64,000 nucleotides of DNA from Actinoplanes nipponensis (GTDB lineage Bacteria; Actinomycetota; Actinomycetes; Mycobacteriales; Micromonosporaceae): the NCBI RefSeq assembly GCF_016862275.1, contig NZ_BOMQ01000008.1, positions 372,001 through 436,000 on the forward strand, in the 5' to 3' direction. Positions 1-64,000 of this stretch are shown piece by piece. Below the pieces are notes generated by a model. That model was not told the origin of the DNA. It worked only from the letters and a program-made list of their open reading frames with translations, and ran no database searches. The number at the start of each line of letters is the position of its first letter. Position 1 is the stretch's first letter. The position numbers were made by a program, and so were the translations under genes.

Positions 1-3000
1 GCCGACGCGAACGCCTGGTCCAGCAACTGCTGGGCCAGGCGTTCGCCCGCCGGGCGGCCGATCCGGCGGTACGTGGCCAGCGCCTGCTCGGCGTGCCGGG
101 CCGCCTCGGCCGGCGTGGCGGCGCCGGTGAGCGCCGCCGCGGCCACCACCGTCAGGGCGTCGGCCTCGAGCAGGCCGAATCCCGTACGCCGGGTGACCTC
201 GAGCGCCTCCACCGCCTGCTCGTAGGCGTCGGTGTGCCGGCCGGCCGCGAGGTCGGCCTCGGCCAGCCCGATCAGCGCGGCCGCGACGCCCTTGCCATGT
301 CCCACCTCGCCGGCGAGGCGCAGCGCGTCGCGGTGCTGTGCCCCGGCGCCTTCCCGGTCGCCGAGGCTCAGCGCGATGCTGCCGAGCAGGTTGTGCGCGT
401 CGGCCTGGATCCGCTGATCGCCGACGTCGACGGCCACCTCGAGTCCCGACCGGGCCAGCCGCGCCGCGAGGGCGTGGTCGTGGGCGTCGCGGCTCGCCTC
501 ACCCATGTTGACCATTGTGTCCGCCTCGCCCTCGCGGCTGCCGGCTTCCCGGTGCAGGTCCAGGGCGCGGTCGAACTCCGCCCGGGCCGCGGCGATCCGG
601 CCGGCGCCGAGGTGGGCGTACCCGAGGCTGTTGTGCATCATCGCCCGGCCGTTGACGGAGCCGAGCTCGCGGTAGATGGCCATGCCCTCGGCGAGCCGGG
701 CGATCCCCTCGGCCAGCTCTCCCGACTCGATCAGCACGTTGCCGAGGTTGCCGAGGCTGACGGCCTCTCCGCCGCGCCCGCCGGTGTCCCGGTAGATCGC
801 CAGCGCCTGCCGGTGGTGCTCGGCGGCGTCGGCGAGCCGGCCCTGGTCGCGGTACAGGTTCGCGATGCTGCCGAGCGCAGCCGCCTCCCCCTGACGCCAA
901 CCGGCCCGTCCCGCGTCGACCCGGGCCCGGGCGAAGTGCTCAACGGCGGCGTCGTGCCGGGACAACGACCGGTACGCCTGGGCGAGCGACAGGTGCGCCG
1001 CGGCCCGGCCGTGCGGGTCACCGGCCGCCTCCGCGGCGGCCAGCCCGCCCGCGGCGGTCGTCAGCCAGTCCTCGGCGTACCGGCGGGTCCAGAAGTAGCC
1101 GCGCAGCGTGTCGGCCAGCAGCCAGCTGCAGCGGCGCAGCGCGTCGATCCCGGCCCCGTGGCGGACCAGCGCGACCATGGTCGACCGCTCGGCATCCAGC
1201 CAGGCCAGGGCCGCGGCCGCGCCGCTGAACGTCAGGCCCGCCCGCCCCCGCGCGAGTGGGGGCAGGCGCTGCATCTGCGGATAGAGCAGGGTCGCGGCGG
1301 CGCCGGCGGTACGCAGGTGGCACTCGTACAGGCGCAGCAGCGCGGACTCCCGCTCGGCGGCGGTGTCCTCGAGTTCGGCGAGCTCGGCGGCGTACAGGTG
1401 CAGCAGGTCGTGCCAGGCGTAGCGGCCGGGGGTGAGTTCCTCGATCAGGTGCGCGTCGGCCAGCTCGGACAGCAGCGTCCGCGTCGGGGCCGGGTCGAGG
1501 TCGGCGAGCGCGGCGGCCGCCGGCAGCGTCAGCTCGGCCATCGGCACCAGGCCGGCCAGCCGGAACAGCCGGGACGCCTTCGGCTTCAGCGCGGCGTACG
1601 AGAGGTCGAAGGCCGCGCGCACCGCGGACTGCTCGTCGCCCGGCACGGCCAGCATGGTGAGCCGGTTCCCGGCGCTGAGTTCCTCGACCAGGTCGGCGAC
1701 CGGGCGCCGGGGCCGGCACACCAGGTGCGCGGCGGCGATCCGCAGCGGCAACGGCAGCCGGCCGCACAGTCGCGCCAGTTCGGCGGTCGCCGCCGGGTCA
1801 TCCGTCGCGCGGGCGCCCACCAGCCCGTTGAGCAGCGCCTGGGCGCCCTCCGGGGTGAGCTCGCCGAGCGTCAGCGGGCGGGCGCCGTCCCGCGCGATCA
1901 GGCCGGCGAGCCGGTCGCGGCTGGTGACCAGCGTGACGCAGTGGGCGCCGCCGGGCAGCAGCGGGCGGATCGTGTCCACGCCGGCGGCGTTGTCGAGGAC
2001 CACCAGCAGCCGCCGGTCCGAGACGAGGGTGCGGTAGAGGGCGCCGGCCTCGACGAGGTCGACCGGCACCTGCTCGGCCGGTACGCCCAGAGCGCGCAGG
2101 AAGGTGGCGAGAGCCTGGGCCGGGTGGACCGGGCTGCCGTTGCTGTACCCGCCGAGGTTGAGGTAGAGCTGGCCGCCGGGGAAGCGGTCCCGCCGGCGCT
2201 GGCCCCACTGGACGGCGAGCGCCGTCTTGCCGGCGCCGGCCGTGCCGCCGATGGTGACGACGGCGGCGCCGGCGCCGTCGGCCAGCAGCGCGTCCAGCTC
2301 GGCGAGCTGATCGTCGCGGCCGGCGAAACCGGCGACCTGCGCGGGCAGTTGGGCGGGCGCGTCGGCGATCCGGGGCGGCTCCGGCAGCAGCAGGGCCGGA
2401 TCCTGCCGCATGATGGCCCGTTCCAGGCGCTGCAGCGGCAGGCCGGGGTCGATGCCCAGCTGGTCGGCGAGCACGTGCCGGGTGCCGCGCGCGACCGCGA
2501 GCGCGTCTGCGGCCCGCCCGCTGCGGTACAGCGCGAGCATGAGCTGAGCGGCCGGCCGCTCGCGGCGCGGCGCGGCGGCGACCAGACCGGTCAGCTCGTC
2601 GATCACCTCCCGATGGTGGCCCAGGCGCAGGCGGGCGTCGATCCGGTCCTCGACCGCGGTGAGCCGGGCCTCCGCAAGGCCCACCCCGAGGCGCTCGCAG
2701 ACCTCCGGTGCCGCCACACCCTGCAACGGCTCGCCGGCCCAGAGCTCCAGGGCGCGGTCGAGCAGCGCGATCCGGGCGCCGTCGTCGGCGGCCTCGCCGG
2801 CCTGGGTGAGCAGCACCCGGAAGCGGTGCACGTCGATCCGCATCGGATCGGCGGCGAGCAGGTAGCCGGTGCCCTGGGTACGGATCTCCACGCCGTCGTG
2901 GCCGGCCAGCACCCCGCGCAGCCCGGACACGCACACCTTGATCGCGTGGCCGGCGGTGCGCGGCGGCCCGACCGGCCAGGCGAGGTCGACCAGCCGGTCG

Positions 3001-3134
3001 ATCGGCACGGCCTTGTTGACCTCGAGGGCGAGGACCCCGAGCACCAGCCGCTGCTTGCGGGGGCCGAGCGCCAGCGGCGTCGCACCGGCATGCGCCTCCA
3101 CCGCCCCGAGCAGCCGTAACCGCAGGTCCGTCAC
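1..3134 (-). CDS. AfsR/SARP-type transcriptional regulator (winged helix-BTAD-NB-ARC-TPR), C-terminus cut by window edge
   Basis: One minus-strand frame stays open from a GTG at 3134 to base 1 (about 1,044 codons). It starts VTDLRLRLLGAVEAHAG, typical of the OmpR-like winged helix of SARPs. A BTAD all-helical region follows (about residues 100-245). Next comes an NB-ARC ATPase with P-loop GGTAGAGKTAL (about 298) and Walker B LLVVLDNA (about 377). TPR-like repeats with GNLGNV and GSIANLYRDQGRLA blocks start near residue 700. This is the large AfsR architecture, a DNA-binding activator of secondary metabolism. It lies 68 bp downstream of the phosphotransferase on the same strand, so it may be the cluster-situated activator. 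The true stop lies outside the window. Confidence 0.88.
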   Translation of the reverse strand, partial: MTDLRLRLLGAVEAHAGATPLALGPRKQRLVLGVLALEVNKAVPIDRLVDLAWPVGPPRTAGHAIKVCVSGLRGVLAGHDGVEIRTQGTGYLLAADPMRIDVHRFRVLLTQAGEAADDGARIALLDRALELWAGEPLQGVAAPEVCERLGVGLAEARLTAVEDRIDARLRLGHHREVIDELTGLVAAAPRRERPAAQLMLALYRSGRAADALAVARGTRHVLADQLGIDPGLPLQRLERAIMRQDPALLLPEPPRIADAPAQLPAQVAGFAGRDDQLAELDALLADGAGAAVVTIGGTAGAGKTALAVQWGQRRRDRFPGGQLYLNLGGYSNGSPVHPAQALATFLRALGVPAEQVPVDLVEAGALYRTLVSDRRLLVVLDNAAGVDTIRPLLPGGAHCVTLVTSRDRLAGLIARDGARPLTLGELTPEGAQALLNGLVGARATDDPAATAELARLCGRLPLPLRIAAAHLVCRPRRPVADLVEELSAGNRLTMLAVPGDEQSAVRAAFDLSYAALKPKASRLFRLAGLVPMAELTLPAAAALADLDPAPTRTLLSELADAHLIEELTPGRYAWHDLLHLYAAELAELEDTAAERESALLRLYECHLRTAGAAATLLYPQMQRLPPLARGRAGLTFSGAAAALAWLDAERSTMVALVRHGAGIDALRRCSWLLADTLRGYFWTRRYAEDWLTTAAGGLAAAEAAGDPHGRAAAHLSLAQAYRSLSRHDAAVEHFARARVDAGRAGWRQGEAAALGSIANLYRDQGRLADAAEHHRQALAIYRDTGGRGGEAVSLGNLGNVLIESGELAEGIARLAEGMAIYRELGSVNGRAMMHNSLGYAHLGAGRIAAARAEFDRALDLHREAGSREGEADTMVNMGEASRDAHDHALAARLARSGLEVAVDVGDQRIQADAHNLLGSIALSLGDREGAGAQHRDALRLAGEVGHGKGVAAALIGLAEADLAAGRHTDAYEQAVEALEVTRRTGFGLLEADALTVVAAAALTGAATPAEAARHAEQALATYRRIGRPAGERLAQQLLDQAFAS

Positions 3135-3202
3135 GGGCGGAATGGTAACGCCACGGATCGACTCCGACGGATGGTCGATCCGATACCCGATTCACGAACC
3201 GG

Positions 3203-4126
3203 TCAGCGCCACCCGGTGCGGCGGGCCAGCCAGGCCAGGGTCCGGCGCGCCGTCGCGGCCTGGAATCCGCGCAGCCGCGGCGACCGGTGCAGGTCGGGGC
3301 CGCGGCACTCGCGGGCGAAGCAGCCGGCGAGCGCGCACAGGAACGCGTCGACGGCCGGATCCGGGACGTCGCGGCCGAGCGGGTGGGTTCGCACGACCCG
3401 GTCGGCGTCCACCCCGTCGGCCGACGCGAGCAGCAGCACCAGGTCCACCCAGGGCGCACCGACGCAGGCGCGGGCCCAGTCCACCACGACCACCTCGCCC
3501 GCCGGGGTGAGCAGGATGTTGTCCGGGCGCAGATCGGCGTGCAGCAGGGTGTCGCCGGTGATCCCGGCGGCCCAGCCCGCCTCGAGACCGGCGAGCCGCT
3601 CGAGGTGCCGGCTCGACCAGGGGTCCAGATCGGCCGGCGGGCCGTCCGACGCGTACTGCCGCCAGCCGGTGGCCAGCGGGGCCAGGGTGTCCTCCACCGC
3701 GGGCAGGCCGGCGCCGGCTGCCGGGGTGAGCGCCGTCGCCAGCCGGTGCACCGTGGCGAGCACGGCGTCCCGCTCGGCCGGCACCCGCAGGTCCGGATGA
3801 CGCCCGTCGACGTCGTCGAAGGCCAGAACCACCCAGCCGCGGGCCTGCGCGGTGAACCGCAGCCGGGGCGTGGGCACCTCGGCGTCGAGGAGGGCGGCGT
3901 ACCGCGCCTCGTCCCGGTACGCCGTCACCGACTCGTCATCGGCCTGGATCCCTTTGAGGAACGCCCGCGACCCGTCGGCGAGCACCACCCGGGCGGCGAT
4001 GCCGGGGGTGAAGCCGCCGGCCTGCGCGGTGGCGGTGCGCACCGGCGCGCCGAGGCAGGTGTCGACCAGCTCCCGTACCTCGACCGGCAGCTGCGCCCAG
4101 GCCGGCCGCCACGCCGTGGCGATCAT
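3203..4126 (-). CDS. APH/choline-kinase-like phosphotransferase (paralogue 1)
   Basis: 307 aa in the aminoglycoside phosphotransferase (APH) fold. The catalytic loop HADLRPDN holds Asp198 and Asn203, and the metal-binding VVVDWARAC holds Asp216. The family transfers ATP phosphate to a small-molecule hydroxyl, often for resistance. Its ATG overlaps the HAD stop by four bases (ATGA), so it is the last gene of the NRPS-HAD-kinase operon. It shares WRQYASDGPPADLDPW, GDTLLHADLRPDN and a C-terminal WLARRTGWR almost word for word with the phosphotransferase at 14872-15816, so the two are paralogues within one cluster. Likely role: reversible phosphorylation of the product or an intermediate. The substrate is unknown. 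Confidence 0.85.
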   Translation of the reverse strand: MIATAWRPAWAQLPVEVRELVDTCLGAPVRTATAQAGGFTPGIAARVVLADGSRAFLKGIQADDESVTAYRDEARYAALLDAEVPTPRLRFTAQARGWVVLAFDDVDGRHPDLRVPAERDAVLATVHRLATALTPAAGAGLPAVEDTLAPLATGWRQYASDGPPADLDPWSSRHLERLAGLEAGWAAGITGDTLLHADLRPDNILLTPAGEVVVVDWARACVGAPWVDLVLLLASADGVDADRVVRTHPLGRDVPDPAVDAFLCALAGCFARECRGPDLHRSPRLRGFQAATARRTLAWLARRTGWR

Positions 4127-4929
4127 CGCGGTCCCGTGCCCTCATCGAGGAGGTGCTCCAGCACCAGAGCCACCCCGTCGTCGTCGTTGGTCGCGGTGAC
4201 GATGTCCGCGGCGGCCAGGACCGAGGGATGGGCGTTGGCGACGGCGACCGCCGTGCCCGCCCAGGTGAGCAGGGGCAGGTCGTTGGGCATGTCCCCGAAC
4301 GCCACGACGTCGGCGGCGGCGACACCCGAACGCCCGGCGATCCGGCGTACGGCGGCGGCCTTGGTCACGCCGGCACGGCCGATCTCGCAGAACGCCGTGG
4401 TGGACACGGTGGCCGTCAGCGAGGCCGGCAGGACCGCTGCGATCGCCGGCCAGTATTCCGGGGCGGCGCCGTCGAGCTGGGCGATGACCTTGCCGAAGCC
4501 GCGCCCGTCCACGACCCGGTCGAGGCGGGTCACCCGCTGCGCCCCTCGGCACCGGGTCGCCGCCAGCTCGAAGTCGTGCTCCAGCAGCAGGTCGAGCCCG
4601 CGTTCGGCGCCGAACCGGACCCGCGGGTGGGCCGTCCGCAGCGCCCGCAGCGTCGCCGCCAGGCCGGCCGCCGGGATGGGCTGCTCGTCGACGATCCGGT
4701 GCCGCCCGAAGTCGTACGTGATCGAGCCGTTGCCGCACACGGCGACCATCATCGCGTCGATCGCGACGGCGACGGCCCGGGTGTCGCGGACCGGGCGGGC
4801 GGTGCAGAGCAGCAGCGGCCACCCGGCCCGGCGGACCGCGCGCAATACGGCCCGGGAGCGCGGGCTGAGCCGTCCGGCCGAGGTGAGCAGGGTGCCGTCC
4901 AGGTCACAGACGACCATCCGGCGGGTCAT
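4123..4929 (-). CDS. HAD-superfamily (Cof-type) phosphatase
   Basis: 268 aa starting at ATG 4929, which overlaps the NRPS stop as ATGA. A longer upstream reading is only NRPS sequence in another frame. Motif I is VVCDLDGTLL (nucleophile and acid/base Asp). The C-terminal FGDMPNDLPLL gives the metal-binding Asp pair, and LLCTAR resembles motif II. The large cap inserted between motifs II and III is typical of Cof/type-IIB HADs that dephosphorylate sugar phosphates. NtdB, the kanosamine-6-phosphate phosphatase of the NtdABC route, is a HAD of this class paired with a DegT-type aminotransferase; the same pairing occurs here. A sugar-phosphate substrate is inference. Confidence 0.87.
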   Translation of the reverse strand: MTRRMVVCDLDGTLLTSAGRLSPRSRAVLRAVRRAGWPLLLCTARPVRDTRAVAVAIDAMMVAVCGNGSITYDFGRHRIVDEQPIPAAGLAATLRALRTAHPRVRFGAERGLDLLLEHDFELAATRCRGAQRVTRLDRVVDGRGFGKVIAQLDGAAPEYWPAIAAVLPASLTATVSTTAFCEIGRAGVTKAAAVRRIAGRSGVAAADVVAFGDMPNDLPLLTWAGTAVAVANAHPSVLAAADIVTATNDDDGVALVLEHLLDEGTGPR

Positions 4930-7900
4930 GGCGCCGACCGGGCGTGGAGCCGACCGCTCAGCGCGCGGATCGTCTGGCAGGCGAACAGGTCCTGCACGGT
5001 GACCTCGTGTCCCGGTAGCTTGCGGCGCAGGGTGGCCGCCACCCGCAGCAGTTGCAGGGAGTCGCCGCCGACCTCGAAGAAGCGGTCGTCGAGGCCGAAC
5101 CGGACGGTGCCGAGCACGTCCGCCCACGTGCCCGCGATCGTCGCGGTGACCTCGTCACCGGCCGGCAGCACGGCAGGCGGCTGGGTGCCGGTGGGCCCGG
5201 CACCCCGGGCCAGCTCCCGCAGCCGGGCGGTGTCGAGCTTGCCGTTGCGGGTCACCGGCAGGTCGCGGACCACGGCCCACAGCGACGGGACGGCGTAGCC
5301 CGGCAGCCGGTCGGCCGCGAACCGCCGCACCTCGGCGGCGAGCCCGGGGCGGTCCTCGGTGACCAGCCCGGCGAGCAGCCGCCGGTCCGCTTCGCCCGGG
5401 GTGGCCACCACGGCGACGTCCCGGACCGCCGGGTGCTCGCGCAGGACCCGGGCCACCGCCTCCAGCTCGATGCGGAACCCGCGGATCTTCACCTGCCGGT
5501 CGCGGCGGCCCAGGAAGCGCAGCCGCCCGGCGCCGTCCCACCGCACCAGGTCCCCGGTCCGGTACAGCCGCTCGTCGCCGTCCGCGGCGAACGCCCCGAA
5601 GGCGGCCGTGGTCTCGTCGGGGCGGCCGGCGTAGCCCAGAGCCAGCCCGGCGCCGCCGGTGTGGAGCTCGCCGATCCCGCCGGGCGGCACCGGGCGGCCG
5701 TGCTGGTCGAGCACGACCACGCCGGTGCCGGCGACCGGCCGGCCGATGGGGAGCGGATCGCTCACCTCGGCCGGGTCGTCCACCGCGTGGGTGGTGGTGA
5801 ACGTCGTGTTCTCCGTGGGGCCGTACCCGTTGGTGACGCGCAGCCCCGGACAGGCCGCCAGCACGTGGGCCACCTGGGCCGGCGGCACCACGTCGCCGCC
5901 GGTGAGCACCTGACGAAGTCCCGCGAACGCGTACGGCTGGTAGTCGGCGACCAGCCGGAAGAGTCCCGCGGTCAGCCACAGGCCGGTGGTGGCCCGCTCG
6001 GCGAGGAATCCGGCGAGCGCGGCCGGCGTCGGGTAGGCGTCGGGGAAGACGTCGACCAGGCCGCCGCCCAGCAGCGGGGCGAAGATCTCCAGGGTGGACG
6101 CGTCGAAGGCCAGGGGGGCCAGCCGCACGAACCGGTCGGTGGCGCCGGGTACGAGGAAGTCCGCGTCCCGGGTCAGCCGTACGACACCCCGGTGCGGGAT
6201 CCGGGTGCCCTTGGGGACCCCGGTCGAGCCGGACGTGAAGGCGACGTAGGCGACCCGCTCGGGGTCCGGCGCGGCCGCTGCCGGTATCTCGCCGCAGCGT
6301 ACGGCGTCCTGCCACGGGTCGACGATGCGCAGGTCCGCACGGTCGTCGTCGCCGAGCACGATCCGCACCCCGGCCGCCTCGAGCATGCCGGTGACCGCGG
6401 ACGCCGGCACGTCCGCCTCGATCCCGACGTAAGCGGCGCCCAGCCGGAGCACCCCGAGCACCGCGACGATCTCCCGCGCCGAGCGGCGGACGGCGAGCGC
6501 CACGCAGTCCCCGGCCCGTACGCCCGCCGCCGCGAGCTCGGCGGACTGCACCTGCGCGGCGTCCCGCAGCTGGGCGTAGGTCAGGGTGCGCGCCGGGTCG
6601 CCGTCGCGGATGGCGATCCGTTCCGGCCCGGCGGCCACCGCCGCCTCGAACAGCTCCCAGATGCCCCCGTACGGTGAGCCGCCCGGGCCGGCGCCGAGCC
6701 GGGCCAGCCGCTCGCGCTGGGCCGGCGTCATGGTCCGGATCTCCGCGAGCGGGCCGTCGGCGGCCATCTCCTCGAGCGTGGCGTTCAGCGCGCAGCCCAG
6801 TTCCGCCGCCTCGTCCGGCCGCAGGGCGTCGGTGGCGTACTCCAGCGCCAGCCGGGGCCGGTCCGCCCACCGCTGCACGTACAGGACGGCGTCGTAGACG
6901 GTGCCGCCGCAGTATCCCTCGTGCACGGTGGCGGTCAGGCCGCCGGTACGCAGATTCTCCGGGATCAGCTCGTCGTGCGCGGCGAACGCCACCTGCACCA
7001 GCGGGTGCCGCGTGTCGTCGCCACCGAGTTCGAGGGCGGCCACGATGTCCTCGAGCGGGACGTCGGTCGCCTCGAGAGCCGTCCGCAGTCCCGCCGCCGT
7101 GCGGCCGACGTGATCGGCCACCGTGCCGGTGTCGTCGATCCGGCACACCACCGGCACCATCGTCAGGCAGGGGCCGACGACGTCCAGGGTCGCGGCGGTC
7201 CGGGCGGCGGCCACCACGCCGAGCACGAACTCCGGCAGGGCCGTGCGCCGGGCGACGACGAGCGACCACGCCGCCAGCAGCACGGTGTTACGGGTGGTCC
7301 CGGAGCGGCGGGCCAGCGCCGTGCAGGCGTCGCGGGCCGCGTCGGAGAGCCCGAACAGCAGCCGGGTGCCGCTCCGGCTCGCGTGCGCCGGCCGCGGCGC
7401 GTCGGTCGGCAGCTCGACCCTGGTCGGTACGCCGGTCAGCGTGTCGGCTCGCAGCCGCGCGCGTTCGGAGACCGTGTCGCCACGCTCGGCGGCCACCACG
7501 GCGTCCATCGTCGGCGCCTCGGCGGTCAGGTCGGCGCCACCGAGGCCGGCGACGAGTTCCCGCAGCAGCAGGCCGACGCTCCACCCGTCGACGACGGCGT
7601 GATGCACGAGCAGCGACACCACCGTCCGCGACGGGCCGGCGGGACCGACCGCGAAGACCACGGGTGGGCGGCGGAAGGGGTCGAGCAGCCGGCCCGCGGC
7701 GCCGGCCAGGACGGCCTGGACCGCCGTCACCGCGTCGGCGCCGTCCGCCGGCGGCACGGGCAGGTCGAGGACCGTCGGCGTCCACCGCGCCAGCACGCGC
7801 CGGGCGGGACCGTTCGCTTCCTGCACGAAGACGGTCCGCAGCGCGGCGTGCCGGCCGGTCAGCGCGGCGAGCACGGCGTCGAGCCGGCCCCGGTCGACGC

Positions 7901-8255
7901 GCCCGCGCAGATCCAGGCTGAACAGCAGGTGGAACGGGGTGCCGCCGTGCAGTTGCTCGCCGACCAGCATCGCCTGCTGGACCCGGGACGGCGGCTGCAG
8001 GCCCCCGGCGGTGGCGACGGCCGGTGCGGCGGCGGCCGGTACCGCGGCGCCGAGCACCTGGGCGAGCGGCTCCGGGCCGAGCAGTGCGGGCACGGACACG
8101 GACACGCCGTACCGGAGCCCGATCCGGGCGGCGCACTCGATGGCCCGCAGTGAGGTGCCGCCCAGGCCGGTGAACGAGAGACGCCCGGCGTCGGCGGCGG
8201 TGAGCTCGCGGTCGAGTACTTCGGCGGCCACGGTCAGCGTGTCGATTCGGTCCAC
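4926..8255 (-). CDS. Nonribosomal peptide synthetase, T-C-A-T
   Basis: 1,109 aa from a GTG start. An N-terminal carrier domain has the phosphopantetheine serine in GLGGTSLRA (Ser35). A condensation domain (about 75-500) has the intact HHAVVDGW motif. An adenylation domain (about 535-1015) has AFTSGSTGVPKG, NGYGPTENTTF, YRTGDLVRW and NGKLD. The last carrier has FFEVGGDSLQLL. There is no A domain for the first carrier and no thioesterase. Reading the A-domain pocket by eye against GrsA gives about D-A-L-W-L-G-G-T-F-K, close to valine-type codes; treat as tentative. The protein could condense an acyl group loaded in trans on T1 with one amino acid on T2, then pass it to a separate acceptor. It heads an operon with the HAD and phosphotransferase genes. 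Confidence 0.93.
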   Translation of the reverse strand: MDRIDTLTVAAEVLDRELTAADAGRLSFTGLGGTSLRAIECAARIGLRYGVSVSVPALLGPEPLAQVLGAAVPAAAAPAVATAGGLQPPSRVQQAMLVGEQLHGGTPFHLLFSLDLRGRVDRGRLDAVLAALTGRHAALRTVFVQEANGPARRVLARWTPTVLDLPVPPADGADAVTAVQAVLAGAAGRLLDPFRRPPVVFAVGPAGPSRTVVSLLVHHAVVDGWSVGLLLRELVAGLGGADLTAEAPTMDAVVAAERGDTVSERARLRADTLTGVPTRVELPTDAPRPAHASRSGTRLLFGLSDAARDACTALARRSGTTRNTVLLAAWSLVVARRTALPEFVLGVVAAARTAATLDVVGPCLTMVPVVCRIDDTGTVADHVGRTAAGLRTALEATDVPLEDIVAALELGGDDTRHPLVQVAFAAHDELIPENLRTGGLTATVHEGYCGGTVYDAVLYVQRWADRPRLALEYATDALRPDEAAELGCALNATLEEMAADGPLAEIRTMTPAQRERLARLGAGPGGSPYGGIWELFEAAVAAGPERIAIRDGDPARTLTYAQLRDAAQVQSAELAAAGVRAGDCVALAVRRSAREIVAVLGVLRLGAAYVGIEADVPASAVTGMLEAAGVRIVLGDDDRADLRIVDPWQDAVRCGEIPAAAAPDPERVAYVAFTSGSTGVPKGTRIPHRGVVRLTRDADFLVPGATDRFVRLAPLAFDASTLEIFAPLLGGGLVDVFPDAYPTPAALAGFLAERATTGLWLTAGLFRLVADYQPYAFAGLRQVLTGGDVVPPAQVAHVLAACPGLRVTNGYGPTENTTFTTTHAVDDPAEVSDPLPIGRPVAGTGVVVLDQHGRPVPPGGIGELHTGGAGLALGYAGRPDETTAAFGAFAADGDERLYRTGDLVRWDGAGRLRFLGRRDRQVKIRGFRIELEAVARVLREHPAVRDVAVVATPGEADRRLLAGLVTEDRPGLAAEVRRFAADRLPGYAVPSLWAVVRDLPVTRNGKLDTARLRELARGAGPTGTQPPAVLPAGDEVTATIAGTWADVLGTVRFGLDDRFFEVGGDSLQLLRVAATLRRKLPGHEVTVQDLFACQTIRALSGRLHARSAP

Positions 8256-8438
8256 GGTGGCGAGCCTGCCGGCGTACGCGGGCGGCGGTAAGGCCCGAAG
8301 GTAGGGCCGAATTTGCGCCCGACCGGGCGCACCGAAGTGGCCTTGTCAGCCCTTCGCGGGCGCGTCGACACTCGGCTCGCAGACCCGGGACGGGCCGGCG
8401 GAGCCGCTGCCGACCGTGGCGGGACACGGGAGGAATCC
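8256..8438. promoter_or_regulatory. Divergent promoter region between NRPS and purC-like operons, with shared element and inverted repeat
   Basis: 183 bp separating the two divergent core operons. It contains GGCCGAATTTGCGCCC (8305-8320), which recurs with two changes at 16987-17002 in the other divergent spacer of the cluster. An overlapping inverted repeat has 8-bp arms TGCGCCCG/CGGGCGCA at 8314-8331. The purC-like gene has a clear Shine-Dalgarno, GGGAGGAA, just before its ATG. No promoter hexamers could be assigned with confidence. Confidence 0.5.
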
Positions 8439-9131
8439 ATGGACACCACGACCGCACCGGACATCGAGGGGCGCAGCAAGCGGGTCTGGCGCGACAGCGA
8501 CGACACCTGCGTCGTCGAGCTGATCCCCAGCCTGCGCAGCTTCACCTACGGCCGGGACGAGCTGATCGAGAGCACCGGCCCGCTGCGGCTGGACTTCTAC
8601 GAGCGGGCCGCGGCCCGGCTCGCCGCCGCCGGCCTGCGCACCGCGTTCCTGGAGCGGATCGGGCCGATCCGCTACCGCGCCCGGTACCGGCCGGCCCCGC
8701 CGTTCGAGGTGATCGTGAAGAACCGCGCTGTCGGCTCCACCACCATCAAGTACCCCGGGTTGTTCGAGGCCGGCTGCCGGCTGCCGCGGCCGGTGGTGAA
8801 GTTCGACTACCGGGTGGACCCGGAGGACCAGCCCATCGGCGAGGACTACCTGCGGGCGCTGGGCGTCCCGGTGGACGCCTTCCGGGACACGGCGTTCGCC
8901 GTCAACGCCGAACTGCGGGCGTGGTTGGACCCGCTCGACCTGTGGGACTTCTGCCTGATCCTGGCGGTGGACACCGACGGCGCGCCGATCGTCATCTCCG
9001 AGGTGTCGCCGGACTGCATGCGGCTGCGCCACCCGGACGGCACCAAGCTCGACAAGGACCTGTTCCGCGACGGCGGCAGTCCGGACGAGATCACCGCGGC
9101 GTGGCGCAGGCTCCTCGATGAGCTTCGCTGA
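8439..9131 (+). CDS. PurC (SAICAR synthetase)-like ATP-dependent amide ligase
   Basis: 230 aa, the usual size of short bacterial PurC. ATG 8439 follows GGGAGGAATCC at good spacing. Family marks are KRVW near the N-terminus, FEVIVKNRAVGS (residues 89-100), and SEVSPDCMRLR followed by LDKDLFR (about 187-207), equivalent to the PurC blocks DEISPDTxRLW and LDKDxFR. PurC activates the carboxylate of CAIR with ATP and joins it to the aspartate amine. Here it opens a biosynthetic operon with no other purine genes, so a role as amide-bond-forming enzyme on a cluster intermediate is more likely than housekeeping purine synthesis. The substrate is unknown. Confidence 0.82.
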   Translation: MDTTTAPDIEGRSKRVWRDSDDTCVVELIPSLRSFTYGRDELIESTGPLRLDFYERAAARLAAAGLRTAFLERIGPIRYRARYRPAPPFEVIVKNRAVGSTTIKYPGLFEAGCRLPRPVVKFDYRVDPEDQPIGEDYLRALGVPVDAFRDTAFAVNAELRAWLDPLDLWDFCLILAVDTDGAPIVISEVSPDCMRLRHPDGTKLDKDLFRDGGSPDEITAAWRRLLDELR

Positions 9132-9228
9132 CCGCTATTCGTCGCCGTTCGCCGGCCGTCGCCTCGCGCGCTGGCCGAAGTTCGGCGCGCCCCCACCGTA
9201 CGCAGAATCAGAGCACGGGAGACCGATC

Positions 9229-9600
9229 GTGGAAGTGACCGAGAACCGACCGGCCCGGCCGGCCCCCGGCCCCGGACTGGACGAGATGCAGGCCGCGGTA
9301 CGGTCGGTGCGCCACCGGCACGGCCTCGAGGTGACCGCCGGCGTCGCGCTGCTCGACGCCTGCGCCGAGCTCGGCGAGCTGGCCGGCGCGTACCTCAAGG
9401 ACACTGCATACGCGGACCGCCCGGGAGCGGCGGGGGTGGCCACCGAGCGGGTCCGGGCCGAGTTCGGCGACGTCCTGTTCGCCGTGCTGAGCTTCGCCGA
9501 CGCCGCCGGGCTGAGCGCCCGCCAGCAGCTGGCCGCGACGCTGGAGCGCTACGAGACCAGGTTCGGCCCCACCGCCCGCGGCGGTGAACGGCATGGGTGA
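9229..9600 (+). CDS. MazG-like nucleotide pyrophosphohydrolase
   Basis: About 123 aa of all-alpha NTP-pyrophosphatase type: ACAELGELAGAYLKD (metal-binding EExxE-like helix) and RVRAEFGDVLFAVLSFA (ExxD helix). The family cleaves nucleoside triphosphates to monophosphate and pyrophosphate; HisE is a relative. I chose GTG 9229, which has GGGAGA upstream. An in-frame ATG at 9118 would overlap purC by 14 bp, but the 9118-9228 codons have many A/T third bases (CCA, GCA, GAA, TCA, AGA), unlike the rest of the cluster. Context suggests a nucleotide-like intermediate or cofactor clean-up. Confidence 0.75.
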   Translation: MEVTENRPARPAPGPGLDEMQAAVRSVRHRHGLEVTAGVALLDACAELGELAGAYLKDTAYADRPGAAGVATERVRAEFGDVLFAVLSFADAAGLSARQQLAATLERYETRFGPTARGGERHG

Positions 9601-10525
9601 CTATCACGTCCACCTGCACCCGCACGTGCCGCGGCCGGACAGTCCACCGCCGGGCGTGTACCCGGAGGACTACGTCGACGCCTTCGTCGAGACCGCCCTG
9701 TCGCGCGGCGCCACCGAGGTCGGCTTCACCGAGCACCTGCACCGCTTCGTCGACTTCGAGCCGGCCGTCGCGGGGTTCTGGAACGTCGGACCGCGCGCGG
9801 ACCTGACCGAACACTCCCGTACGTACTACTACGACGACCTGAACCTGCGCCTGGACCGGTACGTGGCGGCGGTGCTCGGGGCCCGCGACCGGGGCCTGCC
9901 CGTGCGGCTCGGGATGGAGGTCGACTTCTTCCCGGCGCACCTGGAGAAGATGACCGCGGTCCTGCGGCAGTACCCGTTCGACTACCTGATCGGCTCGGTG
10001 CACTGGATCGACGCCTGGTCGGTGGACCACCCCGCGGTGGCCTACGAGTTCGAGCGCCGCGGTGTGCGCCGCGCCTACGAGGACTACTTCGGCCTCGTCG
10101 CCGATCTGGCGGAGTCCGGACTGGTCCAGGTGCTGGCCCACCCCGACGTGGTGAAGAAGTTCGGGCACCGGTGCCCCGAGGAGCCGGTCGACCTGTACCG
10201 CAAGGTGGTGGACGCGGCGCGGCGCGGCGGCGTCGCCATGGAGGTGTCCAGCGCCGGCCTGCGCTACCCGGTGGGGGAGCCGTACCCGTCGCCCGCCCTG
10301 CTGCGGATGAGCCACCAGGCCGGCATCCCGATCACGCTGGCGAGCGATGCCCACTACCCCGACCAGGCCGCGGACCAGCACATGGAGCTGGTGCGCTACG
10401 CCCGCGCGGCCGGCTACCGCCATCAACTCGCGTTCCGGGTGGGCGGTGCGGCCCACCTGGTGGCGCTGCCCGACCCGGACGCCGCCGCACCGACCGAACC
10501 GACGAGCAGCGAGGCCGGACGATGA
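9593..10525 (+). CDS. PHP-domain phosphatase (histidinol-phosphatase HisJ-like)
   Basis: About 310 aa. The trinuclear metal ligands of the PHP fold are all present: DYHVHLHPH at the N-terminus, GFTEHLH, LGMEVDFFP, IGSVHW, VLAHPDV and ASDAHYP. HisJ-type members dephosphorylate histidinol phosphate, and relatives act on other small phosphates. ATG 9593 overlaps the MazG stop; a GTG at 9584 is an alternative. No histidine genes are nearby, and it is ATGA-coupled to the epimerase gene. It therefore probably dephosphorylates a cluster intermediate, as a second phosphatase beside the HAD enzyme. Confidence 0.87.
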   Translation: MGDYHVHLHPHVPRPDSPPPGVYPEDYVDAFVETALSRGATEVGFTEHLHRFVDFEPAVAGFWNVGPRADLTEHSRTYYYDDLNLRLDRYVAAVLGARDRGLPVRLGMEVDFFPAHLEKMTAVLRQYPFDYLIGSVHWIDAWSVDHPAVAYEFERRGVRRAYEDYFGLVADLAESGLVQVLAHPDVVKKFGHRCPEEPVDLYRKVVDAARRGGVAMEVSSAGLRYPVGEPYPSPALLRMSHQAGIPITLASDAHYPDQAADQHMELVRYARAAGYRHQLAFRVGGAAHLVALPDPDAAAPTEPTSSEAGR

Positions 10526-11472
10526 CCCGAGACGCAGTCCTGATCACCGGCGGCGGAGGCCGCCTCGGCAGTGCGCTGGCGCGCCGGCTCGCCGCCGCCG
10601 GCCACGCCGTGACGGCGGTGGACCTGAGCTTCCCGAGCTGGCTCGACGACCCCGCGCTGCCGGTGCGCTGCGTCCAGGCGGACGTGCTCTCGGCCGGCGG
10701 CGGGTACGAGCTGCACCGCGCGATCGCGGACTGCGGCGTCGTCGTGCACCTGGCCGGCCTGCACGGCCTGCACCTGCGACAGGGCGCCAGCGTCGCGGAC
10801 CTCTGGCGGTCCAATGTGGAGAGCGCGCGCCGGGTCACCGCGGCGGCGGTCGAGGCGGACGTACGCCGCATGGTGCTGGCCAGCACCACGGCGGTGTACG
10901 GCCCCGGAAGCGCGCCCGGTGAGCCGGCGGCGATCCTCGACGAGGCGCGCGCGCCGCAGCCCGACAACCCGTACGCCACCGCCAAGCTCGCCGCCGAGTC
11001 GGTGATGGCGACCGCCGCCGGGGCGGGCATCGAGGTCGTCTCCCTGCGCCTGGGGCGGTTCTTCCGCGAGGACGAGCAGTCCTACCAGATCCGCAAGCTC
11101 TCCACCGGCCTGGACCTGGAGGACGCCATCGACGCGATGGAGGCCGTCTGCGTGGCGGAGCAGGTGGCGAGCGGCGTCTACTGCGTCGCCAGCGACCTGC
11201 CGCTGAGCCGCGCCGACCGGTACGCCCTGGGCGAGAACTGTCACGCGATCCTCGAGAGCCACCTGCCGGGCTTCGTCGCCGCGGCGGCGCTGCGGGACTG
11301 GCAGCTGCCGGCCCAGGTCGGGCGGTCCGTGGATTCCAGCAAGCTCCAGACGGCCGTCGGCTACCGGCCGCGGCGTTCCCTGGCCCGTACCGCCGAACGC
11401 TGGCGGGCCGAGGCCTCGCGGCGGCGCCAGCCGCCCCAGCGCACCACGATGAGAGAAGAGGTAACTCCATGA
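10522..11472 (+). CDS. NAD(P)-dependent sugar epimerase/dehydratase (extended SDR)
   Basis: 316 aa. The Rossmann glycine motif is VLITGGGGRLGSALA. The active site has STTAVYG and the YATAK (YxxxK) pair, as in GalE-like extended SDRs. These enzymes oxidise a sugar carbon with bound NAD to epimerise, dehydrate or hand over a ketone. Its ATG overlaps the PHP stop (ATGA) and its stop overlaps the aminotransferase ATG. It is thus placed to make the keto-sugar that the following DegT enzyme aminates. Whether the substrate is nucleotide-bound or a free phosphate is not visible. Confidence 0.87.
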   Translation: MTRDAVLITGGGGRLGSALARRLAAAGHAVTAVDLSFPSWLDDPALPVRCVQADVLSAGGGYELHRAIADCGVVVHLAGLHGLHLRQGASVADLWRSNVESARRVTAAAVEADVRRMVLASTTAVYGPGSAPGEPAAILDEARAPQPDNPYATAKLAAESVMATAAGAGIEVVSLRLGRFFREDEQSYQIRKLSTGLDLEDAIDAMEAVCVAEQVASGVYCVASDLPLSRADRYALGENCHAILESHLPGFVAAAALRDWQLPAQVGRSVDSSKLQTAVGYRPRRSLARTAERWRAEASRRRQPPQRTTMREEVTP

Positions 11473-12758
11473 CAGCAAGCGGGACCACCACGGGCGGCGC
11501 GCTCGCCCTCGACGGCGGGACGCCGGTCATCGAGCCGGCGCACCGGTTCCAATGGCCCAGGATCTCCGACGACGAGCGGGCCGCGGTGACGGCCCTGCTG
11601 GAGCGGGGCGAGCTCTCCTACTACGGCCGGGAGGGGGTGCTCACGGAGCTGGAGGAGTTCTGGTCGGGGCGGCTGTCCGGCCGGCGCACGCTCGGGCTCA
11701 GCTCCGGTACGGCGGCGCTGCACTCGGCGTACTTCGCCCTGGGCGCCGGGCCGGGCGACGAGGTGCTGTGCCCGACCAACACCTTCCTCGCCACCGTGAT
11801 GCCGCTGGTGCAGCTGGGCGCCGTTCCGGTGTTGTGCGACGCCGAGGCGGACACCGGCAACATCGACCCCGCCGCCATCGCCGCGGCGATCACCCCGCGG
11901 ACCGTCGGCATCACCGTCACCCACCTGTGGGGTCACCCCTGCGAGATGGACGCGATCCTGCAGATCGCCCGCCGGCACGGCCTGTGGGTCGTGGAGGACT
12001 GCTCCCACGCCCACGGCGCGTCGTACCACGGCCGCGAGGTCGGCACGCTCGGCGACGCCGCCGCGTTCAGCTTCCAGGCCGCGAAGATCGTCTATGCCGG
12101 CCAGGGCGGCCTGCTGGCGTCCCGGGAGACGGAGGTCCACGAGCGCGCCTGCCTGCTCGGTCACTTCCGGGTCCGCTCCGAGCAGGATGTCGCCGGCCCG
12201 CTGAAGCGGTACGCCAGCACCGGCTTCGGGCTGAACTACCGGATGCACCCGTTCGCGGCCGGGCTGGCGCTGCAGAGTTCCCGCGTGATGGACCAGCGGA
12301 TCGCCGCTCGCGCCGAGCTGCTGGGCCGGCTCGCCGACGGGCTGGCCACCATCCCCGGGCTCGTCCCGCCGGTCACCCGGGAGGGCTGCGACCGCGGCGC
12401 GTACTACGGCTTCAAGCTCCGGCTGACCGGGCCGTGGCTGGCGGCCGGCGCGGACCTGGTCGCCCGGGCACTGGGTGCGGAGGGTCTCGACGTCCACCCG
12501 CCGGGCTCGCGCCCGCTGCACCTGCTGCCCTTCTTCGCCGACGGGGCGGTCCCGGTGCGCCGTAACGCCTCGCCGCAGCAGTACCCGGCCTACAAGGAAG
12601 GCGACTTCCCGGTGGCCGAGGAGGTGTGGCGGACCTCGCTGAGCCTGCCGACCTTCACGTTCGCCGACGAGGCGGGCCTGGTCGACCGCTACTGCGAGGC
12701 GTTCGAGAAGGTCGCCGGGCAGCTACCCGCGCTGACCGAGCGGGGGGTACGGCAGTGA
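11469..12758 (+). CDS. DegT/DnrJ/EryC1-family PLP aminotransferase
   Basis: 429 aa. Family marks are LSSGTAALHSAYFALGAGPGDEV, the PLP-contacting VVEDCSHAHGA, and FSFQAAKIVYAGQGG with the Schiff-base lysine near residue 205. Members aminate keto-sugars or make AHBA-type precursors using glutamate or glutamine. ATG 11469 has GAAGAGG upstream and overlaps the epimerase stop. Together with the epimerase and the two phosphatases it implies an amino-sugar or aminocyclitol-like part in the product. That is inference from context. Confidence 0.9.
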   Translation: MTASGTTTGGALALDGGTPVIEPAHRFQWPRISDDERAAVTALLERGELSYYGREGVLTELEEFWSGRLSGRRTLGLSSGTAALHSAYFALGAGPGDEVLCPTNTFLATVMPLVQLGAVPVLCDAEADTGNIDPAAIAAAITPRTVGITVTHLWGHPCEMDAILQIARRHGLWVVEDCSHAHGASYHGREVGTLGDAAAFSFQAAKIVYAGQGGLLASRETEVHERACLLGHFRVRSEQDVAGPLKRYASTGFGLNYRMHPFAAGLALQSSRVMDQRIAARAELLGRLADGLATIPGLVPPVTREGCDRGAYYGFKLRLTGPWLAAGADLVARALGAEGLDVHPPGSRPLHLLPFFADGAVPVRRNASPQQYPAYKEGDFPVAEEVWRTSLSLPTFTFADEAGLVDRYCEAFEKVAGQLPALTERGVRQ

Positions 12759-13567
12759 CGGGCCAGGCCGCCGGGCCGGTGCCCACCGACCTGCTGATCT
12801 GCTCGTGGGGGATCGACGCGGCCCAACTCGCCGCGGCGCTGCGGCCGTGGACCGGCGCCGCCCGGTTGTTCCTGGCCGGGATGCTCGCCGACGATCTGGG
12901 CGGCAGCTCGGGACCACTGGAGATCGTCGCCGTGACCGAGCGCCCCGGGGAGGTGGCTCAGCATTCGTTCGAGCTGGGCAGCATCACGGGGTGCCCGGTC
13001 ACCGCGGCGGTCACCGTCCTACCGCTGGACACCGTCCGGTCCTGGTCGGTGCCGCTGGTACGGCTGCTCACCGGCCCGGTGGTCCTGCCGCCGGAGATGC
13101 CGCGTCCGGTGGCCGTCGGCTTCCACGCGCTGTACAGCCACCGCAACCTCCTACCCGGCGACCGCTACCTCGACGCCGAACTGGAACAGGCGCACGCCGA
13201 GGTGCTGCCGCTGTACGTCGCCGCCGGGGAGACGCGCCGCCTGCGCCATGACGCCGACCTGGCCGGACGCCCGGCCGCGCGGCTGCCCGTGCTGCTCCGG
13301 GCGCTGCTCGGGGCCTGGGGATACTGCAACCCCTCCCCGGGGACGCTGGTCCCGCTGTTCGAACGGGCGGCCCGGCGGCAACGGCTGGCGCCGGAACTGT
13401 CGGCCACGGTCCGCCGCGCGATGGCGGTCGACGAAGGCGGCGCCGACGTGCCCGCCGCGGTGGCGCACCTCGAGAAGTTGTGCGCAGCCGACGCGGTGCT
13501 GCAATTCTGCGACAGCCTCGTCGGGCGCGCGGCCACCGGTGCCGACGCGGTCAGCGTGGGCGGTTGA
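12755..13567 (+). CDS. Uncharacterised cluster protein
   Basis: 270 aa from GTG 12755, whose GTGA overlaps the aminotransferase stop. I do not recognise a family. The segment around residues 30-60 (ARLFLAGMLADDLGG, then PLEIVAVTE) has the spacing of a nucleotidyltransferase GS-x-DxD region but lacks the paired acidic residues, so such a relationship would be degenerate. The rest is mainly helical by composition, with no signal peptide or membrane segment. As last gene of the core operon, 4 bp-coupled, it is probably required for the pathway. Function unknown. Confidence 0.7.
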   Translation: MTGQAAGPVPTDLLICSWGIDAAQLAAALRPWTGAARLFLAGMLADDLGGSSGPLEIVAVTERPGEVAQHSFELGSITGCPVTAAVTVLPLDTVRSWSVPLVRLLTGPVVLPPEMPRPVAVGFHALYSHRNLLPGDRYLDAELEQAHAEVLPLYVAAGETRRLRHDADLAGRPAARLPVLLRALLGAWGYCNPSPGTLVPLFERAARRQRLAPELSATVRRAMAVDEGGADVPAAVAHLEKLCAADAVLQFCDSLVGRAATGADAVSVGG

Positions 13568-13571
13568 CGGC

Positions 13572-13608
13572 ACACGGCCCCGGCGCGGTGATCGCGCCGG
13601 GGCCGTGT
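13572..13608. terminator. Bidirectional hairpin terminator
   Basis: Perfect 16-bp arms (ACACGGCCCCGGCGCG and its complement) around a 5-base loop. It sits in the 51-bp gap between the converging core operon and the MFS gene. Confidence 0.85.
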
Positions 13609-13618
13609 CGTCGCCAGG

Positions 13619-14875
13619 TCAACCGAGCTCGGCGGTCAAGGGGACGGTGGTCTGCGGCTCGCGGCCACCCACGGCGAGCCACCAGCAGGCGAAGCCGGTC
13701 AGCAGGAAGAGCCCGGCCAGCACCAGCCAGCCGATCGCCCCGGCGCCGACCACCAGCGTCGTGACCAGGGCCGGACCGAGGAACTGGGCGATGCCCCGCC
13801 CCAGCCCGAAGACGGCCTGGTACTCGCCCTGCCGGCCGGGTGGGGGCAGCTCGAAGGCCAGGCCCCACCCCCCGCCGGCCTGCCAGATCTCGCCCACCGA
13901 GAGGATCACCGTGCCGGCGACCAGAGCGGTCGTCCCCGCCGCGGTGCCCAGCCCGCTGCTGATCGCGCAGACGACACAGCCGGCGGCGAGGACGAGCCCG
14001 GCCCGGCGCTCCAGCGCGGCGGCCCCGGCCACCGACCCGGCGCCGCGGGTCAGCCGGACCTGCAGCAACACGACGATCACCGTGTTGACGACGATGAAGA
14101 GGGACACCAGGCTGGCCGGCGCCGCGTGGCGGCTGATGATCCACAGGGGGAGCCCCAGGGTGAGCACCGTCGAATGCAGCTCCAGCACCCCGTTGGCCAT
14201 CGTGAGCAGGACGAAGCGGGTGTCCCGCAGGGCGTGGCCGAGCGGCGCCCCGCCGCTCCGGGGTCCGTTGTGGTCCTGCGGCACCGTCGAGGGCCGCAGG
14301 CGCCACACGGCGACACCGCAAGCCGCCTGCGCCAGGGCGTTGGTCAAACACACCGCCCAGAACGTGGCATGGCTCGGTGCGGCGAGGACCACCGCCGCCA
14401 GTCCGGCGCCCAGGAGGAAGCCGATGTTGAAGCCGCTGCGCATCTGGGCCCGCGTCCTGACGGCCTCGGCCGCCGGCAGCAGCGAGTGCAGGGTCGCCGA
14501 CCGCAGCGGACTGGCCGAGATCTCCGCCATGGCGATGAGGCTCGCGAGCACCACGAAGGACGGGAAGCCGCCGGCGAGCGGGTAGAGCGCGAACAGCAGG
14601 GCCAGCACCAGATGGTTCACCGCCAGCAGCCGGCGGGCGCCGTGCCGGTCGGCCAGGCGGCCGATCGGCACGGTCACCAGGAAACCGGCCAGCCCGGCCA
14701 GGGACAGGCCGAGCCCGAGCTGCCCGGGCTCGAGCCCGACGACCCGGACGAAGAAGACGGCGCTGGAGGTCAGGAACAGGCCGCTGCCGCCGGACTGGAC
14801 CACGGTCACCAGCACCATGCGCCGGCCCGGACCGGCCGCGGGCACCAGGTCCAGCGACCGCAGCGCGGCCCTCAT
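13619..14875 (-). CDS. MFS transporter, likely product exporter
   Basis: 418 aa with about twelve hydrophobic segments and the MFS loop motif VPIGRLADRHGARRLLAV after the second helix. ATG 14875 overlaps the phosphotransferase stop as ATGA. The apparently longer upstream frame is phosphotransferase DNA read out of frame. Lying third in an operon with an MccF-like protein and a kinase, it most likely exports the product or a phosphorylated form. The substrate cannot be read from sequence. Confidence 0.87.
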   Translation of the reverse strand: MRAALRSLDLVPAAGPGRRMVLVTVVQSGGSGLFLTSSAVFFVRVVGLEPGQLGLGLSLAGLAGFLVTVPIGRLADRHGARRLLAVNHLVLALLFALYPLAGGFPSFVVLASLIAMAEISASPLRSATLHSLLPAAEAVRTRAQMRSGFNIGFLLGAGLAAVVLAAPSHATFWAVCLTNALAQAACGVAVWRLRPSTVPQDHNGPRSGGAPLGHALRDTRFVLLTMANGVLELHSTVLTLGLPLWIISRHAAPASLVSLFIVVNTVIVVLLQVRLTRGAGSVAGAAALERRAGLVLAAGCVVCAISSGLGTAAGTTALVAGTVILSVGEIWQAGGGWGLAFELPPPGRQGEYQAVFGLGRGIAQFLGPALVTTLVVGAGAIGWLVLAGLFLLTGFACWWLAVGGREPQTTVPLTAELG

Positions 14876-15816
14876 CGCCAGCCCGTCCGGCGCGCGAGCC
14901 AGCTCAGGGTGAGTTCGCCGTTGCGGGCCTGGAACCGTCGCAGGTACGGCGAGCGCGGCAGCTGGGGCTTGCGGCTCTCCCGCGCCCACAGGCCGGCAAG
15001 GGCGCACAGGAACGCGTCGATCGCCGCGGCGGGCACGTCGCGGGTGACCGGGTGGGAGCGCACGATGGCCTCGCCGTCGAGGCCGTCCACCGAGCCCAGC
15101 AGCACCAGCAGGTCGACCCAGGCGGCGCCGACGCAGGCGCAGGCCCAGTCCACGGTGAGCACCTCGCCGGTGGTGGTCAGCAGCATGTTGTCCGGCCGGA
15201 GGTCGAAGTGCAGCAGGGTGTCGCCCGCCGTCGCGCTCACCCAGTGGCTCTCCAGCTCCACCAGGCGGTCGAGGTTGCGCCGGGCCCACGGGTCGAGGTC
15301 GGCGGGTGGGCCGTCGGTGGCGTACTGACGCCACACGTCCACCAGCGGGCGCAGCTCCGCCTCGCAGGTGGGCGCCTCCGGCAGGGGGTTCGGGGTCAGC
15401 ACCTCGGCGAGCCGCTCGAAGGCGGCCAGCACCGCGGCCAGCTCGCCCGGCTCGGACAGGTCCGGATTGCGTCCCTCGACGTCGGCGAACACGAGCACCA
15501 CCCAGCCCTCCTGCTCCAGGCTGAACTGCAGCCGGGAGGCCGGTACGGCGGCCGGCAGGCGAGCCGCGCACCAGGCCTCGGCCCGGTAGGCGGCGGCGAG
15601 CCCGTCGTCGGCGGGCATCGCCTTGGCGAACACGCGTCCGCCGTCACCGAGCGTCAGCCGCGCCGCCAGCCCGTGGGTGAACCCGCCGGTCTGGTCGACG
15701 GCGGCCACGGTGGGCGCGCCGAGGCGGGACTCGAGGGTGGCGAGCAGACCCGGCGGCAGCGCCGTCGTCCAGCTGGGGCGTACCGCGGTCGCCTCGGGCA
15801 CGGTGGTCTCCGTCAT
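14872..15816 (-). CDS. APH-like phosphotransferase (paralogue 2)
   Basis: 314 aa with catalytic HFDLRPDNMLL and metal site TVDWACACVG. It is clearly paralogous to the protein at 3203-4126: both share WRQYATDGPPADLDPW-type and LARRTGWR blocks. ATG 15816 overlaps the MccF-like stop, and its own stop overlaps the MFS start. A much longer frame running upstream to 18630 is not supported, because it crosses other well-supported genes. The placement between a hydrolase and an exporter argues for self-protection by phosphorylation. Confidence 0.87.
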   Translation of the reverse strand: MTETTVPEATAVRPSWTTALPPGLLATLESRLGAPTVAAVDQTGGFTHGLAARLTLGDGGRVFAKAMPADDGLAAAYRAEAWCAARLPAAVPASRLQFSLEQEGWVVLVFADVEGRNPDLSEPGELAAVLAAFERLAEVLTPNPLPEAPTCEAELRPLVDVWRQYATDGPPADLDPWARRNLDRLVELESHWVSATAGDTLLHFDLRPDNMLLTTTGEVLTVDWACACVGAAWVDLLVLLGSVDGLDGEAIVRSHPVTRDVPAAAIDAFLCALAGLWARESRKPQLPRSPYLRRFQARNGELTLSWLARRTGWR

Positions 15817-16877
15817 TCCTTCGTTCCTTCCGAGAGAGGGTGAACCGCCGCCCGGGTGCGCGCCCCGCGGCGAGGGAAGACGATCCGGTCGGCGGCCACC
15901 TCGACCTCCTCGCCGTACGGGACGATCCACGACGGACAGGTGTGGCCGAGGTCGGTGTTGACGACGATCGGGTAGCCGACGTCGGGCAGGAACCGGTCGA
16001 CGAGCCCGCCGACGATCCCGGCCCACTGCGGCAGGGGCATGAGCGGGTGGGCGCCGATCAGCATGCCGGCGAGGCCGGTGAGGTCGACGCGCTCGCACAG
16101 CGCCTCGAAGAGCGGCCCCACGGGCATCCCGTGGTAGGAGATGTCCCAGAACAGCACCGCCCCGTGGAGATCCAGGCCGAAGTCCGTCACCAGGTCGGGC
16201 AGGACGGAGACCTCGCCGCCCCAGAGCGGTCCGCGGGCGGTGCCCGGGCGCAGCCAGGTCCACCCGCCGGCGATGTTCCGGCCGCGGGGCTCGCGTTCCC
16301 GCTCGGGGACGTACCAGTCGATCAGCGCTCCGGTCCGGTCGGACATCGCCTCGCAGACCAGCGGCTCGTCGCTGGCCAGCGCCTGCGCGAGGTAGCGGAG
16401 CGTCTCCGGGTACGCCCCGCCCGCCTCGCCGATGTGCACCATGTGGGAGATGCCGTACAGCGAACTGATCCCGGCGCGGCGGGCGAGGAACGCGTTGAGA
16501 TACACGTTGTCGCAGTAGCCGACGAACGGCTTGGGGGTGGCGGCGATCGCGTCGGCGTCGAGGAACTCGATCAGCTCCTGGCTGCCCTGCCCGGCGTCGG
16601 AGGCGAACACCACGTCGACCGACGGGTCGGCGAACGCGGCCATGAAGTCCGCCGCCCGCTGCTCGGGTGTTCCGGCGGTCATCCCGTCGGGGGACACCTG
16701 GAACGCGTTCGCGCCGTAGCTGACGGTGTAGCCGTGGTCGCGGAGCACCTGCTCCGCCCGGCGGGCTCGCTCGGGGATGTACGAGATGGTGGGCATCGCC
16801 GGGCTGACCAGCCTGATGTGTGCGCCCGGCCGCACCGGCGCCACCGGGCGGACGGGGCTGGATACGGTGAACTCCAT
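15813..16877 (-). CDS. S66-family MccF/LD-carboxypeptidase-like protein with altered active site
   Basis: 354 aa matching the S66 layout: an N-terminal RLVSPAMP strand, MTAGTPEQRAADFMAAFADPSVDVV, then GYCDN (residues 120-124) where the family has GYSD with the nucleophile serine. LFWD (Asp245) stands where the catalytic Glu is usual. LGHTCPSW (His312) keeps the histidine. MccF cleaves the aminoacyl amide of microcin C and gives immunity, while LdcA trims peptidoglycan. As first gene of an operon with a kinase and an MFS pump, an immunity role is likely. With Cys122 in place of Ser it may be a thiol hydrolase, or a non-catalytic binder. Confidence 0.8.
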   Translation of the reverse strand: MEFTVSSPVRPVAPVRPGAHIRLVSPAMPTISYIPERARRAEQVLRDHGYTVSYGANAFQVSPDGMTAGTPEQRAADFMAAFADPSVDVVFASDAGQGSQELIEFLDADAIAATPKPFVGYCDNVYLNAFLARRAGISSLYGISHMVHIGEAGGAYPETLRYLAQALASDEPLVCEAMSDRTGALIDWYVPEREREPRGRNIAGGWTWLRPGTARGPLWGGEVSVLPDLVTDFGLDLHGAVLFWDISYHGMPVGPLFEALCERVDLTGLAGMLIGAHPLMPLPQWAGIVGGLVDRFLPDVGYPIVVNTDLGHTCPSWIVPYGEEVEVAADRIVFPRRGARTRAAVHPLSEGTKE

Positions 16878-16986
16878 CGGTCTCCAGTCGTAATGGGGTG
16901 GGTCGGCCGCTCATCGCGCGCGAACGGCACGTGTCACGCCGGCCATGCTCCCGGCGCGCCCGGGCGCGGGCCAGGAACCGCGGAGA

Positions 16987-17002
16987 GGCCGAAAGTGCGC
17001 CC
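16987..17002. promoter_or_regulatory. Shared 16-bp element in the divergent mccF-like/SDR spacer
   Basis: GGCCGAAAGTGCGCCC matches 8305-8320 at 14 of 16 bases, in the same orientation. It lies in the 238-bp divergent spacer 16878-17115, about 110 bp from each start codon. It is a candidate binding site for a cluster regulator. Confidence 0.45.
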
Positions 17003-17115
17003 CGGCTGAGCCGCACCAACGGGTACTTGTTCCGGCCACCGCCGGGCCGGTAGGCATGGCGGTGCGGTCGGTCACGCCGGCGCAACCACGACCCGGGACC
17101 GGAGGCACGACTGCC

Positions 17116-17835
17116 ATGGACGTCGACACGACGGGCACCGACGACGCGCCCGTGGCGCTGGTGACGGGGGCCAACCGCGGCACCGGCCTGGCGATCGCGG
17201 CGGAACTGCACCGGCGCGGCTACCGGGTCGGTGCGCTGCACCGGACGCTCACGGGAACCAGCTGGCTGCACGAGTTCCCGTGCGACCTCACGGCGCCCGA
17301 TTCGATCGACCAGGCGGTGGCGGCCGCCCTGGACCGCTTCGGCCGTCTCGACGCCTGCGTGGCCAACGCGGCCGTCCGCCGGCTCGCGCCGGTGAGCCGG
17401 CTGGAACCGGCGGACTGGGACGAGTCCGTGGCGGTCAACCTCACGGCGGTCTTCCGGCTGGTCCGGGCGACGCTGCCGGCGATACGCGCGAGCGGTGGCA
17501 GCTACGTGGTGATCGGCAGCCACGCCGGCACCCACTACTTCGAGGGCGGGGCCGCGTACAGCGCCACCAAGGCAGCGCTCAAGGCGCTGGTCGAGACGTT
17601 GTTGCTGGAGGAGCGGCCGAACGGGGTGCGCAGCACGCTGCTCAACCCCGGCGCGATCGCCAACCGGTACGGCCAGGGCACCCCCCTGAAGATGGCCACC
17701 GAGTCGGTCGCGCACTGGGTCGGCGCCCTGATCCAGGACCAGCCCGCGGACGTGGCGGTCGGGGAGATCGAACTGCGTCCGGCGCGGCTCGCCGACCCGC
17801 TCCGGGCGGGAATCGCCCGGCTGCAGCACGTCTAG
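17116..17835 (+). CDS. Short-chain dehydrogenase/reductase
   Basis: 239 aa from ATG 17116, preceded by GGAGG. The cofactor motif is LVTGANRGTGLA. NAAVRR resembles NNAG, the active site has VIGSHAG, and the catalytic pair is YSATK. Classical SDRs reduce or oxidise carbonyl/hydroxyl groups with NAD(P). It is divergent from the self-protection operon, and its stop shares a CTAG with the converging LuxR stop. Probably a tailoring step or a cofactor-dependent sugar oxidation in the cluster; the substrate is unknown. Confidence 0.85.
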   Translation: MDVDTTGTDDAPVALVTGANRGTGLAIAAELHRRGYRVGALHRTLTGTSWLHEFPCDLTAPDSIDQAVAAALDRFGRLDACVANAAVRRLAPVSRLEPADWDESVAVNLTAVFRLVRATLPAIRASGGSYVVIGSHAGTHYFEGGAAYSATKAALKALVETLLLEERPNGVRSTLLNPGAIANRYGQGTPLKMATESVAHWVGALIQDQPADVAVGEIELRPARLADPLRAGIARLQHV

Positions 17836-18569
17836 GACCGCTGCGGTGTCACCGCCAGCAGCGCGACCTCCGTACGGTTCGAGCAGTCGAACTTGATCAG
17901 CAGGTTCGACACGTGCCGCTTGACGGCATGGCTCGAGATGCCCAGGCTGCGGGCGATCTGCTGATTGCTGCGGCCGCGCGCGACCAGCGCCATGACGGTC
18001 TGCTCGCGGGCGGTGAGCCGGCCGGCCAGGTGGCTGCCGGCCGGCTCCGCCGGGGTGGCCGCCGGACCGCCCTGCTCGTGCTGGCGGAGCAGGGCACAGC
18101 GGATCGCCGCCGGCATGGAGCCGGCGATCGCCCGGCGCAGCACCTCGTGCGCGAACACCAGGTCGCCGCCGTCGGAGGAGCGCAGCAGGCCGGCGTCGAA
18201 CGCCTCCTGCCAGGCCGGCAGGAGGACGGCGGCCGGCCGCTCGACCATCTCCGCGATCCGGTCCAGATCGAGGGACGGCCCCAGCACCGCCGCGACGCAC
18301 AGCAGCTGGCGGCAGCCGGGTTCGCGGGCGGCGAGGATCTCGCGGGCCAGGTCCACCACGCGCTCCGGCAGGCGATCGGGGTCGTCGCCGTGCAGCACGG
18401 CCAGCCCGTCGTCGACGCGGACCCGGCCCTCCTCCACCAGGCCGTCGACCAGGGCCCGGGTCCACCGCTGATCGCCGCCCGCCCCGGCGATCACCTCCAG
18501 CAGGCCGGTGGCGGGCGGCGCACCGAAGGCCGTGGCGCAGAGCCGAAGAACCGCATCGAGATCGCTCAT
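17832..18569 (-). CDS. LuxR-type transcriptional regulator
   Basis: 245 aa. The C-terminal LuxR helix-turn-helix is LTAREQTVMALVARG, then SNQQIARSLGISSHAVKRHV. The N-terminal 170 residues are helical and look like the C-terminal part of the LAL/MalT ATPase effector region, without a P-loop. It is therefore a short derivative of a large LuxR regulator. It converges on the SDR with a four-base stop overlap. The divergent spacer ahead of it carries the 11-bp repeats at 18644-18687, which may control this gene. Confidence 0.85.
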   Translation of the reverse strand: MSDLDAVLRLCATAFGAPPATGLLEVIAGAGGDQRWTRALVDGLVEEGRVRVDDGLAVLHGDDPDRLPERVVDLAREILAAREPGCRQLLCVAAVLGPSLDLDRIAEMVERPAAVLLPAWQEAFDAGLLRSSDGGDLVFAHEVLRRAIAGSMPAAIRCALLRQHEQGGPAATPAEPAGSHLAGRLTAREQTVMALVARGRSNQQIARSLGISSHAVKRHVSNLLIKFDCSNRTEVALLAVTPQRS

Positions 18570-18643
18570 CGAGGCCCGATCCTTTCCGACGTACCGGCGG
18601 CTCCTGTGCCGCCTGGGCAGTGCCGGACATCGTCGACCAGCCC

Positions 18644-18687
18644 GTTCAGAGTTCGTTTAGATTTCGTGCAGAGCCGGTTCATCGGCT
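18644..18687. promoter_or_regulatory. Four 11-bp direct repeats (PHO-box/SARP-box-like)
   Basis: Units start at 18644, 18655, 18666 and 18677 in perfect 11-bp register. Their first seven bases are GTTCAGA, GTTTAGA, GTGCAGA and GTTCATC. Streptomyces PHO boxes (GTTCACC plus 4 bp) and SARP/AfsR sites both use heptamers at 11-bp spacing. The array is 75 bp from the LuxR start and about 86 bp from the DUF7019-like start. Confidence 0.6.
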
Positions 18688-18772
18688 GTGCGGAGCGCGC
18701 CGCCACCCGCGGGGCGCACGGACCGCGTGTCCGTGTGTCCCGGCCGGGCTCCCAGATACTGACGCCGTGCTG

Positions 18773-19432
18773 ATGAGCGACGGGACGCTCCGCGTCGAGT
18801 ACTTCTGCTACATCTCTCGGGCGAAGATCGATCAGCTCTACGAGCAGGTCGATCCCGAGGCGGCCCACGAGATCACCGAGACGCGGAGCCGCGAGTCGGC
18901 GGTCAAGGGCGAGGCGGTCGCCGACTGGGGCATCCCGCACGTGCTCAAGCTGTTCAAGACCGGCGCCAGCTACGGCCGCACCGGGCGGATCCAGCGTGAA
19001 GCCAAGATCAAGCGTACGTACCTGGGGAAGCTGGAACGGGTGCTCGTCGCGATCGCGGAGGCCGAGCCGATCCCGGACGCGGGCCGCATCGGGCACCCCA
19101 GTGCCCGCGGTTCCCGCTTCTTCCACCACGAGGGTGAGCTGGGCCTCGAGCGCCCGCTCGCCGACCGGTCCGACACCGTGGTCACCCTGGCCGGCGACCT
19201 GACCGGACGGCCGCTGCTGCTCGACTGCTCGCTGCGCAACTTCAGCGAGGCCGTCGGACCGGACGGCCAGCCGCACGTGAACTCGGCCAACCACCGGTTC
19301 TTCACCGAGTCGATGCGGTTCACGATGACGACGGTGTTCCTGCTCCTGGAGGCGACCGCCGACCGGGTCGTCGGCACACCCCTGTTCCTGAAGCTCTCGC
19401 TGCCCGGCGCCGACACCCTCACCGCGCTCTGA
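18773..19432 (+). CDS. DUF7019-like protein of unknown function
   Basis: 219 aa from ATG 18773; upstream in-frame sequence is promoter DNA. The N-terminal VEYFCYISRAKIDQLYEQV and the central TGRPLLLDCSLRNF resemble, by memory, the DUF7019 group (YxxYISxxKxDxL start); I could not search. No signal peptide, membrane segment or known catalytic motif is seen. It overlaps the following TPR gene by one base (TGATG), so the pair is almost certainly co-translated. It may belong to a signalling pair rather than to the biosynthetic core. Confidence 0.75.
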   Translation: MSDGTLRVEYFCYISRAKIDQLYEQVDPEAAHEITETRSRESAVKGEAVADWGIPHVLKLFKTGASYGRTGRIQREAKIKRTYLGKLERVLVAIAEAEPIPDAGRIGHPSARGSRFFHHEGELGLERPLADRSDTVVTLAGDLTGRPLLLDCSLRNFSEAVGPDGQPHVNSANHRFFTESMRFTMTTVFLLLEATADRVVGTPLFLKLSLPGADTLTAL

Positions 19433-20727
19433 TGGCCGCCCCGCTGGACATCGTCAACGACGACCCGGACGAGTACCCCGGCCGGCTGGTGGTGGTCGAC
19501 GGGGTCGAGTACGTGATCGGAGAGCTGGTCGGCGAGGGCGGTGAGCGCTTCGTGCACGCGCTGACCAGCCGCCGCACCGGCCTGCAACTGCATCTGATCA
19601 ACATCCTGAAGGATCAGGTGCACGGCGCCGAGGCCGCCGCGCGGACCGCGCGCAGCCTCGGCGAGCTGCGGGACCGGGGCGTGCCGGTGGTGAACGAGGC
19701 GCGGATCGTGCGCGGGCACGGCGGCGTGTTCGAGGTCCAGGAGGCGATGGCGCCCGGCCGCGGGCGCGCCGACGACGAGGCCCAGGAGGCGGAGCAGGCG
19801 CTGCGGGCTGGTGACCTGGACCGGTGCGCGGCTGCCTGCGAGCGGGTCATCCGCCGGCGTGACGATCACTCGTACGTCTGGCATCTGCTCGCCCAGGCCC
19901 GGCTGGGCCAGAACCGGGCGAGCGAAGCGCTGGACGCCGCCCAGCGGGCGATCGACATCGAGCCCAACTCGCGGATCTTCCGCTGGAGCATGCTGCAGGC
20001 GCTCGCCGCACTGGGCGTCCTGCACGCGTTCATGGACCTGTTCGAGGACCTACGGCGCAAGTGGCCGACGGACAACCGCCTCAATCCGCTCGCGTTCGAC
20101 GTGCTGCTGGCCCTGGGACGCCCGGCCGACGCGATGGCTCTGCCGCTGATGCAGCGCGACACGGCCCTGCGCGCCCGCGCCGAGCCGGCCGTCCGGAATT
20201 GGCGCCGTGCCCAGGAGCACCTGGCCCGGGCCGGCAAGGCGTTCTTCACCGGGACGCCGGACGCGGCCACGGCCGATCTGCGGGAGGCGTACGCGAGCTA
20301 TCCGGATGATCCTCAGGTCGCCGGGAACTGGGCGCTGGCGCGGCTGCGTGAGGGTGACTGGGCGGGCTGCATCGAGACGCTGATGCCGGCCGTCGCCCGG
20401 ATGCCGCCGATGATGTGGGACCAGTGCCTGGCCACCATCGCGTTCGCGACCGCCGAAGGCCGCGACGACCAACGCGCCGCGGGTCTGCTCGTCAGCGTGG
20501 TCGAGCAGCTCGAACAGCACGGCCCGCTGGTCTTCGCCGACCTGCCGCTGTGGGCGGAATGGTTCGCCGGTGACCGTGTCGTCGGGGAGCGCTCCGGCCG
20601 CGCCGCCCGCGCCGTCGCCGGTCTGATCGACCGGCTCGCCGGCCCGACGGAGGCGCCCGCGGAACTGCATCGCCTGCTCGCCGCCTATCGAGCGGGGCCG
20701 CCGGAGTTCCGGGACGACCACAGCTGA
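19432..20727 (+). CDS. TPR-repeat protein with kinase-like N-terminus
   Basis: 431 aa. Residues 20-60 read VDGVEYVIGELVGEGGERFVHAL, then LHLINILKD. This is like the glycine-rich loop and lysine strand of a protein kinase N-lobe, but no kinase catalytic loop follows. From about residue 120 helical TPR-like repeats begin (AEQALRAGDLDRCAAACERVI and SEALDAAQRAIDIEPNS). Likely a scaffold or sensor acting with the co-translated DUF7019-like partner. Function unknown. Confidence 0.78.
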   Translation: MAAPLDIVNDDPDEYPGRLVVVDGVEYVIGELVGEGGERFVHALTSRRTGLQLHLINILKDQVHGAEAAARTARSLGELRDRGVPVVNEARIVRGHGGVFEVQEAMAPGRGRADDEAQEAEQALRAGDLDRCAAACERVIRRRDDHSYVWHLLAQARLGQNRASEALDAAQRAIDIEPNSRIFRWSMLQALAALGVLHAFMDLFEDLRRKWPTDNRLNPLAFDVLLALGRPADAMALPLMQRDTALRARAEPAVRNWRRAQEHLARAGKAFFTGTPDAATADLREAYASYPDDPQVAGNWALARLREGDWAGCIETLMPAVARMPPMMWDQCLATIAFATAEGRDDQRAAGLLVSVVEQLEQHGPLVFADLPLWAEWFAGDRVVGERSGRAARAVAGLIDRLAGPTEAPAELHRLLAAYRAGPPEFRDDHS

Positions 20728-20861
20728 CGTCGCCGGCGGTGCTGCCGTCCGCCCGGGCCGTCAGGAAATGGCGGACGCGCATTCCGCCAAGAATGGCACG
20801 CAAAAACCGTTACGACGGGCCCACTCGCGGCGCGGGTCGACGACGGTCCCGCTGCTCTTGA

Positions 20862-24892
<4,031 letters not shown>

Positions 24893-24897
24893 CCGAC

Positions 24898-24939
24898 GCC
24901 GGGACCTCGACGGGATGCTTCACCCGTCGAGGTCCCGGC
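24898..24939 (+). terminator. Strong hairpin terminator after GH59 gene
   Basis: Perfect 17-bp arms (GCCGGGACCTCGACGGG and complement) around an 8-base loop, starting six bases after the GH59 stop. Confidence 0.88.
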
Positions 24940-24957
24940 TCGAACGTCACCTTGCTC

Positions 24958-25565
24958 CCCAGCCATGACTACTTGCACTTCGCCGACTTCGTGTCCGTCG
25001 ATGCGAACCGCCACGCCGCCGGCAAGGTCCTCGTCGTGGTCGACCAGCCCGCCTCGACCGGTGCACTGCCCGGCGCGGTCGTCCGGGCCTGCGGCCAGCA
25101 GGTCGCCTACCTGCCCGGCCTGGCGATGCGCTGGATCGCCGATCTGCATCCCGGTGCCGCGAAGACCGACGCCCGTGACGCCTGAGTGATCGCCGACGCG
25201 GCCCGGACCATGCCGCACACGCTGCGCCGCGTGGATGTCGGCGACGAAGCCCTCGCCGAACTTGAGGTGCTGGTCGGCTTCGATGACGATCTGGCCGGCG
25301 AGGCCACCCGGTTGACCAACCGCATCCGCGGCCTGCTCACGCAGGTGCATCCGCGGCGAACACCCGACCCGGGGGAGGCAACAAGCAGCTCAAACGCACG
25401 TTCTTCCGCGCCGTATTTGCCGCTCCGGCCGATTCGTTCAGCCGCGCCTACGACCGCAGGAGAGCCCAAGGCAAACGCCACAATGCCGCCCTCATCTGCC
25501 TCGCCCCCTACCACGCCCGGCCTGTCGCAGCCCTATCACCACCGGCATGATGACTCTGGACCTTG
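24958..25565 (+). pseudogene. Decayed IS110-type transposase, internally deleted
   Basis: Translated pieces match the N-terminal DEDD half of an IS110 transposase: VLVVVDQPASTGALPGAVV, PGAAKTDARDA, then an in-frame TGA at 25183-25185, then VIADAARTMPHTLRRVD and RIRGLLTQVHP. Near 25350 it jumps to the C-terminal end (IRGEHP, then GGNKQLKRTFF and GKRHNAALICLA in shifted frames). The middle of the gene, with the serine/Tnp_20 region, is deleted. It cannot make an active enzyme. No clear terminal repeats remain. Confidence 0.8.
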
Positions 25566-25639
25566 ACGACTTCACCACTGCAGTGGCCGTTCGAGGCGCG
25601 CAGTGGCAAGCAGCAGGAGTCCAGTGGCAGTTGCACCCC

Positions 25640-25742
25640 CCGCTGCCTTTTGATCGTCCTGCCTGTCGCGGTCGCCCGCGCCTGCGGGCAGGAGGCCACC
25701 CGGCTCAGTGACCGGATCGGCGGCCTGCTCACTCAGATCCAA
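25640..25742 (+). pseudogene. Second IS110 transposase fragment
   Basis: LPVAVARACGQ is joined directly to EATRLSDRIGGLLTQIQPA. These are two stretches of an IS110 transposase that are about 80 residues apart in the neighbouring remnant, so this is another internal deletion product. Together with 24958-25565 it fills the 0.9-kb gap between two glycosidase operons. Nothing intact is encoded there. Confidence 0.68.
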
Positions 25743-25775
25743 CCGGCCGGGCTGCGCACCGCCGGGCGCCGCAAT

Positions 25776-25811
25776 CTGCGGCGGCGGGACGGATCCGTCC
25801 CGCCGCCGCAG
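25776..25811. terminator. 36-bp palindrome, terminator of the esterase operon
   Basis: Perfect palindrome with 18-bp halves centred on GGATCC, four bases past the minus-strand esterase stop. It should form a very stable hairpin that ends the GH54-esterase transcript. Confidence 0.85.
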
Positions 25812-25815
25812 GCCA

Positions 25816-27144
25816 CTACGCGCGGGTCCAGCGCTGGTTGGCGCCGCCATGGCAGCCCCACACGACCACGGCGGTGCCGTTCGCGGTGCCGGCGCCGGTG
25901 ACGTCCAGGCACAGCCCGGTCTGCGCGCTGCTGACCGTGCCGTTGCCGTTGATGGTCCACTGCTGGTTGGCGCCCCCGTTGCAGTCCCAGATCTGCACCC
26001 GGGCGCCGGCCGCGGCGTTCGGCGCCACGTCCAGGCACTTGCCCAGCACCCGCAGCTCCCGGCCGTTCTGGCTGAGCTGCTGGTTGGCGGTGCTCTGGCA
26101 GTCCCAGATCTGCGTCGGCGTGCCGTTGGCCGAGCTGCCGCCGCTGACGTCGAGGCACCGGCCGGCCGATTCGCTGCGCAGCCGGAAGCCGGTCGGTTGC
26201 GGGTCCGGGTCCGGGGTCTGCGACTGGGTGAAGAAGTTCCACACCACCGCCCTGGTCCAGGACCGTTCGCCGGGTTCGAAGTCGCCGGCCGAGCCGTCCA
26301 CGGGGCCGGGGGTGTGACCCGCGTCGAACGCGGCCCAGGCCACCGGATATCCGGCGCGGCAGCCGGCGTACGTGGTGACGATGTGCGTGAGGCTGCCCTG
26401 CGCGGGTTCGGGCGGGTTCTGCGGGGTGCAGCCGTTGTTCCGGACGAACCGGTCCCGCAGGGAGCGGCCCTGGGAGATGGGCAGAACCGGGTCCCGCAGG
26501 CCGTGCAGACCGATGTACGCGACGGGCTGGGTGCCGCCGTTGCACCCGCTGAGCTGCCCGCCGGAGTAGACGGCGACCGCCTTGAACACCGTGGGACGGG
26601 CGCACGCCAGCGCGTAGCTCATGCCGCCGCCGTAGCTGAAGCCGCCGGCGAAGCGCTGCGTCGTGTCGACGCACACGCCGGCCTCGATCTGCCGGATCAT
26701 GTCGTCGACGAAGACCAGGTCCTCGCCGCCGGAGTTGGCCCAGCCGTTGTTGAGGCCCTGCGGGGCGACGAAGATCGTGCTGTTGTTCGACAGGGCCCTG
26801 AGTCCGTAGTACGACCACGGGTAGCCGCTGGTCCCGCCCGAGTCGACGTCATTGGCGGTGCCGCCGTTCCAGTGGAACCCGAAGATCAGGCGGTACGGGT
26901 GGTTGCTGTCGTAGTTGTCGGGGATCCGGAGGATGAAGCTCCGGGTCCTGCCGCTGGTCTGGATCGTGCGTGGGCCGCTGGTCAGCGTCGGCGCCTTGCC
27001 GCATCCGCTGCTCGCCGCCAGCGCGGCTACGTCCGCCTGCGCGGGCGCCGGCCCGATGCCGGTGACGCCGGCCGCGGTGCAGACCAGGGTCGCGGTGGTG
27101 GCCAGCAGGGCCCGCCACCGGCGCCGATGGGTGCCTTGTCGCAC
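25816..27144 (-). CDS. Secreted CE1/PHB-depolymerase-type esterase with CBM13
   Basis: 442 aa from GTG 27144, with AAAGGAG upstream. Signal peptide ends near PAQADV. The alpha/beta-hydrolase core has LIFGFHWNGGT, the nucleophile elbow GGFSYGGG (Ser170), and DAGHTPG with the likely catalytic His. This is the feruloyl/acetyl-xylan esterase (LpqC-like) group. The C-terminal 130 residues are a ricin-type CBM13 with QxW repeats (NQQLSQNG, NQQWTING, NQRWTRA). It lies 30 bp after the GH54 gene, so both should remove side groups from arabinoxylan. Confidence 0.9.
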   Translation of the reverse strand: MRQGTHRRRWRALLATTATLVCTAAGVTGIGPAPAQADVAALAASSGCGKAPTLTSGPRTIQTSGRTRSFILRIPDNYDSNHPYRLIFGFHWNGGTANDVDSGGTSGYPWSYYGLRALSNNSTIFVAPQGLNNGWANSGGEDLVFVDDMIRQIEAGVCVDTTQRFAGGFSYGGGMSYALACARPTVFKAVAVYSGGQLSGCNGGTQPVAYIGLHGLRDPVLPISQGRSLRDRFVRNNGCTPQNPPEPAQGSLTHIVTTYAGCRAGYPVAWAAFDAGHTPGPVDGSAGDFEPGERSWTRAVVWNFFTQSQTPDPDPQPTGFRLRSESAGRCLDVSGGSSANGTPTQIWDCQSTANQQLSQNGRELRVLGKCLDVAPNAAAGARVQIWDCNGGANQQWTINGNGTVSSAQTGLCLDVTGAGTANGTAVVVWGCHGGANQRWTRA

Positions 27145-27174
27145 GGGTGCTCCTTTCCTCGTGGGGTGGGCGGT

Positions 27175-28650
27175 TCAGCGGTATCCGGCGGCGATGACGT
27201 TGGCCTGGACCGCGTTCTCGGTCGCGTCGGACGGGTAGCCGGTGACCATGGCTCCCTCGTAGAAGGTGCCGGCGCTGAGGTTGGCGCCGCCCCCGGGCTT
27301 GCAGCAGTCGCCGCCGCTGCCGAGGATGATCGCGCCCTGCTTCTTCATCGGGCTGTATCCGGGCGGCAGGGCCCCGTCCCAGAGGGTGGAGAGGCTGCCG
27401 GACTGCGCGTTGCTGCCCTTGATGGCGAACCGGGACGTGCCGTTGTTCTTCAGCGTCGCCGTGACGAACTTGCTGGTGAAGGCCCGCTGGTTCGGGTTCC
27501 AGGACTGGCTGCCGCCGGGGTAGAGGCCCCACTCGAGGTCCGCCTGAACCCAGGGGCCGGTGCCGGCGCAGCCGCCGAACCAGCACTGGGTGCCGAAGTT
27601 GATGGCGTCCATGGCCCCGGCGGCGTCGGCCGCCCGCGTGGTCTCGCTGTTGCCGTAGTCGAAGCAGCAGCCGTTGTTGACGTGGGTGCCGCTGAGCACC
27701 GCGTACATGCCTTCGGGGGCGCTGCCGGTGGGCACCCCGGTCAGGTGGCCGTCGCGCCAGTAGCTGTTGCCGGGGTTGATGAACAGCGAGTACGCCTTGG
27801 CGCCGCCGACCGTCAGCGACTCGGAGGTCGCGGTGGCCGGGCGGCTCTGGGTCGAGCCGGGCACGACGCTCGAACCCTGGTACCAGAGGTCGTTGCCGCG
27901 GCCGGACTGGTCGTAGACGACAGTGATGACGCAGCTCGTCCCGCTGCAGAACGCGTCCTGGGCGGTGGCGTCGGCCGTGCCTCCCGTGCCGCGCAGGCCG
28001 ATGTTCCGCGTCGTGTTGTCCGATGAGCGCCGGACCTGGTAGAGGTTGCCGCTGTACGAGCCGTAGAGCGCGCGCGCCGTGCTGTGGGCGGCGACGCAGG
28101 GCGTGCCACCGGAGGCGTAGATGTCGCACGGGCCGGCGCCGGTCGGTGGCGGCGGGGTCGTGGGCGAGTCCCACTGCTGGTTGGGCTGGCCGTGGCAGTC
28201 CCACAGGATGATGGTGGTGCCGTTGGCCGTGCCCTGCCCGTTGGCGTCCAGGCAGCGGCCGGAGGGCACGCCGCTGATGGCGCCGCTCGCGGTGACGGTC
28301 CACTGCTGGTTGGCTTGGCCGTTGCAGTCCCAGATGATGACCGGGGTGGCGTTGGCGGTGCCCTGTCCGGAGGCGTCCAGGCACTTGTTGCCGTAGACCG
28401 TGAGCTGCTTCGAAGCGGTGTACGTCCAGGTCTGGCCGGCGGTGCCGGCGCAGTCGCGCAATTGTGCCTGCGTGCCGTTGCCGGATCCGGTCACGCTCAG
28501 GCAGCGCCCGGACTGGGCGCCCACGATCGGGGCGCTCTGTCCGGGCTGGATGGTCGCGGCGGCCGCGGTGCCGGCGACGAGGGCGAAGGCGAGGGTGACG
28601 CCCGCCGCGAACAGTGGTCCGAGGCGTCGGCGCCGTCTGGAAACGACCAT
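27175..28650 (-). CDS. Secreted alpha-L-arabinofuranosidase, CBM13-GH54
   Basis: 491 aa from ATG 28650, which has GGGAGG correctly spaced; an in-frame ATG further upstream lacks one. Signal peptide ends near TAAAA. A ricin-type CBM13 (about 35-165) is followed by a proline linker and an ArabFuran-catal GH54 domain: GPCDIYASGGTPCVAAHST, VVYDQSGRGNDL, and VQADLEWGLY with the nucleophile Glu. The usual C-terminal AbfB (CBM42) module of fungal GH54 enzymes is absent, and the N-terminal CBM13 seems to replace it. It removes arabinose side chains outside the cell. Confidence 0.9.
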   Translation of the reverse strand: MVVSRRRRRLGPLFAAGVTLAFALVAGTAAAATIQPGQSAPIVGAQSGRCLSVTGSGNGTQAQLRDCAGTAGQTWTYTASKQLTVYGNKCLDASGQGTANATPVIIWDCNGQANQQWTVTASGAISGVPSGRCLDANGQGTANGTTIILWDCHGQPNQQWDSPTTPPPPTGAGPCDIYASGGTPCVAAHSTARALYGSYSGNLYQVRRSSDNTTRNIGLRGTGGTADATAQDAFCSGTSCVITVVYDQSGRGNDLWYQGSSVVPGSTQSRPATATSESLTVGGAKAYSLFINPGNSYWRDGHLTGVPTGSAPEGMYAVLSGTHVNNGCCFDYGNSETTRAADAAGAMDAINFGTQCWFGGCAGTGPWVQADLEWGLYPGGSQSWNPNQRAFTSKFVTATLKNNGTSRFAIKGSNAQSGSLSTLWDGALPPGYSPMKKQGAIILGSGGDCCKPGGGANLSAGTFYEGAMVTGYPSDATENAVQANVIAAGYR

Positions 28651-28831
28651 GAAGGGCCTCCCGTGGTATGGGTTCGCCAGCATGGAGACACAAATCGGCG
28701 AATGTCAATACGACTTCTTCGGACCCTATTTCATTACACATTTCGCGCCGGGATCCTCCGACTCGGGCCTGCTTTTACACATTGACAACGGTCGCTTGAC
28801 ACCGCCGAAACGCCGCCTTACCGTCGGCGGA

Positions 28832-28846
28832 GCAAACGTCATACGT
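28832..28846. promoter_or_regulatory. Shared element upstream of the beta-helix gene
   Basis: GCAAACGTCATACGT, followed by a second CATACG half-site. It matches 33096-33110 at 14 of 15 bases. It lies in the 256-bp divergent spacer between GH54 and the beta-helix gene, 61 bp before the latter's start. Likely a common operator. Confidence 0.5.
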
Positions 28847-28906
28847 CATACGCAGCGCCGCTGGTGCCGTTCGCGCCGCGATGATCACCGACCCGAGGAG
28901 ATGCCC

Positions 28907-31276
28907 GTGTCGTCCACGCTGCGCAGGAAGGTGCTGGCCGGCTTCGCCGCGGCCGGTGTGGCCGCCGCGGTGGTGACCGTGGCCTGGGCGACCCCCGCCC
29001 TGGCCGCGCCCACCACTCTCTACGCCTCGCCCGCCGGCTCCGGCACCGCGTGTTCCAGCACCCAGCCGTGCTCGCTGACCGGCGCGCAGGCCGCCGTGCG
29101 GTCGCTGAACGACGCGATGGCCGACGACATCGTGGTGCAGCTGGCCGACGGCGTGTACCGCCTGTCGGCGCCGCTGCGGCTGACCGCCGAGGACTCCGGC
29201 ACCAACGGCCACACCGTGATCTGGCAGGCGGCGCCGTCGGCCCGGCCGGCGATCAGCGGAGCGCGGGCGGTCACCGGTTGGACCCTCGCCGACGCCGGCC
29301 GCAACATCTGGCAGGCCAATGTGGGTGCCGGGACCGACAGCCGGCAGCTTTACGTCAATGGGGCCATCGCCACCCGGGCGCGCACCCAGGTGAACCGGTC
29401 GGACTTCACCGCCACCAGCACCGGGCTGCGGTTCAGCAACGGCGCGCTGGGCTACCTCAACAACCTGGCCAACCAGAACCGGATCCAGCTGGAGAGCGTC
29501 GGCTCGTTCACCGACCGGTACGTGTCGGTGCAGAGCATCAGCGGCAACCTCCTGACCATGCAGCAGCCCGGCTGGAACAACAACACCTTCGGCTACGACA
29601 CCTTCACCACCCCGCACCGCGCCGGCCCGCTGTACCTCACCAACGCGTACGAGTTCCTGGACTCGCCGGGCGAGTGGTATCTCAACTCCGGGACCGGCAC
29701 GCTCTACTACGCCCCGCCGGCCGGTCAGAGCATGACCAACCTCAGCGTGGAGCTGCCGACCTTGCAGTCGCTGGTGGACATCGGCGGCACCTACGACGCC
29801 CCGGCCCACCACGTCACGTTCACCGGGATCACCTTCACCGGCACCAGCTGGCTCGGCCCCAGCAGCAACCAGGGCTACGCCGACCAGCAGACCGGCGCGT
29901 ACCTGTCCGGCACCTGGAACTGGCCGGCGCTGAGCGCCTGCCAGGAGGGGTGCACCCAGTTCGAGGCCGCCCGGCCGCACTGGAGCCAGATGCCGGCCGC
30001 CGTGCAGGTCTCCGCGGCCAACACCATCACGTTCAGCGGCTCACAGTTCGTCAACCTCGGTCAGCTGGCCATCGGCATCGGCAACGACGCCAACGCCCAC
30101 GCCAGCGGGGTCGGCCTGGGCGCCAGCAACATCACCGTCACCGGTTCGGAGATCGCCCGCAGCTCGGCCGGCGGCATCGTCGTGGGCGGTGTCCGCGCCG
30201 ACGCCCACCACCCGAGCGACCAGCGGATGGTCAACCGCGACATCACGATCAGCAACAACCGCATCCACGACCTCGGGGTGGAGTACCGCGGCAACGTGTC
30301 GGCCCTGACGACCTACGTCACCAACGCCACGCTGTCGCACAACGAGGTCTACAACCTGCCGTACTCCGGCATGTCGATCGGCTTCGGCTGGGGCGCCAAC
30401 GAGCCGGGCGGCAGCAACCAGTACGCCAACCGGGGCCTGTACAACTACCAGCCGCGCTACACCACGGCCACGACCGCCTCGAACAACCGGCTCACCGGCA
30501 ACTACATCCACGACGTGATGCAGCAGATGACCGACGGCGGATGCATCTACACCCTGTCCTGGAACCCGGGCGCGCGCATCGACGGCAACCACTGCCAGCG
30601 GATCAACGGCTGGTTCGGGCTGTACTTCGACGAGGGCTCCAAGTACTTCACCGCCACCGGCAACGTCTTCAACAACGTCGGCACCTGGGCCACCGCCAAC
30701 TACTGGGGTGGCGAGAACATGGGCAACTTCACCGTCACCGGCAACTGGACGAGCAGCAGCAGCACCAACATCACCAACGGCGACCGCGGCAACGTGGTGA
30801 ACAACAACGTCACGGTCACCAACGGCAGCTGGCCGGCGGGCGCGCAGGCCGTGATGGCCGCCGCCGGACCGCAGGGCGGCAGCAGCCCGCAGGGCACCAG
30901 AATCGTCGGGGTGCAGTCCGGTCGGTGCATCGAGGTGCCGGGCGCCAGCACCGCCAACGGCGCCCAGACCCAGCTGGGCGACTGCACCGGGGCCAGCCAC
31001 CAGATCTGGACCTACACCGCGTCCAAGCAGCTCATGGTCTACGGCACCAAGTGCCTGGACGCCAGCGGCCAGGGCACCAGCAACGGCACCGCCGTCATCA
31101 TCTGGGACTGCAACGGCCAGCCCAACCAGCAGTGGAACCTCAACGCCGGCGGCACCATCACCGGCGTGCCCTCCGGGCTGTGCCTGGACGCCACCGGCGC
31201 CGGCACCGCCAGCGGCACCAAGATCGCCCTCTGGTCCTGCCACGGCGGCGCCAACCAGCAGTGGACCCGGCCCTGA
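28907..31276 (+). CDS. Secreted right-handed beta-helix glycosidase/lyase with CBM13
   Basis: 789 aa. GTG 28907 is preferred: GAGGAG directly abuts the ATG at 28901, leaving no spacing, but is six bases from the GTG. Signal peptide ends at TPALAAP. Then come a PL/GH120-like N-terminal block (TLYASPAGSGTACSS, LADGVYRLSAPLRLT) and many beta-helix rungs (NRDITISNNRIHDLG, SNNRLTGNYIHDVMQ). A C-terminal ricin-type CBM13 covers about 660-789. The fold fits GH120-type beta-xylosidases or other beta-helix glycosidases; the exact activity is not determined. It is divergent from GH54 and shares an operator-like element with the sugar-uptake locus downstream. Confidence 0.8.
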   Translation: MSSTLRRKVLAGFAAAGVAAAVVTVAWATPALAAPTTLYASPAGSGTACSSTQPCSLTGAQAAVRSLNDAMADDIVVQLADGVYRLSAPLRLTAEDSGTNGHTVIWQAAPSARPAISGARAVTGWTLADAGRNIWQANVGAGTDSRQLYVNGAIATRARTQVNRSDFTATSTGLRFSNGALGYLNNLANQNRIQLESVGSFTDRYVSVQSISGNLLTMQQPGWNNNTFGYDTFTTPHRAGPLYLTNAYEFLDSPGEWYLNSGTGTLYYAPPAGQSMTNLSVELPTLQSLVDIGGTYDAPAHHVTFTGITFTGTSWLGPSSNQGYADQQTGAYLSGTWNWPALSACQEGCTQFEAARPHWSQMPAAVQVSAANTITFSGSQFVNLGQLAIGIGNDANAHASGVGLGASNITVTGSEIARSSAGGIVVGGVRADAHHPSDQRMVNRDITISNNRIHDLGVEYRGNVSALTTYVTNATLSHNEVYNLPYSGMSIGFGWGANEPGGSNQYANRGLYNYQPRYTTATTASNNRLTGNYIHDVMQQMTDGGCIYTLSWNPGARIDGNHCQRINGWFGLYFDEGSKYFTATGNVFNNVGTWATANYWGGENMGNFTVTGNWTSSSSTNITNGDRGNVVNNNVTVTNGSWPAGAQAVMAAAGPQGGSSPQGTRIVGVQSGRCIEVPGASTANGAQTQLGDCTGASHQIWTYTASKQLMVYGTKCLDASGQGTSNGTAVIIWDCNGQPNQQWNLNAGGTITGVPSGLCLDATGAGTASGTKIALWSCHGGANQQWTRP

Positions 31277-31278
31277 CC

Positions 31279-31294
31279 GCCCGGCCGGCCGGGC
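31279..31294. terminator. Short palindrome between converging genes
   Basis: GCCCGGCCGGCCGGGC, flanked by GACCG/CGGTC, lies in the 23-bp gap between the beta-helix and SDR genes. Possible bidirectional terminator; weak because the loop is minimal. Confidence 0.4.
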
Positions 31295-31299
31295 TCCGG

Positions 31300-32055
31300 T
31301 CATCGGCCCAGCCAGCCCCCGTCCACCGGGAGGATCGTGCCGGAGACGTAGTCGGAGGCCGCCGAGCTGAGGAAGACCGCCGCGCCCGCGAGGTCGGCGC
31401 TGTCGCCCCAGCGCCCGGCCGGGATCCGCTCCAGGATCGACCGGGAGCGGTCGGCGTCCGCGCGCAACGCCGCGGTGTTGTCGGTGGCGATGTAGCCCGG
31501 CGCGATGGCGTTGACGGTGACGCCCCGGCCGGCCCACTCGTTGGCCAGCGCCCGGGTGAGTCCGGCGATCCCCGACTTGGCCGCGGTGTAGCCGGGCACG
31601 TTGATGCCGCCCTGGAAGCTCAGCAGGCTGGCGGTGAAGACGATCTTGCCGCTGCCGCGGGCCAGCATGGGCGCGGCGACCAGTTGGGTGAGGGCGAACT
31701 GGCTCGACAGGTCGACCTCGATGACCCGGTCCCACCAGGACAGCGGGTGCCGGGCCGCGGGGGCCCGTTCGATCGTGCCGGCGTTGTTGATGAGGATGTC
31801 CGGCGCCCGTGCGGCCAGCTCGGTGCCCAGCGCGATCACGGCGTCGCGGTCGGCGAAGTCGACGGCGCGGGCCTCGAAGGCGCGGCCGAGGCCGCGGACC
31901 GTCCCGGCGACCTCGTCGCCGGCGTCCATCCGGGCGCTGACCCCGATGATGTCCGCACCCGCGGCGGCCAGGGCCTCGGCCATCGCGCGGCCGATGCCGC
32001 GGCGGGCGCCGGTGACCACGGCGAGCCGTCCGGTCAGGTCGAACAGCCCGCTCAT
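31300..32055 (-). CDS. SDR oxidoreductase, KduD/2-keto-3-deoxy-sugar-acid dehydrogenase-like
   Basis: 251 aa classical SDR: VVTGARRGIGRAMA, INNAGTIERAP, Ser in TASLLSFQG, YTAAK, and the C-terminal DYVSGTILPVDGGWLGR typical of KduD-like enzymes. Such enzymes oxidise 2-keto-3-deoxy-gluconate or -fuconate. ATG 32055 overlaps the stop of the preceding dehydrogenase gene. With the divergent dehydratase and lactonase genes it fits the 2-keto-3-deoxy-L-fuconate dehydrogenase step, which is inference. Confidence 0.86.
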   Translation of the reverse strand: MSGLFDLTGRLAVVTGARRGIGRAMAEALAAAGADIIGVSARMDAGDEVAGTVRGLGRAFEARAVDFADRDAVIALGTELAARAPDILINNAGTIERAPAARHPLSWWDRVIEVDLSSQFALTQLVAAPMLARGSGKIVFTASLLSFQGGINVPGYTAAKSGIAGLTRALANEWAGRGVTVNAIAPGYIATDNTAALRADADRSRSILERIPAGRWGDSADLAGAAVFLSSAASDYVSGTILPVDGGWLGR

Positions 32056-33080
32056 GCCCCGGCCGTCCCGGCGACATGAACGAGGATCTTCATCGCCCGG
32101 CCGGCCGACAGGTCCTCGACGGCGGCGGCCGTCTCCTCCAGCGGCACGACGCCGGAGATCAGCGCCGCGGCCGGGACGACGCCCCGGCGCAGCAGCTCGA
32201 TCGCCCGCTCGAAGTCGGATCGCTGGTATACCCGCGCGCCCAGCAGGCGCAGCTCGCGCCAGAAGACGCGCTGCAGGTCGATCTCGCGAGCGGCGGTGTG
32301 GATGGCCACGACGACGATCGTGCCCCGGACCCGGGCCAGCGCGGTGGTGGCGCGCGCCGCCGCGGCGGCGCCCGACACCTCGAACACGACATCGGCGCCG
32401 ACGCCACCGGTCCAGCGCTCGACCTCGGCGGTGAGGTCGGCGCCGGCCGGGTCCAGCACCTCGAAGCCGAGCGCCGAGACGCGGCCGCGGCGGGACGCGT
32501 CGATCTCGGCGACCAGCACGCGCGCCCCGGCCTCGCGCGCCACGCAGGCGATGAGCACGCCGATCGGGCCGCCGCCGAGGACGACGACCCGATCGCCGAC
32601 CTGCAGCTCCGAGCGGCGGACGTCGTGCACGGCCACGGCGGCGGGCTCGACCAGCGCCGCGGTACGCAGGTCCAGGTCCGCGGGCAGCGGCACCGCGATC
32701 GACGCCGGCACGTTCCAGCGCTGTTGCAGCGCGCCGGGGGAGTCGATGCCCACGAAGACCAGGTTCCGGCAGATGTGCTGGTGACCGGCCAGGCAGGCGG
32801 CACAGGTGCCGTCCCAGAGCAGCGGCATCACGGTCAGCGGATCACCCACGGCCCAGCCCGTCACGCCGGCGCCGACCGCGGCCACGGTTCCCGAGGCCTC
32901 GTGGCCGAACACCAGCGGCGTCCGCACCCGGGCGTCCAGGTCGCCGTGCACGAGGTGCAGGTCGGTGCCGCAGAGACCGCAGTAGGCGACGGCGATCTGG
33001 AGCTCCCCGGGGCCCGGCGGAGCCAGGTCCACGGGCGCCGTGCGCAGCCGGCCCGGTCCCTCGTACGTCGTGCCGACCAT
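32052..33080 (-). CDS. Zinc-dependent medium-chain dehydrogenase
   Basis: 342 aa. Catalytic-zinc region CGLCGTDLHLVHGD and GHEASGTV. The structural-zinc lobe CAACLAGHQHIC shows three of the usual four cysteines. The Rossmann motif is VVLGGGPIGVL. Relatives are sorbitol, threonine and L-sugar dehydrogenases. It is the first gene of a two-gene operon with the SDR and diverges from the ABC transporter. Probably oxidises a polyol or sugar-acid hydroxyl of the imported sugar; the substrate is not readable. Confidence 0.86.
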   Translation of the reverse strand: MVGTTYEGPGRLRTAPVDLAPPGPGELQIAVAYCGLCGTDLHLVHGDLDARVRTPLVFGHEASGTVAAVGAGVTGWAVGDPLTVMPLLWDGTCAACLAGHQHICRNLVFVGIDSPGALQQRWNVPASIAVPLPADLDLRTAALVEPAAVAVHDVRRSELQVGDRVVVLGGGPIGVLIACVAREAGARVLVAEIDASRRGRVSALGFEVLDPAGADLTAEVERWTGGVGADVVFEVSGAAAAARATTALARVRGTIVVVAIHTAAREIDLQRVFWRELRLLGARVYQRSDFERAIELLRRGVVPAAALISGVVPLEETAAAVEDLSAGRAMKILVHVAGTAGA

Positions 33081-33095
33081 CGACGATCCTCCCTT

Positions 33096-33113
33096 GCAAA
33101 CATCATACGTATG
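33096..33113. promoter_or_regulatory. Operator in divergent dehydrogenase/ABC promoter
   Basis: GCAAACATCATACGT (33096-33110) overlaps the perfect 10-bp palindrome CATACGTATG (33104-33113). The same core stands before the beta-helix gene at 28832-28846. The GntR/FCD regulator encoded at 39373-40122 is the obvious candidate to bind it. Confidence 0.58.
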
Positions 33114-33174
33114 CCCTTATATTTCGGGCCGATGAACGCGGCGTCAATACGGAAGATCAGAAAAGGACATCGAT

Positions 33175-34539
33175 ATGGTCCGTTCCAGGCGTGCCCGCTC
33201 CATCCGTTCCCTCCTGACCGCCCTCGGCGGCGTCGCGATCCTCACCCTCGCCCTGGCCGGCTGCGGCGACGACGACAGCGGTTCCACCGCCGGCTCCTAC
33301 GGATTTCCTCAGGTCACCCAGGACGACAAGGCCCCCATCACGGTCTGGGTGGACGCCGACCGCACCAAGGCCGCCGACGCCTTCGCCAAGGCCCACCCGG
33401 AGGTGCCGGTCCGGGTCGTGACCTATGACGGATCGGCCAACGGCTCCAACTCCTTCCGTACCAAGATCCAGCTTTTCGACCGCACCCAGAGCGGCTGGCC
33501 CGACGTCGTGTTCTCGACGCAGAACAACGACGCGGCCTGGGCCAGCCAGCCCGGCCAGGGCAAGCAGGCGTTCGCCGCCGTGCTGAACGGGGGACTCGTC
33601 GCCCAGGACGTCCTCGACAAGTTCACCCCGGGCGCGCTGAACCCGTGCACCGTCGACGGCAAGGTCCACTGCCTGCGCAACGACCTCGCCCAGGTCGTGC
33701 TCTGGTACAACAAGGCGCTGTTCGACCAGTTCGGATACCAGGTCCCGGCCACCTGGCAGGAATACCAGGCGCTCGGTGAGAAGGTGGCCCGGGAGCACCC
33801 CGGCCACATCGTCGGCACCGTGGGCGACGCCTGGACCCCGGAGGTCTTCTTCTGGGGCAGCAAGTGCCAGGCGAACGAGATCACCGGGCCCAAGTCCGTC
33901 ACGGTGAACACCACGACCCCGCAGTGCCGGCGCGCGGCCGCGATGCTCGACACGCTGATCAGCAACGGCACCACGCCGAACGTCAGCGTCTTCACGCCCG
34001 AGTTCGTCAAGAAGTACTCCGGCAAGGTCCTCATGATGCCCGGACCGGCCTGGTACGCCGGCGCCATCTTCAACAACCCGCAGTCCCTCAAAGTCCCGGC
34101 CGGTCAGCTCGGGATCGCCCCGCCGCCGGCCTGGCAGGGCGAGGACGCGGTGACCGGCAACGTCGGCGGCGGCACCTGGTTCGTCAGCAGCCACTCGAAG
34201 AACCTCAAGGCCGCCGAGGCCTTCGCCGAGTTCGTCACCACGGCCGACGACTACCAGGTGGAGGTCGCTCCCGGCTATCCCGCGTACGCGCCCGCGGCCG
34301 AGAAGTGGGTGAAGAAGCAGGAGTCGAGCGGCTACTACGCCACCGACCTGAAGGCCATCGTCACCGCCGGCACGTCGATCTGGCCCGGCTGGGGCTCGGG
34401 CATCTTCAGCCAGGAGGCCGTCTGGGCCAAGACGATGACGCCGGCCATCGCCGGTGGCAAGAGCATCGTCACGTTGCTGCCGGAATGGCAGACCGCGATC
34501 AAGAACCAGGCGCAGGTCAACGGATACACGGTCAAATGA
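33175..34539 (+). CDS. ABC sugar transporter substrate-binding lipoprotein
   Basis: 454 aa. The signal peptide ends with lipobox LALAGC, so the protein is anchored to the outer face of the membrane. The body follows the CUT1 family (SBP_bac_1): ITVWVDADRTKAADAFAKA, then LVAQDVLDKFTPGALN and LVLWYNKALFDQ-type blocks (here VVLWYNKALFDQFGY). AAAAGGA precedes ATG 33175. ATGA coupling to the first permease gives a classic binding protein-permease-permease operon without an ATPase gene. The ligand is probably the sugar broken down by the enzymes encoded next. Confidence 0.92.
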   Translation: MVRSRRARSIRSLLTALGGVAILTLALAGCGDDDSGSTAGSYGFPQVTQDDKAPITVWVDADRTKAADAFAKAHPEVPVRVVTYDGSANGSNSFRTKIQLFDRTQSGWPDVVFSTQNNDAAWASQPGQGKQAFAAVLNGGLVAQDVLDKFTPGALNPCTVDGKVHCLRNDLAQVVLWYNKALFDQFGYQVPATWQEYQALGEKVAREHPGHIVGTVGDAWTPEVFFWGSKCQANEITGPKSVTVNTTTPQCRRAAAMLDTLISNGTTPNVSVFTPEFVKKYSGKVLMMPGPAWYAGAIFNNPQSLKVPAGQLGIAPPPAWQGEDAVTGNVGGGTWFVSSHSKNLKAAEAFAEFVTTADDYQVEVAPGYPAYAPAAEKWVKKQESSGYYATDLKAIVTAGTSIWPGWGSGIFSQEAVWAKTMTPAIAGGKSIVTLLPEWQTAIKNQAQVNGYTVK

Positions 34540-35468
34540 CGGTCGTCGACCGCACCGCCCGGGCGGCGGCCGTGGCGACGGGGCGGGCGGCCGGCCGGCC
34601 GCCCGCCGCCCGGGACAACCTGATGAGCTACGGACTCATCTCCGGCTACGCCGTGCTCACTCTGGCCTTCGGCCTGCTGCCGGCCCTGTACGCCGTGTAC
34701 CTCGCGTTCACCGACGCCACGGGCGGCTTCGCCGGGCTGGCCAACTTCTCCAAGGTGGTCGGCGACTTCCGGTTCTGGCCGGCGGTCTCGCACGTGGCGC
34801 TGTACCTGGTCATCTGGCTGGTCGCCCTGGTGGCGCTGGTGACCGTGCTGGCCATCGTCGTCCACGCGATCAGGGTCCGGTGGCTCAGCCGGACCCTGCG
34901 GCTGGTCTTCTACCTGCCGGGGGCGCTGGCCGGCGCCTCGAGCGTGCTGCTGTGGCTGTTCGTCCTCGACCCGACGGCCAGCCCGGTCGGCGGCCTGCTG
35001 CGGCTGCTCGGCTTCGAGAGCTTCGTCCAGGTCATCGTGCCGGGCAACCTGCCGGTGATCTTCGCGATCATCGCCTTCTGGACCGGCGCGGGCGGCTGGA
35101 TCGTCATCATGTACGGCGCCCTGAACAACATCAGCGCCGAGGTCATCGAGGCGGCCCGGGTGGACGGGGCGAACGCCGTCCAGATCGCCTGGCGCATCCA
35201 GCTGCCGATGCTGCGCAAGTGGATCTCGTACATGGCGATCATGTCGCTCGCCGCCGGCACCCAGCTCTTCGTCGAGCCGCAGCTGCTCTCGCAGGCCAGC
35301 AACGCCGTGGTGCCCAACGACTACTCGCTCAACCAGCTCGCCTACCAGTACGCGTTCCAGCAGAACGACTTCAACGCGGCGGCGGCGATCTCCCTGCTGC
35401 TGCTCGTCGTCGCCCTCGCGCTGTCGGCCGTCTTCGTGACGCGCGGCGGCCTGTTCGAGCGGGAGTGA
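34536..35468 (+). CDS. ABC sugar transporter permease (MalF-type)
   Basis: 310 aa, six or so membrane helices. The EAA loop that contacts the ATPase reads EVIEAARVDGANAVQIAWRI. ATG 34536 overlaps the binding-protein stop (ATGA); the longer frame upstream is binding-protein DNA read out of frame. It pairs with the next permease to form the membrane channel. Confidence 0.93.
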   Translation: MTVVDRTARAAAVATGRAAGRPPAARDNLMSYGLISGYAVLTLAFGLLPALYAVYLAFTDATGGFAGLANFSKVVGDFRFWPAVSHVALYLVIWLVALVALVTVLAIVVHAIRVRWLSRTLRLVFYLPGALAGASSVLLWLFVLDPTASPVGGLLRLLGFESFVQVIVPGNLPVIFAIIAFWTGAGGWIVIMYGALNNISAEVIEAARVDGANAVQIAWRIQLPMLRKWISYMAIMSLAAGTQLFVEPQLLSQASNAVVPNDYSLNQLAYQYAFQQNDFNAAAAISLLLLVVALALSAVFVTRGGLFERE

Positions 35469-35472
35469 ACCC

Positions 35473-36384
35473 ATGACCTCTGTGCCCACCGGCTCGGCGG
35501 CGGCGCACCGGCCGGGCGTCAGCGGCTGGAGCGGCCGGGCCGTCGTCACGGTCCTGGTCGCGGTGTTCGTGCTGTTCTTCGCCGTACCCATCGTCTGGCT
35601 GTTGCTGGCCACCACCAAGTCGGCGCGGGACCTGAGCGTCGGCCACCCGTTCGCCGCCGGCAGCGCCGGCGAACTGTCCACCAACTGGAGCCAGCTGTTC
35701 GGCTTCCAGGACGGCGCGGTCACCACCTGGATGACCAACTCGGCCGTGTACGCCGTCGGCGCGCTGGTCGTCACCCTCGTCGTGAGCATCCCGGCCGGTT
35801 ACGCGCTGGCCCTGACCCGGTTCCGGCTCCGGCGGCTGCTGCTGGTGCTGACCCTGATCGTCATGCTCATCCCCAACACCGCGCTGGTGCTGCCGATCTT
35901 CCTGGAGCTCAACGCGGTGGGCCTGATCGGCAGCCCGCTGTCGGTGATCCTGCCGATGTCGTTCTTCCCGTTCGGGGTGTACCTGACCTACATCTACTTC
36001 TCCACCAGCATCCCGCGCGACCTGCTGGCCGCGGCCCGGATCGACGGCTGCCGGGAGATCCAGGTCTTCACCCGGATCGCCCTGCCGCTGGCCGCGCCGA
36101 TCGTCGCGCTGGTCGCGTTCTTCGGCTTCGTGCAGAACTGGAACAACTTCTTCCTGCCCTTCGTGATGCTGCCGTCCAGCGACGGCTATCCGGTGCAGGT
36201 CGGGCTGACCTCCCTGCTGGCCTCCACCCCGGCGTTCAACCCCAGCTCGGCCGGCGGGCAGTCCGTCCAGCTGCCCACGCTCGCGCTGGCGACGGTCGTC
36301 TCGGTGCTGCCGGTGCTCATCGTCTTCCTCGTGTCCCAACGCTTCCTGGTGGCCGGCATGACCGCCGGCGGGACCAAGGAGTGA
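35473..36384 (+). CDS. ABC sugar transporter permease (MalG-type)
   Basis: 303 aa with six predicted membrane helices and the EAA-type loop DLLAAARIDGCREIQVFTRI. It starts four bases after the first permease. The gene ends the transport part of the operon; no ATP-binding subunit follows, so a shared MsiK-like ATPase elsewhere in the genome is the expected partner. Confidence 0.93.
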   Translation: MTSVPTGSAAAHRPGVSGWSGRAVVTVLVAVFVLFFAVPIVWLLLATTKSARDLSVGHPFAAGSAGELSTNWSQLFGFQDGAVTTWMTNSAVYAVGALVVTLVVSIPAGYALALTRFRLRRLLLVLTLIVMLIPNTALVLPIFLELNAVGLIGSPLSVILPMSFFPFGVYLTYIYFSTSIPRDLLAAARIDGCREIQVFTRIALPLAAPIVALVAFFGFVQNWNNFFLPFVMLPSSDGYPVQVGLTSLLASTPAFNPSSAGGQSVQLPTLALATVVSVLPVLIVFLVSQRFLVAGMTAGGTKE

Positions 36385-36412
36385 GCCGCATCTCTGCCGA
36401 CCAGGAGCCCCC

Positions 36413-37576
36413 ATGAAAGTCACCGGTTACCGCAGCCTGCTGACCAAGCACGACTGGGGGCGGCTGACCGGGGACGCCAACGGCGTGATGCCCGAGCCGC
36501 GCACCGACGTCCACGTGCTGATCCTCGAGACCGACGACGGGCTGGAGGGCGTCGGCGTCGGCCCGCACGGCGACATCGACCGGGTCTTCGGCGCCGTCGA
36601 GGGCGAGGACCCGCGGGCCGTCACCGCGCTCTACGACCGCATGCTGAGCTGGGTGTTCAAGACCGGTCACGCCGGCGCGACGTTCGGGGCGGTCGGCGCG
36701 ATCGACATGGCGCTGTGGGACCTCAAGGCGAAGGCGGCGGGCGAGCCGCTCTGGCGCACCCTCGGGGCGCTGGACCGGTTCGTGCCCGGGTACGCCTCCG
36801 GCCTCGACATCGCGCTCGACGACGAGGCCCTCGTGCGCCTGTACGAGCGCTACGCCGACCGCGGGTTCAGCTCGGCCAAGCTCAAGGGCGGCCTCGACGT
36901 CACCCACGACCTGCGCCGGCTGCTGGCGGTCCGCGACGTGCTGCACCGCAACTCGACGCACCCGGCGCTCATGCTCGACGCCAACGAGGCCTGGAACCGT
37001 ACCCAGGCGGTCCGCTTCGTCAGCGAGCTGGAGCGCACCGTCGACCTGGCCTGGATCGAGGAACCGGTGCGCCGGTGGGACGCGGCCGGTCTCGCCTCGG
37101 TGCGCCAGCACCTGCGCACAGCCGTGGCGACCGGCGAGAACCTCACCGGCCTGGAGCAGTACCGGCCGCTGCTGGACGCCGGCGCCGTCGACATCGTCCA
37201 GGTGGGCAACGTCTGGGGAATCACCCACTTCCTGCGGGTGGCCGCCGTCGCGCACAGCCACGACCTGCCGGTCAGCCCGGTGTCGTATCACGCCAACCCG
37301 GTGGCCCACGCCGCCGCCGCGGTGCCCAACCACCTGTCCTTCGAGGTCCAGCACCTCGAGCAGCCGATCGGCCTGCGGATCGACCAGGAGATCGCGGACG
37401 GCGGCATCGTCCTCGGCGAGGAACCGGGCCTCGGCATCCGGGTCGACGAGGACCAGATCAACGCGGTACGGGCGGCCAACCCGGTCGCCGGGACCACCGG
37501 TCCGCACGTGCGTCCCCGCCGCGCCGGCCTGCGGCTGGTCCCGGAATCACGGCGCGAGCGGCGGCACCGGTCATGA
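36413..37576 (+). CDS. Enolase-superfamily sugar-acid dehydratase (mandelate racemase subgroup)
   Basis: 387 aa. The N-terminal capping domain is followed by a barrel with SAKLKGG (KxK base), metal ligands in LMLDANEAW, WIEEPV and ATGENL, and SPVSYHAN with the likely His base. This is the MR subgroup that dehydrates sugar acids such as fuconate, rhamnonate or galactonate. It sits between the transporter and a lactonase, matching a fuconate-dehydratase-type step. The exact sugar cannot be read from these residues. Confidence 0.88.
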   Translation: MKVTGYRSLLTKHDWGRLTGDANGVMPEPRTDVHVLILETDDGLEGVGVGPHGDIDRVFGAVEGEDPRAVTALYDRMLSWVFKTGHAGATFGAVGAIDMALWDLKAKAAGEPLWRTLGALDRFVPGYASGLDIALDDEALVRLYERYADRGFSSAKLKGGLDVTHDLRRLLAVRDVLHRNSTHPALMLDANEAWNRTQAVRFVSELERTVDLAWIEEPVRRWDAAGLASVRQHLRTAVATGENLTGLEQYRPLLDAGAVDIVQVGNVWGITHFLRVAAVAHSHDLPVSPVSYHANPVAHAAAAVPNHLSFEVQHLEQPIGLRIDQEIADGGIVLGEEPGLGIRVDEDQINAVRAANPVAGTTGPHVRPRRAGLRLVPESRRERRHRS

Positions 37577-38397
37577 GCGGGGCGATCGACGCGCACGTGC
37601 ACCTGTGGAACCGCGCCACCGACCCGCAGCCCTGGATCGACCCGGCCACGATGGCGGCCATCGACCGCGACTTCGCCGCCGGCGACCTCGAACGGATGCT
37701 CGACGAGACCGGCAGCGCCACCGCGGTGGTCGTCCAGGCGAGCAACAGCATCGCCGAGACCCGCCGGCTGCTGGCCGGCGCCGGGCCACGGGCGGCCGGA
37801 GTGGTCGGCTGGATCGATCTCACCGGCGACGTCGGCGCCCAGCTCGCCACGTTCGGCCCGGATCCGCGCCGCCCGCTGGTCGGGCTCCGCCACCTGGTGC
37901 ACCTCGATCCCGACCCGGCCTGGCTGTGCCGGCCCGACGTCGGCGCGGCCCTCGACGCGCTCCAGACCCACGGCCTGTGCTTCGACCTGGTCGTCCGCTC
38001 CTGGCAGCAACCCCTGGCCGCGGCCGTGGCCGGGGCGCATCCCGGCCTGCGCTTCGTCGTCGACCACCTCGGGGGCGTCGCCGACACCACCGACGACGAC
38101 GGCTGGGAACGTGGGCTGCGGGCGCTCGCCGCCCGGCCCAACGTGTCCGCCAAGATCTCCGGGCTGGCCCGGCTCGTGGCCGACCCGCCACGGCTGCGGC
38201 GGGTGGTCGGCCTGGCGGTCGAGGCATTCGGCCCGCAACGGCTCATGTACGGCTCCGACTGGCCGGTGGCGTGTCTGGGCGCCGGCCCGGTCGCCTGGCG
38301 TACGGCAGTGGAGGAGATCCTGGCCGGCCTGAGTGCGGGGGAGCGCGCCGCGATCATGTCGGGTACCGCCGCGGCGTGCTACGGGCTCGGCACGTGA
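37573..38397 (+). CDS. COG3618-type amidohydrolase, sugar lactonase
   Basis: 274 aa of the amidohydrolase-2 fold: IDAHVHLWN (HxH metal site), VVDHLGG and LMYGSDWPV (catalytic Asp). L-fucono-1,5-lactonase and L-rhamnono-1,4-lactonase belong to this group. It is ATGA-coupled to the dehydratase, and its stop is GTGA-coupled to the aldo/keto reductase. It should open the lactone made by the reductase/dehydrogenase. Confidence 0.88.
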   Translation: MSGAIDAHVHLWNRATDPQPWIDPATMAAIDRDFAAGDLERMLDETGSATAVVVQASNSIAETRRLLAGAGPRAAGVVGWIDLTGDVGAQLATFGPDPRRPLVGLRHLVHLDPDPAWLCRPDVGAALDALQTHGLCFDLVVRSWQQPLAAAVAGAHPGLRFVVDHLGGVADTTDDDGWERGLRALAARPNVSAKISGLARLVADPPRLRRVVGLAVEAFGPQRLMYGSDWPVACLGAGPVAWRTAVEEILAGLSAGERAAIMSGTAAACYGLGT

Positions 38398-39425
38398 CCA
38401 GCGCGGTCGAGATGCTGCGGCGCCAGGGCACGATCGGGCTGGGCGGCGCGCCGCTGGGCAACTTCGCCCGGGCCATGGACGACGAGCAGGCCGCCCGTAC
38501 GATGCGCCGGGCCTGGGAGCGGGGTATCCGGTACTTCGACACCGCGCCGCACTACGGGCTCGGGCTGTCCGAGCGGCGCCTCGGGGCCGACCTGCGCCAC
38601 CGGCCGCGCGACGAGTTCGTCATCTCCACCAAGGTCGGCCGGCTGCTCGTGCCCCGGGCCCGCCCGCTGGACCGGGACGACGACGGGTTCGTGGTGCCCG
38701 GCGACCGGGAAAGACGCTGGGACTTCTCGGCCGGGGGAGTGGAGCGTTGCCTGCACGAGAGCCTCGATCGGCTGGGGCTCGACCGGATCGACATCCTCTA
38801 CGCCCACGACCCCGACCAGGCCTGGGACGGCGCGGCCCGGGAGGCCCTGGCGTCGCTGGCGCGGCTGAAGGCGGCGGGCGTCGTGTCGGCCGTCGGCATC
38901 GGGACGAACTCGACCGCCGGCCTCGAACCGCTCATCCGCGAGGGCCTGGTCGACGTGATCATGCTCGCCAACCGGTACTCGCTGCTCGACCACAGCGCCC
39001 TCGGCGCGGTGCTCGCCCCGGCCCGGGACGCCGGCGTGGCGATCGTCGCCGCCGGGGTCCTGGCCACCGGCCTGCTCTCGACGGTCCGGCCCGAGCCCGG
39101 CGCCACGTACGAATACCGCCCGGCCGACGCCGCGGTGGTGCAGCGGGCCCGGCGGATCGGGTCGATCTGCGCCGACCACGGTGTGCCGCTGCCCGCGGCG
39201 GCGCTGGCCTTCCCGCTGCTGCATCCCGCGGTCGCCGCCGTGGCCGTCGGCATGCGCTCGCCCCAGGAGGTCGACGAGGACGTCGAGCGATTCGCCGCGG
39301 ACATCCCCGCCGGTCTCTGGCGGGACCTGGTCTCGGCCGGCCTCGTCCCGGCGGGCGCGGTGCCGGCGGAACCTACGAGCCGCCCTCCGGAGGGGCCGCC
39401 GGGCGGCGCCGCTGCCAGGAGCTGA
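38394..39425 (+). CDS. Aldo/keto reductase, L-fucose (D-threo-aldose) dehydrogenase-like
   Basis: 343 aa from GTG 38394. The AKR tetrad is present in FDTAPHYGLGLSERRLG (Asp, Tyr), VISTKVGRLL (Lys) and ILYAHDPDQ (His). The long block after VISTKVGRLLVPR and the HDPDQAWDG signature resemble D-threo-aldose 1-dehydrogenases, which oxidise L-fucose, D-arabinose or L-galactose to lactones. It therefore catalyses the step before the coupled lactonase. Its 3' end overlaps the convergent GntR gene by 53 bp. Confidence 0.85.
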   Translation: MTSAVEMLRRQGTIGLGGAPLGNFARAMDDEQAARTMRRAWERGIRYFDTAPHYGLGLSERRLGADLRHRPRDEFVISTKVGRLLVPRARPLDRDDDGFVVPGDRERRWDFSAGGVERCLHESLDRLGLDRIDILYAHDPDQAWDGAAREALASLARLKAAGVVSAVGIGTNSTAGLEPLIREGLVDVIMLANRYSLLDHSALGAVLAPARDAGVAIVAAGVLATGLLSTVRPEPGATYEYRPADAAVVQRARRIGSICADHGVPLPAAALAFPLLHPAVAAVAVGMRSPQEVDEDVERFAADIPAGLWRDLVSAGLVPAGAVPAEPTSRPPEGPPGGAAARS

Positions 39426-40122
39426 CGATGTGGTCGCGCATCGCCCGCTCGGCGCCCTCGACGTCGTGCCGCGCGATCGCCTCGACCACCTTGCCGTGCT
39501 CCTCGATGGTCGACGCGAAAGCGCCCTCGTAGCCGAGCCCCTGGTACCGGTTGCTCTCCAGCGCGCGCCGGTACAGGCGCTTGGCGATGTTCTCGGCCAG
39601 CCGGTTCCGGGAGATCTCCATGACCGTGAAGTGGAAGACGACGTCCTCCTGCCGGAAGGCGTCGCTCTCCTGCCGCATCTCCCGCATCGCGTCCAGCACG
39701 TGCTCGATGCGCGCCAGCTCTTCCTGGGTGTGGCGCGCGGCCACCGCGCCGGCCATGGCCGACTCCAGGTTGCCCCGCACGATCGTGAGCTCGTCGAGGA
39801 TGCCCAGCGACTCGTCGCTGTCGATCAGCACCGAGAGCACGATGGGATCCAGCATGTTCCACGACCCGGACCGGGCCACCTGCGTGCCCCGGCCCTGGGC
39901 GACGACCACCAGCCCCTTCTCCTCGAGCCGCTTCACCGACTCCCGGATCACGGTGCGGCTGACCCCGAAGTGATCGCTGAGCGGCCCCTCGGGGGGCAAC
40001 AGGCCGCCCTCGGGGATCTCACCGGTGACGATGAGCTCGACGAGCTCCGTGGTCACTGCCACGCCCAGCCGGGCCGAGCGGCGGCGGGGCGGAAAAGCCG
40101 AGGTGTCGGGCTGGGCTGCCAT
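39373..40122 (-). CDS. GntR-family regulator with FCD domain
   Basis: 249 aa from ATG 40122. The winged helix (about 20-85) contains LPPEGPLSDHFGVSRTVIRESV and LEEKGLVVVAQGRGTQV. The FCD ligand-binding domain (about 105-235) has the His/Asp metal-site pattern FHFTVMEISRNRLAENI and EEHGKVVEAIARHD. FCD regulators usually respond to sugar acids or other carboxylates, suiting control of this catabolic locus by an aldonate intermediate. It converges on the aldo/keto reductase. Confidence 0.9.
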   Translation of the reverse strand: MAAQPDTSAFPPRRRSARLGVAVTTELVELIVTGEIPEGGLLPPEGPLSDHFGVSRTVIRESVKRLEEKGLVVVAQGRGTQVARSGSWNMLDPIVLSVLIDSDESLGILDELTIVRGNLESAMAGAVAARHTQEELARIEHVLDAMREMRQESDAFRQEDVVFHFTVMEISRNRLAENIAKRLYRRALESNRYQGLGYEGAFASTIEEHGKVVEAIARHDVEGAERAMRDHIVSSWQRRRPAAPPEGGS

Positions 40123-40854
40123 GACCGCAATATACGGCGGCGGGCCGCCGCGACCTCCCGCCACCTGCATCCCGCACCTCGCCCTCGCCCTCGCCCAGTC
40201 GATGTGGCACGACAGGTACGGCGACGCCGAGGACCCGGAGCTGTTGGGCTTCGGCCGGCGGAAGCCGGGCGAGCCCGGCCCGCCGGCCGCCGTGTGGCAG
40301 GCGTTCAAGTCGGAATGGCGCGAACTCGCCTGCACCGACAACGAGAACAAATGTCATGTGCCGGTCTCTGCGTTCCTCCGACGCGGAGGAGGATGCGGAT
40401 GAATCCCGCTGAGGCGCTGCTGGCCAGGAACCTGATCCCGGCGTGTGCTGGCCGGAAGGAGCCACCTGGGGCGCCGAACCGGTGTCCCGGCGGGCCGACA
40501 TCGCCCGGGACACTCGTACGGCGCTGTTCTACGGGATCGTCGACTCCGCCTGGTTCTTCAGCGTGCTGCACGAGACGGCGCACACAGAAGGAGGCGACGT
40601 CGACGGCGACGGCGACCGCGATCCTGCTGATCGCCCATCATGGAGCGGACACAACGACGCAGCTCAGGCGGGCTCTGGAGACCGTGACGCCGGGCGCTCC
40701 GAGCAAATTCATGATCACCCCGTCGGCCCCGCTCCTCATTGGTGGGTGCCCGGACCCTCACGGGGGTGGATGGGTGTAGGCGTCTCGTGGCACTATCCTG
40801 GCGCGCTGGACGGAGGGTTGGCCCTGTCCGGGACCAGACGGGACTTGAAGACGC
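40123..40854 (+). other. Gene-poor stretch with decayed coding remnants
   Basis: No intact gene is convincing. Two pieces have coding-like third-base GC. The first is 40201-40345, reading MWHDRYGDAEDPELLGFGRR and on to WRELACTDN. The second is 40443-40580, reading WPEGATWGAEPVSRRADIA and ending WFFSVLHETAH, where HETAH recalls the zinc site of ImmA/IrrE-like peptidases found beside toxin-antitoxin helix-turn-helix genes. They are in different frames. I read them as remnants of older genes between the GntR and glycosyltransferase genes; family assignment is weak. Confidence 0.35.
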
Positions 40855-42630
40855 ATGGATCAGGATCCGTCCATAACCCTGCGGCTGGATACTGGTACGG
40901 CCACCGTCCCGGCCCAGCGCTCGGCTGCCGACTCGCGGCCGGCGGGACGTGGCCGAGAGGCCATGGGCCGGTACCGTCCGTGGATCTTCGCGTTGCTCGT
41001 CCTGGCCCTGTTGTGCCAGATGGCGGTCGGTATGGTGACCGCCGCGCGTCAGCAGTCACCCATTGTGGACGAGCCCGTGTACGTGAGTGCGAGCCTGGTC
41101 TACCTGCAGCAGCACAGCCTGGAGTACAACTTCGAGCACCCGCCGCTGGCCAAGCTCATCATGGCGACGGGACTGTCCTTCGCCGACGCCCGCGTCGATG
41201 CTGCCTTCGAAGGCACCCAGTGGCAGCTCGGCACCGACGTTCTGTATGGGCAGGGCAACGACGCCCAGCGGCTGCTCCTGCTGGCCCGGCTCCCGCTGAT
41301 CTTTCTGGCCCTGATGTTCGGCCTGGTCGTGTTCGCCTTCGCCCGTGACCTCGCCGGTACGGGGGCCGGTGTGGTGGCGCTCGGCCTGTACGCCTTCTCG
41401 CCCGACGTGATCGCGCACGGGTCGTTGGCCACTCTGGACCTGCCCACCACGGGTTTCCTGGTCACCACGTTGTGGTTGTTGTGGCGGGCCCGGAACCGGC
41501 CGTACCGGTATCTTCCGCTCGCCGGGCTCGCGCTCGGGGCCGCTTTGGCGACCAAGATGAGCACGCTGCCCGCTCTGCCGCTGATGGCGATCCTGGTCGT
41601 GGTGTCGGTCTGGCACGCCGGTCGTGCCCATCAGCTGGGCGCCCGCCTGGACGGAGGGCACGTCGCGCGGCTGGTGGCGGTGGGCGTCGGTGCGGCCGCC
41701 GGCGTCATGGTGCTGTCCCTGGTGGTGGTCTGGGCGACGTATCTGGCCGTTGATCCGCACCTGCGCTGGACCAGCCCGGCCGACCTCCCGGTGATCAACG
41801 GCCTGACCGGGCATCTGGTGGACTGGTTGCCGATGCCCCGGCCGTTCCGGGACGGCATGCGCGTGCAGCTGTCCTTCGAGGGCATGGAGTTTCCCGGATA
41901 TCTGCTGGGCCGCGAGTACACCGGCTCCAAGTGGTATTACCTGCCGGTGGCTCTGCTGATCAAGGAGCCGCTGGGCATGCTCGCTCTGTGGCTCGCCGGC
42001 GGGGCGGTCATGGCGAGCGTGCGGCCGCTGCGATCAGCTGTGCCCTATGTGCTGCTTCCCACTGCCGTGTTGCTGCTGGTGGCCATGAGCGGCTCCCGCG
42101 ACTTCGGGGTCCGGTACGCCATCTTCGTACCGGTGTTCCTCGCTGTCGCGGCGGGCTGCGTTGTCGCTTACCGAGCCCGGTGGGCGCAGGTCGCGACTAT
42201 TGTCCTCGTCGGATGGGTGGCGGTCAGTTCGCTGCGGACGTTCCCGTATTACCTGCCCTATTCCAATGAGGCCTTCGGCGGCCCGTCACAGACGTATCTG
42301 CGCCTTTCCGACGCGAATGTCGACTGGGGCCAGGACCTGGCTCGCCTGGGTGACCGGCTGGCCGAGAAGTACCCCGGTGAACGGGTGTGGCTGCTGTACC
42401 GCGGCCGCGGCGCCCCGGCCTACTACGGCATCAAAGCCGGGCACCCCCTCAAGGCGCCCGCCAGCGAGGTACACGGGTTGGTCGTGGTGTCGACCGCCTG
42501 CCTGCACTCGTCCATCTGCATTCCGGCCAACACCGACCCAGCCGCCGGGCGCCGCCGACTGGCGGAGATCCTCGACAGCAGCGAACGCATCGACGACGTC
42601 GGCCACGCCATCCTGATCTACCGCCGATAG
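40855..42630 (+). CDS. GT39-type (PMT/ArnT-like) membrane glycosyltransferase
   Basis: 591 aa with about ten to twelve hydrophobic segments. After the first helix lies DEPVYVSASLVYLQQ, equivalent to the acidic first loop of PMT/ArnT enzymes, then YNFEHPPLAKLIMA (the EHPP/HPP lipid-sugar motif). A soluble C-terminal part begins with ANVDWGQDLARLGDRLAEKY. Such enzymes move a sugar from a polyprenyl phosphate to an acceptor on the outer membrane face. An FkbM methyltransferase and a cis-prenyltransferase are encoded nearby on the opposite strand. The acceptor is unknown. Confidence 0.86.
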   Translation: MDQDPSITLRLDTGTATVPAQRSAADSRPAGRGREAMGRYRPWIFALLVLALLCQMAVGMVTAARQQSPIVDEPVYVSASLVYLQQHSLEYNFEHPPLAKLIMATGLSFADARVDAAFEGTQWQLGTDVLYGQGNDAQRLLLLARLPLIFLALMFGLVVFAFARDLAGTGAGVVALGLYAFSPDVIAHGSLATLDLPTTGFLVTTLWLLWRARNRPYRYLPLAGLALGAALATKMSTLPALPLMAILVVVSVWHAGRAHQLGARLDGGHVARLVAVGVGAAAGVMVLSLVVVWATYLAVDPHLRWTSPADLPVINGLTGHLVDWLPMPRPFRDGMRVQLSFEGMEFPGYLLGREYTGSKWYYLPVALLIKEPLGMLALWLAGGAVMASVRPLRSAVPYVLLPTAVLLLVAMSGSRDFGVRYAIFVPVFLAVAAGCVVAYRARWAQVATIVLVGWVAVSSLRTFPYYLPYSNEAFGGPSQTYLRLSDANVDWGQDLARLGDRLAEKYPGERVWLLYRGRGAPAYYGIKAGHPLKAPASEVHGLVVVSTACLHSSICIPANTDPAAGRRRLAEILDSSERIDDVGHAILIYRR

Positions 42631-42649
42631 GGCCGCAGGCCACGCGACC

Positions 42650-43429
42650 TCAGCGCGATACGTACGGGATGCGCTTGAGCTGCCGCCGTACCGAAAGGGG
42701 AAGGCGCTGCCACAACGGCCGCAACGCCTGGAACCGCTGACGGGGCGGCGCCGCGAACTCGTAGGTCGGGCTGGCGTTGAACACCTGGCCGGTCAAGCGG
42801 TAGCCGTACGGTGCGAGGACCTGCCCGATCTCGGCGACAGCGTCGGCGTTGTGCGCCTCGGCGTACACCAGCGGACGCCACCGCGACAGGATCCGCCGGG
42901 CGCCGCGTAGCGCGGCGGCCTCCATGCCCTCGACGTCCAGCTTGATGACGGCCACCGGCTCGCGTCCGAGAACCTTGTCGAGCCGGACGATGCGGAACGT
43001 CTCGTCGAGCGCCGTGGCGTCGGCCATGAAGCCGACCTGGTGCTCAGGTGACAGCGTGTTCGTGGCCTGCCCGGCCCGGTCGGACAGGCCCACCTGGTGC
43101 ACGGTCACCCGGTCCTGCAGGGCGTTCGCGGTGATGTTGCGGCGCAGCACCCCGGCGTTGCGTTCCACGGGCTCGAAGGCGTGCACGTGGGTGGCCGGGC
43201 ACAGCGCGGCGAACCAGACGGTGTGGGTGCCCAGGTGCGCGCCGATGTCGATGTAGATGCCGCGACGCTTCTGGTCGCGGATGTGCTGGAGGAACTTCTC
43301 CTCGTACACGCGGCCGTTGGCCAGTGGCCCGTACACGTAGGGCGGTTCGGTGAAGCCGTCGTCGTCGAAGTGCAGGGTCGTACCGTGTCGCTCGACGGTC
43401 AGCACACTGTTCTCCCACCGATGATCCAC
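42650..43429 (-). CDS. FkbM-family SAM-dependent methyltransferase
   Basis: 259 aa from GTG 43429. SAM motif I is IYIDIGAHLGTHTVWFA, motif II HVHAFEPVERNAGVL, and VIKLDVEGMEAAALRGA is the FkbM hallmark. These enzymes O-methylate sugars or small molecules. It ends 19 bp from the converging glycosyltransferase gene and follows the cis-prenyltransferase on the same strand. It may modify a surface glycan. Confidence 0.9.
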   Translation of the reverse strand: MDHRWENSVLTVERHGTTLHFDDDGFTEPPYVYGPLANGRVYEEKFLQHIRDQKRRGIYIDIGAHLGTHTVWFAALCPATHVHAFEPVERNAGVLRRNITANALQDRVTVHQVGLSDRAGQATNTLSPEHQVGFMADATALDETFRIVRLDKVLGREPVAVIKLDVEGMEAAALRGARRILSRWRPLVYAEAHNADAVAEIGQVLAPYGYRLTGQVFNASPTYEFAAPPRQRFQALRPLWQRLPLSVRRQLKRIPYVSR

Positions 43430-43577
43430 TTGTGGTCTGGTCGCGGGAGTCTCTCACAGCGAGTAGCCGGGCGGAGTCCCTCGGCGGCCGAAACCCGAAA
43501 ATCCCCGCCAAGGAGGTCGGCGCGGTTCGAGCTCGGGCGCAGCAGCACCTGCAGATCGCCGCTGCTCGCCGGGCTGG

Positions 43578-44360
43578 TCAGGCGCCGAACCGGCGCCGGC
43601 GTGCGGCGTAGGACCGCAGGGCGCGGAGAAAGTCGATCTTCCGGAAGCCGGGCCAGTAGACGTCGGTGAAGTACAGCTCGGAGTAGGCGGCCTGCCAGAG
43701 GAGGAACCCCGACATGCGATGTTCCCCGCTGGTCCGGATGACCAGGTCCGGGTCGGGCTGTCCACTGGTGTAGAGATGGGTGGCGATCTGGTCGGCGGTC
43801 AGGCGCCGGGCGACGTCGGCGACGGAATGACCGGCTCGCCCCTGCTCCTCGAGCAGCGACCGGATGGCGGTGAGGATCTCCTCGCGGCCGTCGTAGCCGA
43901 TGGCGATGGTGAGATGAAAAGGTGTGTCGTTGTCCCGGGTGGCCTCTTCGGCCAGCTTGAGGGCGTGCCGGGTGGAGTCGGGCAGGACGTCGAGCCGGCC
44001 GGCCGGATGGATCTGCCAGACGCTGGACGGCCGGGTCAGGCGTTCGGCGACCACCTCCTCGATCATGCGCAGCAGGTTGCCGACCTCCTCGGAGTCCCGC
44101 TTCCGCAGGTTGTCGACGGAGGCGACGAACGCGGTCACGTGCCGGACGCCGATGTCGGCGCACCACCGAAGGACCTCGTCGAGGTGCTCCGCCCCGTAGC
44201 GATGGCCGATCCGGGCGTCGGCGAAACCGGCCTGTCGCGCCCACCGGCGGTTGCCGTCCATGACGATCGCGACGTGCCGCGGGAGGTTCGCGCCGGCCAG
44301 TTGCGCGGTCAGGCGACGGGCGTAGAGCGAGTAGGCCGCGTTCTTCACCGTCGTCCACAT
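43578..44360 (-). CDS. Cis-prenyl diphosphate synthase (UppS family)
   Basis: 260 aa. VAIVMDGNRRWARQAGF gives the catalytic Asp. Further marks are GAEHLDEVLRWC, LVIRTSGEHRMSGFLLWQ and SELYFTDVYWPGF. The usual STENW block is ASVDNLRKR here, which occurs in the second, often short-chain, UppS copies of actinomycetes. It condenses isopentenyl diphosphate units to a polyprenyl diphosphate, the lipid carrier used by enzymes like the neighbouring GT39 protein. Confidence 0.92.
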   Translation of the reverse strand: MWTTVKNAAYSLYARRLTAQLAGANLPRHVAIVMDGNRRWARQAGFADARIGHRYGAEHLDEVLRWCADIGVRHVTAFVASVDNLRKRDSEEVGNLLRMIEEVVAERLTRPSSVWQIHPAGRLDVLPDSTRHALKLAEEATRDNDTPFHLTIAIGYDGREEILTAIRSLLEEQGRAGHSVADVARRLTADQIATHLYTSGQPDPDLVIRTSGEHRMSGFLLWQAAYSELYFTDVYWPGFRKIDFLRALRSYAARRRRFGA

Positions 44361-44600
44361 CTGCGAGATTCAATCACCGCGGGGCCGGCGGCCGAGGCGT
44401 TACGCTGGTTTCTTCACACGACTCTCACAACTGTTCGCCGTCCGGTCCCAGCACATAGCCGAACTGCGACATCGAACCGGCACGGTCGAATTCTTCCGCC
44501 TTTCCGAGGTGAAAGCCGCCGGTGCTCGCCGCGTCTTCGCGTACCGGCGCCGGACGTGCGGTGGCGCCGGCCCACCAGGGCCGGCGCCACGGGAATGCTG

Positions 44601-45122
44601 CTACAGGTAGCACCTGAACCAGTCGGCCTTGTCGTTGTCGGCGGTGCCGACGTTGGACGACTTGCTGTGGGCGCGTTCCTGCCACAGCCGGGTGTTGGTG
44701 CCGGTGAACACGTCGACCAGGCGCAGCGACTTGTTCACCACCCACGACGTCGTCTTGTCCTGGAATCCGTAGTCGGTGAGGTTCTGTCGCAGGCCGGCGG
44801 TCGTGCAGTCGCGGAAGGTCAACATCCGGCCGTTCGGCTTGTTGTGGTTGAAGTTCTGGTGCTCGTAGAAGCAGTACGCGTTGCTCGGGCATCCCTCGAC
44901 GGAGGCCAGCGCCCGGTCCGGCGCGACGAGATCGAGCACGACCGCGCCGCCCCGCCAGGTCACCTGGGTGGCGCTGGTCTGCTGCCCGCCGTGCTCGGCG
45001 GTGATCGCGTCGATCTGCGCCTGGACGCTCGGTGCCGCGGCGTTGGCCGGCACGGCCTGGAACGCAGCCGCGAGAATGGCGCCGATGACCATGGCCACGA
45101 GGCTGATGAATCGTCTGGACAT
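44601..45122 (-). CDS. Secreted I36-type peptidase-inhibitor-like protein
   Basis: 173 aa from ATG 45122, preceded by AGGGGGA; the longer frame upstream is spacer. Signal peptide ends at VPANAAA. The core EGCPSNAYCFYEHQNFN with RMLTFRDC has the cysteine and aromatic spacing of the peptidase inhibitor I36 (SMPI-like, beta/gamma-crystallin) family in actinomycetes. Further cysteines near the C-terminus (WFRCYL) could pair. Likely an extracellular metalloprotease inhibitor or crystallin-fold protein. The spacers either side (44361-44600 and 45123-45407) show nothing I can assign. Confidence 0.8.
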   Translation of the reverse strand: MSRRFISLVAMVIGAILAAAFQAVPANAAAPSVQAQIDAITAEHGGQQTSATQVTWRGGAVVLDLVAPDRALASVEGCPSNAYCFYEHQNFNHNKPNGRMLTFRDCTTAGLRQNLTDYGFQDKTTSWVVNKSLRLVDVFTGTNTRLWQERAHSKSSNVGTADNDKADWFRCYL

Positions 45123-45407
45123 GTGAATTCCCCCTATCCACTGACTAATGATGGGAGCGACGTTAGGCGGCCTCCACCTCAACCTCCATACCGTCGAAAA
45201 TGGATTTCGCACTGCATCGCGAGACGACGAGGCGGAGCCGAAATACATCAGGGGTGGGACGACAAGGCCGCCCTGCGGCAGGTCGTCTACCACCCACGGG
45301 TGAGGCGAACCGCTGACCGTCGCCGGACAGGTGGGCGTTCTGGTTGGTCGTCGTGCCGGCGGGCTTGTCGCCCACGGACGACTGCTGGCGGTGATGGCTG
45401 CCCCGGT

Positions 45408-45920
45408 TCAGCCGACGAGGGTCACGGTGACCGGCCCCGATTCGAGGTGCTCGAGTTGCTCGGCCGTGGCGTTGTACCTGCCGACGGGAATGGTGGCGTC
45501 GGAGTAGCCGATTCCCTCGGCGTCGTAGTAGAAACCGAGGTTGCCCCAGGGCACGAAGTAGATGAGATCGCCGTCCTCCGGATCGCCGCCGGGGGAGCCG
45601 TCGGTCTGGAGCTTGCGAGGCAGATATGCGATCTTTTCCCGGTTGCTGAGGTCCTCGAAGGGCAGCCGTATCGGCAGCATGCTCAGCAGGTCCCGGACGG
45701 CGGGGCTGTCGGCGCCGACGGTGACGTCGACCGCGTAGTCACCCGCGGTGAAGCGGATGACCGAGCCGACGACCCGGCGTGGGGCTCCGGAAGCGGTGGC
45801 CGAGGTCGATGCCGACGGGGCCGCCGGCCCCGGCGCGGCCGGTTCGGCCGGCGAGGTGCAGGCCGCGAGCCCGAGCCCGACGGCCAGCGCGGCGGCGGTG
45901 AGCCGAATCCTTGTTCCCAC
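45408..45920 (-). CDS. Lipoprotein with cyclophilin-like domain
   Basis: 170 aa from GTG 45920. Signal peptide with lipobox GLAAC, then a Pro/Ala/Ser linker to about residue 48. The remaining 120 residues match the cyclophilin-like (Cyclophil_like2) pattern: VIRFTAGDYAVDVTV, PIRLPFEDLSNREKIAYLPR, GDLIYFVPWGNLGFYYD and the final SGPVTVTLVG. These small beta-barrels are not known prolyl isomerases. Function unknown; membrane-anchored outside the cell. Confidence 0.82.
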   Translation of the reverse strand: MGTRIRLTAAALAVGLGLAACTSPAEPAAPGPAAPSASTSATASGAPRRVVGSVIRFTAGDYAVDVTVGADSPAVRDLLSMLPIRLPFEDLSNREKIAYLPRKLQTDGSPGGDPEDGDLIYFVPWGNLGFYYDAEGIGYSDATIPVGRYNATAEQLEHLESGPVTVTLVG

Positions 45921-46134
45921 GGGGTTACCTCTCGCCGTTTCGGGACATCGCCGGTCAGCCCGGTGCGCCGATCACGGTACGAGCGGGAGCGCGGGGGTGG
46001 AACGCCCTGTCAGTGCACCCCAACCGCCGGTGGTCGGCCGTACTGTCGCGACCGAGGTGTACTGCGGGTACGTCCTTCGTCGGTGACTTCCTCGTCGTGC
46101 CGGACCGGGGTGTGCTGGCGGGGTGCTTTCCCTG

Positions 46135-47379
46135 ATGTCCGTACCCGTACCGCCGGTGACCGGTCGCCGGCCGGCCCTGACCGCCGGGCTGGTCGGCACG
46201 GTGATCTTCCTGACCGCGATCGCGCCGCTGGCCACCGACATGTACGTGCCGGCGTTCCCCCGGGTGGCCGGTGAGCTGTCGGCGTCGGCGACGCAGGTTC
46301 AGCTCACCCTGACCACGTTCTTCGTCGGCATGGCCCTGGGCCAGCTGATCGGCGGGCCGGTCTCGGATCAGCGGGGCCGGCGCCGGCCGCTGCTGGCCGC
46401 GCTGGCGCTGATGACTGTCGCCTCGATCGTGTGTGCCCTGACCCCGTCGATCGGCGTGATGATGGTGGCCCGGCTGGTGCAGGGTCTCACCGGCGGCTGG
46501 GCGATGGTGATCGGCCGGGCGATCATCGTGGACCTGGCGACCGGCGCCCGGCTGGTCCGCGTGCTCAACGTGGTCGCCGGGGTCGGTGGCGTCGCGCCGA
46601 TCGTCGGGCCGCTGCTCGGTGCGGTCATTCTGCAGGTGTCGCACTGGCGGGTGTCGTTCTGGGCCGTCGCGGCCCTGAGCGTGGCGATGCTGGTGGCGGT
46701 CCTGGTCGCCGTACCGGAGTCGCTGCCGCCGCCGCAGCGGCACAGCGGCGGTCTGCGGGCCTTCGCCGTCGCCGGCCGCCGGGTCCTCGCCAACCGCCGT
46801 TACGTCGGCTATCTGCTGGTCACCGGTTCGGCCATGGCGGCGTTGTTCGCGTACGTCGCCACGTCGGCGTTCGTGTTGCAGTCGATGAACGGGATGTCGC
46901 CGATGGCGTACTCGGTCGACTTCGCGGCCAACGCGGCCGGGATGACCGTGGCCGCGCTGGTCGCCGCCCGGCTGGCCGGGCGGGTCGCCACCCGCAAGGT
47001 CATCCTGGTCGGGCAGGTGGCCGCGCTCGCGGCCGGGGTGGTGCTGCTGGCCGGGGCGGGGTGGTTCGGTACGCCGCTGCCGCTCGCGGTCGGCTGTTTC
47101 TTCGTGCTGATGACCGCCCAGGGGCTGATGATCGCCAACGGTGGCGCACTGGCCTCGGCCGAGGTGCCGGAGCACCCCGGTACGGGCTCGGCGGTTCTCG
47201 GGTTCGTCCAGTGGGTCGCCGCCGGGACCATCGCGCCGATCGCCGGGCTCGGCGGCGAGCACACCGCGGTGCCGATGGCGTTGCTCGTGGTCGGCGGGGC
47301 CGTCCTGTCCATGGTCGGGTTGCTCGTGCTGGCCCGGGGCGGGACGCGGCCGGCGACCGCGGCACGGTGCCCGACCTAG
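46135..47379 (+). CDS. Bcr/CflA-type MFS multidrug exporter
   Basis: 414 aa from ATG 46135 (a GTG at 46123 is an alternative). Helix 1 has IAPLATDMYVPAFPRVAGEL, the Bcr/CflA hallmark. The loop motif is GGPVSDQRGRRRPLL. RLVQGLTGGWAMVIGRAIIVD matches the family's RxxQG...aRA block, and about twelve membrane segments are present. It exports hydrophobic drugs such as bicyclomycin, chloramphenicol or peptides. It converges on the XRE regulator gene; no link to the biosynthetic cluster is visible. Confidence 0.9.
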   Translation: MSVPVPPVTGRRPALTAGLVGTVIFLTAIAPLATDMYVPAFPRVAGELSASATQVQLTLTTFFVGMALGQLIGGPVSDQRGRRRPLLAALALMTVASIVCALTPSIGVMMVARLVQGLTGGWAMVIGRAIIVDLATGARLVRVLNVVAGVGGVAPIVGPLLGAVILQVSHWRVSFWAVAALSVAMLVAVLVAVPESLPPPQRHSGGLRAFAVAGRRVLANRRYVGYLLVTGSAMAALFAYVATSAFVLQSMNGMSPMAYSVDFAANAAGMTVAALVAARLAGRVATRKVILVGQVAALAAGVVLLAGAGWFGTPLPLAVGCFFVLMTAQGLMIANGGALASAEVPEHPGTGSAVLGFVQWVAAGTIAPIAGLGGEHTAVPMALLVVGGAVLSMVGLLVLARGGTRPATAARCPT

Positions 47380-47499
47380 GCCTGCCCCTCGACCGAGCCG
47401 CCGGCTGCCGGGCCCTGGACGAGCGCCGCGCCGGCAGAGCCCTCCTGCGCCCGTAACCGGAGATTCGCATGCGCCTGAGAAGCGGTGCTTCCCGGAAGA

Positions 47500-48402
47500 T
47501 CAGGCCGAGTATCGGATCGTCGCCGGCGGAGCGCCCGTGGTGGCGGCCCACGAGGCGAGCAGGACCAGCGCCTGGGCCGTCGGCGAGGCCGGCTCGGCGG
47601 CGTAGATGGTCATGGTGAGGTCGGTCTCGGCCCGCAGGTCCATGCTCTCGTACGCGAGAACCAGGTCGCCGACGACGTGGTGGTGGAACGTCTTGGTCCC
47701 GGTGCCGTGGGTGCGGACGTTGTGGGCGCCCCAGCGGCGGCGGAACTCGTCGCTGCGGGTGGACAGCTCACCGACCAGGTCCTGCAGGCCCTTGTCGTGC
47801 GGGTTCTTGCCGGCCGCGGTGCGCAGGTTGGCGACGGTCATGTCGGCGGCGAGGTTCCAGTCGGGGTAGAAGCGGCGGGCCGCGCTGTCGAGGAACGTGA
47901 ACCGGCCGAAGTTCGGCGGGTGGGCCGGATCGGTGTGGACGTCGCTGTACAGGGCCCGGCCGAGGTGGTTGGCCGCGAGCAGGTCCTGGCGGTTGTTGAC
48001 GACGATCGCCGGGGTCGTCACGGCATCCAGCGACCACTGCAGGCTGGCCCGGGGCACCCACTGCCGGGGTCGCCGGCTGGGCCGCAGCAGAGCGTTGCTG
48101 CCGTTCGCCTCCTGCGCGAGACGCAGCAGGTGGGTGCGCTCGGCCTCGTCGAGGTGCAGGGCGCGGGCGATCGCCTCGAGCACGCCGGCGGAGACGCCGG
48201 CGAGCTGGCCGCGTTCGAGCTTGGCGTAGTACTCGACGCTCATGCCGGCCAGCGTGGCGACCTCGCTGCGCCGCAGCCCGGGGACCCGGCGCCGGCCCGT
48301 GGTGATCACCCCGGCCCGCTCGGGGGTGATGTTGGCGCGGCGGGTGGTGAGGAACTCGCGCACTTCGACTCGGTTGTCCACGACTTCGACGGTACGGCGC
48401 AC
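47500..48402 (-). CDS. XRE-family regulator with MmyB-like ligand domain
   Basis: 300 aa. The helix-turn-helix (about 15-75) reads VPGLRRSEVATLAGMSVEYYAKLERG, followed by a PAS-like MmyB C-terminal domain with VVNNRQDLLAANHLGRALYSD and WNLAADMTVANLR. MmyB-type regulators are common in actinomycetes and usually control an adjacent oxidoreductase or transporter. Its nearest neighbours are the converging MFS gene and the damaged VOC gene. The target is unknown. Confidence 0.9.
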   Translation of the reverse strand: MRRTVEVVDNRVEVREFLTTRRANITPERAGVITTGRRRVPGLRRSEVATLAGMSVEYYAKLERGQLAGVSAGVLEAIARALHLDEAERTHLLRLAQEANGSNALLRPSRRPRQWVPRASLQWSLDAVTTPAIVVNNRQDLLAANHLGRALYSDVHTDPAHPPNFGRFTFLDSAARRFYPDWNLAADMTVANLRTAAGKNPHDKGLQDLVGELSTRSDEFRRRWGAHNVRTHGTGTKTFHHHVVGDLVLAYESMDLRAETDLTMTIYAAEPASPTAQALVLLASWAATTGAPPATIRYSA

Positions 48403-48462
48403 GGCGGCACGGTGGGATGCACTGCTGGTACACCCCTCACCGGGGTCGTCGTCCGCGGCCGA

Positions 48463-48645
48463 TCAGGGGTTCGTGGGCCCGAGGAGATCCCAACGGTTGC
48501 CGGCGATGTCGAGGAAGACCGCGACCCGGCCGTCGTTGGTGGGCGACGGCGAGTCCTCGACGAGGTCGAACCCGAGGATGCCGGTGAAGAACTCGATGGC
48601 CGGGTCGTACTCGTCCACGATCAGCGCCACCAGGTCGATCCGCAC
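48463..48645 (-). pseudogene. VOC/glyoxalase-family gene with internal in-frame deletion
   Basis: Only 60 codons from GTG 48645. The first 41 match the start of a VOC metalloenzyme (IDLVALIVDEYDPAIEFFTG, LGFDLVEDSP, TNDGR). The last 19 match its very C-terminus (RVAVFLDIAGNRWDLLGP). In full-length relatives about 65 residues lie between TNDGR and the YGRVAVF strand, so a deletion has joined two GR codon pairs. The fused product lacks half the fold and should be inactive. It lies downstream of the damaged hydrolase. Confidence 0.72.
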
Positions 48646-48664
48646 CCCGGCAGCGTGTCCGACC

Positions 48665-49514
48665 TCAGGTGCGGTTCAGCCAGTCCGCGACGCGGACGAT
48701 GCTGCGCCGCGCGGCCGGGTTCTCCGGCTCGTTGAGGTGGCCGTGGGTGGTGCCCACCTCGCGGATGACCGCCACATCGACGCCGGCTGTCGCCAGTTCG
48801 GCGCCGAAGTGCTGTCCGGACGCGCGGAGACTGTCGGCGTCGCAGGTCAGCACGAACGTCGGTGGCAGACCGGACAGGTCGTGACCACCGGGAAAGGCGT
48901 AGGCCTCGGCCAACGCGTCCGGGTGCTGGACGTACCGGAGGTTCATCGCCGCGATCTCCTCGGCGCCGAAGGCGGCCTCCGGTGGCAGGGCCCGCACCTT
49001 GGCGGCGAGCTCGGCGGGGACCGGGGGCAGCGCGGCATGCAGCACCGGATAGGCCAGCACCATCGTGCGGGGGAGCGGGCCGCCGGTGTCGCGCAGCCGC
49101 AGGGCGGCGCCGGCGACCAGGTTTCCGCCCGCGCTGGCGCCCCCGATGGCCCAGTCGGCGGCCGGGATGTCCGGGACCGACGTCGTGGCCCAGACGAAGG
49201 CCGCGGTCACCTCCTCGGAAGCGACCGGATAGGGGCAGTCGCGGCCGGCCGGTGTCCTCGGCCTCCGGAAGCGGCGAGAGCCGGTAGTCCACCGTGACCA
49301 CCACGATTCCCCGGCTTGCGAGCTGCCGGGCCACCCAGTCGTTCTCGGGCATGTCGAGGTCGCCTCCGGAGAAGGCGCCCCCGTGCGCCCACACCAGACC
49401 CCGCCGGGGCGCGGCGGATCCGGGCGCGTAGATGCGCAGCGGGATCTCACCGTGCGGGCCGGGGATCCGTCGTTCCCGGGTCGAGACGGTCACCTCTTCC
49501 TCGGGGCGCGTCAT
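48665..49514 (-). pseudogene. Alpha/beta hydrolase (HSL-type), frameshifted
   Basis: Two frames are needed to read one hydrolase. From ATG 49514 the first gives LVWAHGGAFSGGDLDMPEN (HGG oxyanion hole) and VVVTVDYRLSPLPEAED. From about 49250 the continuation YPVASEEVTAAFVWATTS, then the nucleophile elbow GGASAGGNL, TFVLTCDADSLR and the His-bearing TTHGHLNEPENPAARRS, is in another frame. The shift lies at about 49236-49265 in a GGCCGGCC run. It may be a true frameshift or a sequencing error. The ATG overlaps the LacI stop (ATGA), so it was the second gene of the regulator operon. Confidence 0.75.
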
Positions 49515-50554
49515 CGGCTCGCGGTGCGGTCGGTGAGAGCGGCGGTGGTGCGGCGGGGGACCAGGGTGGGCGACAGCTTCACCTGGGCCGTCGGGCGGGT
49601 GCGGTCGGCGATGCGGTCGAGCAGGAGCCGGGCGGCGTTGCCGCCCATCTGGTGACCGGCCTGGTCGACGGTGGTGAGCGAGATCGGGCCGAAGGCGGCG
49701 AACGCGGTGCCGTCGTAGCCGGCCACGGAGATGTCGGCCGGTGCGGACAGGCCGGCCTCGGTCAGCGCGTCGAGCACGCCCATGGCGACGATGTCGGCGC
49801 CGGCGAAGATGGCGGTCGGCCGGTGCGGGCGGGCCAGCAGCTGGCGGGCGCCGAGGTGACCGCCGTCCTGGGTGTAGGTGGTGGAGGCGATGTCGATGTG
49901 GTCCTCCAGGCCGTGGGCCCGCATGGCGTGGCGGTAGCCGTCGGCGCGCAGGGCGTTGGGCATCTCGCGCAGGCGTACGGGATCGGTCTCGTGGTGTTCG
50001 ATGTGGGCGATGCGGCGGTGACCGAGCCCGGCCAGGTGGGCCACGACCAGGCCGGCGCCGGTGAAGTCGTCGTCGGCCACGGTGTCGTAGTGGGCGGACT
50101 GGCCGTGGCGGCCGACCACGACCGTCGGCACGGTGCGCGCGATCGTCTCCAGGCGGCGCCGGGAAGAGACCGGGGCGATGAGGATGACGCCGTCCATGCT
50201 GCGGTCGATGAGGGCGTCGGTGACCTGTTCCTCGGTGGCCCGGTTGTTGGAGCCCGCGGCCATCAGCATCTGGTAGCCGGTGCCCTGCAGGTGCTCCGTG
50301 ACGCCGTCGAGGATCTCGGCGAAGAACAGGTTGCGCAACTCCGGCAGCATGACGCCGATGGTGTACGTCTTGCCGCGCAGGCCGCGGGCGGCGGCCGACG
50401 GCCGGTAGCCGAGCTCGTCGATGGCCGCGCGTACCTTCTCCTGCATCTGCGGACTGGCCCCGTAGGCGTTGCGCATCACCTTGGACACGGCGGTGGTGGA
50501 GACCCCGGCGTGGCGGGCCACGTCGACGATCGTGACGCGTCGCGCAGCGGTCAT
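49511..50554 (-). CDS. LacI-family transcriptional regulator of the rhamnoside operon
   Basis: 347 aa from ATG 50554, with GAGGAGG ahead. The N-terminal helix-turn-helix VTIVDVARHAGVSTTAVSKV and hinge RPSAAARGLRGK are followed by a periplasmic-binding-like sensor (IGVMLPELRNLFFAEILDGV, SVAGYDGTAFA). It is divergent from the ABC/GH78 operon, and AACGTT-centred palindromes lie in the spacer, so it most likely represses that operon and itself until a rhamnoside-derived sugar binds. Confidence 0.92.
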   Translation of the reverse strand: MTAARRVTIVDVARHAGVSTTAVSKVMRNAYGASPQMQEKVRAAIDELGYRPSAAARGLRGKTYTIGVMLPELRNLFFAEILDGVTEHLQGTGYQMLMAAGSNNRATEEQVTDALIDRSMDGVILIAPVSSRRRLETIARTVPTVVVGRHGQSAHYDTVADDDFTGAGLVVAHLAGLGHRRIAHIEHHETDPVRLREMPNALRADGYRHAMRAHGLEDHIDIASTTYTQDGGHLGARQLLARPHRPTAIFAGADIVAMGVLDALTEAGLSAPADISVAGYDGTAFAAFGPISLTTVDQAGHQMGGNAARLLLDRIADRTRPTAQVKLSPTLVPRRTTAALTDRTASR

Positions 50555-50571
50555 CGGCCCTCCTCGACCTC

Positions 50572-50585
50572 GGGAAACGTTCTCC
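50572..50585. promoter_or_regulatory. LacI-type operator candidate at the regulator's own leader
   Basis: GGGAAACGTTCTCC, imperfect palindrome round AACGTT, 18 bp before the lacI-type start codon. Consistent with autoregulation. Confidence 0.5.
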
Positions 50586-50695
50586 ACCCTAGATCACCGC
50601 GGCCCCCGCTGACGAGCCCGCCGACGGCGTGGAAATCGATGCCCGGTGTGGCTCTTGACGTGCCCGGCATCTGCTCGTAAGGTCGGCGAAACATC

Positions 50696-50713
50696 GTGGG
50701 TAACGTTACCCAC
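50696..50713. promoter_or_regulatory. Perfect 18-bp palindromic operator
   Basis: GTGGGTAACGTTACCCAC, fully symmetric with an AACGTT centre, mid-way in the 251-bp spacer between the LacI gene and the permease gene. It is the best candidate for the main LacI site. Confidence 0.68.
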
Positions 50714-50778
50714 CTCACTTCTTCTCCCCGGTAGGCCCCGGCGGCCTGCGGCTGTGCCCGTTTCGCTCTGCAGCTTAA

Positions 50779-50790
50779 TGAAACGATTCA
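50779..50790. promoter_or_regulatory. Promoter-proximal LacI-like half-palindrome
   Basis: TGAAACGATTCA, symmetric at 10 of 12 bases with a central CG, 15 bp before the first permease start. It resembles the TGAAxCGxTTCA operators of LacI-family regulators. Confidence 0.48.
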
Positions 50791-50805
50791 AGTAAGTGGG
50801 CTCCC

Positions 50806-51741
50806 GTGACAGTTGATCTCAAGGTTCGCCCGCCGGACCGGGCTGACGCGATCGCCGCGCGCCGCCGCCGGCCGCGGGTGACGCCGCCGTGGTGGTTCAT
50901 GCTGCCGGCTCTGCTGCTCTTCGCCTTCGTCGTGCTGGTGCCCAGCGCCCGGGGCATCTACTACGCCTTCACCGACTGGGACGGCCTCGACCCGGACTTC
51001 GCCGTCATCGGGCTGCGCAACTTCACCGACATGCTCGGCGACGAGGACGCCCTGCGGGCGGTCTGGCACACGGTTCTGATCGCGGTGGCGGTCACGGTCA
51101 TCCAGAACGGGATCGGCCTGCTGCTCGCGCTCGGCGTCAACTCCATGATCAAGACGAGGAACTTCCTGCGGGTCCTGCTGTTCGCCCCCGCGGTGGTCAC
51201 GCCGATCGTCACCGCCTACCTGTGGCGCAACCTGCTCGGTCCCGACGGCGCGGTCAACAGCCTGCTCGGCGCGGTCGGGCTGGACTCCTGGCGGCAGGAC
51301 TGGCTCGGCCGACCGGATCTCGCGCTCTGGATGATCGTGCTGGTCGTGGTGTGGCAGTTCGCCGGCTACTCGATGGTCATCTTCCTGGCCGGGCTCCAGT
51401 CGATTCCCCGGGAGATCTACGAGGCGGCCGCGATCGACGGCACCGGCGCGGTGCGCCGCTTCTGGTCGATCGTCCGGCCGCTGCTCGCCCCGGCCATCAC
51501 CATCAACCTGATGCTCTCGATCATCGGCGGCATCAAACTCTTCGACCAGGTGTACGCCCTCACCGGCGGCGGGCCGGGCCACGCGACCGACACGATCTCC
51601 ACGCTGATCTACAAGGACGCCTTCACGCTCGGCGAGTTCGGCTACAGCATCGCCCTCGCGGTCGTGCTGACGGTCATCGTGGCGATCGTCTCCGCCGGCC
51701 AGTACACCGTCCTCGACCGCAACGAGAGGGCGGCGTCGTGA
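50806..51741 (+). CDS. ABC sugar transporter permease (MalF-type)
   Basis: 311 aa from GTG 50806, about six membrane segments, EAA loop EIYEAAAIDGTGAVRRFWSI and the C-terminal ALTGGGPGHATDT block typical of CUT1 permeases. First gene of the operon divergent from the LacI regulator; its stop overlaps the next permease start (GTGA). It probably imports rhamnose, a rhamnoside or a disaccharide freed by the encoded glycosidases. Confidence 0.93.
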   Translation: MTVDLKVRPPDRADAIAARRRRPRVTPPWWFMLPALLLFAFVVLVPSARGIYYAFTDWDGLDPDFAVIGLRNFTDMLGDEDALRAVWHTVLIAVAVTVIQNGIGLLLALGVNSMIKTRNFLRVLLFAPAVVTPIVTAYLWRNLLGPDGAVNSLLGAVGLDSWRQDWLGRPDLALWMIVLVVVWQFAGYSMVIFLAGLQSIPREIYEAAAIDGTGAVRRFWSIVRPLLAPAITINLMLSIIGGIKLFDQVYALTGGGPGHATDTISTLIYKDAFTLGEFGYSIALAVVLTVIVAIVSAGQYTVLDRNERAAS

Positions 51742-52559
51742 ACCGCTACACCCGGCGCACCCTCGCGCTCGAAATGGTCATGATCGCCGTCGGCATCGTC
51801 TTCGCCTTCCCGGTGTACGTGCTGGTCAACCTGGCGATCCGGCAGCCCTCGGACACGTCCTCGCCGATCGCCCCGACCACGGCACCGACCTTCGGCAACT
51901 TCACCGGGGCCTGGCGGGAGGCCGGCCTCGGCGGCGCGCTGATCAACAGCGTGCTGGTCACCACGGCGAGCGTCCTGATCGTCCTGGCGGTGTCGGCGCT
52001 GGCCGCGTACCCGCTGGCCCGCAGCGCCGCCCGCTGGTCCCGCGGCACGTTCCTGCTCATCATGCTGGGCCTGGTCCTGCCGTTCCAACTGGCCTCGCTG
52101 CCGCTCTACCAGACGGTCCGCGACCTCGGCCTGCTCGGCTCGGTGTGGTCGCTGGTGCTGTTCTACTCGGGCCTGCAGGTTCCCTTCACGACCTTCCTGT
52201 ACGTGGGCTTCCTGCGCGCGCTGCCACGGGACTTCGAGGAGGCGGCGTCGATCGACGGCGCCGGCCCGTTCACGACGTTCCGGTACGTCGTGCTGCCGAT
52301 GCTCAAGCCGATCACGGTGACCGCGCTGGTGCTCAACGCGGTCGCCGTCTGGAACGACTTCTTCACCCCACTGCTCTATCTCAGCGGCAGCGACCAGCAG
52401 ACCGTGCCGGTGGCGGTGGCCGGCTTCGTCGGGCAGTTCGTCTCCGACTGGAACCTCATCTTCGCCGCCCTGCTGATCAGCATCGTCCCGGTCCTGGCGG
52501 TCTACCTCGCGCTGCAGCGCTCCATCATCAACGGCTTCGCCGGAGGGCTCAAGGGATGA
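51738..52559 (+). CDS. ABC sugar transporter permease (MalG-type)
   Basis: 273 aa from GTG 51738. EAA loop ALPRDFEEAASIDGAGPFTT and helices typical of MalG-type partners. The longer upstream frame is the first permease read out of frame. It is ATGA-coupled to the rhamnosidase gene, so transport and hydrolysis are made together. No ATPase gene is present in the operon. Confidence 0.93.
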   Translation: MNRYTRRTLALEMVMIAVGIVFAFPVYVLVNLAIRQPSDTSSPIAPTTAPTFGNFTGAWREAGLGGALINSVLVTTASVLIVLAVSALAAYPLARSAARWSRGTFLLIMLGLVLPFQLASLPLYQTVRDLGLLGSVWSLVLFYSGLQVPFTTFLYVGFLRALPRDFEEAASIDGAGPFTTFRYVVLPMLKPITVTALVLNAVAVWNDFFTPLLYLSGSDQQTVPVAVAGFVGQFVSDWNLIFAALLISIVPVLAVYLALQRSIINGFAGGLKG

Positions 52560-55168
52560 CACCGTACGGCCTCACCACCGAGCAACTCACCGAGCCGCTC
52601 GGGCTCGGCGAACCCCGCCCCCGGCTGTCGTGGAAGCTGCGCAGCGACCGGCGTGGAGCGGCCCAGTCCGCCTACCGCATCACCGCCACCGCCGAGGACT
52701 GCGACCACGTGCTCTGGGACAGCGGGCGGCGGATGAGCGACGAGACGCTGCTGATCGCCTGGGACGGCCCGGCCCTGCAGTCGGCGACCCGCTACCACTG
52801 GCGCGTCGAGGTCTGGGACGAGCGCGGCGAGCCGGCCGGCACCGCGCAGTCCTGGTTCGAGACCGGCCTGCTGCACCGCGACGACTGGACGGCGGTGTGG
52901 ATCGGCCGCGACCCCGTCTCGCTTCCCCCGGTCGATCCGCCCACCGACGAGGAACGGTCGTTCCCCGACCCGGCCGCCGCGCCGCTGCACCTGCGGCACG
53001 TCTTCGCGGTGGCCGAGCGGCCGGTGCGGGCCCGGCTGTACGCGACGGCGCGGGGCGTCTACGAGCCGAGCCTCAACGACGAGCGCGTCGGCGACCTCGA
53101 GCTGGCGCCCGGCTGGACCGAGTACCACCGCCGGCTGCAGTACCAGACCTACGACGTGACCGACCGGGTCCGGGCCGGCACCAACGTGCTCGCCGCGACG
53201 GTCGCCGACGGCTGGTGGAGCGGGCACGTCGGGTTCGACCCGAGCCGGCCCGCCCGGCACTACGGCCTCGCACCGGCGTGGCTGGGGCAGCTCGTCCTCG
53301 ACTTCGCCGACGGCTCCCGCCGGACGATCGCCACCGGCGACGGCTGGCTGGAGGGAGCCGGCGCCGTCCGGGCGGCCGACCTGCTGATGGGGGAGTTCGT
53401 CGACGCCCGCCGGACACCGGTCCTCCGGCCCGTGGCGGTGCTCGACCGGGAGCCCGGCCCGCTGGTCGCCGAGCCCGACCACCCGATCCGCATCACCGGC
53501 GACCTGCCGGCAACCCGGGTGTGGCAACCCGAGCCCGGCCGGTGGCTGGTCGACTTCGGGCAGAACCTCGTCGGCCGGGTCGCCCTCACCGTCCGCGCCG
53601 CCACGGCCGGCGCCCGGATCGTGGTGCGCCACGCCGAGGTCCTCGACGACGACGGCCGGCTCTACCGGGCGAACCTGCGCCGGGCGCAGGCCACCGACAC
53701 GTACGTCAGCGCCGGTGCGGCGACCGAGGTGTTCGAGCCGCGCTTCACCTTCCACGGGTTCCGCTACGCCGAGGTGACCGGCTACCCGGGCGAGCTCACC
53801 CAGCACGACGCCGTGGCCCGCGTCCTGCACAACGACACGCCGTTCACCGGCCGCTTCGCCTGCTCCGAGCCGATGGTCAACCAGCTGGACGCCAACATCG
53901 TGTGGGGCCAGCGCGGCAACTTCCTGGCCGTGCCCACCGACTGCCCGCAGCGCGACGAACGGCTCGGCTGGCTCGCCGACGCGCAGGTGTTCGCCCCGAC
54001 CGCGACCCGCAACGCCGACGTGTCCGCGTTCTTCGCCCGCTGGATGCGCGACGTCGTGGACGGCCAGGACGACGACGGCGCCTTCCGGGACGTGGCGCCG
54101 GTGCTCGTGCTCGACCGCGAAGGCGCCCCGGCGTGGGGCGACGCCGGGGTCATCATCCCGTGGCTGCTCTGGCGGACGTACGGCGATCGGCGCGTGCTCG
54201 AGCGCAGCTTCCCCGCGATGGCGGCCTGGGTCGGGCACATCCACCGGCACAACCCGGAGCTGCTGTGGCAGCACCGCACCGGCAACTCGTACGGCGACTG
54301 GCTCCAGGTCGAGGCCGACACCCCGCGCGACGTGCTGGCCACCGCCTACTTCGCCCACAGCACCCGGATCGTCGCGGACGCCGCCGACGTGCTGGGGCTG
54401 CCCTCGGCCGAACACCGGGCCCTGCACGCCGCCATCAGGGCGAGGTTCATCGAGACGTACGTCGGCGCCGACGGCACGGTCGAGGGCGGCACCCAGACCG
54501 CGTACCTCCTGGCCCTGGCCTTCGATCTGCTCCCACCGGAGCTCGTCGAGGCGGCGGTGGAGCATCTGGCGGCCGACATCGAGAAGCGCGGCAACCGGCT
54601 CACCACCGGCTTCGTCGGGGTGTCGCTGCTCGGCCCGGTGCTCACCGAGCACCGCCGGGCCGATCTGGCCTACGCCCTGCTGCACCAGGAGGAGTTCCCC
54701 TCGTGGAACTACTCGATCCGCCACGGCGCCACCACCATCTGGGAGCGCTGGGACGGCTGGACCGAGCACGGCGGCTTCCAGTCCGCCGCGATGAACTCCT
54801 TCAACCACTACAGCCTCGGCAGCATCGGCGACTGGCTCTACGGCCGGGTCGCCGGCATCGACCAGGCCCCGGACTCGGTCGCGTACCGCGAACTGCGGTT
54901 GCGCCCGACACCCGGCGGACAGCTCACCTGGGCCCGCGCCGAGCAGGAGACCGCCCGGGGGCCGGTCGCGTGCGGCTGGTCGCTCGACGGCGACCGGCTC
55001 ACCGTCACCGCCACCGTGCCACCGGGCTGCACCGCCGTACTGGAAATCCCCACCTGTGATCCGGGCAGCGTGCGCGAGAACGAGGCGCCCGTGACCGCCC
55101 GGCCGTCGGCCGGCGGAGCCACCCTCCGCCTGGTCTCCGGCCGTTACACCTTCACCGCCACCTATTGA
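52556..55168 (+). CDS. GH78 alpha-L-rhamnosidase (cytoplasmic)
   Basis: 870 aa without a signal peptide. The N-terminal beta domains include PYGLTTEQLTEPLGLGEPRP, ARLYATARGVYEPSLND and VRHAEVLDDDGRLYRANLR. The six-hairpin catalytic domain has the CPQRDERLGWLADAQVFAP signature (about residues 461-480) with the acidic catalytic residues. A C-terminal beta domain follows HGGFQSAAMNSFNHYSLGS. It removes terminal L-rhamnose from imported rhamnosides. It is coupled to the permease before it and followed 17 bp later by the binding protein gene. Confidence 0.94.
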   Translation: MTPYGLTTEQLTEPLGLGEPRPRLSWKLRSDRRGAAQSAYRITATAEDCDHVLWDSGRRMSDETLLIAWDGPALQSATRYHWRVEVWDERGEPAGTAQSWFETGLLHRDDWTAVWIGRDPVSLPPVDPPTDEERSFPDPAAAPLHLRHVFAVAERPVRARLYATARGVYEPSLNDERVGDLELAPGWTEYHRRLQYQTYDVTDRVRAGTNVLAATVADGWWSGHVGFDPSRPARHYGLAPAWLGQLVLDFADGSRRTIATGDGWLEGAGAVRAADLLMGEFVDARRTPVLRPVAVLDREPGPLVAEPDHPIRITGDLPATRVWQPEPGRWLVDFGQNLVGRVALTVRAATAGARIVVRHAEVLDDDGRLYRANLRRAQATDTYVSAGAATEVFEPRFTFHGFRYAEVTGYPGELTQHDAVARVLHNDTPFTGRFACSEPMVNQLDANIVWGQRGNFLAVPTDCPQRDERLGWLADAQVFAPTATRNADVSAFFARWMRDVVDGQDDDGAFRDVAPVLVLDREGAPAWGDAGVIIPWLLWRTYGDRRVLERSFPAMAAWVGHIHRHNPELLWQHRTGNSYGDWLQVEADTPRDVLATAYFAHSTRIVADAADVLGLPSAEHRALHAAIRARFIETYVGADGTVEGGTQTAYLLALAFDLLPPELVEAAVEHLAADIEKRGNRLTTGFVGVSLLGPVLTEHRRADLAYALLHQEEFPSWNYSIRHGATTIWERWDGWTEHGGFQSAAMNSFNHYSLGSIGDWLYGRVAGIDQAPDSVAYRELRLRPTPGGQLTWARAEQETARGPVACGWSLDGDRLTVTATVPPGCTAVLEIPTCDPGSVRENEAPVTARPSAGGATLRLVSGRYTFTATY

Positions 55169-55185
55169 TCTCCAACGCGGGAGAG

Positions 55186-56454
55186 ATGATGAAGGCACGC
55201 AGATTCACCGCACTTGTCTCCGCCCTGACCGCTGTCACCCTGGCCGCGGCCTGCAGCAGCGGCACCAAGGCCGGCTCGGGCGGAGGCGACAACAAGACCC
55301 TGACGCTCGCCTCGGTCGACCAGGGCTCCATCGAGGACGTCGTCAAGGCGTTCGAGGCCGCCAACCCCGGAGTGAAAGTCAATTTCACCACCAGCGGCGC
55401 CGACCAGTACCAGGCCCAGATCCGCACCCAGCTCTCCTCCGGCACGGCCCCGGACGTGATGACCGTCTGGCCCGGCAACGGCAACCCGGGCGCCACGTAC
55501 GTGCTGGCCAAGCCCGGCTACCTGCTCGACCTGTCGGATCAGCCGTGGGCCGGGCAGCTGCCCGAATCCTTCAAGACCGTCGCCCAGTACGAGGGCAAGA
55601 CGTACAACGCGCTGTTCGGCCTCAACGGCATCGGCGCGGTCTACAACGACCAGGCCCTGTCGAAGTCCGGGCTGACCGCGCCGGCGACCTGGACCGAGCT
55701 GCTCAAGTTCTGCGGTGACGCGGCCGGCAAGGGCACCCCCGCCTTCGCCCTCGGCATCCAGGACAACTGGGTCACCCAGCTGGTCCTCTACGCCCTCGCC
55801 GCGACCACGGTGTTCGGCGCCGACAAGGACTTCGACGCCAAGCTGCAGAGCGGCCAGGCCACCTTCGCGAACTCGCAGTGGACCACCGCGATGGCCAAGT
55901 ACCAGGAGATGAACAAGGCCGGCTGCTTCCAGAAGAACCCGCTGGGCACCAGCTACGAGGCCAGCCAGACGCTGGCCGCCACCGGCAGGACCCTCGGCAT
56001 CGTGCAGGGCAACTGGATCATCGGCCTGCTCAAGCAGAAGAACCCGAACGGAAAGTTCACCATGAAGGCCCTGCCGGCCACCGACACCCCGGCGTCGTTC
56101 CTGATGCCGGCCGCCGCGGGGGCCGGCTACGGCGTCAACGCCAAGGCCGAGAACAAGGAGCTGGCGCTCAAGTTCATCACCTTCATCATGTCGCCGGCCG
56201 GCATGAAGCTGTTCAACGAGAAGCAGGGCAGCCTCCCGACCCTCGCGGACGCCGGCACCACCGTCGACCCGGGCCTGGCGGAACTGACCACCTTCGTCAA
56301 GGACAACCGCACGGTGCCGTTCATGGACCAGCTGTGGCCCAACGCCAAGGTGCAGCAGAGCATGCTCAGCGGCCTGCAGGAGGTCTTCAGCAACCAGAGC
56401 ACCCCAAACAAGGTTCTGCAGGACATGGACGCCGAATACAAGAAGGGCGCCTGA
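55186..56454 (+). CDS. ABC sugar transporter substrate-binding lipoprotein
   Basis: About 422 aa. Start at ATG 55186 (or the adjacent ATG 55189) behind GCGGGAGAG. The lipobox is TLAAAC. The SBP_bac_1 fold has TLASVDQGSIEDVVKAFEA, LSSGTAPDVMTVWPG and a C-terminal SPAGMKLFNEKQGSLPT. It captures the sugar for the two permeases; being encoded after the rhamnosidase rather than first is unusual. A hairpin just downstream may set its mRNA level apart from the glycosidase genes. Confidence 0.92.
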   Translation: MMKARRFTALVSALTAVTLAAACSSGTKAGSGGGDNKTLTLASVDQGSIEDVVKAFEAANPGVKVNFTTSGADQYQAQIRTQLSSGTAPDVMTVWPGNGNPGATYVLAKPGYLLDLSDQPWAGQLPESFKTVAQYEGKTYNALFGLNGIGAVYNDQALSKSGLTAPATWTELLKFCGDAAGKGTPAFALGIQDNWVTQLVLYALAATTVFGADKDFDAKLQSGQATFANSQWTTAMAKYQEMNKAGCFQKNPLGTSYEASQTLAATGRTLGIVQGNWIIGLLKQKNPNGKFTMKALPATDTPASFLMPAAAGAGYGVNAKAENKELALKFITFIMSPAGMKLFNEKQGSLPTLADAGTTVDPGLAELTTFVKDNRTVPFMDQLWPNAKVQQSMLSGLQEVFSNQSTPNKVLQDMDAEYKKGA

Positions 56455-56458
56455 GTCA

Positions 56459-56489
56459 CCGCGGGGCCCCAGCTGCTGGGGCTCCGCGG
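56459..56489 (+). terminator. Intra-operon hairpin between binding protein and GH1 genes
   Basis: Near-perfect inverted repeat: CCGCGG and GCCCCAGC on the left, GCTGGGGC and CCGCGG on the right, each arm broken by one unpaired base. No T-run. It could act as an attenuator or stabilise the binding-protein mRNA. Confidence 0.62.
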
Positions 56490-56509
56490 GTCCGGCCGAG
56501 AGGACAGCC

Positions 56510-57763
56510 GTGACCGATTTCCCCGACGACTTCCTGTGGGGCAGCGCGACGTCGGCCCACCAGGTCGAGGGCGGCAACACCAACAACGACTGGTGGGACT
56601 TCGAACACGACCCGGCCACCGCGGCGCGCGAGTCGTCCGGCGACGGCATCGACCACTATCACCGCTACGGCGAGGATTTCGCCTTGCTGGCCGCCCTGGG
56701 ACACAACGCGCACCGGCTCTCGGTGGAGTGGTCGCGCATCGAGCCGGCGCCGGGGGAGTTCAGCCACGCCGCGCTCGGCCACTACCGGCGGGTGCTGAGC
56801 GCGCTCCGCGACCAGGGCCTGACCGCCTTCGTCACGCTGCACCACTTCACCCTGCCGCGCTGGTTCGCCGCCCGGGGCGGCTGGCTCGCGCCGGACGCCG
56901 CGGCGGTCTTCGGCCGCTTCAGCGCCCGGGTCGCGGCCACGCTGGGCGACCTCATGCCGTACGTCTGCACCATCAACGAACCGCAGATGGTCGCCCTGCA
57001 CGGCTACCTCGAGGGCTACCACCCGCCGGGCCTGACCAACCCGGTGCTGTGGCGGCGGGCCGGCGAGGCCCTGCTCGCGGCCCATGTCGCCGGGGTGCGG
57101 GCCGTCCGCGCCGAGGCCGGCAGCCGCGTCGGCCTGGCCGTGCAACTGCCGCTGCTCGCGCCGGCCCGCGACGACGCGGCCTGCCGGACGCTGTACGAGG
57201 TCATGCGCCACGAGATCGTCGACCGGTACCTCGACAACCTCACCGGTCCGGACGCCGGGGACTGGCTCGGTGTGCAGTACTACCGCCGACAATGGGTCGA
57301 CCCGGCCGCCCCCGCCCTGTTCGCCCCGCCGCCGCCGGGCACCCCGACCACCCAGATGGGCTGGGCCGTCCATCCCGACGGGCTGCGCCAGATGCTGCAC
57401 CGCGCCGCCCGCACCGGACTGCCGCTGGTCGTCACCGAGAACGGCATCGCCACCACCGACGACACCGAGCGCGTCGACTATCTGAGAACCCACCTCGCCG
57501 CGCTCGCCCGGGCCCGCGCCGAAGGCGTCGACGTGCGCGGCTACCTGCACTGGTCGGCCTTCGACAACTTCGAGTGGAGCGAGGGCGGCCGGCCCCGGTT
57601 CGGGCTCGTCGCGGTCGACCGGGACCACGATTTCGCCCGCACGCCCAAGCCGAGCGCTCACGCCTTGGCCCGGGTCGCCCGCACGGGGCGGCTGGATGCG
57701 CTGCTCGACCAGCCGACTCCGCACGCCGACGCGCCCCGGCGACCCTCCGTCCGTCATCGATAG
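56510..57763 (+). CDS. GH1 beta-glucosidase
   Basis: 417 aa from GTG 56510, no signal peptide. GH1 marks: FLWGSATSAHQVEGG at the start, acid/base Glu in CTINEPQ (about 155), nucleophile Glu in VVTENGI (about 309), and YLHWSAFDNFEW near the end. It should hydrolyse beta-glucosides in the cytoplasm. With rhamnosidases it suits rutinoside- or saponin-type glycosides in which rhamnose caps glucose. Confidence 0.95.
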   Translation: MTDFPDDFLWGSATSAHQVEGGNTNNDWWDFEHDPATAARESSGDGIDHYHRYGEDFALLAALGHNAHRLSVEWSRIEPAPGEFSHAALGHYRRVLSALRDQGLTAFVTLHHFTLPRWFAARGGWLAPDAAAVFGRFSARVAATLGDLMPYVCTINEPQMVALHGYLEGYHPPGLTNPVLWRRAGEALLAAHVAGVRAVRAEAGSRVGLAVQLPLLAPARDDAACRTLYEVMRHEIVDRYLDNLTGPDAGDWLGVQYYRRQWVDPAAPALFAPPPPGTPTTQMGWAVHPDGLRQMLHRAARTGLPLVVTENGIATTDDTERVDYLRTHLAALARARAEGVDVRGYLHWSAFDNFEWSEGGRPRFGLVAVDRDHDFARTPKPSAHALARVARTGRLDALLDQPTPHADAPRRPSVRHR

Positions 57764-57810
57764 CAGCGGAACCGGCATCGGCCACCGCTCCCACCGGAAA
57801 GGAACGTCGA

Positions 57811-60006
57811 GTGTCCTTCTCGTCACGCGCCTCCCTCGGGCGGCGAACATTGACCGTCGCGGTGGTCCTGGCCACCGGGCTCGCCGCGGCCCCCGCCGCG
57901 GCCGGCGCCTCCCCGGCGCGCTCCTGGCCGTCCTACGTCCTCGGCCCCCGCTCCGCTCAGGTCGAGCCGGTCCGGGCCGAGGCCCGCGGCGCGGTCAGCC
58001 GGCCCGAGGCCCTGGTGCGCCCGCACGGCCGCCCGGCGACGCTGACCACGACGGCCGGCCGGACCCCGGCCTCGGTCCTGCTCGACTTCGGCCGGGACGT
58101 CGCCGGGACGCCGTACCTGGACGTCGTCGGGGTCAGCGGGCCGGTCACCCTCCAGCTGGTCACCGGCGAGGCACGACAGTATCTGCGCCGGCCGGCCGCC
58201 ACCACGCTGACCGCCGCGGCCGACCCGGGCGCCCGGCAGATCACCGTCGCCTCCGCCGCGAGCCTCGAGGTCGGCAACACGATCACCGTCGGCGCGCAGA
58301 CGCGCACCATCACCGCCTTCGACACCGCAGCCGCCACCATCAGCCTCGACCGGCCGCTCGAGCAGGGCGCACCGGCCGGGACCGCCGTCACGACCTCGCC
58401 CGGCGCGCCCGCCTCCGACGAGGCGCCCGGACTGGCCGGCGTCGGCGGACCGGACAACCTGCCGGTCACCGGGCCCGGCCCGGTGACCGGCGGCTTCCAC
58501 GGCGGCTTCCGGTTCGTCCTGCTCACCCTCACCACCCCGGGCACCGTCGCACTGTCGGCCGCCCGGGTCGACTTCCAGGCGTACCGGGCCACGCCGCGCG
58601 ACTACCGCGGCTGGTTCCTCTCCAGCGACGACCAGCTCAACCGCATGTGGTACGCCGGCGCCTACACCGTGCAGCTCAACATGAAACCGGCCGGGCTCAA
58701 CGGCCTGCCGGACGCCCGCATCTACGACGGCGCCAAACGCGACCGCAGCATCTGGACCGGCGACCTGCTCGTGCAGGGACCGACCATCATCAACACGCTC
58801 GGCGACGTCGGCGCCGGCTACCTCAAGTCGTCGCTGGACGCGCTCTTCGCCACCCAGCGCGCCGACGGAGCCCTGCCCGGCTCGCCCGACTTCGCCAAGG
58901 GCCGCTCGCCGGCCGGGTTCCCGCTGTTCTACTCGAACAACTACTCCGGATACGGCGCCCGGGCCGCCATCGACTACTTCCGCTACACCGGCGACACCGC
59001 GTACATCACCTCGCTGCTGCCCGCCCTGCGCCGCGAGCTCGCCTACAACCAGAGCTTCCTGACCGCCGACAACCTGGTGGCCTCCAACGACCGGGACTTC
59101 TGGCAGGCCACCCAGACCGGCGCGGTCACCAAGTACAGCATCGACTATCACATCCTGCTGCGCGAGATGGCCTGGCTCGAACGCACCGTCGGCTCGGCCA
59201 CCGAGGCGGCCCGCTACGACGCCACGGCCGACGCCATCAAGTCCGCGGTCAACGCCGAACTGTGGAACCCGGCCCTCGGCGCGTACGGGCAGAGCACCGA
59301 CCACCCCGACGTGCTCGTCGAGGACGCCAACGCCCTCGCCCTGCAGTACGACTTCGTCCCGGCCGACCGCCGCGCGAGCGTGCTGTCGGCGCTGCGGAAG
59401 CTGTGGACGCCGTACGGGGCGATCCTCGGGCCCGGCCTGCAGGACCCGACCGGGCACACCATCGAACCGTTCGGCAACGGCATGGAGACCGCCGGCCGGT
59501 TCGCTGTCGACGACGTCGACGGCGCCCTGGCCCTCATGCGCCGCACCTGGGGACCGATGGTGGACCGGGCCAACCCGCTCTACACCGGCGCGCTGTGGGA
59601 GTTCAAGAACAGCGCGGGCGGCGTCAACCGGGCCTCGGCCAGCCTGGCCCACGGTTGGGCGGCGGCGCCCACCGTCCAGCTGACCCAGCAGATCCTCGGC
59701 GTCCAGCCGGTCGCCGCCGGGTACGCGACCTGGGCCATCCAGCCACGCCCGGGCCGCCTGGCCTGGGCGCAGGGCGTCGTGCCCACCCGGTACGGCGACA
59801 TCAGCGCCCGGTGGACCTCGCACCACCACCGCTTCGACCTGCACGTCTCGACCCCGAGGACCACCCGGGGAGCGGTCGCGGTGCCCGCCGGTGACCACAG
59901 CGTGGTGCTCGTCGACGGCCGCCCCGTCCGCACCGGGATCACCGACGGCTACGCGCGGCTGAGCCTGTCCGGTGGCACCCACACCATCACCGTCCGGCGC
60001 CGTTGA
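57811..60006 (+). CDS. Exported GH78-like alpha-L-rhamnosidase
   Basis: 731 aa from GTG 57811, with AAAGGAA upstream. An exported N-terminus with an arginine pair (GRRTLTVAVVLATGLAAAPA) may be a Sec or Tat signal. The middle has the six-hairpin catalytic region with GLPDARIYDGAKRDRSIWTGD, equivalent to the DERxxW region of GH78, and GYGARAAIDYFRYTGD, IEPFGNGMETAGRF and ASASLAHGWAAAPT. It likely trims rhamnosides outside the cell before uptake, as partner of the cytoplasmic GH78. The two share only the fold and are not recent duplicates. Confidence 0.83.
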   Translation: MSFSSRASLGRRTLTVAVVLATGLAAAPAAAGASPARSWPSYVLGPRSAQVEPVRAEARGAVSRPEALVRPHGRPATLTTTAGRTPASVLLDFGRDVAGTPYLDVVGVSGPVTLQLVTGEARQYLRRPAATTLTAAADPGARQITVASAASLEVGNTITVGAQTRTITAFDTAAATISLDRPLEQGAPAGTAVTTSPGAPASDEAPGLAGVGGPDNLPVTGPGPVTGGFHGGFRFVLLTLTTPGTVALSAARVDFQAYRATPRDYRGWFLSSDDQLNRMWYAGAYTVQLNMKPAGLNGLPDARIYDGAKRDRSIWTGDLLVQGPTIINTLGDVGAGYLKSSLDALFATQRADGALPGSPDFAKGRSPAGFPLFYSNNYSGYGARAAIDYFRYTGDTAYITSLLPALRRELAYNQSFLTADNLVASNDRDFWQATQTGAVTKYSIDYHILLREMAWLERTVGSATEAARYDATADAIKSAVNAELWNPALGAYGQSTDHPDVLVEDANALALQYDFVPADRRASVLSALRKLWTPYGAILGPGLQDPTGHTIEPFGNGMETAGRFAVDDVDGALALMRRTWGPMVDRANPLYTGALWEFKNSAGGVNRASASLAHGWAAAPTVQLTQQILGVQPVAAGYATWAIQPRPGRLAWAQGVVPTRYGDISARWTSHHHRFDLHVSTPRTTRGAVAVPAGDHSVVLVDGRPVRTGITDGYARLSLSGGTHTITVRRR

Positions 60007-60032
60007 CGCCACGCTCGACCGAAGGAGTTCCC

Positions 60033-61646
60033 ATGGAAAGCTCGCGGATGACCCGCCGAACGCTGCTCGGCGGATCACTGGCCACGGTCGCCGGGATTGC
60101 CGTGCCCCCGGCGGCACAGGCCCACGGCGGCCGGCGAAGCGACGTAGCCGCCACCCGCTACGGCAGGGTGCGGGGGCGACGGGAGGACGGCATCGTCAAG
60201 TTCCTGGGCGTGCCGTACGCGACGCCGCCGCTCGGCCGGCTCCGGTTCAAGGCGCCCCGGCCGCCGCAACGGTGGTCCGGCGTACGGGATGCCGTGGCCT
60301 TCCCCAACCCCGCCTTCCAGGCCGCCGGCGGCGAGATGGGCCCCACCGGCAACGGCCGGATGCCGGCGCCGGCCGAGGACTGCCTCTACCTCAACATCTG
60401 GACCCCCGCCGCCGACCGCAGGCGGCGCCCGGTGATGTTCTACAACCACGGCGGCGGCTACATGATCGGCTCCGGCTCCGCCACCGGGCAGGACGGCACC
60501 CACCTGGCGCAGCGCTACGACGTCGTGGTCGTCGAATCCAACCACCGCCTCGGCCTGCTGGGCTACCTGTGGCTCGGCGATCTCGCCGGCGGTGACTACG
60601 CGGCCAACCAGGGGATGCTCGACATCCTCGCCGCGCTGCGCTGGACCAGCGACAACATCGACAACTTCGGCGGCGACCCGGACAACATCATGGTCTGGGG
60701 CGAGAGCGGCGGCGGCGCCAAGACCGCGGCGGTCTACACCATGCCGGCCGCCGCCCGGCTGTTCCACAAGGCCTCCATCGAGAGCGCCGCGCCGCTGCGC
60801 TTCCCGACGCGCGACGGCGCCACCGCCCGCGCCGAGCGCACCCTGCGGCTGCTCGGCCTGAGCCGGGCCGAGATCCCGAGGCTGCACGACATCCCGGCGG
60901 CCCGGCTGCTGGAGGTCCAGCAGTCCGAGGCCGCCAACGGCGTGGCTCCCTGGGGCGACCCGGACCCGCTGCCCGGCTTCGGGGCCTTCGTCGATGGCCA
61001 CGTCATCCCGCGGCACCCGTTCGCCGACGGCGCCGCACCCTTCTCGGCCGGCAAGCCGCTGATGGTCGGCACCTGCCGCGACGAGACGGTGTTCTTCAGC
61101 CTCTTCGGCCCGCCCGACATCTTCCGGATCGACGAGGCCGGCCTGCGCAGCCGGCTCAGCGGCACGTACCAGGGCGCCGAGCTCGACCGCATCATCGCCA
61201 CCTTCCGCCGGTCCCGGCCGGGCGCGACGCCGGCCCAGCTCTACTTCGCCATCACCACCTCACCCATCTGGCGCGACGCGATCAAGATCGCGGAGGCCAA
61301 GGCGGCGCAGCACGCCGCGCCCGCGTTCATGTACCAGCTCGCCTACCCGGACCCGACCGTGGTACCCGGCACCGACTTCCCGCTCGGCTCGCCGCACGCC
61401 TCGGACATCCCGATCAAGTTCGCCAACGTCGGCGCCGGCGAGTTGGCGGGCAAGCGGGCGACCGCGCGGCACATGAGCGCGCTGTGGGCCGGTTTCGCCC
61501 GCACCGGCCGGCCCGGCGCGAACGGGGTGCCGCGCTGGCCCGCCTACACGCCGCGGGACCGGGCCACGATGTGGATCGACGCCGAGTGCAGGATCGTCCA
61601 CGACCCGGACCGGCGGGAGAGGCTGTACTGGAGCCATCGCGGCTGA
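60033..61646 (+). CDS. Exported type-B carboxylesterase
   Basis: 537 aa from ATG 60033 behind GAAGGAG. The N-terminus MTRRTLLGGSLATVAG is Tat-like and ends PAAQAHG. Type-B carboxylesterase marks are EDCLYLNIWTP, the oxyanion hole YNHGGGYMIGS, the nucleophile GESGGGAKT, and SPHASDIP with the C-terminal His. As last gene of the rhamnoside operon it may strip acyl groups (acetyl, coumaroyl, feruloyl) from decorated plant glycosides. Confidence 0.9.
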   Translation: MESSRMTRRTLLGGSLATVAGIAVPPAAQAHGGRRSDVAATRYGRVRGRREDGIVKFLGVPYATPPLGRLRFKAPRPPQRWSGVRDAVAFPNPAFQAAGGEMGPTGNGRMPAPAEDCLYLNIWTPAADRRRRPVMFYNHGGGYMIGSGSATGQDGTHLAQRYDVVVVESNHRLGLLGYLWLGDLAGGDYAANQGMLDILAALRWTSDNIDNFGGDPDNIMVWGESGGGAKTAAVYTMPAAARLFHKASIESAAPLRFPTRDGATARAERTLRLLGLSRAEIPRLHDIPAARLLEVQQSEAANGVAPWGDPDPLPGFGAFVDGHVIPRHPFADGAAPFSAGKPLMVGTCRDETVFFSLFGPPDIFRIDEAGLRSRLSGTYQGAELDRIIATFRRSRPGATPAQLYFAITTSPIWRDAIKIAEAKAAQHAAPAFMYQLAYPDPTVVPGTDFPLGSPHASDIPIKFANVGAGELAGKRATARHMSALWAGFARTGRPGANGVPRWPAYTPRDRATMWIDAECRIVHDPDRRERLYWSHRG

Positions 61647-61690
61647 TGTTCGCCTGCAGTGAACACCGGAAGACCGGAACCCTCCCCGAG

Positions 61691-61711
61691 GTTGAGCGCG
61701 ACATACTCAAC
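61691..61711. promoter_or_regulatory. HAIR element (HspR-binding inverted repeat) upstream of lon
   Basis: GTTGAGC, seven bases, ACTCAAC: a perfect inverted repeat that fits the HAIR consensus CTTGAGT-N7-ACTCAAG except for the outer bases. It sits 17 bp before the lon start. In Streptomyces HspR represses dnaK, clpB and lon through this element. Confidence 0.8.
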
Positions 61712-61727
61712 TTCTCGGAGGTACCGG

Positions 61728-64000
<2,273 letters not shown>

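Follow-up and report, generated by a model that had tools for sequence, protein, structure and literature searches.

A composite cluster with a coformycin-type core, a putative aminonucleoside cassette and an NRPS module in Actinoplanes nipponensis

SAICAR synthetase homologues of the CofB/PenC clade are associated with the 1,3-diazepine ring that coformycin and pentostatin contain, and the clusters described for these two compounds are reported to couple two distinct products. The adechlorin (ade) cluster is reported to make an amino nucleoside, 2'-amino-2'-deoxyadenosine, beside a pentostatin-type product. For puromycin, A201A and cystocin, the published proposal is a succession of steps by a dehydrogenase (Pur10), an aminotransferase (Pur4), an NTP-to-NMP hydrolase (Pur7), a phosphatase (Pur3) and an enzyme of aminoacyl attachment (Pur6). 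In the same source, no classical amino-acid activation, for example a stand-alone adenylation domain, was detected in puromycin-like clusters.

The window (the whole stretch of 64,000 nucleotides that was analysed) opens with a cluster in which every gene listed by the earlier note, from the NRPS to the AfsR regulator, was found again in the family stated (Pfam/NCBIfam). The AfsR/SARP-type regulator (1..3134, - strand; 1045 aa; BTAD, NB-ARC, TPR; 71% identical in P. rishiriensis) extends past the window, its stop ending only a few bases beyond the left edge. APH-family kinase 1 (3203..4126, -; 71% in P. rishiriensis, 61% in genome G722) would serve in self-resistance or biosynthetic phosphorylation. 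An MFS transporter (13619..14875, -; about 57% in P. rishiriensis), APH-family kinase 2 (14872..15816, -; 63% in G722, 60% in P. rishiriensis) and a LuxR-family regulator (17832..18569, -; 63% in P. rishiriensis, 53% in G722) lie further right. Six of the ten codirectional junctions are 4-base overlaps, two are longer overlaps of 14 and 17 bases, and two are gaps of 8 and 68 bases; the description of nearly all genes as ATGA-coupled was therefore somewhat too strong. Expected motifs were found in both kinases (HxDxxxxN), the HAD, PHP, MazG and DegT (SFxxxK) proteins, both SDRs and the C domain (HHAVVDG). The left border is formed by an M4 peptidase and small unassigned ORFs, and the right by unassigned ORFs and a TPR protein, then glycoside hydrolases. 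In line with the earlier note, the papers searched describe no cluster of this gene content.

The cluster combines modules that are also found apart. A module of NRPS (T-C-A-T), S66, APH and LuxR genes is common to the window, P. rishiriensis and G722; P. rishiriensis also has the coformycin core, and G722 has neither this core nor the five-gene cassette in the 20 kb examined. All modules together were seen only in the window. An Unk270 and an S66 protein of Actinoplanes sp. NPDC049681 are each listed with a contig 503570 bases long, which hints at a further instance. To our knowledge, no product has been assigned to the clusters of the window, P. rishiriensis, G360 or G722.

On balance we lean, with modest confidence, towards a nucleoside-antibiotic cluster composed of three arms on the protector and protégé principle. 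The data show the gene content, the kinship of arm 1, modules that exist separately, the expected motifs and the odd triad of the S66 protein; from these we infer each reaction and the product as follows. Arm 1, comprising the CofB-like protein, the SDR (17116-17835) and the HAD, would start from an intermediate that the host's own histidine pathway supplies and yield a coformycin-type inhibitor of adenosine deaminase. In arm 2 (epimerase-family dehydrogenase, DegT, MazG-like and PHP proteins, with the orphan Unk270), the sugar of an adenine nucleotide would be oxidised and aminated, and pyrophosphate and then the last phosphate would be removed to give an aminodeoxyadenosine-like nucleoside. 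This would follow puromycin logic (Pur10, Pur4, Pur7, Pur3) with at least partly other enzyme families, MazG standing in for the Nudix protein Pur7. In arm 3, the NRPS and the Cys-type MccF relative may attach an amino acid or dipeptide to the nucleoside amine, and the resulting amide would be cleaved or transferred. Protection of the producer would fall to both APH kinases together with the S66 protein and the MFS pump. With a coformycin-type recipe, a rare gene set that probably makes an amino-sugar nucleoside, and a peptide-making enzyme, this locus of a soil-type actinobacterium may thus make a self-protecting nucleoside drug pair. Counted against this reading are the SDR, which lies 8 kb from the PurC-like gene and does not adjoin it, the two rows of the 21-row clade with a HisG-like gene nearby (L043, L045), the HAD, only 33% identical to that of Micromonospora haikouensis, and the occurrence of NRPS and S66 without DegT.

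The NRPS (4926..8255, -; 69% in P. rishiriensis, 56% in G722) was resolved as C-A-T by Pfam, with the N-terminal T domain added from an LGGTSL site. Signature segments of its A domain are identical in the three clusters, and the domain search found no thioesterase. The S66 peptidase (15813..16877, -) has the fold of the MccF clade, in agreement with the MccF relative noted earlier. Its triad, Cys122-Asp245-His312, replaces Ser-Glu-His, so MccF-type catalysis should not be taken as given. It is possible, though in our view tentative, that this protein is the release enzyme of an NRPS lacking a thioesterase rather than an immunity factor, the thioester passing to Cys122 and then to the nucleoside amine. 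The missing thioesterase would fit, as would the gene order in P. rishiriensis and G722, where S66 comes directly after the NRPS, and the replacement of Ser by Cys in 38/40 and of Glu by Asp or His in 40/40 sampled close members. However, in the window the S66 gene lies in an operon separate from the NRPS, with an APH kinase and the pump, which is the usual setting of a resistance gene; two of the sampled close members retain Ser, and the fold of the MccF clade, like the Trp in the loop, suits amide cleavage just as well. Quite unlikely is the full scheme in which the NRPS loads an amino acid, the Cys-nucleophile MccF relative moves it onto the aminonucleoside made by MazG and PHP, and the coformycin-type inhibitor shields the product from deamination. 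If true, the Cys-type S66 subfamily would be aminoacyl transferases grown from an immunity peptidase, a new logic for peptidyl nucleosides.

The earlier note had assumed one product from one gene set, which does not agree with the separation of the modules in P. rishiriensis, G360 and G722. In a rival reading, the coformycin-type nucleoside itself would be aminated on its sugar and aminoacylated to a peptidyl-amino-coformycin, a Trojan horse unloaded by the MccF relative; we consider this unlikely. All genes do lie within one cluster, and P. rishiriensis combines the coformycin core with NRPS and S66 and has no DegT cassette, so the NRPS may act on a coformycin-type molecule or a relative of it. 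However, G360 has the five-gene cassette without a PurC-like gene. In G722, where NRPS and S66 are present, the 20 kb examined gave no match to the PurC-like protein, the SDR or the window HAD. Cassette and NRPS-S66 pair thus seem to have another substrate in those genomes. The two separate products of the reported coformycin and pentostatin clusters also speak against a single molecule. No close relative of the DegT protein was found anywhere in P. rishiriensis or G722 (best-scoring matches 33% and 37% identical), and the NRPS therefore does not appear always to depend on a DegT-made amine.

The five-gene cassette, assigned to arm 2 of the preferred composite reading, consists of a MazG-like protein (9118..9600, +; proposed NTP pyrophosphohydrolase), a PHP-family, HisJ-like protein (9584..10525, +; proposed phosphatase; 74% in G360), an extended SDR of the NAD-dependent epimerase family (10522..11472, +; proposed sugar-hydroxyl dehydrogenase; 64%), a DegT/DnrJ/EryC1/StrS aminotransferase (11469..12758, +; 78%) and Unk270 (12755..13567, +; 270 aa). 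All five occur in identical order in G360, which belongs to another family, and an MTAP-like phosphorylase adjoins them there, which suggests a puromycin-like aminonucleoside route; amination by the DegT protein, as claimed before, is supported. No PurC-like match was obtained in G360, an empty result that says little by itself (the longer query form matched in three genomes of the genus). The MazG-like protein scores weakly in Pfam (15.8 bits, with the cut-off at 22) but carries the ExxE...ExxD motif. Unk270 is rare (6 proteins found); a model of low confidence looks like a nucleotidyltransferase (ANT) domain joined to an AadA/HEPN-like helical domain, and the protein reads P-x-E where the catalytic DxD is expected.

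The epimerase family usually acts on nucleotide sugars, so arm 2 could instead make an amino sugar or NDP-amino sugar, the arms meeting in a glycosylated or mixed product. NDP-sugar routes typically use epimerase and DegT families, the best solved relatives here are MoeE5 (epimerase-family protein) and perosamine synthetase (DegT protein), and the G360 cassette has a glycosyltransferase a few kb off on the opposite strand, while its operon ends with a GFO/IDH/MocA oxidoreductase. We hold this improbable: among the ORFs scanned in the window cluster, none encodes a glycosyltransferase or sugar-phosphate nucleotidylyltransferase, and the MazG-type and PHP proteins, with the MTAP-like phosphorylase in G360, point to nucleotides.

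The CofB/PenC-type SAICAR synthetase homologue (8439..9131, +; PF01259 SAICAR_synt), placed by family call and clade position, sits beside the coformycin clade with a join that is good but not starred (92/90), and we propose it for a coformycin-type ring expansion. The housekeeping purC of the genome is encoded elsewhere and reads DELLTPDSSRF where the CofB-like protein has SEVSPDCMRL; for the related loci compared, the latter motif had been part of the search pattern. The SDR (17116..17835, +; an upstream start at 16945 is also open) had a match in 45/45 related PurC-like loci, directly downstream in 41, and neither it nor the Cof-HAD had one in any of six unrelated stretches used as comparison. 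Queried with the M. haikouensis SDR, the genome returned the window SDR as best match (224 against 59 bits), and it is accordingly assigned as an orthologue of CofA/PenB. The Cof-type HAD phosphatase (4123..4917, -; 76% in P. rishiriensis) is a candidate for dephosphorylating a coformycin-type nucleotide. It had been read as an NtdB-like partner of DegT, but its matches go with the coformycin-type core (31/45 loci); at E 1e-8, the DegT protein had no match in the examined stretch of any of 44 named loci, and no window-HAD match at E 1e-3 was found in 20 kb around the G360 DegT cassette. A HisG-like gene is present in 13/44 related loci and absent from the window cluster, the only HisG found in the genome being on another contig. 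The nucleotide-like core expected earlier is supported. The earlier idea of the PurC-like protein as an ATP-dependent ligase joining an amino acid to a phosphorylation-protected aminated sugar is very improbable: true amide-forming ligases exist within PF01259, a SAICAR synthetase takes part in amidation in pyrazofurin synthesis and a review still considers that PenC may form an amide or C-N bond, but the protein falls inside the CofB/PenC clade, is constantly paired with the SDR, and the G360 cassette occurs without it.

If the preferred reading is right, one cluster would link adenosine deaminase inhibition with aminonucleosides, and an NRPS besides. The rare five-gene cassette in two families, the Cys-type S66 subfamily with its changed triad and the recurring NRPS-S66-APH module with differing neighbours can each be tested, and any one of them could guide genome mining for new nucleoside antibiotics.

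Compared with known systems, the coformycin clusters, represented by mac of M. haikouensis (locus L031), share with the window the CofB/PenC-type homologue, the CofA/PenB-type SDR and a Cof-HAD match, and neither the M. haikouensis locus nor that of S. resistomycificus has a HisG-like gene nearby. They differ in the second product arm, in the SDR, which is non-adjacent in the window, and in L031 and L038 having no match to the window NRPS, S66 or APH. The pentostatin (pen) and adechlorin clusters share the PurC-like and SDR core, but carry a HisG-like gene (PenA/AdeC) that the window cluster lacks, and 0/5 cassette genes were matched at E 1e-8 in L018, L028 (loci of genera and species named in the accessible pentostatin and adechlorin literature) or the sister row L030. 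The steps proposed for puromycin, A201A and cystocin resemble those of the window, where families with the activities expected of Pur3, Pur4, Pur7 and Pur10 are present, a likeness by expected activity and not by sequence; MazG takes the place of Nudix, and an NRPS that of Pur6, no unassigned protein of Pur6 size (84 kDa in the accessible source) being found among the cluster ORFs when judged by size, not by Pur6 sequence. MccF of microcin C has Ser-Glu-His, whereas the window family has Cys-Asp-His or Cys-His-His and stands in an NRPS cluster.

The cluster, about 18.6 kb long, lies at 1–18569 of the window (G000:C8:372001-436000, in a genome of 8.95 Mb), and every gene named in the earlier note was found there with its expected motifs. 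It is a composite, in which the coformycin-type core is known and its partners are new. The left border was formed by unassigned ORFs and an M4 peptidase, and the AfsR gene (1045 aa) has its stop slightly beyond the left edge of the window. On the right came unassigned ORFs with a TPR protein, then glycoside hydrolases.

The PurC-like gene (8439–9131, +; likely start 8439, as in protein P0004), of CofB/PenC type, was present in 3/67 genomes of the genus. Its product scored 38 bits against the PurC equivalog model (cut-off 190), and the housekeeping purC of the genome was located elsewhere, separate from it. A protein search gave 249 matches out of 8000 scored candidates; among the best 120 of these, the closest named relative was from Paractinoplanes rishiriensis (85%), and others were from Nocardia interforma, Streptomyces citricolor, S. 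kaniharaensis, S. calvus and Micromonospora haikouensis. In a 46-row tree, window and P. rishiriensis were grouped (support 100/97), adjoining a clade of 21 rows to which M. haikouensis and S. resistomycificus belong (support 92/90). PurC-like and SDR genes were also paired in Roseospira, Fodinibius and several Flavobacteriaceae (loci L047–L053), from which coformycin-type chemistry may reach beyond actinobacteria.

Scanning of the species-genome collection yielded 44 PurC-like loci, to which L058 (genome G062) was added. The window SDR (17116–17835, +; likely start 17116) was matched in all 45, directly downstream of the PurC-like gene on the same strand in 41; the match overlapped that gene by 100 bases in L054, and in L019, L021 and L058 the best match was not beside it. 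The window HAD (4123–4917, −) was matched in 31 of the 45. Neither was matched in six other actinobacterial stretches of 9–20 kb (L005, L006, L056 and L057 at E 1e-5; L061 and L066 at E 1e-3). When the M. haikouensis SDR was compared with the window genome, the window SDR came first (224 bits), and the next of 42 matches reached 59 bits.

A HisG-like gene was near 13/44 PurC-like loci, including the ade loci and L043 and L045 of the 21-row clade, and near none of those of P. rishiriensis, M. haikouensis and S. resistomycificus; the one HisG of the window genome was on a different contig from the cluster. The locus of S. calvus (L022), the nucleocidin species according to a literature excerpt, held PurC-like, SDR and HisG-like genes.

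The arm 1 product (PurC-like, SDR, HAD) is very probably a coformycin-type nucleoside. CofB reportedly ring-expands a histidine-pathway intermediate, the product then being reduced by CofA (PNAS, 2020). In excerpts of the literature, SAICAR synthetase is the core gene of adechlorin clusters, common to pentostatin, coformycin and pyrazomycin clusters; PenA is HisG-like, PenB is an SDR, and PenC, whose function is given as unclear, is homologous to SAICAR synthetase. A review excerpt describes the ring-expanding steps as elucidated in vitro.

The NRPS (4926–8255, −) and S66 peptidase (15813–16877, −) were also found in P. rishiriensis, where NRPS, S66, HAD, APH, MFS and AfsR genes followed in this order on one strand, with adjacent PurC-like and SDR genes on the other; a LuxR gene was present as well. 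Both window APH genes matched its APH (71 and 60%). Its cluster lacked the five-gene cassette and had in addition two oxidoreductases, one of GMC type and one luciferase-like, as well as a weak match to GFO/IDH/MocA. At E 1e-60, S66 was matched in 1/394 genomes of the class, the window's own, and solely in G722 among 341 genomes of another family, to which G360 (below) also belongs. Identities of G722 to the window were 56% (NRPS), 60% (S66), 61–63% (APH) and 53% (LuxR); its neighbouring genes encoded FAD, Nudix and HAD proteins, and the 20 kb examined held no PurC-like, SDR, window-HAD or cassette matches. The locus (L066, G722:C24:17001-37000) is a cluster of its own, in which NRPS, S66, FAD-protein, Nudix and HAD genes are joined by APH and LuxR; perhaps it is another peptidyl-nucleoside cluster. 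All three NRPSs are T-C-A-T, with identical A-domain segments (FDASTLEIF, LWLTAGLF, LTGGD, NGYGPTENTTF), so that, judging by these residues, one amino acid is probably common to them. In nearly all sampled rows of the S66 subfamily (relatives P0130–P0193), Cys-Asp-His or Cys-His-His replaces Ser-Glu-His; its members are mostly unnamed proteins, with a few from named actinobacteria.

The cassette (MazG-like, PHP, epimerase, DegT and Unk270; 9118–13567, +) is located between the PurC-like and MFS genes. The 44 named PurC-like loci gave no match to any of its five genes at E 1e-8. DegT was matched at E ≤1e-90 only in the window genome and in G360, of another family, among 394 genomes of the class, and at E 1e-110 in G360 alone among 297 genomes of that family. 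Gene order in G360 was identical (MazG-like 64, PHP 74, epimerase 64, DegT 78 and Unk270 44% identity), and no PurC-like gene was found in its genome. Neighbours of the G360 cassette on the same strand encoded an MTAP-like phosphorylase that scored 302 bits (cut-off 306), a LuxR protein, a fructosamine-kinase/APH protein and an oxidoreductase of GFO/IDH/MocA type; genes for ABC transporters and for a glycosyltransferase also lay beside it (L061, G360:C14:1-20000). Unk270 (12755–13567, +) was found in 1/200 genomes of the family, and a protein search gave six proteins, itself among them. A weak model suggests resemblance to a nucleotidyltransferase with a HEPN-like domain; at the expected catalytic DxD, placed by eye, P-x-E stood in 6/6 aligned sequences.

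Overall, we lean slightly towards two linked products, and acylation of the arm 2 (cassette) product by the NRPS is put forward tentatively. Against the two-product picture, P. rishiriensis and G722 both have NRPS and S66 without a close relative of the window aminotransferase, and the substrate shared by these NRPS-S66 pairs may therefore differ from the arm 2 product. That product has about an even chance of being an aminonucleoside. With the functions of the puromycin enzymes taken from excerpts of their literature, the likeness is one of expected function: pyrophosphohydrolase, monophosphatase, sugar oxidoreductase and aminotransferase mirror Pur7, Pur3, Pur10 and Pur4.
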